NCBI RefSeq assembly: GCF_019059575.1
Contig: NW_024881870.1
Span: 1 to 64,000, forward strand
Origin: Amphibalanus amphitrite
Taxonomy: Eukaryota; Arthropoda; Thecostraca; Balanomorpha; Balanidae
DNA length: 64,000 bases
Reading direction: 5' to 3'
Both the position numbers and the translations under genes were made by a program. Within the stretch, counting starts at the first letter, position 1; each line of letters opens with the position of its first letter. The notes beneath the pieces were generated by a model that saw only the letters and a list, made by a program, of their open reading frames with translations, ran no database searches and was not told the DNA's origin. Shown one piece after another: positions 1-64,000 of the stretch.

Positions 1-46
1 GAGAGGAGAAAGAGAGAGAGGGGAAAGAGAGAAGAGAGGAGAGAGG

Positions 47-116
<70 letters not shown>

Positions 117-160
117 TGAGAGAGAGAGGAGGAGAGAGAGGAGAGAGAGAGGAGACGTAA
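1..160. repeat. Interrupted (GA)n microsatellite
   Basis: Almost pure GA dinucleotide repeat with scattered GG and single-base interruptions, running off the left edge of the window. No coding potential. Confidence 0.97.
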
Positions 161-3100
161 GTCGGCAGTGAGCTGGCGTCGTCTGTTGATTCAGGCCCGT
201 TATTGGTCTCTGCCTGCCTGCGTCTGACAGTGCCGCGAAGCAGTGCCGCCGGACCCACCCCCTCCCACCCTCCCAGTCCCCTCCCTCGACCTTCCTCACT
301 CGTCCCGTGCGGCAGCCAGCCAGAGTCCGCCCATCCCTTCATAGCTGAGGACTATCCAGAGGACTGGGTTCTCCCCTAACGAGGTGATTGAGGCTTTATA
401 GCCTGAAATATCCTTTACTACATAAGTTTACTGAAGCACAGCATGACACTAAAAAGAAAAAAATGCTTCCTCTCTCAATGTGTCTTCTTGACCACCTATC
501 GAAAGTCTCGAGCACTGGAACAAATAGTATTTTTTGTGTTCTGTACCTGGAAGCTACACGATTGGCCATTACAGCTCTGGCCCTGGTCGAGGTTTATCTG
601 GCATCGCCAGACACCAGAGTGGGGGGGGGGCTGCAGTGGTGGGAAAACTTATCACCCCCGGCCAGCCGGCCGGCCGAGGGGACGGTCCACTGGACTGGAC
701 TGGTGGTCTGATCGGCCAGAGTTCTCAGAGAAGGCTAACGAGTTAGGTCCGATCGGGGCGGGATAAGGCGGCTTCGAGTCAGCCTGGCTCAGTTTTGGTC
801 AGTTGCAGCTCATACGATTGGGAGTTTTTTTTTTCGGAATGGGTAGACCTAGTCAGCGAGAGCCTTATCAGTTCATTAACCAGGGCTCAGTTGGGTCGGA
901 TGGTTGTTGTCAGATGAAATATTTTATCAGAGGTTTATCTTTTTACGCGTGCATTTTTCCAGCTTCACACTTAAACCTAAAAACCATAAAACGATGAAAC
1001 AGCCCCTCCTCTCCCTCGATGTCACTGTCGCGATTATCATAAACCTAGTGAAGGCAGCTGACGCGGATCAAACCCCAGGATTACGGGACCACTGTGTGAG
1101 AGACAGCCGTGGGGTCGAGTGGGTGTCAGGAGGGCATCCAAAGCCCTGTGTTTAGCACCGCCCTCGCCGCCAGCCGCACAGCGTAATCCGCTTTGTATCA
1201 TTCAAAACGGCGGTGACCTCGACACTGGCACGCCAGGCAACCACGAGGGGCGCGGCAAACAGCAGCGAACGGAGACAAACGCTTCCGACATCATCAGCTT
1301 TGGTGGCTATGAATGCAGTCAGGACACAGGACAGGGCCGTTGAAGATATTCATAGTAAACAAGTCATCTGATAGTAATAACACCTTGCAAGACAGGTTGC
1401 ACCTAAATCTGCACCTTGCAGAAGGTTATAATACTGGAATGGAGGATTTGAGGAATGTGAGCTCGTTCCGGGTTCAGGTGAATATTCTATTTTTTGATCG
1501 AACACTCTCTTGGTTTTTAATATCAGGTAATCTGTTTATAGAAATAAAAAATAGATAATTCCATTCTATCCACGCTCCTTCACCGTATCAGCGGACGGAG
1601 GAGTATTGTCATTTACCCTGCAGTGCAACCAGTGGTCGCTGTCGAGTTTGATGGTGGATGTCACAAGCCTCCCCATTGAGCGTGCTGGGACGTTAGCCGT
1701 TACACTGTAAAATGACGGCCACAGCACGGAAGCCCAGTGAACCCGATGACGGCAAAGCATCCCTCCCAGCTGCAGACCAGAAGCCATCGCCGCCTGACGC
1801 CGGCCGGCCGGCGAATCGGCCTTCATAAAACGGCCGACCGAGGCGCAAAGACAGTTCCGTGAAATTGGACCCACTTTTATTAGGTCGTAAATCATCGGAG
1901 GACGTTGTGATCAATGGCGGGTATTTCTCTGCAGGCCCGCTCTGTTGACGCCATGGGCAGCCAATACCGGCCGCCGCGAGGCGTGAGCTGAAATTGTCAC
2001 CGCGGCCGGCCGTGCCGGGATGGAGCAGAGCGGTCCCTCCAGCCACCGTACCCGCTGAACCCGCTGAACTCACACCTGAAGCTGAACTCGTTAGAGCTGA
2101 ACAGCTCGAGCAGAGCCGATTGGTCTGCTGCCACAGATAAATAATCGAATGAAGAAGGACTTCCGAACTGCGCTCAGTGATAGAATTACAAAGCGTAAGA
2201 CGGATAAATTGTAATGAGATTGAGTATTTTACAAGACGTAAGCCATGGGGACAGGACAAGTACGTGCAGCAAACTGAGTATACTTACTGCGACTCCAGAG
2301 GACAAATAATAACGATTTATGATTTGTTAGGAGCGATTTGTGGCTAAACAGGTATAAGTATAACCGAACGCTCATGATCCGCCTCGCACATTGTCGAGAG
2401 TGTTGTCAAATACGCTGATTCTAATTTCAAGATACCAGATCAGAATGTCTGACTTTGAAGTTCTCTATACTATAATCGGTCGCCCACCTATCACCCAACC
2501 GAAGTTAGCAGGAGTTCCACAAGAAGCCGCACCTCCCTCCCAATATAAATCGGGGTCGATCTCACTGATCCCCCAATTTTCTCCCTCATCGCAAAGGTGA
2601 TTACTTCTGCAAAATTTATGAAAGCGTTGTAAATGGCCGGTTGGCCGCCGACCTGGTGCCGCTCGGCCACGGCCTCAACACATCATATGCTCGGCCGGAT
2701 CGACTTTGGGATTGGCTTCTGGAGAACCTCCAGCAAGGCTGTGTAGTTATGAGTCGGGCCATGACGAATAAGCTGAAGGAATTATGAGCTTGGTGAATAA
2801 AAATAGGCTTGATTTCTCGTCAGTCAAATCAATAAATCATTGTTGAAACGCGAGGCATTATTTATTTCTAACGCTAATGAACTGATATTAAAGTCAGAAT
2901 TCCTTAACAATTTTGAGGGCACAATGCACATTGGTCAGGCATATAGCAACGAGGTGTTCGAAGCAAAGTCACCATTTTGACACATCATCATCTAAGAAAT
3001 GGGCTCAAAATCTGCATTGACACACTGATACTCGATTCTATAAATAGTGAGTCGTTCTGACGCATTTCACAAGACATTCTGCTAAAAATAGTGCACCACA

Positions 3101-4570
3101 CAGCGGCATCTCCGCTGTGAATTTCGCCCTCCCATTCCCCGAAGCTCCCATCACTGTTGTATCCCACGCTGCCTGCCATTTCTGACGCCGACGGGCGGCC
3201 TTTTTGCCGCGCCGCGGCGGCTGACAATAATCCGATGGGTGTTTGGCATGGCCGGTCCGGGTTTCGGGGCGGCGGCTGCGTGTCGGATGAGTCCCCAGCT
3301 GACAGTGCCGTGACACAGACCGGCCTCTCCATTAGTCTAACAGGCATCGACCGGCCGGCCGGCCGGCGGCGGGGGCTCTCCGGCACGGCCGCCGCGACGG
3401 GGCGGGAGCGGTCCCGGATCCGGCTCCGGCTCCGACTCCGGCCCCGGGAGCAGCTCCGGCTCCGGGAGTGATGCTCGATTTCAGAGTATGTGTCGTATAT
3501 TCGATGTTGATGAGACTGACACATCGTTACAGGGTCAGTGAATTAGTCAACTGTCACCGGGTGGTTATCGCTATTGGGACAACGGGATGGCAACAGGTAG
3601 GTACCGTAGTAGGGAGTGGAGAGCTACTTCACAGAAACGACAAAGGGAATGTATTGTTCACTGTATCAGTGCTAAGTGCAAAAATAAAATCGCTTCAGCT
3701 TGTACGGGGAGCAACATATACTTATTTTTACGGAAAACGTGGTATTTTCATAAATAATGATGACAATATGACGATAAATAATGATGACAGACAGAAGTTT
3801 GTCTAGACATGGCTGCTTAACAAAAAACAAATAAATAAATAAAAGATACATAAATAAAGGAAGGAAGAAAGAAGGCAAACGGATAAGAACGAATGATGCC
3901 GACGTGCGCCAAATAATGGAGGCCGTAACAGATGCCGGTGACATATACGATAAGTAATGATAATGGGTCAAAGATGACATGACAGAAATTATTGACGATG
4001 GTAGGAAGAGTTTTGTTTAGATGGTCATATGTTAATAAAAACTTGGAACAAGACAAATAGGACGATGTTACATTATCCAATAGGGTTGAGGGATGTGTTC
4101 CAAAGCAGTTAGCAGTTAGCACATCTTGTTCTCTGACGACAGTGCCTGTTCAGTGCTCAGTCCACATACCTCCTCTACATTACCAGCTGACGGCACGGAC
4201 CACTAGCGCCCACCGTGCCCCCCCCCCCCCGCGCGCGCCATCACCTGTCCCCTGAGGTAGCTGGGCCCGCCGGCTGCTTTCATCTGGCGCGGCCAGTGAC
4301 CGCCGCCGGCCGGCCGCCGCCGCACTGCCGAGCAATGCTCACATTTCGGCCAGGAATTCAATCACCGGACGTCGCTCGGATATTGAATAAACCAATATGG
4401 CGGATGAGATGTTTTCCCCCAGGGATCGTGGTGTATTGATCTTTGCCGGATTTGCCAGTGCGACTGGCACGGATTCGGTGCGCCGGTTCGGTGGAGAGAA
4501 ACTCGATCCTCGGTTCAGACAGAGTCATACGCGGCGCGGCGGCTCCGCAGCAGAGGGATATGAAATAGAT
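161..4570. other. Non-coding stretch, no gene recognised
   Basis: I see no gene here. Open frames are short, overlap on both strands and resemble no family. GC-rich patches with CCGGCCGG strings (about 655-675, 1795-1840, 3345-3470, 4205-4325) alternate with AT-rich DNA. A minus-strand frame at 2988-3524 reads as Arg/Ser-rich only because it crosses the CCGGCT-type repeat at 3411-3469. A real exon could hide here, but nothing in the sequence identifies one. Confidence 0.6.
3411..3469. repeat. Imperfect CCGGCT-type hexanucleotide repeat
   Basis: Degenerate tandem repeat of GGCTCC/CCGGCT hexamers inside a GC-rich block. On the minus strand it produces runs of Ser-Arg codons, which explains the apparent RS-rich frame. 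Confidence 0.75.
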
Positions 4571-4870
4571 GAAGGATAGAGGAGAGGAAAGGAGAAGGGA
4601 AGGAGAGGAGCGAGAGGGAGAGGGATGTGAGGAGATGAAAGGACAGGAGAGGAAAGGAGAGAAGAGGAGATGAAGAGGAAATAAGAAGAAAAGAGAGGAA
4701 AGGAGAAGAAGGGACAGGAGAGGAAGGAGGAAAGAAGAGAGGAGACTGGAGAAGACGACAGAATGGGAGTGATAACAAGAGAAGATGAGAGGAGAAGAAA
4801 GGAGAGGGGAGGAAAGGAGAGGAGGCAAAAGGAGAGAAGAGGAGAGGGGAGGAGAGGGGAGGAAAGAAGG
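4571..4870. repeat. Polypurine (GA-rich) tract
   Basis: About 300 bp almost entirely of A and G on the plus strand (GGAGAGGAAAGGAGA-type motifs). It gives spurious Ser/Leu-rich open frames on the minus strand. A tract of this kind can adopt triplex (H-DNA) structure. Confidence 0.93.
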
Positions 4871-5980
4871 CTCGAGCAGCTGCTCACCGCGCCGCGCCAA
4901 GCCGGTCCGCTTCAGACCTGTCTGGGTATGCTGTACTGCACAGCACCCGAGTGCTGCGGCACAGCCTAACCAGTCCAACGCCTCACGGCACGGAGTGCAG
5001 TGAAACGCTCGATCTGCCAGCATGAGGCAATTCGACCAATCTTCAGTTTTCTTCAAGTCAGTGAAAGTAATGAAAACGTATGCTTGCATCGGCGCATTTT
5101 TATATATTTTTGCATTAGCATTTCGATATTATTTGATGCATACCTACTTTTATGATATGCTAATACACTGCATGATATCACTATCATCGTTGAGCGATGG
5201 AACTGGATAGTGGAGCTGAAGTAACAAATCAAAGATAAATCAGCCTACAAATAGATGATACTTTCACCATCCGCATGTAAGAATGCCTTTACAAAGTAGC
5301 ATTTACGTCGCCACAACAAACAAAACTATGAAAACAGCAGAATATCTCAAAGTTATGTGAAACGTCCCTCCATCAGCGAGCTCGACGACACACACTATTC
5401 GGCGTCCCGCTGTATTATCAGTCCTGTTGTGACTCGATCCCTCCATCATCCGGTCTTTGGCCTGCCTGCGGCTCCCTTCTGCGGCCGATTGATCTGTCGC
5501 CCTCGTCCAGGCCAGCCGGGAGGTGCCGTCCCTTTGTTGTCGCGCTCTTCGGGCCAGATATTGAAATTTCGGAACGCGAAGGAGGGTAATTCGCGCCCCA
5601 GCCCGCATACAATAAGACCGATGGAAAATCAATGGAGGCCAGATAAGCTCCAGCCAAATGGCCGAGTAATATGTTCCCTGCTTTGTTCACCGTCTGGCAA
5701 AATATGACTCAGCAATTCAGCCATAGTAATAACATCAAGAATCGATTTATTCCATGATACATTTCAGTCGCATGTTCATAAGCGACGTTTGAACGAGTGT
5801 GCCATGCAGTGGTGACAGGAAACAATATATGAATGTCCTAAGTAAAAAAGAGAGAAATAACACCATAAATTAGTTCTGTCTTTAAGCATGAACGCCGTAA
5901 AAGTTCAGCTTTAGTATAATTTTAAGTAAAAATGATTTTAAAAAAAATACTCATAACAAGTATACTGTCAGCATATACCC
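4871..5980. other. Non-coding stretch, no gene recognised
   Basis: No recognisable gene, RNA or mobile element. Open frames on opposite strands at 5303-5707 overlap each other and are not supported. Confidence 0.55.
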
Positions 5981-6117
<137 letters not shown>

Positions 6118-9100
6118 TTGACACTTGAGGAGCACACCGTACACACTACAGGGAGCAGATGGTAACAATCTCCGAGGCTCGCGTGGCCGCCAGCTGGACG
6201 ACCGAGCGATACGCTCAGAAGCTGGTGGCCGAACTGGCGGCCTCAGCAACGGCTCCGTCCCGGCATCCAGCTGCGAGAGGAGCAGAAAAACACCGCCGTA
6301 ATCACGGCATAATGGTGCCGCCAGTCGCCCAAAATACAATACAGATTGGATTCACCGGAATTAGGAGGCTCGGCAATTTCTCCAGAGGCTAAGAAGATTT
6401 ATCCGTGCGACGTAAGGGCGGCTTGCGCTCAGCGTAAACAGGGCCGTAACTAAGGTGTTCCAAGCCAGTATTGAGGATGGGGAATCCCGGGGGCTATGCG
6501 CGCTCTTGTCTCGAGTCTGTGGAAGATTACGCTGGATTTGGCTCCCGAAAATCACCACTTTTGCCTAGCTTCGTTCGTTGTGTTAAAAACTTAAAGTAAG
6601 AGAAGAGGGCTGCAGCACGCACGCTATGATGATCTATATCATGTAACTTTACCTACATAGACCAGAATAAACTCGTCATCTTACCAGACAAATAAGCACC
6701 GGCAGTGGCCCCGCCACTGACACAGAAATCGCGTTGCTGAGCTGACGTCGCCCACTGCGCAAAGCCAATCCCATAGCGGTTCTGCAAATGTCGAACTTAG
6801 CCGCAGGGACGGCGAACTAATCGTCGGCCACACTTGCATGGCTTGGCCTAATTATCTCCGTGGTGTGGGCGCCGACGGAGGCACTGGCGCGTGCTGACGC
6901 TAATTACGGACCGTAATTACATCCCGGTGGAGTCGTACTGTCGGCTTTCATCGCGTCGCGTCAGGTGACAGCCCGCGCCACCGCTGGCGGTGACAGATTT
7001 CATAACGAATGTCATGGCAGTTGGGATGAACAGACTCCCCTCAGACGTTCATGTCAAGAGCTTTGTATGTACTACACGACCATTGACCAACTACACGACC
7101 ATCCATTTTACGTGAAGCAGGTCCCATCCACTTTAATTTCCGAAGTCCAATTGTTGGCCTAGCACCTGTTTTCTTTTTTCAGGATAGAGATAAGCCTCCA
7201 TGATGTAGGGTGTTGTGCGAAATTAAAACAAGAATGCACTGCCAAGTGCCAGGCGCACCTATTCAGCGTACAGAGTACAGAGTATGTGCGACGTGCGTGG
7301 TTGCGTCAGCGATGGTCCTATCGCATGGCGGCCCCCATTACTCGTCGGAGCGACCTTTGACTGCTGCCCGGGGGGGGGGAAGAGGAGGGGGTCGTATCCG
7401 GTCATCCTGCCAACGAGCGCCCAAATGGCCCCACAAATGATGGGTAATGGTAGACGATGGTCGTCGCCGTGTGCGCCGGCCCACTCAGCTTACCCATTTG
7501 TAGACGCTATTACTTCCTGGTCGGCGCTGACGCGGGGTACTCGATTTTTAAATAATAAGCGTGGTCCAAGGCACCGTTCCTCATATATGACATTTCACTA
7601 GCCAGCTTTATTGGTACTCTGCACATAGTTTCTGATTCGCTAAAAGTCTTCCCGTACAAATTTGAATCATTAATTTCTGAATCATTCAACCTACTACAAG
7701 GATAAGTAACTATAAATAGTAGAAATGATTTGCAGCAAGGAGAGAGGGGAGAGAGTGAAAAGGGAGTGAGAGGGACAGGAAGGAAGGAGTGGGTAGATCA
7801 CAAAGAACAACGACCTTCAGATCACAAAGAGCAGGAATCGATAAAGTTAATTCACTAGAGAGGCGAGCTCTGCACGCAACAGGCCATACTGCTGATGAAA
7901 CAGCGCCGCCCGGACGCTACCCTTCCTCCTATCGTGATCGTGAGCCATTACCGGGAGGGATACTCTGGGACACAAGCAGTCTGTCAGGGAGTTTGACCCA
8001 TCGTGAATTCGGACCGACGAACGACACACTGGCACGGCAGAGTTGAATCGGACAGGAGATCACTACGGAGACAGACCTCGTTTTTGCGTTTTGAGAATGG
8101 CAGCCATTATGGTCGTTGCGTGATAGATGATCTGTTCAAATGATATTTCAATGATGCAAAACATGTACTCATATTGCAATAACATCCAAACAAATTATTG
8201 CTTGTAAGTTGTAGTGGTGTTAAAATGTTTTCGATCACGCTGAATGCACGATGCATACGAGTAACTACCTGATACGATATATGTGCATTCATATTGTCGC
8301 CTTAAAACGTTTCTTACCTACAGCCATCACAGCAGAGACTGTTCTACGAATAGCTTTAACGGCTTTTCGCTTATCACCACACATTTCAAAATGCCAAAAT
8401 GGCATCGTTCTACTGTACTTTGACGTTATTCGCTGCACAAACAGGCCAACACTAAACACGTGCATTTATCATCTATACGAGGCGTGCAACTGTCAGGAAG
8501 TGTCACAACATCGGCGCCGACAGCGATGTTTTGCCAGTTTGAAGAGTTTACGCCGCGTTTCATACCGTCAGATGTTGTTGGCTGTTGGCTTCTCTCGCAA
8601 AAGATTCACTTTCAGAAGTGTCAAGAAGTTGTATAGCAAAAAGAGAACGCATCAAATGCGTTCAATCTTCAGGAAAGAGTGAGTCATCGTTCTTGAGAAG
8701 GCTTATAATTATAAGACTTCTTTCGTTCGTGCTTTGTAATCTGGTGGGATGGGGGATCTAGCAGCCTCAATTTGAGGCCCGCCTTTTTTTAAACGAAGAA
8801 TGCGGAACAAAGCGCAACCTACCTTGTTTTCACGAAGATGCAGTTTAAGCTACTTGTTATCTAAGTCAAGTTAGCACCTGAAATCAAGTATCCTATCTGC
8901 AATGGGAAAATGCACGTAACATTCCAAATGACTGGAGTGAACATAACAAATCAAATATACAAAGAAATAATTGGGGAAGTTAAGAATAACACAAGGTGAC
9001 AATGTCATAGACAATGTCATATGACAGTGTCATAGACATATACGTTACGACCACATCATTCACTTTTTCAAGGGAGCTAACGAAGAATACGAAGCGTTGG

Positions 9101-11009
9101 TTGGCTATGTCATTTTTCCTTTTTTAATTATTAGTCTAATTTCAGTGACTATACATAAGAAAATAACATAAATAAATTACCATACACGAGCAGTGTCGCT
9201 TGCCGTCTTATCCGTAAACTGTGCGACCTGACAGCACGTGCAGCCTGCCAGCGCACCACGTGTAGCCTGCGAGAGCTGCACGCTATCAGGCCGGTCTGTA
9301 ATTTGGCTGGCCACGATGAGGAACGGCCAAAGTCTGACAATTTGTCGTCGAACACTGCCACGACCAGCTGTGCCCCGAAGGGGTGTGTTACCCGATAGTT
9401 CCGCAATCTTCCAGTGTTCTGATATTGGCCCGGAACCGGGTTCATAGACAGGAATCAATAGACTGCATGTAAGCACACATGTAAGTCTGGTAAATGTTCA
9501 TCAGCGGTAAATGTTATCAATAAATGTTCATCAACGTTTATTTGCGGAGGCCATGTTCTCGTCGCGAATACAATTGTATTCTGCCGACACTTATCGATAA
9601 GGATTGTTAAGCCAGCTAAGTTTGGCCCATTCGATTTGTCTCATCCGGTCCATTACAACACACAATGCAGTTACTATGTATGACAGCTCCTCTAGGGGGA
9701 CCTGATGACCTGTCATCCTCCAAAGGCCAATGTATGCAGATTATCAGTGCTCCTGGAATTCGTTTGCATGATGGATGGTCCAGGTCGCGGTCTGTGACAC
9801 TCATGTCGAGGCTCTGTCCACAGAACAAGCTAGCGTGCAATGAACGACTGATGGCATTGCATTAGTGAGACGGGCACCCAGCGTTTCTACTGAAGTTTCC
9901 CAACGACTAATGCATGTCATCAGCAATGTCAACATGATCTAGAACATCAGCCACGGTGTTCCTAGGATATATCAGCATATTGCCATCGATATTGGAACGA
10001 CTGTAACCCAAGCCACGTGTGTTGTTATCGCTGTAACAATTGCAATAGCACTTCAAGTCTGAATCTTACTTTTAATCGTAAGCGAACGCATGCAGTCTTA
10101 TCAACGCTTCCTTCAATTTCAGACATTTCTCACAAATTACTTACAACACGTAAAATATATTCAGCAGTGCTCCGCCCTCCAGTTATTGAGGACATTAGCA
10201 TGCAGATCTCAACAAATAATTGGATGACGGAAGTGAGGATTTGAATTTTAAACACGCAATTAGCGTGTTATCTGTGCTGCAAACAACTAGATTTAGCAGC
10301 GGAATGCGATTTTGGAAGAGAATTCACAAACAAATGCATGGGAAGCCATATTGCTGCAAAGCATCAGAGCTAGTCATAGTTTCAACAAAGAAGTGTTGCT
10401 AAGATTTTTTTCGGACATCTCACACCCGTGTTGATGTCGGGTCGGTTGGAACGACATTTATATCTTTAAGCTAGAGCAACAAATTTGTTTACAACTTGGC
10501 TTGCACCATCAGCACGACTCACGACCTCCTAAATATAGAAAGTGGTAAATACCGCTGCATATATGCTCCGGACTCCGACTCAAGCACCGCAATGTTTGCA
10601 GTGTGGTTACCATGACAACAGCGGCGACCCATCCCGTTCGTGTGAGTTGGCGTCACCGGTCGTCAGGTCTCGGAGTTACACTCATTACTGGGGCGACACC
10701 GGAGACCGGGAGGGTCTGAGCCCGTACCCGGGGATCGTGTCACGTACCGCTCCCAGCGCGGCCATTACTGAGGTCATTACACGACCTCAGACACCGACAC
10801 CGGGCCGCCGGGGGTGTCCACCAACACACCAGACATTAGGGTTGGCAAAATTGAAAATACAGTCTTTCACGTAATTGCATGCGCAAAGAAAGATAAGAAT
10901 GCCCCATGCAGCTGGAACTCGACATGTCTGCCATGATATCAAGCCGCAATCTATTCATGAGGTAATGCATCGTATAGGACTTGATATTTCCCTTAATCAA
11001 CTCCCCAAA
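6118..11009. other. Non-coding stretch, no gene recognised
   Basis: Mixed-composition intergenic DNA. The longest frame (8251-8682, plus strand, 143 codons) has no recognisable motif, no clear initiator context and no similarity I can name. A short duplicated motif with variants of GTCATAGACA occurs at 9000-9045. Nothing here supports a gene. Confidence 0.5.
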
Positions 11010-11148
11010 ACGTCTGCCCTCGTCTCCCAGCCGTCTCCCTGCCGTCTTCCCGCCGTCTCGCAGACTCCTAGCCGTCTCCCGCCATATTAAACCCGTCTCC
11101 CCGCCGTCTCTCCGCCGTCTCCCGCCGCACTCTCCGCTCGTGTCCCGT
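11010..11148. repeat. CCGTCTCCC minisatellite
   Basis: Degenerate tandem array of a 9-12-bp unit built on CCGTCTCCC/CCGTCTCC, with about ten recognisable copies. Confidence 0.8.
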
Positions 11149-11150
11149 AA

Positions 11151-12989
11151 TTAAGCCGTCGTACACGACAAGACGCACCAGCTGCCGCCGGCGGCGGCTC
11201 GCAGGGAGCGGTTTATCCGCGCGGCTCGAGCGCGCCGGCTAATGCATACTTATCCCCCGTGGGAGAGGGCACGTGTGGCCACCGTCTGAACGCTGCCGCC
11301 CACCGAAACCGGACGACTGATGAATGTGGGTAATGCGTCACCGGGCCGGGTATTGCGGCGGCCGGGGAAATTCTCGACGCTCCGGTACAGCGTCTTGGAT
11401 CGGGTGGTAGGTTAGGCAGGGAGGTAGCTGGGTGGGAGGGGAGGCTCGAAGTGAGTGGGATGGAGGGGAGATTGAAGGGAAAAGGGGACTATGTAGATTC
11501 GGGAGAAGAGTATCGAACATGTAATTACACTAGAGAACAAGAAGTCGCCCAAGCGGGTGTAGTTAAATCAAGCATGGAGGGCGATAAATTATGCGAAGGA
11601 ACAAGTATTGAATACTGAACAATAGGACGAATTACCGTGCAACGAACTGTGGGACACAAGCCTAATGAGCATATAAAACCGGGATCGATCCATTCCTTAG
11701 CCAACGTCCATTCATAACAACATAATAGCGCAGCTCAGAAACGGTTGAAATAAAACAACAGAAAGGACGATCAACAACTCGATGCTGCCATTCCGCCGAG
11801 GCCACCCTTTGTCTTCGTCGGAGCATCCGCCACTGATGCGGTCGTTGCACGCACAGGCTGCCGTAAGTGGCGCAGCGGAGCGATCAGCGGCGCGGCGGCG
11901 GCGATCGGCGGCGCGGCGGGGGCGGGGGCGGGGGCGGCGCGTATCGCAATATCGGCGGCCGCCGCGATGTGTCACTCATACCTCCCTGCGGCGCCGGCTG
12001 GTGGCGACAGGCCGCCGGCGCCGCCCAGAGCCCCTCCCAGATTGGTCGCCTGCGCCGGCGGCGACGGCGGCCCATCGAAAATCCATGCAGCGGCGTGCGT
12101 CGGCCCGCCACGCCACCGGATGCGGCAAATAGATCGCAGACGCAGCTGCGCTCGTGGTATATCGTTACTGTCCGTCTAATGCTCCTGAGACGGCGCCGGC
12201 GATCGTCCGTCTCCGGCGTCACGCGGGGAGCGCTCCCGATGGACCCTGGTCGCTCTCCGGCGGGTCACGGCCGTCCGCGGATCCCGACCCACTCCGCTCG
12301 GCTAGTGATGATCCTCCAGCCGCCGAGTCGCCGCAGCTCCCGGTCAGATGATGGAGCGCACCGATGCTGCGGTCGCTCGGCATCGATAGTAGACGGTAAT
12401 CTGAAATTGGAGCGGCGCCCGGTCGTCACTCGGGGCCAGTTTGGGTGTTTGTCCGACTATTGGCGCTCGGTGATTGAAGGTCGGCCGGCGGGCGCATCGG
12501 CCGTCGGCAATTTCCCGGTCCGGTTAGCCGGCGCCGTCGGGGCCCCAATGATAGCAGTCGTTTGACAGATGAGTCCGCGGGGAGCGACACGACCGACATT
12601 TGTTACCGGCGCCGACTTAACGACAGGTTCGGCGCCGGCGTCGATACGCGCTCGGCGGCGCCGGTCAATTTTCCCCGGTCACAGAGCGGTCACTGGAGAC
12701 GCATCGGTCGGACCGTGACTCGTGTTACGGCGCGCCACATCAGGCTGTGTCGCTGCCCTCATCAGTGACCCCCGTGGGCGGCGCACGAGCCCAGCTAGTG
12801 TGGCAATGAACCGCCATGAAAGGGAACGTGGCTAATTGAGGTCGCGACCGCCAAACGAGGTCTGAGAGTGCGGAGCCGTGCCATGCTTCAGCCTTGATTA
12901 ATTAGATGAAAGCCTCGCCGGGAGCCATGGCACGTTGACAAATGACTTCCTTTAACAGGACTTTGGTGTCGCGGCCGGCGACCGGAAGA
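11151..12989. other. GC-rich, CpG-rich block without a recognised gene
   Basis: From about 11860 to 12730 the sequence is very rich in CpG and CGG/CGGCG strings, unlike its AT-richer flanks. Open frames exist on both strands (up to 232 codons), which GC-rich DNA produces by chance. It could be a promoter-associated island or a first exon of a gene outside my recognition, but no conserved protein segment is visible. The left part (11151-11860) shows nothing notable. Confidence 0.5.
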
Positions 12990-13190
12990 CTTCGAAAGGG
13001 AGTGTCTAAAAAGCAGACGAGATTAGCAGACGAGCCCATGCTCAGTAACTACTGGACCGATTTTGATAATTCTTTCACCATTCAATAGCAGGGAACTTAT
13101 ATAGGTGCCGTTTTTCGTTTTTTGGCGATTGGTTCACTCTGACTGAACCAATCGGACCAAAATGGTCCAGAACCATACACCCCCTTAAAA

Positions 13191-14400
13191 GCAGACGAGC
13201 CCATGCTCCGAAACTACCGAACCGATTTCGATGAAACCTTCACCATTAGACGCGCCGTGGTCTGAAACGGTGCCGTTTTAGATAATTTTTTGGTTGGTCC
13301 ACCCTAAGTGGTCCAAATCGGTCCAAAACCGCTAAAATCTGTTGCAGACGAGCCCATGCTCCGAAACTACTGGACCAATTTCGATTAAACCTTCACCATT
13401 AGACGCGCCGTGGTCTGAAACGGTGCCGTTTTTGATAACTTTTTGATTGGTCCACCCTAAGTGGTCCAAATCGGTCCAAAACCGCTAAAATCTGTTGCAG
13501 ACGAGCCCATGCTCCGAAACTACTGAACCGATTTCGATGAAACCTTCACCATTAGACGCGCCGTGGTCTGAAACGGTGCCGTTTTTGATAATTTTTTGAG
13601 TGGTTCACCCTAAGTGGTCCAAATCGGTCTAAAACCGCTAAAATCTGTTGCAGACGAGCCCATGCTCCGAAACTACTGAACCGATTTCGATGAAACCTTC
13701 ACCATTAGACGCGCCGTGGTCTGAAACGGTGCCGTTTTTGATAATTTTTTGGTTGGTCCACCCTAAGTGGTCCAAATCGGTCCAAAACCCCTAAAATCTG
13801 TTGCAGACGAGCCCATGCTCCGAAACTACTGGACCGATTTCGATGAAACCTTCACCATTAGACGCACCGTAGTCTGAAACGGTGCCGTTTTTGATAATTT
13901 TTTGATTGGTCCACCCTAAATGGTCCAAATCAGTCCAAAACCCCTAAAATCTGTTGCAGACGAGCCCATGCTCCGAAACTACTGGACCGATTTCGATGAA
14001 ACCTTCACCATTAGACGCGCCGTGGTCTGAAACGGTGCCGTTTTTGATAACTTTTTGATTGGTCCACCCTAAGTGGTCCAAATCGGTCCCAAACCGCTAA
14101 AATCTGTTGCAGACGAGCCCATGCTCGGAAACTACTGGACCGATTTCGATGAAACCTTCACCATTAGACGCGCCGTGGTCTGAAACGGTGCCGTTTTTGA
14201 TAATTTTTTATTGGTCCACCCTAAGTGGTCCAAATCGGTCCAAAACCGCTAAAATCTGTTGCAGACGAGCCCATGCTCCGAAACTACTGAACTGATTTCG
14301 ATGAAACCTTCACCATTAGACGCGCCGTGGTCTGAAACGATGCCGTTTTTGATAATTTTTTGGTTGGTCCACCCTAAGTGGTCCAAATCAGTCCAAAATG
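13191..14400 (+). repeat. Forward array of ~153-bp satellite unit (about 8 copies)
   Basis: Units begin near 13191, 13343, 13497, 13650, 13803, 13956, 14110 and 14261, each starting GCAGACGAGCCCATGCTC. They differ by only a few substitutions and single-base indels. Short open frames in the array are shadows of the repeat. Confidence 0.95.
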
Positions 14401-14589
14401 CGTAAAACCCGTTTGTACTTTGTCAGAGTCCAGATAGATTTCTGCAGCACAGAGGTGCCCCAAACCCATTGTCATGCATTTTGCTTTCCAAACTAGAGCA
14501 AAAATGCATGCTAATCGGGCCTGGGGCACCTCCGCGCTGCGGAAACCAGCTCATCGGTTGACTTCGTGAAAACGTATTTTTGGGCTGTA

Positions 14590-15955
14590 CTTGAACCGAT
14601 TTGGACCACTTAGGGTGGACCAATCAAAAAATTATCCAAAAGCGGCACCGTTACAGACCACAGCGCGTCGAAGGGTGAAGGTTTCATCCAAATCGGTCCA
14701 GTAGTTTCGGAGCATGGGCTCGTCTGCAACAGATTTTAGGGGTTTTGGACCGATTTGGACCACTAAGGGTGAAGCAATAAAAAATTATCGAAAACGGCAC
14801 CGTTTCAGACCACGGCGCGTCTAATGGTGAAGGTTTCATCGAAATCGGTCCAGTAGTTTCGGAGCATGGGCTCGTCTGCAACAGATTTTAGGGGTTTTGG
14901 ACCGATTTGGACCACTTAGGGTGGACCAATCAAAAAATTGTCAAAAACGGCACCGTTTCAGACCACGGCGCGTCTAATGGTGAAGGCTTCATCGAAATCG
15001 GTCCAGTAGTTTTGGAGCATGGGCTCGTCTGCAACAGATTTTAGGGGTTTTGGACCGATTTGGACCACTTAGGGTGGACCAATAAAAAAAAATTATAAAA
15101 AACGGCACCGTTTCAGACCACGGCGCGTCTAATGGTGAAGGTTTCATCGACATCGGTCCAGTAGTTTCGGAGCATGGGCTCGTCTGCAACAGATTTTAGG
15201 GGTTTTGGACCGATTTGGACCACTTAGAGTGGACCAATCAAAAAATTATCAAAAACGGCACCGTTTCAGACTACGGCGCGTCTAATGGTGAATGTTTCAT
15301 CGAACTCGGTTCAGTAGTTTCGGAGCATGGGCTCGTCTGCAACAGATTTTAGGGGGTTTGGACCGATTTGGACCACTTAGGGTGGACCAATAAAAAAATT
15401 ATCAAAACGGCACCGTTTCAGACCACGGCGCGTCTAATGGTGAAGGTTTCATCGAAATCGGTTCAGTAGTTTCGGAGCATGGGCTCGTCTGCAACAGATT
15501 TTAGGGGGTTTGGACCGATTTGGACCACTTAGGGTGGACCAAGCAGAAAATTATCAAAAACGGCACCGTTTCAGACCACGGCGCGTCTAATGGTGAAGGT
15601 TTCATCGAAATCGGTTCAGTAGTTTCGGAGCATGGGCTCGTCTGCAACAGATTTTAGGGGGTTTGGACCGATTTGGACCACTTAGGGTGGACCAATCAAA
15701 AAGTTATCAAAAACGGCACCGTTTCAGACCACGGCGCGTCTAATGGTGAAGGTTTCATCGAAATCGGTTCAGTAATTTCGGAGCATGGGCTCGTCTGCAA
15801 CAGATTTTAGCGGTTTTGGACCGATTTGGACCACTTAGGGTGGACCAATCAAAAAATTATCAAAAACGGCTCCGTTTCAGACCACGGCGCGTCTAATGGT
15901 GAAGGTTTCATCGAAATCGGTTCGGTAGTTTCGGAGCATGGGCTCGTCTGCTTTT
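14590..15955 (-). repeat. Reverse array of the same ~153-bp unit (about 9 copies)
   Basis: The same unit as in 13191-14400 in opposite orientation, recognised by GAGCATGGGCTCGTCTGC recurring about every 153 bp. With the forward array it forms an inverted repeat of more than 1.2 kb per arm. Confidence 0.95.
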
Positions 15956-16152
15956 AAGGGGGTGTATGGTTCTGGACCATTTTGGTCCGATTGGTCCAGT
16001 CAGAGTGAACCTATCGCCAAAAAACGAAAAACAGCACCTATATAAGTTCCGTGCTATTGAATGGTGAAAGAATTATCAAAATCGGTCCAGTAGTTACTGA
16101 GCATGGGCTCGTCTGCTAATCTCGTCTGCTTTTTAGACACTTCCCTTCGAAA

Positions 16153-19100
16153 TCGTCCCAGATAGAGAAGATTGGATTTGTAGAGTGTGTAGTTTGGAAA
16201 AGTTCTGAAGAAGAGTTGGTGTGTGTCCATGAGAAGAACGTCAGTACAAAAGTAAGATACTTGCAAAGGAGACATGGCAGTTACCGCAACACTAATTTCT
16301 GTAACAAGAACTTCACATTTTAGAAAAATGCGTGAAATCAGCTACAAACTTATTCCTCGATATGCAGCTACCTTATTAAAGAGGACGTGCCAGGTGCGTG
16401 ACGTAAATAATTCAACTCAGTACAGAAACATGCCTCTCACGGGTAAGTCCCATCGATTTGAAAAGAGGGTGTGGCACGCGCATTGGGACGGATGGGCGTG
16501 AGTAACGCGAATCTCTCCCATCACCTCAGCGGACAACTCGTAAGTACCAGCGGTATGCCGCCGACCCAGACTCCTTCCATCACCCCCAGGCCCTGACCGA
16601 TACTTCCTCTATCACCTCCAGGCCCTGACCCAGACAGCAGCGGCGACAGCGCGGCGGTAGCGGAGACGGCGGTGGCGGCGCGGCGGTGCGGCGGACGGCA
16701 GCACCGGTCAGGCGACAGCCCTCGGTCGAGCCCCCATTCTCCGGCGCCAGGTCGGGCGGGCGGGGCGGACGGGCGGCCGGGCGGGGCACGTCATTTCACG
16801 GCCGGCGGCGTTCGTTCGGCACGGCTCTGTCACTCTGCTGACGCGGACCCACCGGTCATCAGACCGGCGGACCCGGCCGGACGTGGGTCGGCAGACGACG
16901 CAGATCACGGAGGGTTACCGGCTCAGACGGACGGCACGGGATGATTGTCGCGACGCTGATGGGCAGGCGTCGAGCAGAAAAAAAATGAATACAATGTTGT
17001 GGGTGGTGTCCGATATGGTCATGAACCCAACGTGCCATTTTATTGTGTGTTTTTCTTTCTTTTAAGTATATATCAAACGGCTTATCTCTTTTATAGAAAC
17101 TATGAAACAAGCAATAATATTAAATAAGAGCAACGGGCAAATAAAGCAAGATAAAAACTGCGTGAAACTTATCCAGAATTATTGTTCGAGATGCCTAGCA
17201 GAATGCTAATTTCTGGAATTTCTCGGCCACGTGCGAGCCATCCCACTGGCTGAGGTAAGGCCCTCTATTGCATACCAAGCGTGCCATTTCCAGACGACTT
17301 CACGGGGGCAGATTCCGCAGCTGCAAAATAGATGCACGGGCCAAAGGTTAGTCTGGGCGCCCAATTCAGCTGCAGGCGTCAGTAAATCCGGAAATCTCTG
17401 ATTAGATCTGCGCTGGAACCATTGGGACTCGCGAGTCGCGAGGGAAGTTCTCTGGAATTGTGATAAGACTTGCATGTGCTCTGTAAACTTCCGATCCAAG
17501 CCTATTTGATGTGGATGTTACACAATGGCCATTGTCTTTAACTGACTCTATCACATTTGACTACAATGTACCGTCGCGTTATGGTGATCTTCAAATGGGA
17601 AAACGGCTGCTGCACATTATCAGTTGCTAGCCATCCAGAGACGAATAGCTTTTTTTGCGTTCACCGCGTTTTGAATATTCACGCTAAGCCTAGCCAACTG
17701 CTTTTAATTGACCAGTCAACTGAAACTCGATTCCTATACTACCAGCTTCAGTAAATTAAACGACCCATTTAAAAATAAACGTCATAAGCAAGGAATGAGT
17801 AACGAGCTATACCACTCGCCCATCGATGGAGTCATTTAGTGCATTGAGTACGTGCAGACGGCATTAATGGCTGACCGTTAAGGGTTCAATTACTGCCCAC
17901 CCCTACCCACGGCACCAGCGCCGTCCAGCACCGGCTGGACGACAGATGACCCCAGCGCTCGGTCGATGGATATTGGGTGCGCGGTCGGTCCGGACCGTGA
18001 CATGTCGTGACCTGGCATTCGGTGACCGGAAGGAATGTCTTCCCCAGACAGTTGGAATGCGGGGACACATGAGTGGGTCGCGTGGCTCCCCGGTGCCCTC
18101 CGCCCTCGTCGCCATATCCAATGCATGGAGGGTGGAGTGGGCGGTCAATTTTTAATGCGTGTCTGTCCCGCAGGCAGCTGCCACTCCGGCTCTGTCAGGT
18201 CAGGTGTGCTGAGGGAAGATAGAAAAACCGGAACGTCCCATCCACTGGTTGGAAGTTCACCAGGAAAGATGGTGACAAAACCAACCTTACTTTGAGGAAA
18301 AAACAGAAACTGGAGACGTTTTGATAAGAAACTCTTCAAAGATGGACTTCCTGCAAATCTGGCACGCCCTTAACTTTGAAAACCCAGGCATGTGTCACAC
18401 AAAAATGATATGGTCACCACAACACGGGCTTCATATAGTCTTGTGAAGTTCTAATAGCGGCCGCGCACCCTTTGCGGCTATAAAATGCTCCCATAAACAG
18501 ACAGACAGGTGCAGCTCATGACAATGAGAAATAATTCGAATCTTTTGAAACACTTTCACAGACGACCAAAGAACCATTCTCCCCGCCGCATCAGCCGTCG
18601 TCACCGTCTTGGAAGCCCCGTGCCCTTGTCGGACGCCACCTGACCCCTTCCACTCGGTGCCATCAAAAGTATTGATTAGCCATTTAGTTGTCACGAAACA
18701 CAGCCATAAACAGCACCTGACGGTCGGGCCGGGCACGCGGGGCCGGGGATGGCGCTGGGTATCCAGGCGGCGTCTGGAATCGATACATCCTACAGCAGCA
18801 GAGACGGCCGGGCAAGTCAAATCCTCCGAGTGATGCATTGCGGGCTTTGGTGTGCGATGGTGTTTCGATGGTAAGTGGGTGATCAAAAGACAGGATTTTG
18901 ATGGCTGAAGAGGTGCGGTGATGGCGTTGAGAAACTATTTCTGATGGCATTTAGTGTAAGTTTGCAGTTCTTGGTGTTTTCGCGACAACCTGATGAGTGA
19001 TCGCCAAAACTGTAATGGTAGCATAAACCACCATTGCAAGTTACAGGAAAAGGGTTCATCGAGAGAGAAACTATGCTAAGGTTAGGCTAGCATTACCTAC

Positions 19101-20504
19101 TTTTTAGCCCTTCATATATAAATACGGCCATTGAGCAATATCAGTGGTAGTAGCAGGATGCTTCGTGTGCAGTGTGCACTGTGCAGTCAGCACTGGAAAA
19201 GGAGAACAATATAAAGAAAAATATATATTGAAGACAGGTGACCCAAAGATAGCTACAGAAAAAGAACAAGCGAAAGGTCACGTAATGATATTGAAGCTAA
19301 ATGCATTCCGTGAACTTCATCCCGAATGCATAACATTTCCCGCCGACTCCATTTCAATGGATCAGCTAGGCCCACCTTCTAGGTGACTCGAGCTCCGAAT
19401 GCTAATGCTTCATCTATTGGCAAAAGTTGATGTAGAGAGCTCTCAGGAAATCTCCAGAGACCTGAGCTCGACATGCAATTTTCGCCTGAAGTCCATTGCG
19501 TCGGTTCGGCAGTCCACTCGCTCCCGCAGTACGAGACCTGAATGTTTATGTTGGATCCATCGGCAGCACTCATGTGGCGGTGTAAAAGTCTTCAGCTAAT
19601 ACATGCATGCAACAGATAGACATATGTGTGAATAAAACGGAGTCAGTTAATTTTACAGTAGGCACTAGGCAGCCTTTGGCTAGCAAGCTGTGTTCCTTCA
19701 GTATTTTAATTGGATGCTTGTAGACGGCGCCGTCTAACTTTTAGTCAGCTTCTTGTGCAGTGCCTATTATTGCGCATTAATGCTTCCACCATAATTTTTT
19801 TCAGTCACACGACATAAGGAAACTACCCATGCCGGATGGTCGTTAGCTGAGAAGCTATTTCCATTATATGTATGTGGGGATACATCACAGAATGGGGCTT
19901 ATAAAGTAAAGATGAGTTGAAGAGACCCTTCTAATTACAGGGTAGAACATGTCCGCCATATAAAATAGAACATCACAAACAAATATACTGAAAGCTTAAA
20001 CGACCACAGGACCGTATCAAGAGCAGCGTTCACTCCTTAAACAATTTGTCAGTTTCGAGCCGTTGAAGACTGGATACAGCTCTAAGATATTTTTTTAAGA
20101 CATCACTATCCCCTAAACGTAGAAAGTTGACAACATCAAGTTTGAAATTAATGATCTACATATCGATCATTTCATATTTGACAGCGACCCGCCTTGATTC
20201 AAGAATGTCATGAACTGAGAGCATGCCGCGGATCATACAGTGGCGTGACCGCCGCCGCCCGCCGCCGCTGACTGAGCCGTCGGTACCGCCGGCGGCTCAG
20301 TGTCGGTCCCGACGGCGCCGACGACAGCGCCCCCGTCGGGTCCGACGGACACCGACCGGCAACAGGTGGACGGAGCACCGGACCCGCTAACCGGTGACCT
20401 GGCCTGACACGGACCGGGCACAGGTGCTCTCATGTGTCACAGGTTGTATTGACTGGCTAACTGTCCCATCTGCATATGGTCGATTTGGGATGGTTTTATT
20501 CCGG
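16153..20504. other. Non-coding stretch, no gene recognised
   Basis: Intergenic DNA with two GC/CpG-rich patches (about 16600-16960 and 20225-20410). Open frames are short and unsupported. A candidate TATA/initiator pair at 19115-19146 is listed separately. No mobile element ends were identified in this stretch. Confidence 0.5.
19115..19146 (+). promoter_or_regulatory. Candidate core promoter (TATA box plus arthropod initiator)
   Basis: TATATAAATA begins at 19115 and TCAGTG, matching the arthropod initiator TCAGTY except at the last base, begins at 19141 with its A at 19143. The 28-bp spacing is right for TATA-to-start. No convincing coding exon follows: the first ATG downstream opens only 18 codons. 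It could be a first non-coding exon or chance. Confidence 0.3.
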
Positions 20505-20561
20505 TTAACCCTCGCCGGCACAGGCCATTTTGCGTCCTTCGACGGCACAAGGGGAAGGGGG

Positions 20562-20816
20562 TGTTGCGTATTTTACATGTATTCAGTGGTGCTGTCTCAG
20601 TACGATGGCGGCGCGGTGGGGCAGTAGCGACGCATTAGCTGGAAGGACTAAGGAGATTGGTGACGAGGGTCCAGGGAAAAAGATGGCGGACCGATGATGT
20701 TTGGGTCCTGAGTGTGCTTGATGTTTGAAGCAGAATATGTTTGGCTGATGAATAGACCGGCTGATTCCTCCAAATCTTTGACGTGCTCGGGCCTTGCTGA
20801 TTCTGATTCCCCGACA
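20562..20816 (+). repeat. 5' long terminal repeat of BEL/Pao element
   Basis: A 255-bp direct repeat beginning TGTTGCGTA and ending CCCCGACA, nearly identical to 21625-21872. It differs by a 7-bp duplication and about one substitution. GGGGG (20557-20561) precedes it and GGGGG (21873-21877) follows the 3' copy, consistent with a 5-bp target duplication, although the site lies in a G-run. Confidence 0.93.
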
Positions 20817-20835
20817 TTTTGGTGCCGAAACATCT
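20817..20835 (+). other. Primer binding site and leader of BEL/Pao element
   Basis: Directly after the 5' LTR comes TTTTGGTGCCGAAACAT. The TTGGTGCCGAAAC sequence is the typical tRNA-complementary primer binding site of BEL/Pao elements. Confidence 0.75.
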
Positions 20836-20867
20836 AAAGGTTCCCGGTTCGTTCCCGGGTTTTATGG

Positions 20868-21431
20868 TGGGAGAGGCTGGTCAGGTCAGTTAAGACTGCG
20901 CTGCGTAAGACACTCGGTACGCGATGCCTGACTCGCATCGAACTCGAGACCGTCCTGTGTGAAGTGGAGGCCTGTGTGAACTCACGACCGCTCACCTTCC
21001 AAGGTGATACCGTAGACTGTCCCGGACCACTCACTCCGAACCATTTTCTGAGTGGACACAGCGTGGGGTTCCAGGCCAAGATCGCAGAAAGCCCGACATC
21101 TGTGAATCCTCGAGCGCTGTCTGAGAGGGCACGCATTTGTGAAATGCGTTTGAACAAATTCTGGGATGTGTGGACCAATGACTATCTCCGCAACCTGCCG
21201 CCGGCAGTGCGCGGCAAAGCTCATGGTGACCTGACGACTGGCTCGTTAGTCCTGGTCCATGAGGAGAAGACCCCTCGGCTCTTATGGGAGACGGGAGTCG
21301 TCACCCGTCTGTTCCCTGGTCGAGACGGACGGGTCAGATCCGCTGAGGTGCGAACTGGTAGGGGTCTCAAAACCAGAGCCGTACAGCGACTCCACTGCCT
21401 TGAGCTTGCTCCGTCCTATTCCTCTCCTTAG
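20868..21431 (+). pseudogene. BEL/Pao Pol C-terminal remnant (integrase end plus DUF5641-like tail)
   Basis: An open frame enters at about 20868 (WERLVRSVKTALRKTL) and ends at the stop at 21429-21431. It contains the conserved EVEACVNSRPLT segment that ends BEL/Pao integrase cores, then a basic tail with LTTGSLVLVHEEK and VVTRLFPGRDGRVRSAEVRT, typical of the DUF5641 domain of BEL/Pao polyproteins. Gag, protease, reverse transcriptase, RNase H and the N-terminal part of integrase are missing: only about 50 bp separate the primer site from integrase. This is an internal deletion derivative, so it cannot move unaided. The nearly identical LTRs suggest a fairly recent insertion. Confidence 0.88.
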
Positions 21432-21624
21432 ACTGGAATGTGTAGGCACGCTTGGTATTGCCGCCTTTCGTTTGATTCGATGCATTCGCGTTTGATCTGT
21501 TGGAGTACACTGGTTCATTTCATATGTTGTCGTGACGTACCATGCGCGTCCGTTGACCTTTGCTGACATAAGTTAGTTGGCCCAGGTATTAGGTACGTAC
21601 CTGCGCCAAGGCGGCCGGGGAGAG

Positions 21625-21872
21625 TGTTGCGTATTTTACATGTATTTAGTGGTGCTGTCTCAGTACGATGGCGGCGCGGTGGGGCAGTAGCGACGCATTA
21701 GCTGGAAGGAGATTGGTGACGAGGGTCCAGGGAAAAAGATGGCGGACCGATGATGTTTGGGTCCTGAGTGTGCTTGATGTTTGAAGCAGAATATGTTTGG
21801 CTGATGAATAGACCGGCTGATTCCTCCAAATCTTTGACGTGCTCGGGCCTTGCTGATTCTGATTCCCCGACA
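21625..21872 (+). repeat. 3' long terminal repeat of BEL/Pao element
   Basis: A 248-bp partner of 20562-20816, TG...CA bordered. About 190 bp of untranslated sequence lie between the pol stop and this repeat. Confidence 0.93.
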
Positions 21873-22731
21873 GGGGGGGTACGACCCCCCCCCCTCGCGT
21901 TTGGCCCCTGATCGAGCTAGAGCTTCGCGGAAAAAACGAGCGTGTTGGCCGTCACGAGACGAAGCCGATGATACCCAATTTTAAGGTCCTAGGTCATCGG
22001 GTGACCTTCCAGGTCAGGGCAATGACCCGAAAACCGGGAAAATCGGGACCTGATAGAAAGTCGTAAAGTGTGGCTGCTATGTGGTTTTCCGGGGTGCTGA
22101 TCACGAATATCGTGTTAGTTTTGATCAGAGATGATGTTTTTAAGCATTTAGACCAGGTTGGGTCAGGTCAGGTCAGGTCAACCGGTAGGGGTTGTGACGG
22201 GTATTCGTAATACGTGTCAACCGCGTCTCTGGCAGCTTCGTAACATGTTACGAAGGCACCAAAACTACTTCGTAAATGTTCAAATGGTTGCGAAATTCGA
22301 ATTCAGCTCCAAAAACTAGCCTAGAAACATGTAAAACTCGAAAAAGTGAACCGAGGTCACCCGAGGTCACCAAAGGTCAATGACCTGACCTGACCTTCAG
22401 GTGACCTTGACACCCACCCTAATGTATGAGAGCAACATCAAATCACATGTTTGAACGTTTGAAACCACGAAAAGCTTGCAAACGCGCGGCTAATGTGAGC
22501 CGACATACGCCGAATCGCGATTTCGGCCAAACATGGTCACGGAAAAGAGGTCACAGGTCAAAGGTCATTGGGGTCAGGGTCATGAAATTTTCAGGGAACG
22601 TGTAAAATTGATCAATGCGAGGGTACTGAAAGTTTCGTCGCGATCGGTCGGCCGCTTTTTACGCGAGTTATTCGCGAAAAGCCTTAGGGGGGTTGCATCA
22701 ACCCCCCCCCCCCTGTGCCGGCGAGGGTTAA

Positions 22732-23221
22732 GCTATATTGGGATCCTAATCACGAGCAAGTGATCAGTTTCATCGGTTTCATGTGCACTTCTGATCAGCA
22801 AGATTTGTTTACCGATACCCTGATCTACTCGAAGCTGAACATGCTCGAGTCCACTTTTCCGTAATAACTTACGCTCGAATTGTTGATAGGGGATTGACTT
22901 GGTCATTGGTAAATATTGATTTTGTAATACCTAAATTTGATTCTCATTTCCACATGTTATGCACATTTCGAACCCTTTTAGAAGCAAGACAGATTCTCAG
23001 TTTGGTCGGCGAAAAAGATACCTAGCAAACTCATCAAACATTTACCGTTGCGTTGCAGTGTGGCAAATCTATTCGCGCACTGCATGGACTACGCCGAGCT
23101 ATCTGAAGCAGGGCGAGGCGGCACAGCATACCAGCGCAGGCGCCAGTCACTAATGCCATCTAGCGATGAATGACAGACATACCCTCCTAACGACTGCCAA
23201 CATCACCATAATGACGCAAAA
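22732..23221. other. Non-coding stretch, nothing recognised
   Basis: AT-rich intergenic DNA with no recognised feature. Confidence 0.55.
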
Positions 23222-23291
23222 GGCAAGAATTGCATCAAACAAAAGGCACTTGAGGGATTTGTTTCGGAGTTTCCGATAAATAAGCAAGGCA
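23222..23291 (+). repeat. 70-bp direct repeat, copy A
   Basis: Essentially identical to 24313-24382 in the same orientation (starts GGCAAGAATTGCATCAAAC, ends AGCAAGGCA). It is part of a dispersed repeat that also appears inverted at 24392-24459. Confidence 0.9.
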
Positions 23292-23317
23292 CAGTAAATG
23301 AGTGTTTTATGACTTAA

Positions 23318-23784
23318 AGGGACCCTCCCACCTTAACATTAGTTTTGAGTTGAGATAGCCAAATTGGTGGCCATGGCCTGAAAATACCGGTTTGGGCATT
23401 CACAACATCGAAAAATGCTTTAATTCGGAGATATGGAATTTCAAACTTGCAGTTTTCGGATTCTAAGGGGCTAATGCATTGGTATGCCCCCTTAGAATTT
23501 GTGACGTCAGCGGAGATCTAACGATTTTTAAATCTTTTACTAAAACGTTTGGCAGCACGCGGTGGTATATGCTGCTTTGCGCGCAACAAATGCCGCACTT
23601 TCAAATAAAGTCGCTAGGAACAGCGGAGATCCCAAAAAGTAAACAAAAGTAAAAGTCTAATATCTTGAAAACCAATGAATATTTTTCGATGAAATTTGGT
23701 AGGTAATCATTTTTGCTCATTCTGAACCGAGCGACATCACTTTCATGCCAATTCATTAACTTTTTTGAAGGTGGGAGGGTCCCT
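23318..23784. mobile_element. 467-bp TTAA MITE
   Basis: Flanked by TTAA (23314-23317 and 23785-23788), with perfect 17-bp inverted ends AGGGACCCTCCCACCTT. No coding frame belongs to it. The insertion is proved internally: 24392-24459, read on the minus strand, has the same flanks joined at a single TTAA (24440-24443). The ends differ from the CCC-starting TTAA family in this window, so it may belong to Kolobok or another TTAA-targeting superfamily. Confidence 0.92.
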
Positions 23785-23843
23785 TTAATGTAGCAATGCC
23801 TGCGCAGGGCTCTTGCTCCAGCACAAGTAATTTCAGCGTTCAC

Positions 23844-23847
<4 letters not shown>

Positions 23848-23874
<27 letters not shown>

Positions 23875-24301
23875 TTATTCTTATGTCCATCCATGGTAAA
23901 TGGCTTTTCGGGACAAGTGTCAAAGTACATACAAAGATAAAATACACATACGAAAGCTAAAAGTAACACTAAAATGCACAACACCCATACGGAAGCACAA
24001 AGTATATGTTTGAAGACACATTAGTGACACATTCATATCAGTCGCGTTCCCTCAGCCAGTCTCTCGCTCTTTTGCGACACAGCGCTGCTGAGCGAGCCCC
24101 TGTCACACCGGCCGGGGCGCGATTCCATTGGGCGGGCGCGCGGGAAAAGAAAAACTTCCGCGCATGTTCACTGTTTACCCTGGGAATCTGCAGGGCACCA
24201 GCCACAGCGGCTCTGGTGTCCCGGGTGGAGACATCGGATCGGTGCACAATGCCCTGGGTTACGTTGGACGGCGCTTGGGGGTGATAAAGCAAATAATGCA
24301 C
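23848..24301 (-). mobile_element. 5'-truncated non-LTR retrotransposon, 3' end with (ATG)n tail
   Basis: On the minus strand a frame ending at 24038 reads like the extreme C-terminus of a non-LTR reverse transcriptase (FFFSRAPAQWNRAPAGVTGA followed by a basic stretch). It is followed by a 3' untranslated region ending in AATAAATGATGATGATG, an (ATG)n tail at 23848-23877. Only the last 80 or so codons and the 3' region remain. The clade is probably CR1/L2-like, but this is inferred from the tail and C-terminal pattern only. Confidence 0.7.
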
Positions 24302-24312
24302 CTGTGCGAGGC

Positions 24313-24382
24313 GGCAAGAATTGCATCAAACAAAAGGCACTTGAGGGATTTGTTTCGGAGTTTCCGATAAATAAGCAAGGCA
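24313..24382 (+). repeat. 70-bp direct repeat, copy B
   Basis: Matches 23222-23291. Just beyond it, the sequence that follows copy A recurs in inverted orientation. Confidence 0.9.
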
Positions 24383-24391
24383 GAAATTACG

Positions 24392-24459
24392 CTGAAATTA
24401 CTTGTGCTGGAGCAAGAGCCCTGCGCAGGCATTGCTACATTAAGTCATAAAACACTCAT
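24392..24459 (-). repeat. Inverted paralogous copy with the empty MITE site
   Basis: Read on the minus strand this matches 23299-23317 joined to 23789-23836, with a single TTAA where the 467-bp MITE sits in the other copy. Confidence 0.9.
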
Positions 24460-26860
24460 CGCTGCATTATGCAAGTCCCTCTTCATACATGAGGAGTAAC
24501 GAGAAGAGAAGAGCCGGAGAGTGCTTGTCTTAATTGACCTAATGTGCGCTCATTTCGCGAAGATAGTGGTCACATTTGGTAGAAACGAGCACCATCTGGA
24601 AACGAGCAGAGCAGGAGCGGAGGTTCGGGAAGAAAATAGAGTGGGAAGGCTGCGCTCACAGTTAAGGCAAGGATCTGTTACGGACAATAATTTACAAGGA
24701 GGTGCTACCTCGGCAGAACCTGATGTATTATAAATTGCTCCTTGATTTCGCGCAGTGCTTTGCCCGAAGCAGAAATACGCCGAGTTAAGGAAACAGCCAT
24801 TATTACAAATCGATAAGCTTCCGGTGTTCAGCTGCACTGCTCTATTTAATCCTAAATAAAATGGTTGTCATCCAAATCATTGCGCAATCATTTTATCTGT
24901 CTCTAATATAACGATTTGTCTTTTTAATCATTGTATCTGTTTCCCTCTTTTGCCATATACCTATTTTCCAACATGTTTCTCGCATATCACTTCGACACCT
25001 CAAAAATGACACATCTACGAAACCGCACAATTCTTCCACAAATGTCGGTGCACTCCCGCCATTACCCCAAGTATCCACCCATGGCCGCTCTGAGGCGCCA
25101 ACAGGAGACACGACGCGGCCGAGTGTATGTAACTCGGTGCGTCGTGCCTCAATGGCGGCACAACAATGGTCGGGTGTCACCGATCGATTGTGGCCACAAA
25201 GGCCGGCCGAGAATCGATCATGACAGCGGCGAGAATGGATGGCGTGCCGGCCGATGGCGGGCCGGGCCATCCTCAGCGGGCGCCGTGTCACCGACCGGCA
25301 CCGGGCCGCGCCGCTATAGCGTGACCGCGCGCGACCCAGAAATGGCCCCAGCCGCGGCAACAACACAAAAAGAAATCATGAGACGATCCACGATAGGAAA
25401 ACTATTGAGAAGTGCTTGACTGTTTGTGTGTGGGAAGTGTAAATGATCTCACCTATGAAGCATTTGCGTTATTTCAATGTTCAATTAAGACCATAGTTTG
25501 TAATTTTCGCTAGAATTAATGCAAGATATGTCCAAAAATATACTGCCGTACTCCTGATCAACATACCGCAAGCGATATCCACAGAGATGGTATTTGCATA
25601 GCAACGGAATATTGCACTCTGTTTACGTCAACGATAAAATGAAGTCAATTGAACCATTGTATGCGATTATAAGGTTTTATTTTACACATATTTCACATAA
25701 TTTACGATCACCTGACATTATTATACTTCAAATAAAACGTCTGGTTATTCATCTTACGACTACATAAGGCAGCACCATTTTCGTTTCCGTTGAATGTGAT
25801 ATGTCATGCTCTTCACGATAACCAAAATACAATGTTTTGTAGCTAGTTAAATTCAACCACATTGCATGCAGCTTACTTTAAGGTAAGAAACGGGCAGGGT
25901 TTTTGACATCAGTATCGTAGCTAAAAATTAAGCTGAGCGTTGGCTGAGCGTGATGCCTTCTTCTGCGAGGTTTTCAGGGACACAGCGCATGCTATCTCTA
26001 GTGGCAATCGCCGTGATTTGTGGAGAAGAATGGGGATGGGGAGCTGAACCGGGCTAAATTATGGTCTGATAAGGCGTTATCACTTGCTTCAAACCGGTCT
26101 CAATGGGCCATAACTTTCGGGCGCTGACTTCTCGATGGAGTGTGGCTATACCACACGTCATCGATAACAGAATGGTCAGACCATCCTGAAAACCCCAAGC
26201 CAGCTTAGGAATTAATTTAATTTATATGGCTTATCGTTAGTTGACGAAAAATTTTCACGCTCACCAGTCACCAAAGTCTTGCAGCTCTCAGAAGAGAGTT
26301 CGTTAATTTTTGTTACATGAACCTTTCATGAGATAAAACGATGGCATACCTAAGTAGACCTTTCCCTCGTTGTCCTTGACTCCTTACATCGTTTATGTTA
26401 ACTTTTCGATGCAGAGAGGCCAAAACCTAAAGTAGGCATCTGCTGAACTACCAATAAGAAACACAATAAGTTTAGTATTGAGAACACTTGTCGAGGCCAG
26501 CTTGAGTTGAGAGATTATCGCCTATCGGAAACATTGTGCATAAAAAAAACCACTAGTTACCTTACCGACACGATCAAAAATGTCTGAAAAGAAACATCTG
26601 CTTGCTATTCACTTAGCCTAGCTACTAGCAGGTAGCTGGTACATACAATTTGCGTATAAACATAATAATGCATGTTTTCCGCCATTTTTCAATGCATAAG
26701 TGGGTAGTCAAGCATCCATAGCAAAAGATAACACCTATATGTTTCCAAGAAGTGAAAGAGGCCTAAAATGAAGAAAACAAATGTTCAATGCAAATATCGC
26801 AATTGTTCCCATTAGTAAAACGTGGTAAAACCAAGAGTCAGATGTTCCAGAGGTGGCGTA
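24460..26860. other. Non-coding stretch, no gene recognised
   Basis: A CpG-rich patch at about 25100-25370 gives long frames on both strands (157 and 162 codons), which are not recognisable proteins. The rest is AT-rich intergenic sequence. Confidence 0.5.
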
Positions 26861-26889
26861 TAGGTGGCGTCAGAGGACCAGGAGCTGTA

Positions 26890-27301
26890 TTGTTGCAGAA
26901 GACAGAACGGAGTGGTGACTAGGGAGACACCGAACAGTCGGCAGAGAAGTCAGAGCGGGGAGAGGCGGGAGGCCGCTGCAAAGGGCCGGAGGGCCGGCTG
27001 AGCCGGCGGCGGGGCACCAGGCTGTTGATTCTGCCCGGTTATTGAGGCACGCAGTTCCGTCGACGCTGTCCGGAACGCTTGGATGAGCCGCTGATGGAAG
27101 TTTCCGCTCCAGGACCCGGTCGGGATGCCGCCAGCCGAGCCGGGCCGGCGCAGCGGCAGAAAAATACCGGCCAAAACACGACGCCTGGCCTGCCCGCAGG
27201 CGTGACCCTCCTCAACTGGCAGACCGAGATCATCGAAAACGACGGGCACCCAGAACTGTTGTGTTGTTGTGTTGTCCCTCCAGGCTCTGGTGAGCTGTAG
27301 C
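26890..27301 (-). other. Probable 3' untranslated region of the non-LTR retrotransposon
   Basis: GC-rich sequence following the stop codon of the retrotransposon ORF2 on the minus strand. It includes a short ACAAC repeat just after the stop. The exact 3' boundary and any target duplication cannot be placed by eye, so the end coordinate is approximate. Confidence 0.5.
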
Positions 27302-27960
27302 CTAACGGCTCTGGAGGTACCTGGCGACCCTCGCCAGGGCCGCCACCGCGTCGTCCCGTCGCACGTCGCTCAGGCTCGGGAAGATGGTGCCGAAGATGCG
27401 GAGCCGGGCGTTCATCAGCGCCGGGCACCGCAGAAGGACATGGTCCGGGGTGTCGGCCTCTTCGCCGCAGGCGCGGCACCATCCTGCCCGGCATCCCCGA
27501 TCACTGCACTGGGCGCACTCCGGCGATGGGTGCCGCCCGATTCTGTGCAGGTACTGGGCTGACCCGGACCAGTGTCCTGCTCGTAGTTGGTGAGTCTCCA
27601 CTGCGTCCAGCCTGTTGGGTCCACGAACCGGCGGCGGGGGACGCCCCTCCATCAGCGTGCGGTACCAGCCAGGAGGCCACTGGTTGGTGGTACGGGCACG
27701 CGCGAGTCTCGCCGCAGCTCGGTAGACCGTGGTCACGTCAACAGGGACGTCTTCTTGGGGGAGAGTTGAGGCATCTTTGGCGAGTTGGTCCGCGCGCTCA
27801 TTCCCCGGGATTCCGCAGTGGGACGGTATCCACTGTAGGAGGACCCGGCGACCGCTCGACGACAGCTCCAGCAGGCTGTCCCAGATCGCAGTTGCGAGGG
27901 GCGATGACTGCGCAGACGGCCCCTCCTGCAGCCTTCGGAGAGCCGCTTGAGAGTCTGTGC
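27302..27960 (-). pseudogene. Non-LTR retrotransposon ORF2, C-terminal part (RNase H end plus Cys/His tail)
   Basis: The second part of ORF2, separated from 30781-33972 by a DNA transposon. It resumes at TDSQAALRRL, the RNase H strand carrying a catalytic Asp, and continues through LLQWIPSHCGIPGNERADQL, which holds the His and last Asp of the RNase H site. A Cys/His-rich tail follows (CAQC, CRACG, HVLLRCP), as in I-group elements. Removing the 2820-bp insert and one 8-bp duplicate gives a continuous frame (3843 bp, 1281 codons including the stop, counted from 33972). In the present locus the domain is broken. Confidence 0.93.
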
Positions 27961-27999
27961 CAGACTTGTGCCAAGGTCCCAAAAAGATCCGAGATCCAG

Positions 28000-28345
28000 G
28001 GTTCGCAGAGTCCAAGGTCTGGGACCTTGATGGATCCTGGACCTTGCATTGTCATTTTTGTCGTGAGACCTTGGAAACCCAGGACCTTAAAACATCCATA
28101 TGCCGCGAGACCTTGGAATCCCAGGACCTTAAAACATCCATATGCCGCGAGACCTTGGAATCCCAGGACCTCAACATTTGCATACGTCGCGAGACCTTGG
28201 AATCCCAGGACCTCAACATTTGCATATGCCGTGAGACCTTGGAATCCCAGGACATCAACATTTCATGTGACATGAGACCTTAGAAACCCAGGACCTCAAC
28301 ATTTCATATGCCATAAAACCATGGAAACCCAGGGGTTAGGACCTC
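28000..28345 (+). repeat. Left subterminal ~42-bp tandem array
   Basis: Six to seven units with the core GAGACCTTGGAATCCCAGGA and a CATATGC-type linker. The units degrade towards the right end. Apparent frames on both strands simply follow the repeat period. Confidence 0.92.
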
Positions 28346-28384
28346 AAAATTTTGGTATGCTGCAAGACCCTGCAGAATGCCTAA

Positions 28385-28670
28385 TGCCGTGAGGACCGAA
28401 GCAGGGAGGCGCCGTCTGCTCTACAGCATCGCCCAGTTATACAATCGCCTGCCCCATGATTTTAGGAGCCTCTCTATGGGAAGTTTTAAACGCTCTGTTT
28501 CCGAGTGGTTTTTACGTATTTAGGGATGAGTGAATGGTTCGATATGTTTGCTGAGTGCTGTGATTTGGGTGCATTTTAACTCGTTTTCCCCTTTTAACTC
28601 AGACGCGACACTCAGAATAGCCATTTTAATATGGAGAGTGTTTTAATTGTCAATACAATACAATACCTTC
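28385..28670 (+). mobile_element. Truncated non-LTR retrotransposon 3' fragment, AATAC tail
   Basis: A short plus-strand frame (RRRLLYSIAQLYNRLPHDFR...FKRSVSEWFLRI, then stop near 28522) has the LYNRLP...FKR pattern typical of the C-terminus of non-LTR reverse transcriptases. It is followed by a short 3' region ending in a CAATACAATAC tail (about 28650-28667). Only the last 45 or so codons remain. Confidence 0.7.
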
Positions 28671-29214
28671 AGTACCAGTTTTATTATTTGTCATGGGATC
28701 TTAGGAGAACGGTCTGGACCTACACCACCATTTTGTTGAGGGACCTCAAGAATCCTGGAAGCTGGACCATGAGGTTTATGTTGCACATGGGCCACTAAGG
28801 ACCCTGCACTAGGTTTTGTCTGTAAGCACTTCAATAAATATCTATGGTTGAGCGACCAGCTGCAAGGGGCTAGATAGCTACACGAAGAGAAAACGAACCA
28901 GACTGTGTAGACATATATAGAGCAAAATCATTGCCATGGTTGTGAGGCAGAACTGGAACAAGAGACCTGGTAGCTTTTTACATTATCAATGTTATGGATT
29001 ATGAAACTGTCAAACAGTGGACAGTGGTGGTTTGGAAAGTTCTTTTCTAATCTCACCTCACATATTTTCTGGGTTGTGATATGCCGGGCTTGAAGCTACT
29101 TGGAAGCTACCCACTGACCAAGTAAGTGTCAAACTTATTTGTTTTGCAATTCATCAAATCACCATTGAGCAATGAGCAATATAAGCAATCATTCCATGAC
29201 AGTTCAACTTTTTC

Positions 29215-29490
29215 GTTTAGCAGGTTTTCGTCGGACAATTTTTCGTCTGCAGATTTTCGTCCGCAGACTTTCGTCTATGCATTTGTTCGTCTGTGCATTT
29301 TTAAGTCCGCGCATTATTTTCATAAGGACATTTTCCGCCTCGTCCAGACGAAAAAATGCCGGACAGAAAAATACTCAGACGAAAAATGCACCAAATTAAT
29401 TCGAACAGACGAAAAAATGCAAGACGAAAAAGTCAGACGAAAAAGTCAGACGAAAATCTGCCGACGAATAACCGGCTGACGAAAAAATTG
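29215..29490. repeat. Palindromic cluster of TTTTCGTC / GACGAAAA motifs
   Basis: The left half has about six TTTCGTC(T/C)G-type motifs and the right half about nine CAGACGAAAAA-type motifs, forming an imperfect inverted repeat of about 270 bp. It lies inside the 2820-bp transposon. Its dense repeated motifs could be protein-binding sites or a foldback structure. Confidence 0.85.
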
Positions 29491-29639
29491 TCAGATGGAA
29501 TTTTGTTCAGAGCCTTCAATCTAATCTGAATGAACAGTAAGTAAGGTTTGCGCTCGCTGATACTCTAATTCTATTGGCTTAGTCGATCAGTTTTTCTGTG
29601 AGCGCTCGCGCAAACAAGACTTAGAACATATTTTACTTT

Positions 29640-30000
29640 TTATCCTAGGTATTATGTAACTGAACGTGCAGAAAATCGAAAGCATATACCTATCCAATCC
29701 AGCACTAACACTTTCAAGAACCGGCTTGACCAATTCATGGCGCAAACGGCTATACCCTAGATCCAATCAGTCCAGTATACCTACCTTATACCTGACGTGG
29801 GCACCGAATAGACACCCAGTCTACATCAGCCCATCCGATTAAACCTAAACCTAATTCAATTTTTCCATTTCTATGAAGCCTGTAGGTTTTATTTGTTTTT
29901 TTTTTATATTGCCTGAAAGAATACTTGAATGTCTGTCTTCAATAACTGTAAGGTGCTATCCTACATTCCTACTGATAAGGTAAGATTGAATTGAAAGGGA
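29640..30000 (+). mobile_element. Truncated non-LTR retrotransposon 3' fragment, GATTGAATTGAAA tail
   Basis: The plus-strand reading RAENRKHIPIQSSTNTFKNR continues to LDQFMAQTAIP and a stop at about 29760. The STNTFKNRLD pattern is the common C-terminal signature of CR1/L2-type reverse transcriptases. A 3' region of about 230 bp follows, ending in TAAGATTGAATTGAAAGG. The 5' part is missing. Confidence 0.7.
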
Positions 30001-30289
30001 CATGACAATACAAATTGCAAGGTACCTATTACCTACCTATATTTTTTACGAATTTGTCAGGTTAAAGAAGGAGAGATTGATATTATGATTCATTTTTAAC
30101 TTGTGTTGAAGCTCCCCCTACCTATGTTGGTTAACGATAAAACCACCACAGTCCACAGGTTTGCGTAGGTTCTGCCCCTTTAAATGTTGCTGGGCATCCA
30201 TTGGCAGAATATTTAGAAGTAAGTCTGCTCATCAGAATGTTAGTTTGTTTAAGTTCTTGTTGTGGGACCCTGAATACTTTGGATCCTGA

Positions 30290-30745
30290 GATGTATTCTT
30301 GCCGTGGGACCTTGAGGACTGTGGACCCTGAACTCTGAAGTGTGTACTTGTCATGGGACCTTGGGGACTGTGGATCCTGAAATTCACACTTGTCGTGGGA
30401 CCCTAGGGACTGTGGATCCTGCAATGCATTCTTGTCGTGGGACCTTGGGGACTGTTGATCCTGCAATGCATTCTTGTCGTGGGACCTTGGGGACTGTGGA
30501 CCCTGCAAAGTATACTTGCTATGGGACCTTGGAAACCTTGGATTCTAGAAATTGAATTTGCCGTGGGACCTTGGAAACCTTGGATTCTAGAAATTGAATT
30601 TGCCGTGGGACCTTGGAAACCTTGATTCTAGAAATTGAATTTGCCGTGGGACCTTGGAAACCTTGGATTCTAGAAATTGAATTTGCCGTTGGACCTTGGA
30701 AACCTTGGATTCTAAAAATTGAATTTGCCGTGGGACCTTGAGGAT
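30290..30745 (+). repeat. Right subterminal ~42-bp tandem arrays
   Basis: Two sub-arrays, in the same orientation as the left one. At about 30300-30530 the unit is CGTGGGACCTTGGGGACTGT with CCTGCAATGCATT; at about 30530-30735 it is CGTGGGACCTTGGAAACCTT with ATTCTAGAAATTGAATT. There are about five copies of each. Confidence 0.93.
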
Positions 30746-30780
30746 CCTGGATCTTGATTTTTGGTCCCGGCACAAGTCTG

Positions 30781-33700
30781 GTCTGTGCAGACCACCACTG
30801 GATCCTCTGTGTGCGCCGGGTGCTGTCGCAGGTACTCGAGTGCTGCGTTGAGGGCTACGAGCTCCGCCCTGTAGCTCGAGCAGAGTTTGCCGGCAGCGAC
30901 CCGCAGCTCCCGGGTCTCGCCGTCCGGCAGCTCGAGCAGAGCTCCAGCACCTCCGCTGGCGACTCCTCCGTCGGCCGCGCCGTCCGTCCATACCCACGTG
31001 GCGCATTGTGGGAGGCCGCTCAGGTGGAGAGTGGCTACCTCCAGCTTCGTCTGGGCAGATGCTGCTCTCGGCGGGAGGCCGGGCCCGACGTCCAGGCGGA
31101 AGGTCACGCCGTTCGTGGTCACCCATGGGGGTTGCCGGCTAGCGAGGATGGGCTCGATCGGCGACGACACGCCAGCCGCCTCCCAAACCTCCATGCCCAC
31201 CTGTCTCCAACCAGTGACGGAGGACAGGCGCGCCGGCACCACCTCGTCGGCGACGGTGCGGAGCGGGTCCTCGCGCAGCAGGGCTCTCGCCTTGGCCAGG
31301 AAGCGGGCCGCCAGCGAGAGACGCCGCTCCGAGACCGGGGGCATACCGGCTTCCGCCAGCAGCGCGTGGGTCCGTGTTGAGACGGGGCAGCCCGTGATCA
31401 CGCGCGCGGCCGCCCGCACTTCACGTTCGAGGATCTCGACGTGGGAAGCGGGTGTGGCAGGCAGCCAGGCCGCAGCAGCATGTTCTTGGGGGCCCCTGAC
31501 ATATCCATTGGCCACCGCTCGAAGTTGCTGTTCTCGGAGGCCCCAGTCACGCCCAGTTAGCCTCTTGAGCTGGGCTATCCGGGGACGAGTCTTCTGTCGC
31601 AGATTTCTGCAGTGCGCCCCGAAGTGGAGGGTGCGGTCTAGAGTAACTCCAAGGAGTTTCAGCTGGGCGCCCGCGGCCACGGTCTCCCCTGCTACCTTGA
31701 TGTAGCAGTCGACTGCGTCCTTGGGGGCTTGAGAGAGGACCAGCACCTGAGTTTTTTCGCTCGCCACCCTCATCTTCGAGGCGAGGGCCCACTGCACCAG
31801 AACATCAGCCGCTTGCTGGGCTCTCCGCCGTGCGACCAGGATGGTGTTGCCAGAGCACAGCGTCGCCGTGTCGTCGGCGTACATGTACGGCGTCGTGCCT
31901 GGGATCTTCTTCAGGGCGTCTGCCAGTGGCGCCGCCCATAACAGGAACAGGGTCGGCGCCAACACGGTTCCCTGTGGTAGACCTGCTCTGAAGATTCGCT
32001 CGCGGCTCTTGGTGCCATTAACTTCTGTGTGAGCTCGGCGGTCGCGGAGGAAGCTCCAGATCCAGGTGATGAGGCAGAGTGGTATGCCTTGTTGCAACAG
32101 TCGGACGCGGAGTAGCCGATGATCCACCGTGTCGTAGGCTCGGGAGAAGTCGAACGCCGTCAGGACGTAGCGTTGGGCCGTCTCGCCGTCCGCTGGCTGC
32201 TTCTTACGCGATCGTGGGCGCTGCCATCCGTCCTGAACCTGCTGCACCAGTCGCCCCAGGCTGTCCTCCACGGAGCGGCCCTCACGGAAGCCCACCTGTT
32301 CGGGTGGGATTAAGTTCCGGGCCGCTACAACGTGGTTCAACCTGCTGAGGACTAGGCGTTCGACCAGCTTGGAGACGTGACTGGTGAGCGCGATCGGTCG
32401 GTATGAGGAGATCAGGCGTTTGTCCTTCCCGGCCTTTGGGATAGGGCAGATTGTGGCCTGGCGCCACTCACGTGGGACGGCTCCTTCTTGCCAGCTGCTG
32501 TTGATGGCGTGCAGGAGTTCCCGTCGCGCGGTAGGGCCCAGGTGGAGGAGCATCTCAGCCGTGATGCCGTCGGGACCGGGTGTCTTCCTCAACTTGAGAG
32601 AGTTCAGCTGCCGGACCAGTTCGTCCATGCTGAAGGCTCCGCAGCATCCCACACGGGCGCCGTCACACTCTCGGCACGTGGACGGGGTGAGGGCCTTCCT
32701 CTGCTGCTTCGCCAGGCGGTCGACCTTGGGAACCCTTACTTGGCGTGAGACCCAGGCGTATGTTTGACAGAAGGCGTCGGCCTTGTCGCCGTCCTTGACT
32801 AGGAGGCGTCCTCCGTGTTCCATAGCCTGGCCGTCTCTGTGGTCGTCGTCGGTCGCACCTTCCCATCGTTTGAGGATCTTCGACACTCGGCCGATGCTGT
32901 TGGGCTTGTTCAGCTCCTCGGATACCATCTGGTGGAATCGTTGGCGGGAGACTCTCGCCTCCACCTCCGCCGCTCGTCGTCTGGCTTCAACATAGCGCTG
33001 GATCGTCTCGGGGACTGCGGGGTCCACTCGGGCCTGTGCTGAACGGCGGTCCGCGATGGCCTCCTCCAGCTCCGGGTCTGTAGCCCAGGGCTTCGGATCA
33101 GCGCGCGCCCCACAAGGGATGTGTCGCGCGCTGGCTTTCTGTAGAGCCGCAGTGAAGCGCGTACACAGCTGCTGTGCCGTTGCACCCCGAGGAGGGTCTG
33201 CCAGGGCCGCTTCGCACTCCGAAGACCAGGCTGACCAGTCGGCTTTCTTGAAAGCCCACCGGGCCTTGCGGACTCGTCTTGAGCTGCTGAAACCGCTCCG
33301 CACAGTCATCTTCATCACCCGGTGGTCGCTACCGAGCGAGTCGTCCAGCAGCCATGATGTGCGGCGGGCCAGGGAGAGGGCGCACATCGCGATGTCCGGT
33401 GCCGTCTGACTGTCCACTCTGGTCGCTTCTCCAGAGTTGAGGACCGTCCAGCCGGTCCGGTCCAGCCAGGTCGCCACTCGATCCCCCACGTCATCCGCCG
33501 CATCACAGGTCGAGTCCCACAGAGGATGGTGGGCGTTGAAGTCCCCCACCACGATGGAGTTGTCATCATTGGGGAGAAGGTCTGGCTCGAAGTGGTCCTC
33601 TCGTTGGTCCTCCGCTGATGATCGAAGGGGCGGGCGGTACAGACACCAGATATCCAGCGGGCGGTTACCCAGTATCTTCACGCCGCAGATCTCCGTCGAG

Positions 33701-33972
33701 TCATCCGCAGCGGCGAGGGGACGGTCCGTCAGGGGGGTGAAGTGGATTCCCGCGCGAACGTAGACCGCCACGTCCCCACCCTTGACAGACGGTGCACCTG
33801 TGAGTCGTCCTCGTGTCCGTCTGGTGACTACTGGAGGCTGGAAGCCCCGGATCCTCGTTGCAGACCGGGAGAACTGGCCCTCTTGAACTGCTACCACATC
33901 CGCCTTGTTTGACAGGAGCCAGCGTTCGAGCTCACCAACCTTGGGTTGTAGCCCGTTCGCGTTCCAGCACAC
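30781..33972 (-). pseudogene. Non-LTR retrotransposon ORF2 (endonuclease, reverse transcriptase, start of RNase H)
   Basis: An open frame of more than 1060 codons. Counting residues from 33972: an apurinic-type endonuclease domain (about 1-225; WNANGL at the N-terminus, GDFNAHHPLWDS at 143-154, GSDHRVMK near 214). The reverse transcriptase follows (about 450-780; KTPGPDGI near 464, SSYRPIALTS near 522, AFDFSRAYD near 606, GLPQGTVLAP near 664, YADD near 698). RNase H starts near 994 (VWTDGAADGG, then SSYRAELVAL with the catalytic Glu). The frame is cut at the VVCTD strand by the transposon at 27961-30780. Endonuclease, reverse transcriptase and C-terminal RNase H together point to the I group (I, R1, LOA, Nimb and relatives). 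The frame continues upstream without ATG, so the true start is uncertain. Confidence 0.96.
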
Positions 33973-34104
33973 CAGGTGCAGGAGACTGCGCTGTTGTCGG
34001 TTCCTGTGGTAGCGTCTGTTGCGGGCTCTTCTCCGGCCTCCGGGGCCTCCCGCCCCGCGGCCACCACCCCGTCGGTGCTCACGGGGGCGGACACTGCCGG
34101 GCTG

Positions 34105-34404
34105 CTACTCATCTAGCAGGGCCGCCCCGCGCTGCGAGCGCAGGTACGGTCCCGCCAGTGGGCATAACGCGGCCCCGCGCGTGAAACTGGAGTCGATGGT
34201 GCCGGTGAAGTCCGAGTCCGTTGAAGTTGGAGTCCGGGCGACGTAGCGACGAGACGACAGCGACGATCGGGCAGGGATCGCCAGGCGCCTCTCGGAGAGG
34301 GCGCAGTTGGACCGTTTGGTTTCCCCGCCGGGTCTCCCCCGGCAGGGCGGACCGGTTGACTGACGTCGTCGGTCCACACTCCCCACCACTTGACGGCGGT
34401 CCAT
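34105..34404 (-). pseudogene. Probable ORF1 3' remnant of the non-LTR retrotransposon
   Basis: A minus-strand frame ending in AALLDE and TAG. Its stop overlaps an ATG (34112-34110) in the arrangement ATGAGTAG, the kind of ORF1/ORF2 junction seen in non-LTR elements. The frame from that ATG is not the endonuclease frame: the two are offset by one base, so either a frameshift lies between them or initiation differs. Only about 100-150 codons of ORF1-like sequence remain before AT-rich flanking DNA begins near 34540, so the element is probably 5'-truncated. No zinc knuckles are visible. Confidence 0.45.
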
Positions 34405-34550
34405 CCAGGGAGCGGCACCCAGAACTCGGGAAGGCTGCAGGGTAGACGGAGAGTACTCGGGGCAACGTGATATTTTCCGCCGACGTGGAAGGTAAAAAAC
34501 GTCGATGGCGTTGCCATTCCACTACAATTTAAAAGCAAATCTAAAGACAT

Positions 34551-36528
34551 TTAAAAAAAAAATACTATAAAAATATGGGTGTTCTCAAGTGTTAACTGTT
34601 TGATCATACTAAGCAGGCTGTCGTAGGATCGACGTTAAAAGTAAGTTATGGTGATAACTGATAAATAACAAGGGCACATATGAAAACAGTGGCATTTGGA
34701 GGTGACAAGAGCTGTGAAATATCGCACGCCACTGAACCGTGGTGGCGATACGTCAGCGTTTCAAACATTTTGGAACATATGATGACTGTTGTTGTTCGGA
34801 TATATGAAAACCACTCATGTCAATATTACTGAAATTGTTGCAGTGGAAAGTAAAACGATTGAATGAAGCGCTGCATATTCATTCTGGACGAGACGGTAAA
34901 TCAGCAAGAATAAAGTCATAACAAGGCAAAACATTCATCATCAATTGCAATACTTTTCTCCTGTCTCTGACTCCTCTTACTACAGCGTCCTCCACAGCAT
35001 GCCTCACTAGATCCGGCAGAATTTCCACACCGCGCTGGCGAGACCAGGTTTTTTGTAGCTCAATCACGGCCATTGAGCACGTCTCGCTATCTCCTCATGT
35101 GTGGCCGGCGGCGGCCGGTCGGTCCTTAGCACCCGGCACGTGACGGAGAGGTGTTCAGCAGCACAGCCCCTGCGCGCTCCCCGCCGAGTTCCTCTCACGG
35201 CAGGACTCAGGAGACCGCCGGCAGCGGCCCGGGTGGCGGTCGGATGGGCTTAACAGGGTGTGGGTAATCTACTGAGTGGGTTTTAACGAGACGTGTTTGA
35301 CTGAGAGGATATTGACTAAGACGTTATTGGTACTATCCTGAGTGCGTCCACAAAATAGGAATAACTGAAGCTGAAACTGTTCTGGTTTGGAGAAAACAAG
35401 CAGATTGAGGCAAAGAAATGTCGATGTTGATGTTCTGCCTTCGATATCCGCAAGGCACAATGATGATGAAAAGATGTTTGGCTTTGAAGACCTCCAAACC
35501 ACATCAGTTAGCAACGCCCAATGACACTAAGAATTCCGTTTGCTCAATAACTCAAGTCGTATACATAGTACACGTATACATGTTTTGTCCACAAAGTTAT
35601 CTTTTACAAGCTAATTTTATTCAAATGTCAACCAAATCAAAACTCTACAGGGCTGAACTATCTATACATTAATGATTAAATACATCTGTAAACTATCAAT
35701 ACATCAATACATCTGTAAATCCTTACGATAAACGATCAAACTGAGGTGAGTCGCTAGCGCTTACTTACAAAGACAGCTATCCTATGAGAAAAGTTTGCGT
35801 GACAGTAAATCCATTGAATGGACTATGATGTATTGAAAGTTGTCTTTTGATATATAGGACCACTTATGTGAAGCCCAACCGAAATCTCTTTGTAAACAAG
35901 CTCAACTTATAGCCTTTAATAATGTCTAGAGTGGCGTAATAATGCCTAGAGGGCCCTTCAGGGCCGGGACACATTATTAATCACCTTGTTTGCCTGCTCA
36001 ATAGTTTGTTTTGAAACTACTGCCACTTCATCCGTTGCACCAAAGTAGTTCAATTATACGCTTGGAATCCCCAACTCGGGGAAAGTTTCAGCTCGTCCCA
36101 TCGTTCGCGGCGGAGGCCCGGCAAATTTATGCGACGGGCAATGTGTCAGAATAACCAAACTTTGCCTGCGGAGATACTCCCTGGACTCGAATGAGTCGGG
36201 CCTAAAATCCCGAAGCACTATCCCGACCACCATTCCGCTAATACCGGGTGCTTGCCTGGAGCGGCGTGGCAGCAGCGTCTAATGGACCCCACATCAGCGA
36301 ACCATCTGCCGTGTCGGAAACCGACCCACTCGAGGGCTACCTTCACAGGTCCGCTGTCGGTAACTCAGCGCACTAAGACTTAATTCTTACACAGCTTCAG
36401 AAATGGAGCTGTTCAAAAACGCTAAAAATAACGGTATCTACCTTTTTAAAGCGTTTACCAATAACTATCGGTTTTATGTAATTAACATAGTCAACACGGA
36501 TAAGCAAGTTGATGTTTGCGTCATTTTC
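34551..36528. other. Non-coding stretch, no gene recognised
   Basis: AT-rich intergenic DNA with a GC-rich patch near 35100-35260. No supported coding frame. Confidence 0.55.
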
Positions 36529-36532
36529 TTAA

Positions 36533-37688
36533 CCCGCGCCCCGTTGGGCTCTGCCGAGCAACGCGCCCTGTTGGGGGGGGCCATTTTGCCCCCCCCCCCT
36601 AAGATCTCGAGAACCACGCAACCTAGCGACAAGCGACAAACGGTGTTGGATAGCCCTATCAGGGAACTACCTTGTGACCCAATTTTATTGACCTAGGTCA
36701 AACCGATGACGTCACAGGTCAGGTCAAAGGTCCAATTTTCACCGTTTACAGGCATTTCAAGAAATGCGTTGTAAAATCGAGTAAAATACATTTCATTGAA
36801 AATCATCGATGGGGAAATGTTCTTCAAACACATATTTTGCTATTTGAGGTCACTGATACCAGGTCAGGTCACAGAGGTCAGGTCACGGGGGGTCACAATA
36901 TGAAAGTGTCGTGTGATACATGTTTTATGGTCCATTTTACATGACGAATGCGATTATGTGGGTCAGGCAGCCTTTGGGGCCAGCTTAGGTCACGTTTTGG
37001 TCAAGGTCAGGTCACATTAGGTCAAATTTCAAAGTTAATATTTTTGCATAAAATGGGTATCGAATCGATGCAGCTCGTCACGGGGAGTTCAATGGTGGTC
37101 TTTGTTTTGCCGTACGTGGTCTAGAATCGCTAAAAATTGAGTTCAAAAATTTGACGTCATCATTTTTGAACAGTTTTTTCCCTATAACTTGGCCAAAAAA
37201 AAAAACGAGATATCGATCTGAAATTTGGTATGTATATAGAAGAGCGAAGGGACTATCACATATATTCTGGTTTTTTCGAAATTCGGAAAAAATTTGATTT
37301 TTTTAGTTTTTCGTAAAAAATCAATTTTTTGAATTTTTTAGGGTCAAAAACCAAAAATTTTGAAAATCCGAGATAGCAGTTTTGTAGGGCCGCTTTTTGT
37401 CTACTAGACCATATAAAGAATTTTGAAATTGCTTGATAACTGTAGATTTGGTGAGCGTTTCAAGATTGCATGTTTTTTGCTCATTTTTGCTCCAACATGA
37501 CCTCAGTTTGACCTCAATAACTCCTGACCTAAGGTGACCTAAGATTTGAAATTTGGTGTGAAGGTGTCAAATTGATGCCCGGGAAGGTACTGAAAATTTG
37601 GCGGCGCTGCGCGCCGCCGTTTTCTTGCTATTCAGGAAAAACCACAGGGGGGGCCAAAATGCCCCCCCCCCCCCCAACGGGGCGAGGG
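36533..37688. mobile_element. TTAA (piggyBac-like) element, copy 2
   Basis: 1156 bp, flanked by TTAA (36529-36532 and 37689-37692). Inverted ends: TTAACCCGCGCCCCGTTGGG left, TTAACCCTCGCCCCGTTGGG read inwards from the right. Both ends carry a G-run/C-run hairpin around CCATTTTG (left) or CCAAAATG (right). The interior holds many AGGTCA/TGACCT half-sites, including TCAAGGTCA. No coding frame. Confidence 0.93.
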
Positions 37689-37692
37689 TTAA

Positions 37693-39269
37693 GGCCATAA
37701 GCAACTCTCTTGGCCTATCAGTGCAATAGGGACTTACATGGTCCTATAGCGAGCATACTCATTTAACGTAGAATAAAGCCACAAATGCAGATATTCACTG
37801 TGCACTTAGTATCACACCTAGAACATCATCGAATCTTCCTCCAACTTTCAACCAGACCTGCGCAAAGATCCAGCCGGCAATGTTCAGACGAGCGCTGTCT
37901 TCACGCATTGACCGTGACTCGGTCGGACGACTACCAAGGCCCTTAAACCGACGACTACTTGGCTTGGTCAGACCCTGCCATTATATGGCGCTACTTGGCC
38001 ATTAGATTCGCCTGCGCCTGTTTTAGGGACGCAGTCAGCCGAGAAGGGTGCCTTTTAGAAGTTGACCACCGAACCGAGTAGGCCGGAAGCGGGCCGGAAC
38101 TCGGTCAAAAGTTCAGGTCGACCGGAAGTGTCAACCTCAAGGACTACGAAGACAACAAGGTTTTTTCCAGCAGCTAACAGCTATTTTGTCGAGACTTCGT
38201 AGTGAGCGTTTCGCGAGACTCAAGTATTTCGAATGGTTAAACGATGACAATTCAAGCGTCATCAATGAATGCCCAACAAAGAACTGCTGCCACATCGTCA
38301 GTCGACTGTAAGCCGAAGCAACTATATAGAAAGGTTCTACCTTCGCTTATTCTGACCAACACTTAACTGAAATCTTTTTAATGTTAGTTGTTGAGTAGCC
38401 GTTGAAAGGTCGCGTTTACAAATGGGTAGATGGCTGAAACGTCTCCTTGGCCTGTGCCTCTGACAATCACCGAACATTCTACCCCGGCCATGTCCAGAAG
38501 GTGTAGACTGTGTAGGCTATCTCTTGCAGATCGCAATATCGAGGCGGGCGGCCGGCTTGGGTCTGATTTACAGTTTCATTTCAAACACGGCCAGACCCAG
38601 TGGCAAACGGTAGACGGAATACAAATGGCGCAACAACCAGACAAAGTGGAAATTAGTTAGTATATGCAAGCCCTCTTCCTTAAAAAGCGTACTCTGTCTT
38701 AACTTCTTGGATCTGAAGGAAAATATAACTCGTATACCTACATTATGTATGTGGACATCGCCAAACATAGGTAGCAAAACCAGCCTTTTACCTACTTACG
38801 CCAGTTGATCTTTCATCCATGACATGACGATATCTGGTCATGGGAATATTTGCAATCTCTCAAGATAAAATGAAAAATGTTTTATAAAATAAGTGAAGAA
38901 AACATTAGAATACCTACGTGAGCTACAGCGGCAACTTAGTTTTCGCCACCAGTCTTTCTATGTATACCTACCTAATAACTACACAAAATAGGTTTACTGT
39001 GAAAAAAAACTCTAAAAAGCTACTATAAAAAGGGTTTTATATTTCTCTTGGCTAATCTTACGGAAATGATATACCAAATTCCACACATCAGCTTATAATT
39101 CATCCGCTCGAACTGCTGCTCATCGGACAGCGCCCGAGGGCAGCTGCCACGACCTCTATAGCGTTTCCAAACGAGCTTGCGCAACCTCGGTATTCTCGCC
39201 TGAACAGGTGGCGCTGTCATCTCTGTTGTTGGCGTTTTCGGGCATGGGCAGCATAAAACATGTGTGGGC
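37693..39269. other. Non-coding stretch, no gene recognised
   Basis: No recognised gene, RNA or element in this intergenic stretch. Confidence 0.55.
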
Positions 39270-39277
39270 AGTGGGTA

Positions 39278-39509
39278 CACTGGCGGATTCAGAAAGGTGG
39301 TCTTGGACGCTACGGAGGAACATACCCCCCAAAAATCTATAAATTTCGAAAACTCGGCGATTCCTTAGGTACTGTTGCATACCGTTTAAAAGAAACAAGT
39401 CGTTCAGTTTTAGTTTTATTCTCGAACAACCGAAATTTTCGTTGATTTTTGGCGCTGCAGGAGGGGAGGCATTCGCCCCAAATGCCCCCCTCCCCCGGCT
39501 CCACCAGTG
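39278..39509. mobile_element. 232-bp hAT-like MITE
   Basis: Inverted ends CACTGGCGG left, CACTGGTGG read inwards from the right. The flanking 8-bp direct repeat is AGTGGGTA / AGTGGGCA (39270-39277 and 39510-39517; 7 of 8 match). No coding capacity. Confidence 0.75.
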
Positions 39510-39517
39510 AGTGGGCA

Positions 39518-40266
39518 TTACGGCCTTGTAGACATTTATCACATAAGCCATATCTTTTGATAGATTAGTACGTCCAATTAGCCAGCAGTAAAGGAGATGA
39601 CTGAGCGGAAAGGGCATTACAATTTTTAATACACAGTGACGAAATACAATGCTAGGCTGAAGCGCAATTGAAAATTCGTTTGTGATGTAGTTTCCTCAGT
39701 ACCTACTTAGCTTAAAATATATGTAATGTTATTGTTATCCGGCGTCAAGCAGTATGTAAGTACCTAACGATAAAAAATGATTTGTAATGGTGGTCGTGCA
39801 TCGTCTGCCCGCTTTATGAATTTTGTTCACTGTTGTTCATTCCTTTTCTTTTCCTTTTGCCAGTCTTCGGGCCTTGCAATGCTTAGAAGAAAAACAGAGG
39901 AGAGCCATGAGGGCGAACACGATGCCAACGCTCCCTCTCCGCTCTCACATACCGAATTTCCTTTGCAACATTGCATATGACCATCACTCGTCAGTCACAT
40001 TTTAACACTTACCCCCTCTTTGCGACGATTATCTGGCCAACACTATAAAAAAGCTGAATTTTCATCTTTGAATCACAGTCTTTGTTTGCAGGCCGACACA
40101 GCTCTCGCATCTGAAAATCGCCACTGCACTCTTACAAAACAAATCAACTCGGCACATGCGCTATAACTGCAGCATATTCACATTCACATACACATTTATA
40201 TTCGTCCCGAATATCGATGATCTTGAATGCACATTCACATTTACCAGATCGATATTCGTAGAGCAC
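39518..40266. other. Non-coding stretch; right part is a dispersed host repeat
   Basis: No gene recognised. From about 40180 to 40266 the sequence (ATTCACAT strings, CAGATCGATATT...AGAGCAC) matches the arms of the hairpin at 45629-45789. This marks a dispersed repeat into which TTAA copy 3 inserted; the repeat continues at 41463-41495. Confidence 0.6.
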
Positions 40267-40270
40267 TTAA

Positions 40271-41458
40271 CCCGCGCCCTGCTGGGGGTCCTGGATTTCC
40301 ACGCCCTGCTGGGGGGGGGGGTGTTTGAACACCCCCCCTTGTAACTCGGCTCCTGGGCCACGTAGCGATACGCGGAAGGCGGCGTTCGAAAGAGCGTCAA
40401 AAATAAGGACGAAATCACTTCGGTCAATTTTTTGGTCAGGTCAAAGGTCAGGTCACCAGAGGTCATTGAAGGCAAAATTTCGCCGATTTCCAGGTCGAAT
40501 GTCGAAAATTTCCAAGAAGCCAACGCATAACTCGGGAACCAATAGAGCTACAGCGCCGCGGAAAAGCGCATTCGATAGCCCTATTAACGCCCTTTCTGAG
40601 TAATTCTCTCAGATTTGACCTAACGTCAACGGTTTTGCCTGCAGGGGGCAAAAACTGCAAAAATAGCCGATTTTTTCGAAAACAGTTTTTCTGCAATAAC
40701 TTTTGACCCAAGCCTTGTACGAGCTTACTTTTACCGGCATCGTGTTCCTCTCGTCAAGACGCATCGAATGAACTATAACTTGACCTTGAAAGGTCAACTT
40801 GAAAATTTGACCTCAGGTCAAGGTCATGACCTGACCGGAAAGGGTCATGTTGCATATCAGTCGATCCGTATCGTCGAGCTGAACACATCTAAGGCGTTTT
40901 CATCGCTCTAGCATGCCTCTATCAAAAGTTATTTGCGAAAAACTGATAGATACCATTCGTGACCTAAGATGACCTCAGGGCATAAACAAGGGTCACGGAC
41001 ACCATTTTCAAGCTCAGTGTGTCTAAACCACTTGTAATTCGGTGTTTGGGAGTGTTTATAATGTCTTTCATCCAAAAGAGGCGCATTTCAATTTTCTCCC
41101 ATTGACTTATAATGGGGAGGTCGCAAAATTGACCTGACCTTAGGTCATCGATATCAAAATTCTGAGATATACATTTTGTACATGCTATTGCTCTTAGCAA
41201 TCGCTGAAAGTTTCAAAGCGATCAGTCACTCGGTGTAGCTATGACAGACATTGAAAGTTTTTATGAGGTGAGGTCACTTCAAGTGACCTGGTGACCTGAC
41301 CTTGAATGACCTTGGTCTGAAATTTTCACAACATGTGTAGAATTGATGTATGATAAGGTGTACCAAAAACGGCGGCGCTCCGCGCCGCCGTTTTTGAGAT
41401 ATTCGCGAAAAACCACAAGGGGGGTGTTCAAACACCCCCCCCCCCAGCAGGGCGCGGG
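40271..41458. mobile_element. TTAA (piggyBac-like) element, copy 3
   Basis: 1188 bp, flanked by TTAA (40267-40270 and 41459-41462). Perfect inverted ends, TTAACCCGCGCCCTGCTGGG. Each end carries a hairpin with a G-run, the palindromic core GTGTTTGAACAC and a C-run, identical at both ends. By eye about twenty AGGTCA/TGACCT half-sites lie inside, against well under one expected by chance. No coding frame. Confidence 0.95.
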
Positions 41459-41581
41459 TTAACGATGTGGCTTTCACAAAGTTTAGAATGCCAAAATGTT
41501 TCTCACAGTGCTGACTGCGGACTGCGGAGAAGCATGTTCATGCTTCAATTCTGACTACAGACTCATCTTACTCACTGAGCC

Positions 41582-41942
41582 GGTCCCGTAGCTCAGTTGG
41601 TAGAGCGTTGGACTCCGCGTGGTGAGAGCACGCGTTCCCGGTTACAACAGTCCGGGTTCGAAGCGCGACGGGCGCTTGACATTTATGGGCCTCCTGACAG
41701 GTATGGTTGCGGTTGGTGGCAGGCCGTAGCCAGGCGAAGTCAGTGAGGGGACCGGCCGTGCGCGGCTATGTGCGCGCACGCTAAACTTTGGACTCTAAAT
41801 TCTGCCATAGAACTGGGATTGCGCGATCGGAGGGTAGAGGGCAGGGTCACCGCAACAAGCTTCGCTTAGCGGTGGCTCTGTCCTTGTGAATCCTTCCCAT
41901 CATAAGGTTCGGACTAAATTTATAAAAAAAAATCTTGATTTC
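41582..41942 (+). mobile_element. tRNA-derived SINE
   Basis: Starts with a tRNA-like head, GGTCCCGTAGCTCAGTTGGT, whose TAGCTCAGTTGGTAGAGCG is a polymerase III A box, followed at 41660 by the B box GGTTCGAAGC. The A-to-B spacing and the sequence between them do not fold into a normal anticodon arm. A unique body of about 230 bp and an A-rich tail (41934-41942) follow. A functional tRNA gene is therefore unlikely. Confidence 0.85.
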
Positions 41943-42546
41943 GGAATGGAGGGTAAAAAGTCGGGGTACCGCATAAGTGATCTTATTTTTGCACATTTCA
42001 AAGGATTAAACGTCGTGAGGAATATCATCATGATTATTATGTTGGGTCATTAGGTATCATTATTCGGTCAATCAAATATGCTCATAATCATTATTATCTT
42101 ATTTTTTGTCTGATCGTTTGCTAACCGTTGTCCGTGTCTTCCTCGCCTAATGGATCATCAGGGATGACCCTCTCCTTTTTAAGGACATCCCGACGATCCT
42201 TTAGGTGAGGAACACATAAAGACCTGTTAGAAAATGATCAGATAAAAATTAGGGCCACGTGCGGCAGCCCCACTTTGGGCCAGTCAGAAGGAGTCAAGGT
42301 CAAGTTAGATGTCACAGGTCAGGGCCATCCCCGACGGTCCCTAAGGCGAGGAATACATAGCGACCACTAGAACACAATGAGACGAAAATTAAGGGCACTT
42401 ATGCGTATAATCATGCAGTACTTTTAAAAGTAAGCCAGTACTTTTGACGCCAAATTTCGAAACCAAGATGAAGTCGGAAGTCAGAATAGCTTGAAAATGC
42501 TTCTCCTCACTGTAAGGAGCATAAGCATTTTGGTTCCGTAAACTTT
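41943..42546. other. Non-coding stretch
   Basis: No gene recognised. The last part (about 42522-42553, CATTTTGG...AAACTTTGTGAAAGC) is the dispersed repeat also present inverted at 41467-41495; it is the target of the next transposon. Confidence 0.55.
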
Positions 42547-43028
42547 GTGAAAGCCATAGGCGTAGGAACGTTTTCGAAAGTGGGGGGGCCAAGGTCCCAG
42601 AGGTCCAAAACCTAACCTACCCCCGAAATCCAATTTCTCCTCGGATTTCGGCCACTTTGTTTTCGCAAACATGCTCAGAGGTAAAAAAAAATCGAGACAA
42701 AAACAAAAACAAAATTTGTTAAAACTTTAGGGAGACTCCCGTCCATAAAATCAAACTGATGGACGCGTTCCCCTGTCCTCCGCAGCCGTTGGCACCCATG
42801 CAAATTCCAGAGGCATCCAGCAACTTTTTCATTACGAGCAAGCGTGAAACGTGCAAAGCGAATCTTTTCAATATACCTATAAAAATCAGCATGAACGGCT
42901 CAACCAGGCCTATAACGTTTTTAAGAGGTTTTATATCAGCGACCACTGGAACTGTGCTGATTGACTAGCTATCAGAGGCCGGTGGGGGACTTTTAGAGGC
43001 CGGTCTGGGCCCTCAGAGGCCAGTTTAA

Positions 43029-44030
43029 CCCTCGACGGCGCGGACCTATAGGTTTTCTACATACGCGCCGGCCGAGGGGGCGGGGGGCGGGTACGACCCC
43101 CTCGCTGTTTCGCCCCAGGTGGAGCTAGCGCGTCGCGGAAAAAAAAAACGAGCGTGTGCGCCGTTACGAGACGCAGAGATCGATACCCGATTTTAAGGTC
43201 CTAGGTCAACCGGTGACCTCTGAGGTCAGGTCAAGTGCCTCAAGGCACGGTTCCTTTTTTGGTAAATAACTTCGCAAAAAAACGGCCGCAGAGCCGTGAT
43301 TTTGCCAGCATCGTGCTCGCCTCTCTCAGGCGCGTCGAATGATATACTTTTTGTTTGGATGAGGTAAACTTAGGGTGTTGACCTCGGGTCACGTTCAGGT
43401 CAGCGCCCCCAGGTCACGAAATTGGTCGAAGGAGGTCATGTCGCATATCATTCGATTTTGCAGGTCTTCCTGAGTCCATTGGTGGCTTTCCCGACTCGAT
43501 AGCTCAGTTTGATCGGTAGTTATTGACGAAAAACTAATATGACCCTTATAACTTCACAAATGACGTCGCGCAAGGTCAACATTGCAAAAGTGACGCATCG
43601 AACCTTGCAAGGAGTGCATGAAATCACGATTCGGTGTGCTTGAGATAGTTGGAGATCGTTCCCGGCGCCAGAAAAAAGTTTTCAGTTTATCCCCATTGAC
43701 TTATACCTAATGGTGAGGTCACGAAAATGACCTGACCTCATATGACCTTGAGGAAAAATCCGAGATGTACAAATTGTGAGACTCATAATGGAGATCCTCC
43801 AAAGTTCATTTCCCTGTGAAATCTACTCTGGCAGTGAGGGCGTTGCGAAGTTGCGACATCTGAAGACGTTCATTTATGACCTAATGGGTCAGTGACCTGA
43901 TCTGACCCGAAAATGCGGTTGGTGTCAAAAGATCCGGCTTGATTCAAAGGTCAGGTATGCCAAGCTTCAGCTCTCTGTCTCTATCGCCGGCGTGTTCGGA
44001 GATATGGCAGGATGAGACCTTTAGATGCCG
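43029..44030. mobile_element. TTAA-family element, copy 4, right end missing
   Basis: Begins TTAACCCTCGACGGCGCGG (TTAA at 43025-43028), then a G-run/C-run hairpin near 43076-43108. The body is rich in AGGTCA/TGACCT and resembles copy 1 (GAGCTAG...TCGCGG; CGATACCC...TTTTAAGGTCCTAGGTCA). No matching right terminus is visible, so the right boundary is approximate. Confidence 0.75.
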
Positions 44031-44960
44031 ACTGCCGACTTGGGCCATCAGAGGCTAATGTGGGTCCTTAAAGGCCAGCATGGGCCCTCAGAGGTCAGTG
44101 TGGGGCCCTAAAATGCCGGCATGGGCCGGTGTTGGACCCCAGAGGCCAGCAGAAGGCCCTCAAAAACCAAGATGGGCCTCAAAGGCCAGCATCAGGTCTT
44201 CAGAAGCCAGTGCAAGGCCCTCAGAGGCTAATGCGGGTCCTTACAGGCCAGCATGAGCCCTTAGAGGTCAGTGTGGGGCCGTAACAGACCGGCATGGGCG
44301 GGACTTGGAACCTAGAGACCAGCGGAGGGCCCTCATAGGCCAACGTGGGTCCTCGGAGGTCGATGCGGACCCTTAGAGACCGGCATCGGATCTTCAGAAT
44401 CCAGTGCGGGGCCCTCAGAGGTCAATGTGGGACCCTAAAATACCGGCATGTGCCGGTACTGGACCCCCAGAGACCAGCAGAAGGCTCTCAAAAACCAAGA
44501 TGGGCCTCATAGGCCGGCATCAAGTCTTCAGAATCCCGTGCAAGGCCCTCATAGGCTGATGTGGGTCCTTACAGGCCAGCATGGGCCCTTAGAGGTCAGT
44601 GTGGGGCCCTAAAATACCGGCATGGGCCGGCGTTGGACCCCTAAGGCCAAGATGGACCCTCAGAGGCTGATGCGGACCCTTAGAGGCCGGCATCTGGTCT
44701 TCAGAATTCAGTGCGGGCCCTCAGAGGCACCTAAAGGTTAGTCTTGGGGCCCCAGAGACAGAAATGAGGCCACCAGAGGCCAGTGTGAGGCCCTCAGACG
44801 CCGGCTGGGCCCTTGGGGCCGGTTTAGGGCCCTCAAATGAGGTCAATGTGGGTTCTCAGCGTTCAATGTGGCCGCTTGACCGCCACTGAAGGGCCCTCCG
44901 AGATCAGTGTGTGTAGGACCCTCAAAGACTGGTTTGGGATTTGGGAGCTGTTAATAGCTA
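44030..44960 (+). repeat. Minisatellite of ~24-bp GGCCCTCAGAGGCCAGTGTGG units with higher-order repeat
   Basis: About 35-40 degenerate units. A block with the same series of unit variants appears twice (about 44090-44300 and 44410-44640), indicating a higher-order period of roughly 330-370 bp. Related units recur at 50200-50710. Confidence 0.85.
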
Positions 44961-45628
44961 GCGTGGGATTGTTGAGCCTCGTGACAATCGAATAAGGGCC
45001 AGAGCCCCATACGCCCATGGGGAACCATTGGTTGTTTGGCGGGGGGGGGGGGCAAATGATATGATGGCCCCCTGATTAGCCTTTGGAGGGGGGAAGGGCA
45101 TGACCCTGATCCCCCCCCCCCTCTGCGACCGCCACTGCACTGAAAGTGGAAGGGGGAGGGGCAGATACAGACATTGCTGGCCCCCAGCCTGTTTGAACCG
45201 AGGCGGGGGCACGGTCACCCTGGCCCCCAGCTAGTACGCCTTTGACGAACTATGCCGACCCCAAGCAGATCCGGTCAAGCGTTGGTCGTTTGTATGCGCA
45301 TTCTTCTGCACCGTGCTAGTATTGTCTTATACCTTTTCAGTGCTCGCTGTCCCGCGCCTCGTATTCAACAAAATGCTGTCACCAGGACCCACAGTCTTGT
45401 CTCTGATATGGTTTCCTTCATTGAGTGAAGGAAATTGCGGTCAATAACGCTGTAGAAACAAAAGGGAATCTTCATTAGAGCAAGCTGAATAGTTGTCAAG
45501 TTACCGGGCGGTAGGTAGGTCAGCGAAAAGTGGGGGGGGCAGTTAACATTGCTGGCCCCCCACCTCCGATAGTGGGGGGGGCCATGCCCCCCCCCGGCCC
45601 CCCCCCCCCCTGTTCCTACGCCTATGGT

Positions 45629-45789
45629 GAAAGCCTTATCGTAAAGCACTCTGCTAATATCGATCTGAGTGTGAATGTGATTGCGCATTCAAGGTTCAGT
45701 TCATTGTATTTGAATGAACTGAACCTTGAATGCGCAATCACATTCACACTCAGATCGATATTAGCAGAGTGCTTTACGATAAGGCTTTC
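45629..45789. repeat. Perfect 77-bp inverted repeat (hairpin)
   Basis: Left arm 45629-45705, 7-nt loop, right arm 45713-45789, with no mismatch seen. The arms match the dispersed repeat flanking TTAA copy 3. The left arm begins inside the target duplication of the 3072-bp element. Confidence 0.95.
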
Positions 45790-45957
45790 AAAAGGTTATC
45801 GATATTCGGTATGAATATGAATCTGAAAGGCGATATAAGACGCACAGGCATTCAGAATGAAGCTAAATGTCGATGAAGGCCATTGATATTCAGAGCGAAT
45901 CTGAATGCCGATAAAGGCCATTGACATTCGGACAAATCTAAATGTGAATGTCAATAT
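45790..45957. repeat. Degenerate GAATCTGAA-rich repeat
   Basis: Short repeated motifs (GATATTCGG, GAATNTGAAT, AAAGGC(C/G)ATTGA) in a low-complexity tract that continues the dispersed hairpin repeat. Confidence 0.55.
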
Positions 45958-45965
45958 GATGCAAC

Positions 45966-47033
45966 CATGGGTGGAGAACCTGCCCCGGCCACCCCGGCCG
46001 TGGCCGGGGTAACTTTCAGCCGACCCCGGCGCGGCCGGGGTAACTTTTTCCACTTTTGTAAATCCTAAAAGCTGTCTCCATACGAAAAAACTGCCATCTA
46101 TAAAAGCGTCTCTCGTTATTCTTATCTACCTTGAAAAGTTCTTGAAAATGTACTTTATTTTCATTTTGGAGCTTCTATGTTTTTAAGTCTTTTCATCGCG
46201 GAGCCCGACATGTTTCATCAAACAGAAGTATATCATATTTAAGGGCCGTTATCGTAAGATGGCACTGTAATAACATCACAAGACAGGACGAGGGTAATAT
46301 CAGTGAGATAGAAGGACGAGCTGCTGGGGCTCAAGGCTCCCCCAACTTAACCCGCGCCAGGGTGGTGGCCTTATCGTAACACGTTGAGTCGAGAGGTGGG
46401 CTTTTCACGCTCCTTTTAACTCGGCTACTGGGCTACGAGGCGAGAAGCAGAACGACGTTTGAAAGAGCGACAAACGTGATCAGAGAAATATGGTCATGTT
46501 TTAGGCAAACTCAATAATAAAATCACCGTAGATCATCAAAAGCCAAATTTTTCTTAATTTAGCGTTCTCCGACAACTTTTCTCACAGTTCATGAACATAA
46601 TGGAGCTTAAACACTGCAATCAAAACATTCGATTACTCGTTTAAGGCTCGGTCGCGAATAATATTTCAGGTGCGAGCTCAAATCAATAAGAGGGTCAAAA
46701 CGGTCAAATTTGACATTTTGTTTTGTGTGGGAAGGTTGCAACTTCCACGGAATAAGCTTTGCAAAGGGCATGATGGCATTTTTAGCACGATCATCCAGCA
46801 ACTTTGACCTGATGACCTGACCTATCACTAGGTGACATGCGAATTACAATTACGAAATCTTCCGCACCTGCGTGCAGCAGTTTTCCCTAAAAACGTACAA
46901 ACGGCAGACATCCATTATTCTATGCCACAGAATAGGAGTTTGTTGATAACCGTTGACAAATATTTGACCATCATCGTCTTTCTGACTTTCGGTCGCCGGC
47001 CGGGGTAACTTTTTCAAACATTCTCCACCCGTG
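45966..47033. mobile_element. 1068-bp hAT-like non-autonomous element
   Basis: Flanked by the exact 8-bp duplication GATGCAAC (45958-45965 and 47034-47041), with inverted ends CATGGGTGGAGAA / CACGGGTGGAGAA and subterminal CCCCGGCC-rich inverted motifs. From 46351 it contains a degraded TTAA-family segment. No coding frame. Confidence 0.92.
46351..46830. mobile_element. Degraded TTAA-family fragment, copy 5
   Basis: Starts TTAACCCGCGCCAGGGTGG (TTAA at 46347-46350). Its first 150 bp resemble the same part of copy 3 (TAACTCGGCT...GGGC(C/T)ACG...GAAAGAGCG). No right end found; the end is approximate. It holds far fewer AGGTCA-type sites than the other copies. Confidence 0.55.
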
Positions 47034-47041
47034 GATGCAAC

Positions 47042-48040
47042 TACGAGTATACACGCATACTCACCAAGTCACCACTCCGGACAGGATAGCAGCTTCCCCG
47101 CTGCACGCCGCACATGACACCAAAACACACGCGCGCGCACATCGCGCCTGACTGCTCGCTGACAGCTGTCTACTCACGGCGTCTCTGTTGCCGAGTGCCG
47201 ACTGGCGACTTTCAAGGTCACGGCGCCTGAGGGCCGCTCGAGGCTCGAGACTCGAATGGAGCGTAGATGATGCTGGTCGCTGATGGGTCGCTGGATCATG
47301 GATGCATGTTCATTGTTCAGCTTGTTTTTAGGTGCATACCCACATACGGATGATGCATGATTATAGATAGGGATTTTAAAAACTGATGCGGTGTGTCGAA
47401 ACAGCTCTTCATCCGCGACATTTGGGAAGGCGAGCTGGAATTACGAATACCTAATCCTACCCCACGCCACACGAAAACGTGGAGTACCTATTAAAATCTA
47501 AAAGTGCGCCTTGTGGCTCAAAATAAAGGGCACTGCACTGGTGTCCTCGCACTGGTAGGTCCTCCTCGTAGTTACGAGTATTGGTGCAGGCAGCTTTGTG
47601 TAGTAATTTAATATAGCGGATATCGCCACCAAATTTTCAGGATCCCTCCGGGCTCCGGGCATCAATTGTACACCTTGTGAAAAAAAAAAAAATTGACGCC
47701 AGAGTGACGTCATGTTCTGCTATTTTCGACCAAAAAAGAAGGTTTTACGGGAAGAGCTGTCACGCCTACAGCTTTGAAGATGGCGAAAAATGGTTTTGGT
47801 ATGCCAAAATTAACTAGTTGAGTCCCGTACCAAGAAATATCCTGCAGTGAGCCAGTTGGCCATGACGGCGGTGAGTGCCGAGTGGAGCACAGCCCCTGGA
47901 AGTGATGCTTAGTGAATCGAACGAACTACCGACTCTTCTAACCGTTGCCAGATGGCACTCCCTGTCACCGGCCCGCCCTGGTCTGTGCTTTCTAAATGCA
48001 GAGACCTGAAGCTTCACAATTCATTAAACATTTAGCTTTC
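47042..48040. other. Non-coding stretch, no gene recognised
   Basis: No supported gene. A short alternating CA/CG tract lies at 47123-47140. Confidence 0.55.
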
Positions 48041-48050
48041 AGCAAATTAT

Positions 48051-49404
48051 CACACCTATCCGTGCTTCTATCCTCAGGATACTGAAATCCTTCTCCTCCG
48101 AGCCGCAACCCCCCTCCGGGCTGGACAGGCAACTTTATCTCATGCGGGCTGCTCCCTTGAAGCGGCACCGCTGCTCCTGAGGGAGCGCACCCCGTAGCCG
48201 GGTGCAGTGAGTGCCTTGGGGCTGGGTGGCCTGTCTTCTGGACGGGCTCAGCCCCGGCGACTCACTAGGGTGCCTGCCCAGACCAATGTCTCCCCCTAAT
48301 TCCTATCATCCTTCCGGCTCTGCAATGGTCTTGTCGACCGAAAGGGCCTAACCCAACAAAACAAACAAACAGCAAATTATATTCACCTATCCGTGCTTCT
48401 ATCCTCAGGATACTGAAATCCTTCTCCTCCACGCCGCAACCCCCCTCCGGGCTGGACAGGCAACTTTATCTCATGCGGGCTGCTCCCTTGGAGCGGCACC
48501 GCTGCTCCCGAGGGAGCGCACCCCGTAGCCGGGTGCAGTGAGTGCCTTGGGGCTGGGTGGCCTGTCCTCTGGACGGGCTCAGCCCCGGCGACTCACTAGG
48601 GTGCCTGCCCAGACCAATGTCTCCCCCTAATTCCTATCATCCTTCCGGCTCTGCAATGGTCTTGTCGACCGAAAGGGCCTAACCCAACAAAACAAACAAA
48701 CAAACAGCAAATTACACCGTTCCGTGCTTCTATCCTCAGGATACTGAAATCCTTCTCCTCCACGCCGCAACCCCCTCCGGGCTAGACAGGCAACTTTATC
48801 TCATGCGGGCTGCTCCCTTGGAGCGGCACCGCTGCTCCCGAGGGAGCGCACCCCGTAGCCGGGTGCAGTGAGTGCCTAGGGGCTGGGTGGCCTGTCCTTT
48901 GGACGGGCTCAGCCCCGGCGACTCACTAGGGTGCCTGCCCAGACCAATGTCACCCCCTATATCCTATCTTCCTCCCGGCTCTGAAATGGTCTCATTGGAC
49001 CGAAAGGGCCTAACCCAACAAAACAAACAAACAAACAAACAGCAAATTACAAAAAAAAGCAGCGAGATCACCGTTCCATGCTTCTATCCTCAGGATACTG
49101 AAATCCTTTTCCTCCACGCCGCAACCCCCCTCCGGGCTGGACAGGCAACTTTATCCCATGCGGGTTGCTCCCTTGGAGCGGCACCGCTGCTCCCGAGGGA
49201 GCGCACCCCGTGCCCGTAGCCGGGTGCAGTGAGTGCCTTGGGGCTGGGTGGCCTGTCCTCTGGACGGGCTCAGCCCCGGCGACTCACTAGGGTGCCTGCC
49301 CAAACCAATGTCTCCCCCTATATCCTATCATCCTCCCGGCTCTGAAATGGTCTCATTGGACCGAAAGGGCCTAACCCAACAAAACAAACAAACAAACAAA
49401 CAAA
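48051..49404 (+). mobile_element. Head-to-tail array of four ~320-340-bp SINE-like retroposons with (AAAC)n tails
   Basis: Copies at 48051-48370, 48381-48705, 48715-49040 and 49066-49404, about 95 percent alike by eye, each ending in AACCCAACAAAACAAAC repeats. The 9-mer AGCAAATTA occurs before copy 1 and after copies 1, 2 and 3. AGCAGCGA (49058-49065 and 49405-49412) flanks copy 4. These look like target duplications. No tRNA-type A/B boxes were found, so this could be a SINE of another origin or the 3' end of a non-LTR element. Confidence 0.85.
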
Positions 49405-49412
49405 AGCAGCGA

Positions 49413-50199
49413 ACCATGCAAGCACCGTGACAAACCAACACTGGCGGTCGCAGCCGCTAGCAAAAAGGGGGGGGGGGGCCAAACTCACACTCGCGGGACA
49501 ATGCATTTATCCGTCACCGGAGGGGGGCGGGTGGTGATCGGCTAATTTTTACGTCCACGAGGCGCCGCGCAGTTGGCTCTAATTATGCTTCATCCATGTC
49601 ATTCTTGCGTGGAATCTTTAAGCACAATTTAAGGCAAAATCACCAGTTCCATTTCCCGTCCCACGGTGTTTCCACCGGTCGGGCCACTGCACCATGGCGA
49701 CGGATCGGTGTAGCATATACTGGAAGGTCGGGCACGCGGATTTATGACCTTACCACTATAAAACAATTCGGAAAAGTACAGATACCTACCAGTCTTGCTT
49801 TGAACAAGCATGTGAAACCCAGAGAGCATTTTCAGACTATGACATTTACCCCATATAGTTGTGTGGCGGCGGGAGAGAGTAGGTACACCGACCTCTGGAG
49901 GCCAAAGGTTCCTGGCTTTCAAAATTGGCATCTGAGGGCCGCGCGCAACTCCTGCGGGCTTCGTAACGGCTCTATTGGGGCTCACTCAACCTGCCTAGTC
50001 CTCATGCTGAAAAGACTGGCCCTGAGCCCTGAGGATGTCATCAGTCTCTGCCAGCCCCAAGACCCACAACGCCTCATGGGGTCCCGATGTCGAACTATGA
50101 GGGAATCTACGCTGACCATCAGGACGTAAAGTGATCTCGATCAGGACCAACGTAAGCCCTCTGATCTTCAGAAGCCCACCCATGTATGTTTTCACGGAG
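49413..50199. other. Non-coding stretch with one unrecognised open frame
   Basis: A plus-strand frame at 49596-50129 (177 codons) has no motif or family I recognise. The minus strand is also open over much of it and no splice or initiator signals support it. A G-run lies at 49468-49479. Confidence 0.45.
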
Positions 50200-50915
50200 G
50201 CCAGATTAGGGCCCTCAGAGATCAGTACAGGGCCTGCAAACTGCAAAGGCCAGTAGTTTGAGACCATCAGAGACCGAGTTGGGCTCTCAGAGGCTAATGT
50301 GGGTCCTTACTCATTACAGGCCAACATGGGGCCCTCAGATGTCAGCGTGGGGCTCTAAAAGACCGGCATGAGCCGTCGTTGGACCCCAGAGACCAGCAGA
50401 GAGCCCTCAAAGGCCAAAATGGGCCCTCCTCAGAGGCCAATGCAGGCCCTTAGAGCCCGGCATGGGGTCTTTAGCAGCCAGTGAGGGGCCCTCATTGGCA
50501 CCTAAAGGTTCGTCTTAGGACACCAGAGACAGAAATAAGGCCACCAGAGACCGGTGTGAAACGCTCAGACGCCGGTTCGGGCCCCTGAGGCCGGTTAGGG
50601 GCCCTCATAGGCCAGATGTGGGGCTTAAGAGGTCGATGTGGGCTCTTAGCGGCCAACATGGGCGTTTGACAGCCACTGAAGTTCCCTCAGAGGTCAGTGT
50701 AGGTCGCTCAAAGACCGGTGTGGGAGCTATATTAATAGCTTGGAGTGGGTTTTTTGAGCCTCGTGACGATCGAATAAGGGCCAGGGCTCCATACACCTAT
50801 GGAGGCCCATCGGTTGTTTGAGGGGGGGGGGCAAATGATATGATGGCCCATTTTATTGGCCTTTGGGGGGGGGGCATGACCCTGATGCCCCCCCCCCACG
50901 CGACCGCCACTGTGT
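50200..50915. repeat. Second copy of the minisatellite-containing repeat
   Basis: Shares GGCCCTCAGAGGC-type units and then a long unique-order match with 44780-45140 (GAGCCTCGTGACNATCGAATAA, a G-run, CAAATGATATGATGGCCC, a C-run, GCGACCGCCACTG). The common right end GACCGCCACTG looks like a transposon terminus. No left partner was found. Confidence 0.75.
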
Positions 50916-51743
50916 ACACATTACACACAGACCTCTGAAATTGCATACTAGCTCATGCAAACTCTATGCAGGCCCCGGAGGTCCCACGCTAATCCTTAAG
51001 AAACCAAGCCGGCACACGGCGTCACCACCGGGCTTCTGAGGTGCACCGCACCAACCCATGAGGTCTTATTTTAGTGTCGTAGAGCCACGCTCATTTGGCA
51101 GGGCCCACCCGCCATTGCCGAAGAGGGTCTCATGCCAGCCATTGCTGGACCTACGACAGCCTCAAGTAAACCCACGCTGATATTCCATATGAGACCCGGC
51201 CTTACTCGTGAACCGGTGCCAGCGACTCTGACCGCCAAATTGACAGAATGCGAAGCTGAGCCCACTCATGAGTAAAATTTACGTCCTTTGATGGCGCAAG
51301 AAAGAAAATGAAACATACAAAAAACTTTCTATGACTTTTGTTCGATCTGAAAGGTGGGGCCAAAAGATAGTATGGCCCCACCTTTCAGCACCAAAGGGGG
51401 GGGGGGCATGGCCCCCGTGCCCCCCCCCCCCCCCCCCCTGGGACCGCCAGTGCAAACCAAGATTGTAAGTGCTTTAGCTTATATTTGCTGATTGCTTATT
51501 GATTTTCCAGGCAGGCAAAGTTTTACTTTCTGAACCAAGTGCTGAGGTAGTATGACTGACCTTACCTCATGTGACCGGTCATTCGTCCTTGCTTTTCCTT
51601 TGGATGAGCCCGTCCAAATACTTGTTAACACTTATATCTTGTCTAGGCTAACATCCTTAGAAGACATCCGGACCCCGGTGAGTGACGAGGGCAACTATTT
51701 GATTTAAGTACGTCTACGATGTGACAGTTTGAGTGGCAGAGAG
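50916..51743. other. Non-coding stretch with hairpin and G/C runs
   Basis: Contains a 16-bp-arm inverted repeat CTGAAAGGTGGGGCCA / TGGCCCCACCTTTCAG (about 51338-51377), then a G-run (51386-51396) and long C-runs ending CCTGGGACCGCCAGTG. These resemble hAT-like MITE ends, but no complete pair was defined. No gene recognised. Confidence 0.55.
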
Positions 51744-51856
51744 AGGGTCCTACTCCTGTCAGCCCAATATCTCCACCCTATCCCATCATCCCGGCCTTAG
51801 CTCTCCAATGGACCTGTCAGACCGAAATAACCTACTCCAAGCAAAACATAAACGGT
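51744..51856 (+). mobile_element. Diverged 3' fragment of the (AAAC)-tailed retroposon
   Basis: Similar to the last 110 bp of the units at 48051-49404 (CCAATATCTCCACCCTATCCC...CCGGC...GACCGAAATAACCTA...CAAGCAAAACATAAAC). Older and solitary. Confidence 0.65.
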
Positions 51857-53780
51857 CATAAGAGCGATGCCTAATTGTATTCCTATTTCCTACAGCTTTG
51901 CGCTCTTCATTAGCGAATAAAGCCTTTGCTTGTAATGACCTCTCATGTTTAACAATCCTTACTCGGTGTACAGACTGGACATTGGACGTAGTTAATCGCC
52001 TGGAATAGGGGCAGTCACTCACTGGGATGGAGGAGCGAGAATACACGGCGGACACGATCCAACCGCCTAGGACACCTATTTAACTACCCGGTACGAGCAA
52101 TCACAGTGGCGAACATCATATGCATTTTGAAGCCCTTGCCCGTCAGCATTTTTTCCAGCATCGCCACGGACACTGCTACGGGATAATCAATCACCCGCCA
52201 ACCCAACCCCAATCGACAGAGGGTGGAAGCAAGAACTGAGAAGAAATGGTCGCTGCCGGCGTAAGCCCAAAGTTTCTCCATCACCAATGAAACTGACTGA
52301 GATTGCGGTGCACCTTCTTATATTATAAAGTTTGTTTCCACTTTTCTCTTCTCTGGATGTCCTTATTTTTTATGGAAATCAGGCGTTTAACGCCTCATTT
52401 ATAAACTTCGACGGCAAGTGAACTGTGAAGTCTCAACTTCTGTGTCCAATTCGTAATTAATCGTTTTTCCATTCGACATTGCCTGCCTCTTAACCATACT
52501 GACTGCTCCCCGCTTCACAAACAGAATAATTAAACTCATAACAAACAAGCCAACAACACACGATTAGGTGCTCGAGCAGAATTTTTAACACGGTACGGGA
52601 AGTAAACATGTGCGCCGGACATTTTCACCGCAACTTGTCTGCATCCCAACCATGAGACACATGGGACAATGATCAGTAAAAAGCTTCTGATTTAAGCCGC
52701 ACTTGTTATTTGGGCAATGAGCAGCGAGCGCAATGGTTGATGGGGAGTTGTGCCCGTGCGCACATGGACGTGCAAAATTAGACCCCCAAATGACCTGTGT
52801 GCTTTTCAGATCACGCCAACTCAAAAATGTTATTTTACTCTGAATTGATTCGCTAGTAGGTATATCGGCCGCAGACATCCGTCAGTGGGCGTTGCATGTA
52901 AGCACTTGCGATAGAGTACAGATGAAATTGTTTTTAGGTAGTTAAGCTGATAAAAGTAAGTGCTCAATATATTTTTCCGAGCCAATGTGTGTAATTTGAT
53001 ATGTAGATAGGAAATAGTACATACATGCTTCACCTTGAGGTAACTGACTGCGAGTTATGATTATTTCTTTTTATATATGAGAGGGACACACTAATCCTTG
53101 CTATCGATTGCCCATCAGTTCTTTAAATCAGGGATTGACTTTAATCTTTCGAGGCTAAATGAGCCTGAGGGGACCGCTCTGGTTATTCTGTGGGTCTCCA
53201 TCATTTACATATCTGTCCTGCTGCAAGACACTTCAGCGAAACCTGTTTTGATTTCTTGGCATCTGTTCATTTGGTCTTCGCTTTACATACTGCTCGAAAA
53301 AAAAAATTATTCGCTTTAATCATTCGTTGCACTTAACAGAAAGTGAGGGCAGCGTGTTTTCTTTTAAAACTACATATTTGTAGTAATCGCTAAACGATTA
53401 ACATTCTCGATGAAATACCTGCTATATCCGATCAGCTCTATTATCCATCACGGCCACCGTCTTCCAGTGTTGGTCCGTCAGTCCGGCCAGTCCCCGGGGA
53501 TATTTATAGCAAACACGGGATTCAGCCTCGCACAATATGGCAAATCGAGTATGTATAAAGTATGTAAGTATGTATTTATATGCATTGAGTATGTATTACC
53601 ACGACAAGCTTCTTCCGGTTGCCATTCATTCGAGTCTGTAGAGCATTTATTATTCGAGGCTAGTAGTCGATCCAAAGTCGTCGCGACGTATGTGATATGA
53701 TTTATTTGGCGATTCTATTTTCCAGCGCCGTTCATGGCTGACACGTAACATTCACGTCTGGCCCAGAGCAGCTGCAGTGG
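51857..53780. other. Non-coding stretch, no gene established
   Basis: A minus-strand frame at 52585-52878 (97 codons) ends with a Cys/His-rich segment (CAHGH, HCPNNKC, HCPMC) but matches no family I know. A plus-strand frame at 53410-53700 ends with SVEHLLFEAS, faintly like the zinc tail of some non-LTR elements. Neither is strong enough to call. Confidence 0.4.
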
Positions 53781-53912
53781 CAGTTCCATCGCTAGCCACG
53801 GAGACAGTTCCATCGCTAGCCACGGAGACAGTTCCATTGCTACCCACGGAGACATGTCCAACGCTAACCACAGTGACTGTCCCAACCACGGTGACAGTGC
53901 CAACTCACAGGT
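53781..53912 (+). repeat. 24-bp minisatellite
   Basis: About five units based on AGTTCCATCGCTAGCCACGG followed by AGAC; the first two are identical and later ones diverge. The repetitive minus-strand frame across it is an artefact. Confidence 0.9.
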
Positions 53913-54439
53913 GATAGTTCAGCCCCATTCAGATTAACGGTCACGTAAGGTCACGGTTAGTTTGTAAACTGACGACCTCCGGCACCCTACCACGCTGATA
54001 GGTAAGAGCCATCTCACGGCAACAAGCTGCTGACACGTCCTGCGATTCAGAACCATCTAAACGACAATGGGAGCAGGCAAGAGCCATCAATGGTGGAATT
54101 TCAGAGTTGTCAAATGTGACAGATCAGCGCCATTCCATGTGACGTTTTAGATCTATCCTAAATTAACAGTTTATAGCTATCCCACACCGTATAGGAAACA
54201 GTACAGAGTCACACGACAGTTTACAGCTGCCTCCGTCAACAGTACGGAAACCTTTCATTGTGACAGATCAAGCTCCAGAGCCATCACGAAGTTAAAGCTG
54301 AAAGCTGCCCACGACAATTAATTGCAGTTTGTTCTCAGTTGATTGCCACCTAGTGAATTGGCTTCCAACCCATTTAGGAACAGTATCAATAAATCAGTCA
54401 AATGCAAGAGAACTAACGTGCGCGCAAAAAAAAATATTG
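53913..54439. other. Non-coding stretch
   Basis: Nothing recognised. Confidence 0.55.
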
Positions 54440-54447
54440 AAGAAAAC

Positions 54448-55941
54448 CAGGGCCTCGTCTAACATGTTAACTGGGGGGGCAATTGCCTCCCCAGTCGAGC
54501 GGATTGCCCCCCCCCCCCCAGTGGCCAACATTTGCCCCCCCCCCCCAGTCAAAACGTGAACTTCTCACAAAATTACCTTCCCTGCAATACGTTTTCGTTA
54601 GGAGTCTTACATGGATTTAACGAGAAACATTATTTGTTCAAAACTGTTCATACTCCATGACTACGGGAAAAGCCAGAGTTTTGTGATCTATAGAGCTGAG
54701 TACCTACTGTGATTCCGTGATTTTGCTACTGTGATTCAAGTAGCAAATTGTCAATTGGCAGCTGACCAGTGACCCACCCAACTCGTGTTTGCGCCCCACC
54801 CCCCACTCAATCAAACGCCCAACATGGATAAGTATGCTTATCACTGTCTGGTGGGGCAATGTGAGGGGGTAACACATTAATCTTAACTCTCGCCCGTATT
54901 GGTGTTTTTCCAGCCGCGAACAGGGAGGGGGGGGGGGCGTTGGACCTTGCCCCTTGCCGTTTCGCCCCTGATCGAGCTAGAGCTTCGCGGAGAAAACCAC
55001 CGTGCTGCCCGTCACGAGAGGAAGCCGGTGATACCTCATTTTAGGGTCCTAAGTCATCGGTTGACCTTCCAGGTCAGGTCAATGACCCAAAAGTCGGGAA
55101 ACTCGCGGGACTTATTACAACGTCGTAAAGGGTGGCTGTTATTTTTTGTCGGGGTGCTGATCACGAATATCATGTTAGTTATGATCATAGATAATGTCTT
55201 CATGCATTTAGGCCAGGTCGGGTCAGGTCAGGACAGGTCAACCAGTAAGGGTTTTGCCGGGTATTCGTAGTAGGTGGAAACCGCCTCTGGCTCTGACAGC
55301 TTCAAAACATGTTACGAAGGCACCAAAACTACTTCGTAAATGTTCAAATGGTTGCTAAATTCGAATTCAGCTCCAAAAACTGGCCTAGAATCATGTAAAA
55401 CTCGAAAAAGTGAACCGAAGTCATCAAAGGTCAATGACCTGACCAGACCTCCCGGTGACCTTGACGCCCACCCTAATGCATGGGAGCAATATCATATTCC
55501 ATGTTTGAACGCTTGAAACCACGAAAAGACTGCAAACGCGCGGCTAATGCGAGCCGACATACGCCAAATCGCGATTCCGGCCAAATATGGTCTCGAAAAG
55601 TAGGTCACAGGTCAAAGGTCATTACGGTCAGGGTCATGACATTTTCAGAGTAAGTGTAAAATTGACTAACGCGAGGGTACTGAAAGTTTCGTCGCGGTCA
55701 GCCGCTTTTACGTGAGCTATTCTTGAAAAACCAAGGGGGTCCGTTCGACCCTCCCCCCTATACGAGCATGGCTCGGATTGCCCTTTTTTGTTTTTTGTTT
55801 AAAAAAATCATGGTCTTAGGTGTGACGAAAAATAAGTGGCCTAAATTCGTTGAGAAAACAGGATTTGGGGGTACCCTAGGTTTGGGTCCTTCAGTCTCTG
55901 CCCCCCCCCCCCCCAGTGAAAATCCCTTAGACGAGGCCCTG
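54448..55941. mobile_element. 1494-bp hAT-like element containing a TTAA-family element
   Basis: Flanked by the exact 8-bp duplication AAGAAAAC (54440-54447 and 55942-55949), with 15-bp inverted ends CAGGGCCTCGTCTAA followed by G/C runs. CAGGG is a typical hAT start. No transposase. It carries TTAA copy 6 inside and ends 233 bp beyond the stop codon of the neuropeptide gene. Confidence 0.93.
54887..55765. mobile_element. TTAA-family element, copy 6 (diverged)
   Basis: Begins TTAACTCTCGCCCGTATTGG (TTAA at 54883-54886). Its body is collinear with copy 1 (GATCGAGCTAGAGCTTCGCGG; AACATGTTACGAAGGCACC; AGGTCACAGGTCAAAGGTCA). The right terminus is degenerate and its boundary approximate. Confidence 0.8.
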
Positions 55942-56174
55942 AAGAAAACAGTTCAAAGAGCTATTCAAATCCCCAAGATAACCAGTAAGTTATTTATAAA
56001 AATAAGCATCAATTTGAAATGGTTCATAGAATACGGATCATAGTAATCTAGCCATATCTCAACTTCTTTCGGAGAGAGAGCTATGCGTTGAACCGCTCCG
56101 ACATGACAGCTAGCCGTGCGAGTCGTTCCAGTATTGCAGCCAGATGGCGTTGAGGTGGCCGTCCCGTCGGGCGC

Positions 56175-56908
56175 CTACCGCATCGTACTGAACTGGTGCT
56201 CCGGACCGGAGAGCCGCTCGCTGACCAGCCCCTGGGCCGACAGCGTCTCGTCCTCGGCGTGCCGTTTGGCGCGTGGCTCGTCCAGTTCGTCCGCCGAGCG
56301 ATCGGAGGCCAGTCTCGGCCCGGTGAGCTCCTGAGAGACGGCTGACGGCTCGACGGACGGCCCGCCGCCCACCTCCCGTTTCATCGTGTCAAAGTGGCCC
56401 ATGCCGCCTCTGAAAACGTCGTCATAAAACCCGCTCGCTGACATTTCGGGCCTACGCTTCATGGGTTCAAAGTGTCCCATATCTCCTCTGAAGATATCGT
56501 CATAAAATCCGCTTGCCGACATCTCGGGTCTGCGCTTCATTGGCTCGAAGAGTCCCATGCCTCCCCTGAAAACGTCATCGTAGAATCCGCTGGCGGTCAT
56601 CTCCGGTCGCCTCTTCGCCGTCTCGAATCCCTCACCAACGGAACCTTCATTAAATCTTCCGCCAGTCGCCTTGTGCATCCTGCCGCCTGCGTGAAATCCT
56701 CTCTTCACCGGGGAGAACGCGCCGAAGCCCTGGTTGAAGACGTCGCCGTAGAAGCCACTGGCTCCGAGCCCGTTGGGAGCACGCTTCCAGTTGAGGTCCT
56801 CGGAGGCGCCGGGGGCCGACCAGGCCGAGTGTTCGGCTCTCTTGTGTCCCAGCAGACGGCGGAACGCGTGTGGAGGTCGCATGGCGTACGGCGAGTGGGA
56901 GTCCAGAT
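56175..56908 (-). CDS. Neuropeptide precursor, main coding exon (orcokinin-like?)
   Basis: The terminal coding exon of a secreted peptide precursor. It follows a pyrimidine-rich tract and CAG acceptor (56909-56911), starts in phase to complete the split codon of 59537-59615, and ends at TAG (56175-56177). It has eight Lys-Arg sites. Between them lie three near-identical copies of RPEM(T/S)ASGFYDD(V/I)FRG, each continuing (G/D)MG(L/H)F and (E/D)(P/T)MKR, and one diverged copy, ASGFYGDVFNQGFGAFSPV. There are no cysteines and no Gly before the cleavage sites, so mature peptides are probably not amidated. The GFYDD...GMGHF pattern resembles orcokinin (NFDEIDRSGFGFN) and orcomyotropin (FDAFTTGFGHS) at Asp, Gly-x-Gly and hydrophobic positions. 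This is inference; it may be an undescribed family. Confidence 0.88.
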
Positions 56909-58507
56909 CTGTGGGACAAAGAGAGAGAGCGGTCAGTACGGCAGTGTGGGCGGCAGGGCGGCTAGACAGGCGCCGGGTTAATTCTGATGTGATTAGATGC
57001 CCGGTCAGTGATGGGATGAGTTAGACCGTAGACGCTCATGCACGGAAAAAAGTGCCACTTGTTACAGCACGCCATGCTGCACCGCTGACTCATCTTCATA
57101 TCAATTGAGAAATTTATTATGTTTGGCATTATTACAGGCAATTGTAGAGGCAGTCCACTCTACAGCGTTTATTTCTGTCACTCGTAGCCTGCTTTTCTTG
57201 CAGTTCGATATCCCTTTATTGTTTTGTCTGGCATCTGACACGCTCCACCATTTTATTGGAAAATGGCCTAAAATGATACCTTTTCGGTGAGTCAGCATAT
57301 ATTTGAAGCCCTCCGACATAGTCATTTGATCTAAGAATGCGCCCACATTTGAATCATTCTACTTCGAAAGCTATTCTTGCAAAGGCAATGGATGGATCAT
57401 GAAATTGACTGTAGTTTGACATAAAATTTCCATTCCTTGCTCTATTGACGCCACAAGAAAACTTCGAAACTGGCGTTTCTACACTAAACAGGACAGAGGA
57501 TGGCTACCATCCCCTGTCCCTCCCGCCCCCTCACCTGCCCACACCCACACTCGACCTGCGCGCCCCCAATCTCAGTATACCGGCGACCTCAGGTGTAGCA
57601 CGTGACTGATCAGCCGACAGCCAGCGGGCTATGAGAGGGCGGGGCTGATCGGTAAGGCCGATCAATCGAACGACGATCGTGACGCATAACATCGCATCAG
57701 CCGTAAATGGAACATTATCCACAGGGGGCCCAAACAATGCCAGCAAACAATCTGCGCTGCCGGCTAACCTTCGGGAGGGCTGACCCATCATCAATTCTGC
57801 TCTTGGCCCGAAGGCGCTCCATGAAGGCTGTGGTATGGGATAAATATAGCAATATTTTATTGTTTTATATTACATGAGTGATTTGTAGCCTTCTCGATGT
57901 GCAAAGCCTACATATTAGACTGGATTCATAAGGCATGACTGAAATAAGCATTGACAGAAAAAAACTTTTTTTTTTGTCCTGGTAGTTTGTGCGCAGCATA
58001 AATCGAGGACAGCACACATTCATCCCCAGCCTTCAAGTTCACCCTGAATCGTAACGGTTTTATTACTGTTTGCCCTGTAAGTGGGCATTGATCCACTTTA
58101 TCATGACGACGAATGATGCCAAACCTCCTCGGATACAGAAGCAGGCCCTGATTGCATCGCAAACATTTGGGTGTTTGTCTTTTCTTGTACATATTCATAT
58201 ACATCTGTGCTATCAGAGGCATATTGGAAAGAATGGGAACTAATAATGTATGACTGAAGGGAAGCGTTATTATCGTGTTTGATATCACAGCACATTAGAC
58301 AGCAAAACAATTATTAGTGCTTGATTGAGCATAGCTCATTGTGCACTGGATCGTGCCACAAATTGCAAAGATTGTTAACCTTCTGCAATCAATTCAGCAT
58401 CAGAAGTGTATCCAAAATGTACACATTCTTCAGTTCATCGCGCATGTTTGTGATAAAACATGCATTGGCATTCGTATGCCTGGAAGAACGCTTAATAGGG
58501 AGAGAAG

Positions 58508-58561
58508 GAGGAGGCATTTGTGAGCGACACAAATGCCTCCTCTCACTCACAAAAGTGAGTG
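58508..58561. repeat. Two adjacent small perfect hairpins in the intron
   Basis: GAGGAGGCATTTGTG with its complement (15-bp arms, 5-nt loop, 58508-58542), followed by CACTCAC/GTGAGTG (7-bp arms, 4-nt loop, 58544-58561). Confidence 0.85.
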
Positions 58562-59254
58562 GTTGGTTGGAATAAAATCGGGCCCTGCAACCTTGTGCGC
58601 ACTGCATGCACGCAAATTCCTCAGGCCCCTCCCCAAGGTAGTTTATGTTTACCTAACAGGCGGCAGATTCAGTATGTGACTGGGCATTTCAAATTGATGG
58701 CCTCGTTTGAAGCCCGTTTCTGTAATCAGCGTGCTGATCGCCGCCTGAATGCCGAATTTGCCGCCATTCTGCCGCCGCGGCCCACGCCGCCGGCCTAACA
58801 CAGTTGAGCGGCCTTCAATCGGAGGAGCGCCGCAGCGGCTCTTCGGCTCCCCTCGACGCGACGGTCCGCCACACCTCGATGGGAAGAGTAAACCGTACAG
58901 TACGGCAGTCAAAGTGTCAGCAAAATGGAACAGTATAACTTGTGGGCCTTTCTGCTTGGACTCAGGACTATTTGAACTATTGCTGATATTTTTGTCACAA
59001 TTTTTGCGAAAAGTAGAAGTTTAGCGCTACATATTATTTGATTATACTTTATGAACGGATAAACAATAAACGGCGTATGCATTCTGATCTTCAACTACCT
59101 GGCGGCGCAGTTTCTACCGTGCAGCTAGCACTTGGAATAGCCACATGTGACTCAGTTTCATGTGATACATTGGTAGCGTACGGAGTCGACATTTTATGAT
59201 GTAATAGGTATGATCTATTTTAACTATTTTATTGCAGCATTGTGGTGTACTTTT

Positions 59255-59342
59255 GCATATTATGTAACTGACGTGGGTACCAGAAAATCCATCTTATGGA
59301 GGATCCGAATAAACTATCTGTATCTGTATCTGTATCTGTTCT
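59255..59342 (+). mobile_element. 3' tail of a non-LTR retrotransposon
   Basis: The motif TATGTAACTGACGTGGGTACC, then GATCCGAATAAACTATCTG and three to four further TATCTG repeats, resembles the AATAAA-plus-microsatellite 3' end of arthropod CR1/L2-like elements. A related TATGTAACTGA occurs at 29653, before the fragment's C-terminal frame. Only the end survives. Confidence 0.5.
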
Positions 59343-59536
59343 CTCTATCTACCTTTATTGGTCCCCTTGGGCTGTATTTGCGTTTCTGACAGTCGAGCAA
59401 AGCCTCGTTCGTTAACCACGACATATGACCGCGATCACGGGGTCACTATAGGGATGCCCTTCAAGGTGCTATTTTAGAAAACAGAAGGTGAATTTGTGCA
59501 GGGCTGGTATGTAACTACGTCGGATCTACGTCTCAC

Positions 59537-59615
59537 CTCTGAGTGGCAGCACGAGCGCCAGGACTGCGCCCGACTGCAGACAGAACAGGATCCACACCAG
59601 ACTGGACGGCATCAT
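59537..59615 (-). CDS. Neuropeptide precursor, signal-peptide exon
   Basis: ATGATG at 59615-59610 opens 26 codons ending ...VLPLR plus one base. Two Met, PSS, then a hydrophobic run (LVWILFCLQSGAVLALVL) make a classic signal peptide. The exon ends CTCAGAG/GTGAGA, a strong splice donor. Its single overhanging G joins the AT that begins 56908 to make an Asp codon, giving a 270-residue prepropeptide. CCTACCGCAG directly before the ATG could be an acceptor, so a 5' untranslated exon probably lies further upstream (above 59616). The first Met was chosen as start; the second is equally possible. Confidence 0.87.
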
Positions 59616-62600
59616 CTGCGGTAGGACAGGGCTCACTATCACTTCAATAACATGCTGAAGGTCCATTCAAAGCCGCAGAGATAGTCAGTAGGTTAAACGT
59701 CAGACAGCAGAGTACAAGCTTCTGGACAACTTATTGTATCAAAACTGGTAACAATGGTCAAACTGTTTGTCTCAAACGACATTTCAGTGACTTTACACCG
59801 GGGCGTGATCGGCCCGAGCTTCGAAACTACATACGTTAAGATTTGACAGGCATCAGATTATCAGATTATTGGTGGGTAGTCTAGCCTTGTTTTGAACATT
59901 CCCAGAGCTGAAATAGACATGTGCATAATTCGATATAAAGCTCTTAGAAATAATGATTTAGCATATAGTGGTAGGTTTTTTCATCTTAAAGTCAAATCGG
60001 GTATTCTTTTTCTTTTTAATGGATGACTCGAACATGTGTTAATTCATTTTGATAGTATTTTGGTGCCAGCCAGATGATCATGTGGCTTTGGCTAGTCACA
60101 CATTTAGAACACTAACAACTCTGGGGAATGGTGCATTGCCTTGGTTATCAAGCATCCACAAAGCAAATTGCCCCTTCTGTATGTCAGGGTCCAGGAACTG
60201 GCGAGTATTCCTCATCGTAAAATGAGGGATGCTTAACAATTCATTGTCTTATTTCCGCCATGCATATGAAATTCGGTCCATGTTTTATGCGTCCTGTAAG
60301 CATAAACAAGGCACGACAATCAGTATGATGATACTCGCAACCATCAACAGATGTATTGCACGTGCATTTAGCACAGTGAAGTACACACTATACGTGACTA
60401 CAAGGACAAACTGGAAACGCTGATATTGTGCAAACGACATCATCAGCACTTATGAACTACCGCCCCATTTAAAACGACGGATGGTCCCCCAGCAAAGCAT
60501 GGCCAGTAAATTCAGAAGTAACTGTGTGTCCGGCATTCCATTAAATAAACCGTTTAATATCGGTCATCCTCCAGCCGCAGCTGACGGATCGTTCCCTGAC
60601 GGTCGTTCGCTCCGTCTCACTGTGCAAGGAATACAGTGCAGAGGTCACACAAAAGAAGGTCACCGGTGCCCATTATGCCTGTGGCGTTGCCGCGCGCGGG
60701 GGCCGGTATCTGCGAGCCTCTGTGCCTAGGCGGACGGTACGCGTAACGACCCGCAGGATCCAGCTCATCACGGCGGCTCGCCAGCATTACCGAGAGCATT
60801 TTCCCGCCCGCGGAATGGATCGGATGGTTTGCTGTAATGCCGGAGCGGACAACCCCATGGCAGGGCCTCCTTGCAGACGGGTTAGCAGCCTAATGTCGCT
60901 TAATGGGATGTCCTGTCCTCGGGCAGGCTAAGGTCGATGTCTGCAGGGCCATTTCCTGCACTTACAGGCGAAATTCGAACCAGCTGTGTCTACTTGCTAG
61001 AAAATGGCATTCCCGGTAGGTTGACAGTATCAGTGGCCCACTTGGATTAAGTAGTGAAGTGTTTTAAGATCTCTAACAATGTGCTGAGACAATTAAGTTA
61101 AGGCTGGAGGTCTCTCCGAGAATGGCACAAACCTTCAGGCACAGTTGGAGTAATGACCCGTTATCTGTTTGAATAAAACTTTGATAGTCTTACTGTTTGA
61201 CGAGATAGTTCGTGAGCCATTCTTGAGTCTTAACTTTCCGTAAGCTTTGTTAGTGACTTGTTCTCATTGTTATGATGGGCTTATTCCGCACATGCAATGA
61301 AACGCCATCCGCTCGACCAACGGTCTCGTAAATGTTTGCAACTAAATACCTTGATCGCTCCACCGAAACGCTCTTTACGAGAATGGGTCGTCATCAGCAG
61401 CCTCTTATTTCGACATGAGTAGGAGCAAAACTATCTTTTCCAATCAGTTACTAAGTGCTGCTCGTTTGCCTCATGATAGGCTGTGGCAGGTCACTCAATT
61501 ACACGCTGTCCCTGGGTTCCATCGGCTGGTCAATGACCTTGTCCTGATCTGGTGCGATATATTTTCTTTCTTGTAAGGACACTAAGCCAACATGTTAACG
61601 CCCACAAATGCTGGGCTCTGCTCCTGCCTCCCCACAACCCAAGCGCTGGCGAGAAATGGTGCAACGTAATACCTTAAGGTGCAACTTATGTATACTCGAA
61701 CCCAATGGGTTGGAATAATATTCAGCTCTTCGATGCAGTTCCCAGTCATCTTTACTCCAGCGGCATTGACGTTAGGGACTTGAGGCTGGAAAGCACCAGA
61801 AGTGCTTGCATAGTGGGCCGCCATCCTAACCTTTCGGCCACTTTAACCGGTCAGCGGCTAGTTTGGTCGATCGACCCGATACGTGGTGGACTGTTTTCCC
61901 TGGAGAGCTCGGCTGCTTTATTCACTTCTCTCTTAAATCCCATGGGGAAGCAATAGCTCAAAGGGAAAGGAGTTAGCTATTGGCGCAGAAAAGTGCGTGA
62001 TTGATTTATATACCATCGTAGGTTGTTTTTAGTGAATCTGAGTTGTTGATGGATTACATAGTGCATCAGACCAGGCAGCATAATCCATAGAATACTCGAG
62101 CGCGATGTTTGTACAGTGATTTCAAATTCACCTAGAATGTTTTACATGTTTGTGTGTGTGTGTTTTTAAGGCAGCCAGAAACCAAATCTAGTTAGTTTAA
62201 TTCCAGGTAGGTACCAGTGTTTGCCAGTTGGAACGAAATTGCAATGCATGAGGCTCATTAATTCGTGTCTTGCGCCAAGTGTTATGGTATTCCATTGTTT
62301 TCATGAGACATTAGATAGCGTAACTCTTCAGCTGTTTTGTAGAAGCACAAGTACGGCCCTCCAGGTATTAAGTGGTTGTTGCCAGCATCACAATAAACGA
62401 TCTGCATTTATGAATATGTCTAGTGTCTGTTGAAAACCATTGCCGAAGTGTGTGCACGAACCATCTTCTCATTTCTATTGAGTCGTTTTAGAGGAGTGTC
62501 TCTGTCATTCGAAGTTATTACACCAAAAGCACATAGGCTAACCAACCACTCTTTTGCTGGAGGGCCGTACCTTTCAAATGACCTTTCAATGCATATTTCA

Positions 62601-62734
62601 CATTAAAGAATGCCAGAATAAGACTCGTATACCACTAAGACATCACTTCTCACAGATCGGGAAGAACCACCTATAAAAGGACATGAAGCTTATTCCACCC
62701 ACCAGACCTAAATGGGGTCTTTTATGTCCTTCCA
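59616..62734. other. Upstream of the neuropeptide gene; no other gene recognised
   Basis: Should contain the promoter and perhaps a 5' untranslated exon of the neuropeptide gene, but I could not place them. Open frames here are short and unsupported. A (GT)n tract lies at about 62150-62164. Confidence 0.5.
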
Positions 62735-62738
62735 TTAA

Positions 62739-63943
62739 CCCGGCACCGCCTAGGCTATTTCCGTACCCACATCAGCCTGGGGGGGTCGGATCCGACCCCC
62801 CCTGTTATCTCGAGAACCAATGGTCGTATCGAGCCCCGCGAGGCGGCGTTCGAAAGGTCTCTACGAGACCTTCCCAAAGCACTCTTAAGATTTTAAGATT
62901 GAGGTCAACTTTCGGGTCAAGGTCAGGTCAAAGGTCAAATTCAGGGGTTTTGCATGATTAGGCTTACGGACAGCGGAATCGATAGCTGCTGCTCGAAACT
63001 CACCACAAATGACCTCAAAGACCTAGTGAAGGTACCATGTGCGTATAGGGGTCATACTAAGTACGGGTCAAGGTCAGGTCAGGTCACGAAAGGTCACGGT
63101 TTTCACTTTCTGCTACATGGGCGTGCGACACATGTTTTATGGCTTATTTTTGACGCCAAATCCGATGGTAATGGTTATATGTGACCCCACGTCACTGTGC
63201 TGGTGATAAGTGTGCATTGAAAGCATAAAAAATCGTTTATACCATACATAACTAAACGAGGGCTAAGAAAAAAGTCAATTTTTCAACTTTTTATTTTTGA
63301 CATAAAAATGCACTTTTCTAGACCAGCTTTGTCCCAGAAATCTAGTGGTGCCATTTGTTTTCACATGCGATGTTCAGAAGTGCCTCTAATTCGCGAAAAT
63401 GCTGATGACGTCACCATGCCCTATGCATGTTGGAGCTATTTTTTACAATTTGGGGGTCAAAAATCAAGATAAAAAGTTGAAATTTGGGACATCTAATGTT
63501 CTAATAGAGCTCTATAACATATATTCCGGTTTTTTGGAAATTCTCAAAATTTTGGATTTTATTGGCTGTTTTCCAAAAAATATAGTTTTTTGAGTTTTTA
63601 GGGGTGAAAAACGCATTTTATGGAAAATCCGAGATAGCCATTTTAAAGAACTCGTTGAGTTGCGTCTTTTCATGTCCTTAATTTGCAATTTGCTTAAAAC
63701 CTCGATTTTTGGGGATCTTTTAAACATTTACCATTTTTTGACTGAAAACGCCATGTAGTTACATCACTAAAATCGATATATCTCAGAAATTTTTGAAATT
63801 TTTTTCTTAAAAATTGCACAGGAGACGTCAAATTGATGGGGGAGAAGGTATGCGAAGTTTCAAGTTGATAGCGCAAGCGGTTCATGAGCTATTCAAGAAA
63901 AACGGAGGGGGGGTCGGATCCGACCCCCCCAGGCGGTCGCGGG
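62739..63943. mobile_element. TTAA (piggyBac-like) element, copy 7
   Basis: 1205 bp, flanked by TTAA (62735-62738 and 63944-63947). Ends: TTAACCCGGCACCGCCTAGG left, TTAACCCGCGACCGCCTGGG read inwards from the right. A G-run, TCGGATCCGA and C-run hairpin lies at both ends with the same core; a short insert of about 25 bp separates tip and hairpin on the left. The body has AGGTCAAAGGTCA and TCAAGGTCA motifs. No coding frame. Confidence 0.92.
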
Positions 63944-64000
63944 TTAAGTCTCCATTCCTCTCCATCTACCGCAGTGCCTTCATATCGCTCCATTTACTAC

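Follow-up and report, generated by a model that had tools for sequence, protein, structure and literature searches.

The piggyBac transposon of Trichoplusia ni has TTAA as its target and terminal inverted repeats (TIRs) that start with CCC. The elements that we describe here, from Amphibalanus amphitrite, resemble T. ni piggyBac (PDB 6x67/6x68) in both traits and in an alignable DDE transposase with a cysteine-rich domain (CRD). In T. ni piggyBac, the CRD binds a subterminal palindrome, and identical 19-bp palindromes are present at each end (as outlined in PMC11707139), whereas here each end has 14 to 16 copies of a 6-bp word within ~750 bp, grouped in clusters at ~165-bp intervals. The piggyBat transposon of Myotis lucifugus has several transposase sites on its left end, one of which restricts activity, and an active form has ends of 153 and 208 bp with other motifs (also as outlined in PMC11707139); its transposase is detectably homologous to the one found here over residues 173-540 only. 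In Galileo, tandem repeats in the long ends hold extra sites for the transposase zinc finger (THAP), but Galileo belongs to the P-element superfamily and its abstract does not mention nucleosome-length phasing (PMC3688188). The coral CMITEs are TTAA MITE families with TIRs that differ by family, and they are tied to piggyBac-like transposons; unlike the elements here, they are ~100 bp long with a conserved internal 75 bp, and their summary describes no motif arrays (PMC2872659). The oyster Cg_HINE elements carry satellite-like tandem repeats within an abundant mobile element, but these are non-autonomous Helentrons and not TTAA elements, and the abstract gives the repeats no transposase-site role (PMC7492417). 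The Alu family spreads direct repeats of RGKTCA as DR2 retinoic-acid elements with one consensus spacing, according to the summary of PMC1785376, whereas no single fixed dimer spacing is found here. Among the titles and abstract openings listed in searches of open-licence PMC papers, we found no description of AGGTCA or nucleosome-phased arrays in piggyBac ends.

The window analysed is a stretch of 64,000 nucleotides (contig NW_024881870.1, positions 1 to 64,000). A preliminary description had named five copies of a TTAA element there, plus fragments. All five are real and adjoin TTAA, E1, E2, E3, and E7 at both ends and E6 at the left only, and the fragments include two partial copies, E4 and E5, which also have only a left TTAA. 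The features are as follows.

E1, 20505..22731, unstranded: TTAA-flanked, non-autonomous element with TIR CCCTCGCCGGCACA at both ends and 16 AGGTCA/TGACCT in four clusters.
E2, 36529..37692, unstranded: TTAA-flanked element with TIRs CCCGCGCCCCGTTG / CCCTCGCCCCGTTG and 17 AGGTCA/TGACCT.
E3, 40267..41462, unstranded: TTAA-flanked element with identical 14-bp TIRs CCCGCGCCCTGCTG and 21 AGGTCA/TGACCT.
E4, 43025..~44040, unstranded: partial copy with a decayed right end and 16 AGGTCA/TGACCT.
E5, 46347..~46860, unstranded: partial copy with 3 AGGTCA/TGACCT.
E6, 54883..55775, unstranded: E1-subfamily copy with its left TTAA at 54883-54886, a decayed right end, and 11 AGGTCA/TGACCT.
E7, 62735..63947, unstranded: TTAA-flanked element with 9 AGGTCA/TGACCT, exclusively in the left half.
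E3 site cluster 1, 40438..40465, unstranded: centre ~184 bp from the left TTAA.
E3 cluster containing TTGACCTCAGGTCAAGGTCATGACC, 40781..40832, unstranded: read directly from the sequences.
E3 right-hand clusters, 40960..41312, unstranded: centres at ~40972, 41134, and 41289, the last ~170 bp from the right end.
DR1-DR1 triplet of E1, 22548..22567, plus strand: E1-subfamily feature, exact in 4 of the 5 E1-type copies examined.

An LTR element (20562-21872, with a 5-bp duplication GGGGG) lies within E1, whose own length is therefore ~916 bp. TTAA is also present at both ends of AUT666 (see below) and of the copies at L007, L011, L018, L022, L025, and L026. The TIRs read CCC[G/T]CGC..., and 10 to 14 of 14 bases match between the two ends within each element. 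E3 and a copy elsewhere in the genome (L026:5698-6893) share 99% identity and have unrelated flanks, which may be taken as an indirect sign of past transposition. Neither an Rfam match at gathering score nor a tRNA was found in the window.

The window holds 125 hexamers (76 AGGTCA and 49 TGACCT), of which 93 lie inside the seven TTAA elements, at 13.5/kb versus 0.56/kb outside. Dinucleotide shuffles gave a mean of 0.20 to 0.54 hexamers per element and a maximum of 3, against 3 to 21 observed. The 21 hexamers of E3 in 1196 bp agree with the earlier figure of about twenty in 1188. The core of the word is RGGTCA: the window elements have 127 GGTCA, comprising 93 AGGTCA and 24 GGGTCA among others, and A or G precedes GGTCA in 94% of 176 cases in nine representatives. 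Genome-wide, we counted 69,752 exact-matching element ends and 47,085 perfect DR1. The core of the preliminary description thus stands: there is one TTAA-element family with half-sites far above chance, retained between diverged copies and spread throughout the genome.

A relative with a transposase gene is present in the same genome. AUT666 (locus C33:446859-452044) is 4,723 bp long and runs from TTAA/CCCGCGCCCTGG... to ...GGGCGAAGGTTAA, with TTAA at both ends. Its 666-codon open reading frame matches PF13843 (DDE_Tnp_1_7) at 1e-59, and its alignment with T. ni piggyBac 6x67 extends over 137-664 and takes in the C-terminal CRD. Aspartate motifs are kept in this alignment (TIDES/TIDEQ, LTMDRYFTS/ITCDNWFTS, and TKGGVDVID/TKGGVDTLD), and these hold the catalytic aspartates. 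E3 1-709 aligns to the left end of AUT666 (66%) and E3 472-1196 to its right end (61%); the TTGACCTCAGGTCAAGGTCATGACC composite of E3 recurs at the left end and, with one base different, at the right. The window elements, with no transposase gene and with these ends held in common by E3 and AUT666 (61-66%), are gene-less relatives of this piggyBac element; AUT666 itself is a relative, not necessarily the source of E3. TTAA duplication, TIRs starting with CCC/CCY, a DDE_Tnp_1_7 relative, and conserved aspartates place the lineage in the piggyBac superfamily. None of at least 116 PF13843 matches lies on the contig of the window. AUT666 has 16 AGGTCA in its left 760 bp, 14 in its right 733 bp, and only 3 in the 3,230 bp between. 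The sites are thus in the subterminal non-coding ends and hardly in the gene, which fits a role in transposition.

Site-rich surroundings were found at 2 of the 18 transposase loci examined, AUT666 and AUT674, the latter seen without its left end. In a tree with 15 rows built from the 18 loci, these two transposases group together as a clade (100/100); the frames of rows L033-L036 and L042 are incomplete or shifted, and L032, L045, and L046 had no usable frame by the motif filter. The pair shares a T. ni-like C-terminus that was not seen in the tails printed for the remaining rows (L042 being frame-shifted). Other piggyBac elements were considered as partners of the arrays and rejected: at nine of the 18 loci, where a TIR search located both ends (L029, L030, L033-L037, L042, and L046, with the L042 TIR matching at only 9/16 bases), 1 to 5 scattered RGGTCA lie between the ends, without clusters. 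The remaining nine loci have one or both ends not located. Two TTAA elements with TIR CCCTATTAGTGGCA contain no AGGTCA. Among the elements examined, the arrays are restricted to one kind of TTAA element. We also observed that L030 and L037 are unrelated piggyBacs inserted in E4- and E7-type copies.

The word equals a nuclear-receptor half-site, and host nuclear receptors (USP/RXR, EcR, HNF4, or FTZ-F1 class) or another RGGTCA-binding protein could keep the sites, for transposase expression, for chromatin opening, or for bringing the element to certain nuclear sites, with the copies scattering response elements. The RGGTCA core with free flanks fits this, as do the excess of DR1 over DR2 genome-wide (47,085 versus 21,234, or 2.2 times), the retention of the DR1-DR1 triplet in 4 of 5 E1-type copies, and the precedent of receptor sites on transposons (Alu DR2, per the summary of PMC1785376). 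The perfect DR1 pairs noted earlier are present (AGGTCAAAGGTCA at 22555, 40438, 55609, and 62925), and the triplet of copies 1 and 6 was located at starts 22548 and 55602. However, the expectation that DR1 spacing would be conserved across diverged copies failed. Overlapping sites at step 5 (258,952 genome-wide) exceed DR1 5.5-fold; among direct steps in the nine representatives, step 5 is the most frequent (27 pairs), followed by step 10, i.e., DR4 (20 pairs). DR1 occurs in 8 of 17 elements and is missing from 9, including both transposase-bearing ones. We therefore rejected DR1 as the organising unit, and what the elements retain is not the geometry of receptor dimers. No preferred fixed spacing of the DR1-DR5 or IR1 type runs across diverged copies, the IR1 and DR4 counts referring to the window elements and representatives. 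The FTZ-F1/ERR-type sites of the preliminary description exist as words, TCAAGGTCA occurring six times on the plus strand and five on the minus strand in the window and 0 to 3 times per element (those at 42294 and 47212 are outside the elements), but the 35 isolated sites show no TCA extension 5' of AGGTCA. Moreover, sites are retained where the element has no gene to drive, and the arrays go with one transposase clade and not with the nine other piggyBac elements having both ends located. We consider upkeep by host receptors unlikely. As for the idea that the family spreads hormone-response elements, the core sequence and the genome-wide distribution fit, whereas the dimer spacing is neither favoured nor shared and the TCA extension is missing.

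Conservation of the sites bears on another explanation, that slippage of the AGGTC pentamer and tandem duplication of a ~165- to 187-bp unit made both clusters and period, without function. Between E3 and AUT666, RGGTCA hexamers are exact at 10/15 and 11/18 sites (21/33), compared with ~10-14% for controls. All other hexamers taken together give 0.13 and 0.11, and non-CpG hexamers 0.083 and 0.129. Retention exceeded the control in 26 of 26 directed comparisons (13 pairs). With the motif masked during alignment, 11 of the 15 left-end E3/AUT666 sites fell exactly on a same-strand site, against a null mean of 0.14. Such coincidences were few elsewhere (2/18 for the right end of E3/AUT666, 1/21 for E2/E7, and 4/24 for E3/E4), and exact positions therefore drift between subfamilies. 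Retention far above that of adjacent DNA weakens the case for neutral growth, although the abundance of 5-bp steps is what slippage would produce. Two further candidates were dropped. A second conserved 14-base motif, TAACTCGRAAACCA, transcribed from inspection of the units, was rejected as a general mark, with 9 matches versus 2 to 7 in five shuffles. Sites that all point inward, the pattern of simple directional subterminal repeats, were rejected too, since an inward leaning is seen in E2, E3, E4, and E7 but not in E1 and E6.

The distances between sites peak at ~165, ~330, and ~490 bp in a count without the tandem-repeat samples L027 and L028; a further count also omitted L001-L008. The preliminary description contains no mention of this recurrence. 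In eight representatives (L011e included, AUT666 whole except for the 3,400-bp gap across its gene), 23 of 27 inter-cluster gaps measure 130 to 215 bp (mean 167, sd 17); the gaps in E4, for example, are 184, 155, 174, and 171 bp. At 25 ends, all followed by at least 260 bp, sites lie 147-207 bp inside the TTAA in 21 and 297-387 bp inside in 19, with site-poor zones at 117-147 bp (0/25), 207-267 bp (1/25), and 267-297 bp (0/25). Genome-wide, same-strand pairs number 572,367 at 151-180 bp (control, 7,208) and 315,554 at 316-345 bp (5,915), compared with 67,184 at 66-95 bp (9,220) and 67,412 at 231-260 bp (6,228). Some element halves lack clusters, namely, the right of E7 and the middle of E2. 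Tandem units are still recognisable in AUT674 (~187 bp, adjacent segments 64-86% identical), and the first two units of AUT666 align at z 16.6, so part of the ~165-bp period stems from tandem duplication. Yet the spacing is maintained although many units within one element can no longer be aligned, the first cluster lies one period from the TTAA at most ends, and the coding region has few sites.

The spacers between clusters show an AT-dinucleotide rhythm at 10.25-10.5 bp, with z up to 6.1 for power at 10.0-10.5 bp. The peak was reached by 0/300 shuffles and by 0/5000 genome control sets, which differ in GC (0.51, versus 0.45 in the spacers). These values come from eight representatives, without E5, E6, near-duplicate copies, L011e, and AUT674; in a redundant set, some further periods also had raised power (at 7.0 bp, 1.8-fold). 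Phase locking of the rhythm was not significant for spacer midpoints (Rayleigh p 0.11-0.17, n=23) or right edges (p 0.07-0.36), with an uncorrected p 0.004-0.018 for left edges. A regular ~165-bp site period and a ~10-bp AT rhythm thus occur together, as in a nucleosome-phased array. The rhythm again weakens the neutral explanation, which we regard as quite improbable: pentamer expansion accounts for the 5-bp steps but not for conservation, restriction to one element type, or ~165-bp phasing. A host silencing or chromatin protein, e.g., a zinc-finger protein, might instead target the array, the phasing reflecting its packing of the copies. A repeat-binding protein of this kind would likewise meet a phased array of sites, but a site that serves silencing should tend toward loss, and this one is kept in a lineage with an open transposase frame. 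Such a role seems highly improbable.

Since the arrays lie near piggyBac ends, with clusters ~165 bases apart, which is nucleosome spacing, docking of the transposase is likelier than a hormone-response network. The elements belong, as non-autonomous members, to a single piggyBac-superfamily lineage with TIRs of CCC[G/T]CGCC and close variants, and we think it probable that their subterminal AGGTCA arrays are nucleosome phased and bound by transposase. The words would be subterminal repeats, kept because the element's own transposase docks there during transposition, most likely through its C-terminal CRD. Each end has several clusters, the first ~175 bp inside the TTAA and then one about every 165 bp. 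If the spacers wrap into nucleosomes, as we propose, a cluster would be exposed in each linker, and many transposases could load along each end.

How a transposase locates its own ends within chromatin is, to our knowledge, poorly understood, and the layout of the ends here appears to follow nucleosomes; the family counts 69,752 exact-matching ends. With its 47,085 perfect DR1, this is also a genome in which transposon ends would swamp receptor-site predictions, a point of concern for hormone-response-element scans of animal genomes. The transposon might even encode a phased row of nucleosomes at each end, with RGGTCA clusters in all the linkers read by the transposase and, since the word equals a nuclear-receptor half-site, by host receptors as well. 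We hold this to be rather doubtful; if true, mobility and local chromatin would be coupled to hormonal or moulting state through tens of thousands of copies.

The window contains a family of TTAA elements that is rich in AGGTCA/TGACCT, as the preliminary description had claimed. The seven copies found (E1 to E7) and the other features of the window are as follows.

13191-14398 and 14591-15951, arrays built from a 153-bp unit, with 95% matches in each
20505-22731, E1
20562-21872, LTR element within E1, LTRs 99-100% identical in aligned parts, 5-bp duplication GGGGG
20964-21431, DUF5641 ORF in the short inner part of this LTR element
28065-28333 and 30254-30753, 42-bp tandem arrays on the downstream side of the LINE-like ORF
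30712-33972, minus strand, uninterrupted LINE-like ORF of 1086 codons with endonuclease and reverse-transcriptase domains
36529-37692, E2
40267-41462, E3
42960-43024, degenerate ~20-bp repeats of TGGGCCCTCAGAGGCCAG type, on the opposite side of E4 from the next such repeats
43025-44040, E4, right end decayed
44041-44830 and 50267-50740, degenerate ~20-bp repeats of TGGGCCCTCAGAGGCCAG type adjoining E4
45628-45790, inverted repeat with perfect 78-bp arms around a 7-bp loop
46347-46860, E5, partial
54883-55775, E6, left TTAA only
56175-56882, minus strand, neuropeptide-precursor-like ORF with four repeats resembling ASGFYDDVFRGGMGHFEPMKR; a Pfam search gave no match at E 0.001
62735-63947, E7

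The two 153-bp arrays apparently share one unit in opposite orientation. Of the 125 AGGTCA/TGACCT words in the window, 93 lie within the seven elements (6,913 bp summed), a density of 13.5 per kb versus 0.56 per kb in the remaining window. Every element exceeds its own dinucleotide shuffles (3 to 21 observed; shuffle mean 0.20-0.54, maximum 3), the lowest count, 3, being that of the partial copy E5. GGTCA is the top over-represented 5-mer of the elements (127 versus 13.6 predicted by the remaining window sequence). A precedes 93 and G 24 of these 127 occurrences, so the element word is RGGTCA. This word is also the nuclear-receptor half-site. PMC1785376 gives the half-site form as RGKTCA. Just inside the terminal inverted repeats (TIRs) of E1-E7, G and C runs form palindromes, such as GGGGGGGTCGGATCCGACCCCCCC in E7, whose centre is the same at both ends in E3 and E7 and varies among elements.

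The family is not confined to contig C373, on which the window lies. In a blind sample of 20 x 10 kb from the 807.55-Mb assembly (2,644 contigs), AGGTCA/TGACCT occurs 379 times versus 94 for the reversed word. A finder of TTAA elements with matching ends, run on this sample, the window and eight DR1 loci, returned 18 rows. Eleven are AGGTCA-rich elements with the TIR CCC[G/T]CGC, 888 to 1,196 bp long, with 7.9-19.6 words per kb; E1 exceeds this length range and its density is diluted by its insertion. Three rows are chimaeric, joining ends from different elements, two are TTAA elements with the TIR CCCTATTAGTGGCA and zero AGGTCA, and two, with the TIR CCCTAACAATCCC, lie within the tandem-repeat sample L027 and carry 2.2-2.5 words per kb. 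In L027 and another sample, L028, AGGTCA also occurs outside the TTAA family, recurring at regular long intervals (~1.87 kb in L028) as it would in long tandem repeats. Genome-wide, the end word TTAACCCKCGCC occurs 69,752 times versus 117 for the reversed pattern. If most elements are two-ended and about 1.1 kb long, this would amount to some 35,000 copies, or about 5% of the genome, and the real number of ends could be higher, as the exact word skips variant ends.

The AGGTCA words are grouped in clusters. In the window and the blind sample, excluding two tandem-repeat samples, pair distances peak near 165, 330 and 490 bp, and hardly any fall at 60-110 or 240-280 bp. Of the 27 inter-cluster gaps in eight representatives, 23 measure 130-215 bp (mean 167, sd 17) and the remaining four 126, 128, 364 and 521 bp; this set excludes a 3,400-bp gap spanning the gene of AUT666, a transposase-bearing locus. 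Among 25 exact-match ends from 264 kb, sites were present 147-207 bp inside the TTAA in 21 and 297-387 bp inside in 19. Outside these peaks they are found in 0 (117-147 bp), 1 (207-267 bp) and 0 (267-297 bp) of the 25 ends, and nearest the TTAA in 1 (20-87 bp) and 2 (87-117 bp). Cluster positions thus stay in step with element ends. Across the genome, forward TTAACCCKCGCC has an AGGTCA at a distance of 157-186 bp in 21,776 matches, against a total of 34,791 ends on that strand; the two controls gave 0 and 1. On the reverse strand 38,324 matches stand against 34,961 ends, so this count seems to tally sites, not ends. Same-strand pairs number 572,367 at 151-180 bp (control 7,208), 315,554 at 316-345 bp (5,915), 67,184 at 66-95 bp (9,220) and 67,412 at 231-260 bp (6,228), totals that cover TTAA elements, satellites and other AGGTCA-bearing repeats; satellite or repeat arrays are among the listed 66-95-bp pair places on contig C1.

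A profile search found at least 116 matches to the piggyBac transposase profile PF13843, and we inspected 18 loci. CCCATTA-type ends are present at nine; among the others are loci with CCCAGG or CCCAGA ends and loci whose ends were not located. The nine piggyBac elements with both ends located contain no AGGTCA clusters. L030 and L037 are unrelated CCCATTAG piggyBacs sitting at TTAA within E4-type and E7-type copies. One transposase locus, AUT666 on contig C33, has E3-like DNA on either side. After the locus sequence was extended by 300 and 800 bp, its bounds were found to be TTAA plus CCCGCGCCCTGG at the start and GGGCGAAGG-TTAA at the end, 4,723 bp apart, with only two internal TTAAs, both in the left AGGTCA region. 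Its ORF of 666 codons matches PF13843 at 1e-59, and residues 137 to 664 align with T. ni piggyBac (6x67), the aspartate motifs and final cysteine-rich domain (CRD) in register. The protein is encoded at three genomic places with 100% identity (a rounded figure), which fits recent movement, although part could be assembly duplicates. E3 1-709 aligns with the left end of AUT666 (66% identity) and E3 472-1196 with the right end (61%), so E3 is an AUT666-like structure minus the gene. AGGTCA occurs 16 times in the left 760 bp and 14 times in the right 733 bp of AUT666, and 0, 1 and 2 times in the successive 475, 1,997 and 758 bp of the interior. In a second site-rich transposase locus, AUT674 (C527, 673 aa), the right end reads CCCTCGCACGACC and shows homology to the left end of E1 (68% over 192 bp). 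Upstream of the AUT674 gene lie ~187-bp tandem units bearing RGGTCA, and the locus sequence stops short of the left end.

Compared between E3 and AUT666, the RGGTCA sites reach 88% identity at the left end and 82% at the right, versus 65% and 63% elsewhere. Exact hexamers are kept at 10/15 and 11/18 sites (10/16 and 12/17 counted from AUT666), versus 10-14% for control hexamers and 8.3% and 12.9% for non-CpG controls. Hexamer retention exceeded the control in all 26 directed comparisons (13 pairs); base identity was level in E1 versus L007e, another genomic copy (sites 0.87, control 0.86). In motif-masked alignments, 11/15 sites coincide at the E3/AUT666 left end (null 0.14), and closer pairs gave 13/20 (E1/E6), 15/20 (E1/L007e), 16/20 (E1/L025e) and 17/21 (E2/L018e), with 9/21 for E2/L011e, 12/24 for E3/L022e and 17/20 for E4/L026b. 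Coincidence is lost at the E3/AUT666 right end (2/18) and in E2/E7 (1/21) and E3/E4 (4/24; null 0.18). Clusters thus hold their places while individual sites shift.

Adjacent AUT674 tandem units are 64-86% identical, and units 0 and 1 of AUT666 are clearly related (z 16.6). Among the inner units, some resemble one another in inverted orientation (AUT666 2/3, L022e 3/4). Similarity of this degree is missing among the units within E1, E2, E4 and E7, save between the terminal units of E1 and E2. Tandem duplication of a nucleosome-length unit is therefore a likely source of the period, with conserved clusters and conserved spacing being what remained. Across 23 spacers drawn from eight representatives, the dinucleotides AA/AT/TA/TT follow a 10.5-bp rhythm (z 6.1; peak reached by 0/300 shuffles), and AA/TT alone one of 10.25 bp (z 6.0; 1/300). 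SS dinucleotides have no ~10-bp rhythm in these spacers, their own peak at 12.0 being matched by 34/300 shuffles. Power at 10-10.5 bp is 3.43, versus 1.70 in 795 site-free genome pieces (0/5,000 draws equal) and 2.06 in 18 pieces taken where these elements lack clusters. A larger, redundant 58-spacer set has its top ratio, 2.1x control, at 10.0-10.25, yet also 1.8x at 7.0, with controls not matched for GC (0.51, versus 0.45 in spacers). Locking of the AT phase to spacer midpoints did not reach significance (p 0.11-0.17), which may count against a strict dyad model; against left spacer edges p is 0.004-0.018, uncorrected and nominal only.

The preliminary description proposed that the words could be nuclear-receptor sites, a reading that needs dimer geometry. 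The RGGTCA core agrees with it, but direct pairs most often stand 5 bp apart, a step at which the hexamers overlap (258,952 genome-wide, versus 47,085 for DR1 and 21,234 for DR2, the steps counted; DR4 and IR1 lie outside this count), and TCA 5' of AGGTCA was not found at isolated sites. Nor do diverged copies share DR1 spacing: DR1 is present in only 8 of the 17 elements, and both transposase-bearing ones lack it. A likelier candidate binder is the transposase. In T. ni piggyBac, according to PMC11707139, the CRD reads a subterminal palindrome. In our tree one clade (100/100) unites the two transposases whose surroundings are site-rich, and both have cysteine-rich tails that align with the T. 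ni piggyBac tail; the tails shown for the other rows differ in kind, and one row is frame-shifted. This comparison, of two loci with thirteen rows, some identical, is only suggestive. The transposase as putative binder is supported, at the level of sequence, by the subterminal place of the sites at both AUT666 ends and their scarcity in the gene, by their persistence in gene-less elements and by this clade. In a literature search that covered mainly open-licence papers, we found no description of such end architecture. The AGGTCA family is real and abundant, but it is other than it first appeared: these are non-autonomous elements of the piggyBac superfamily with an unusual end architecture.
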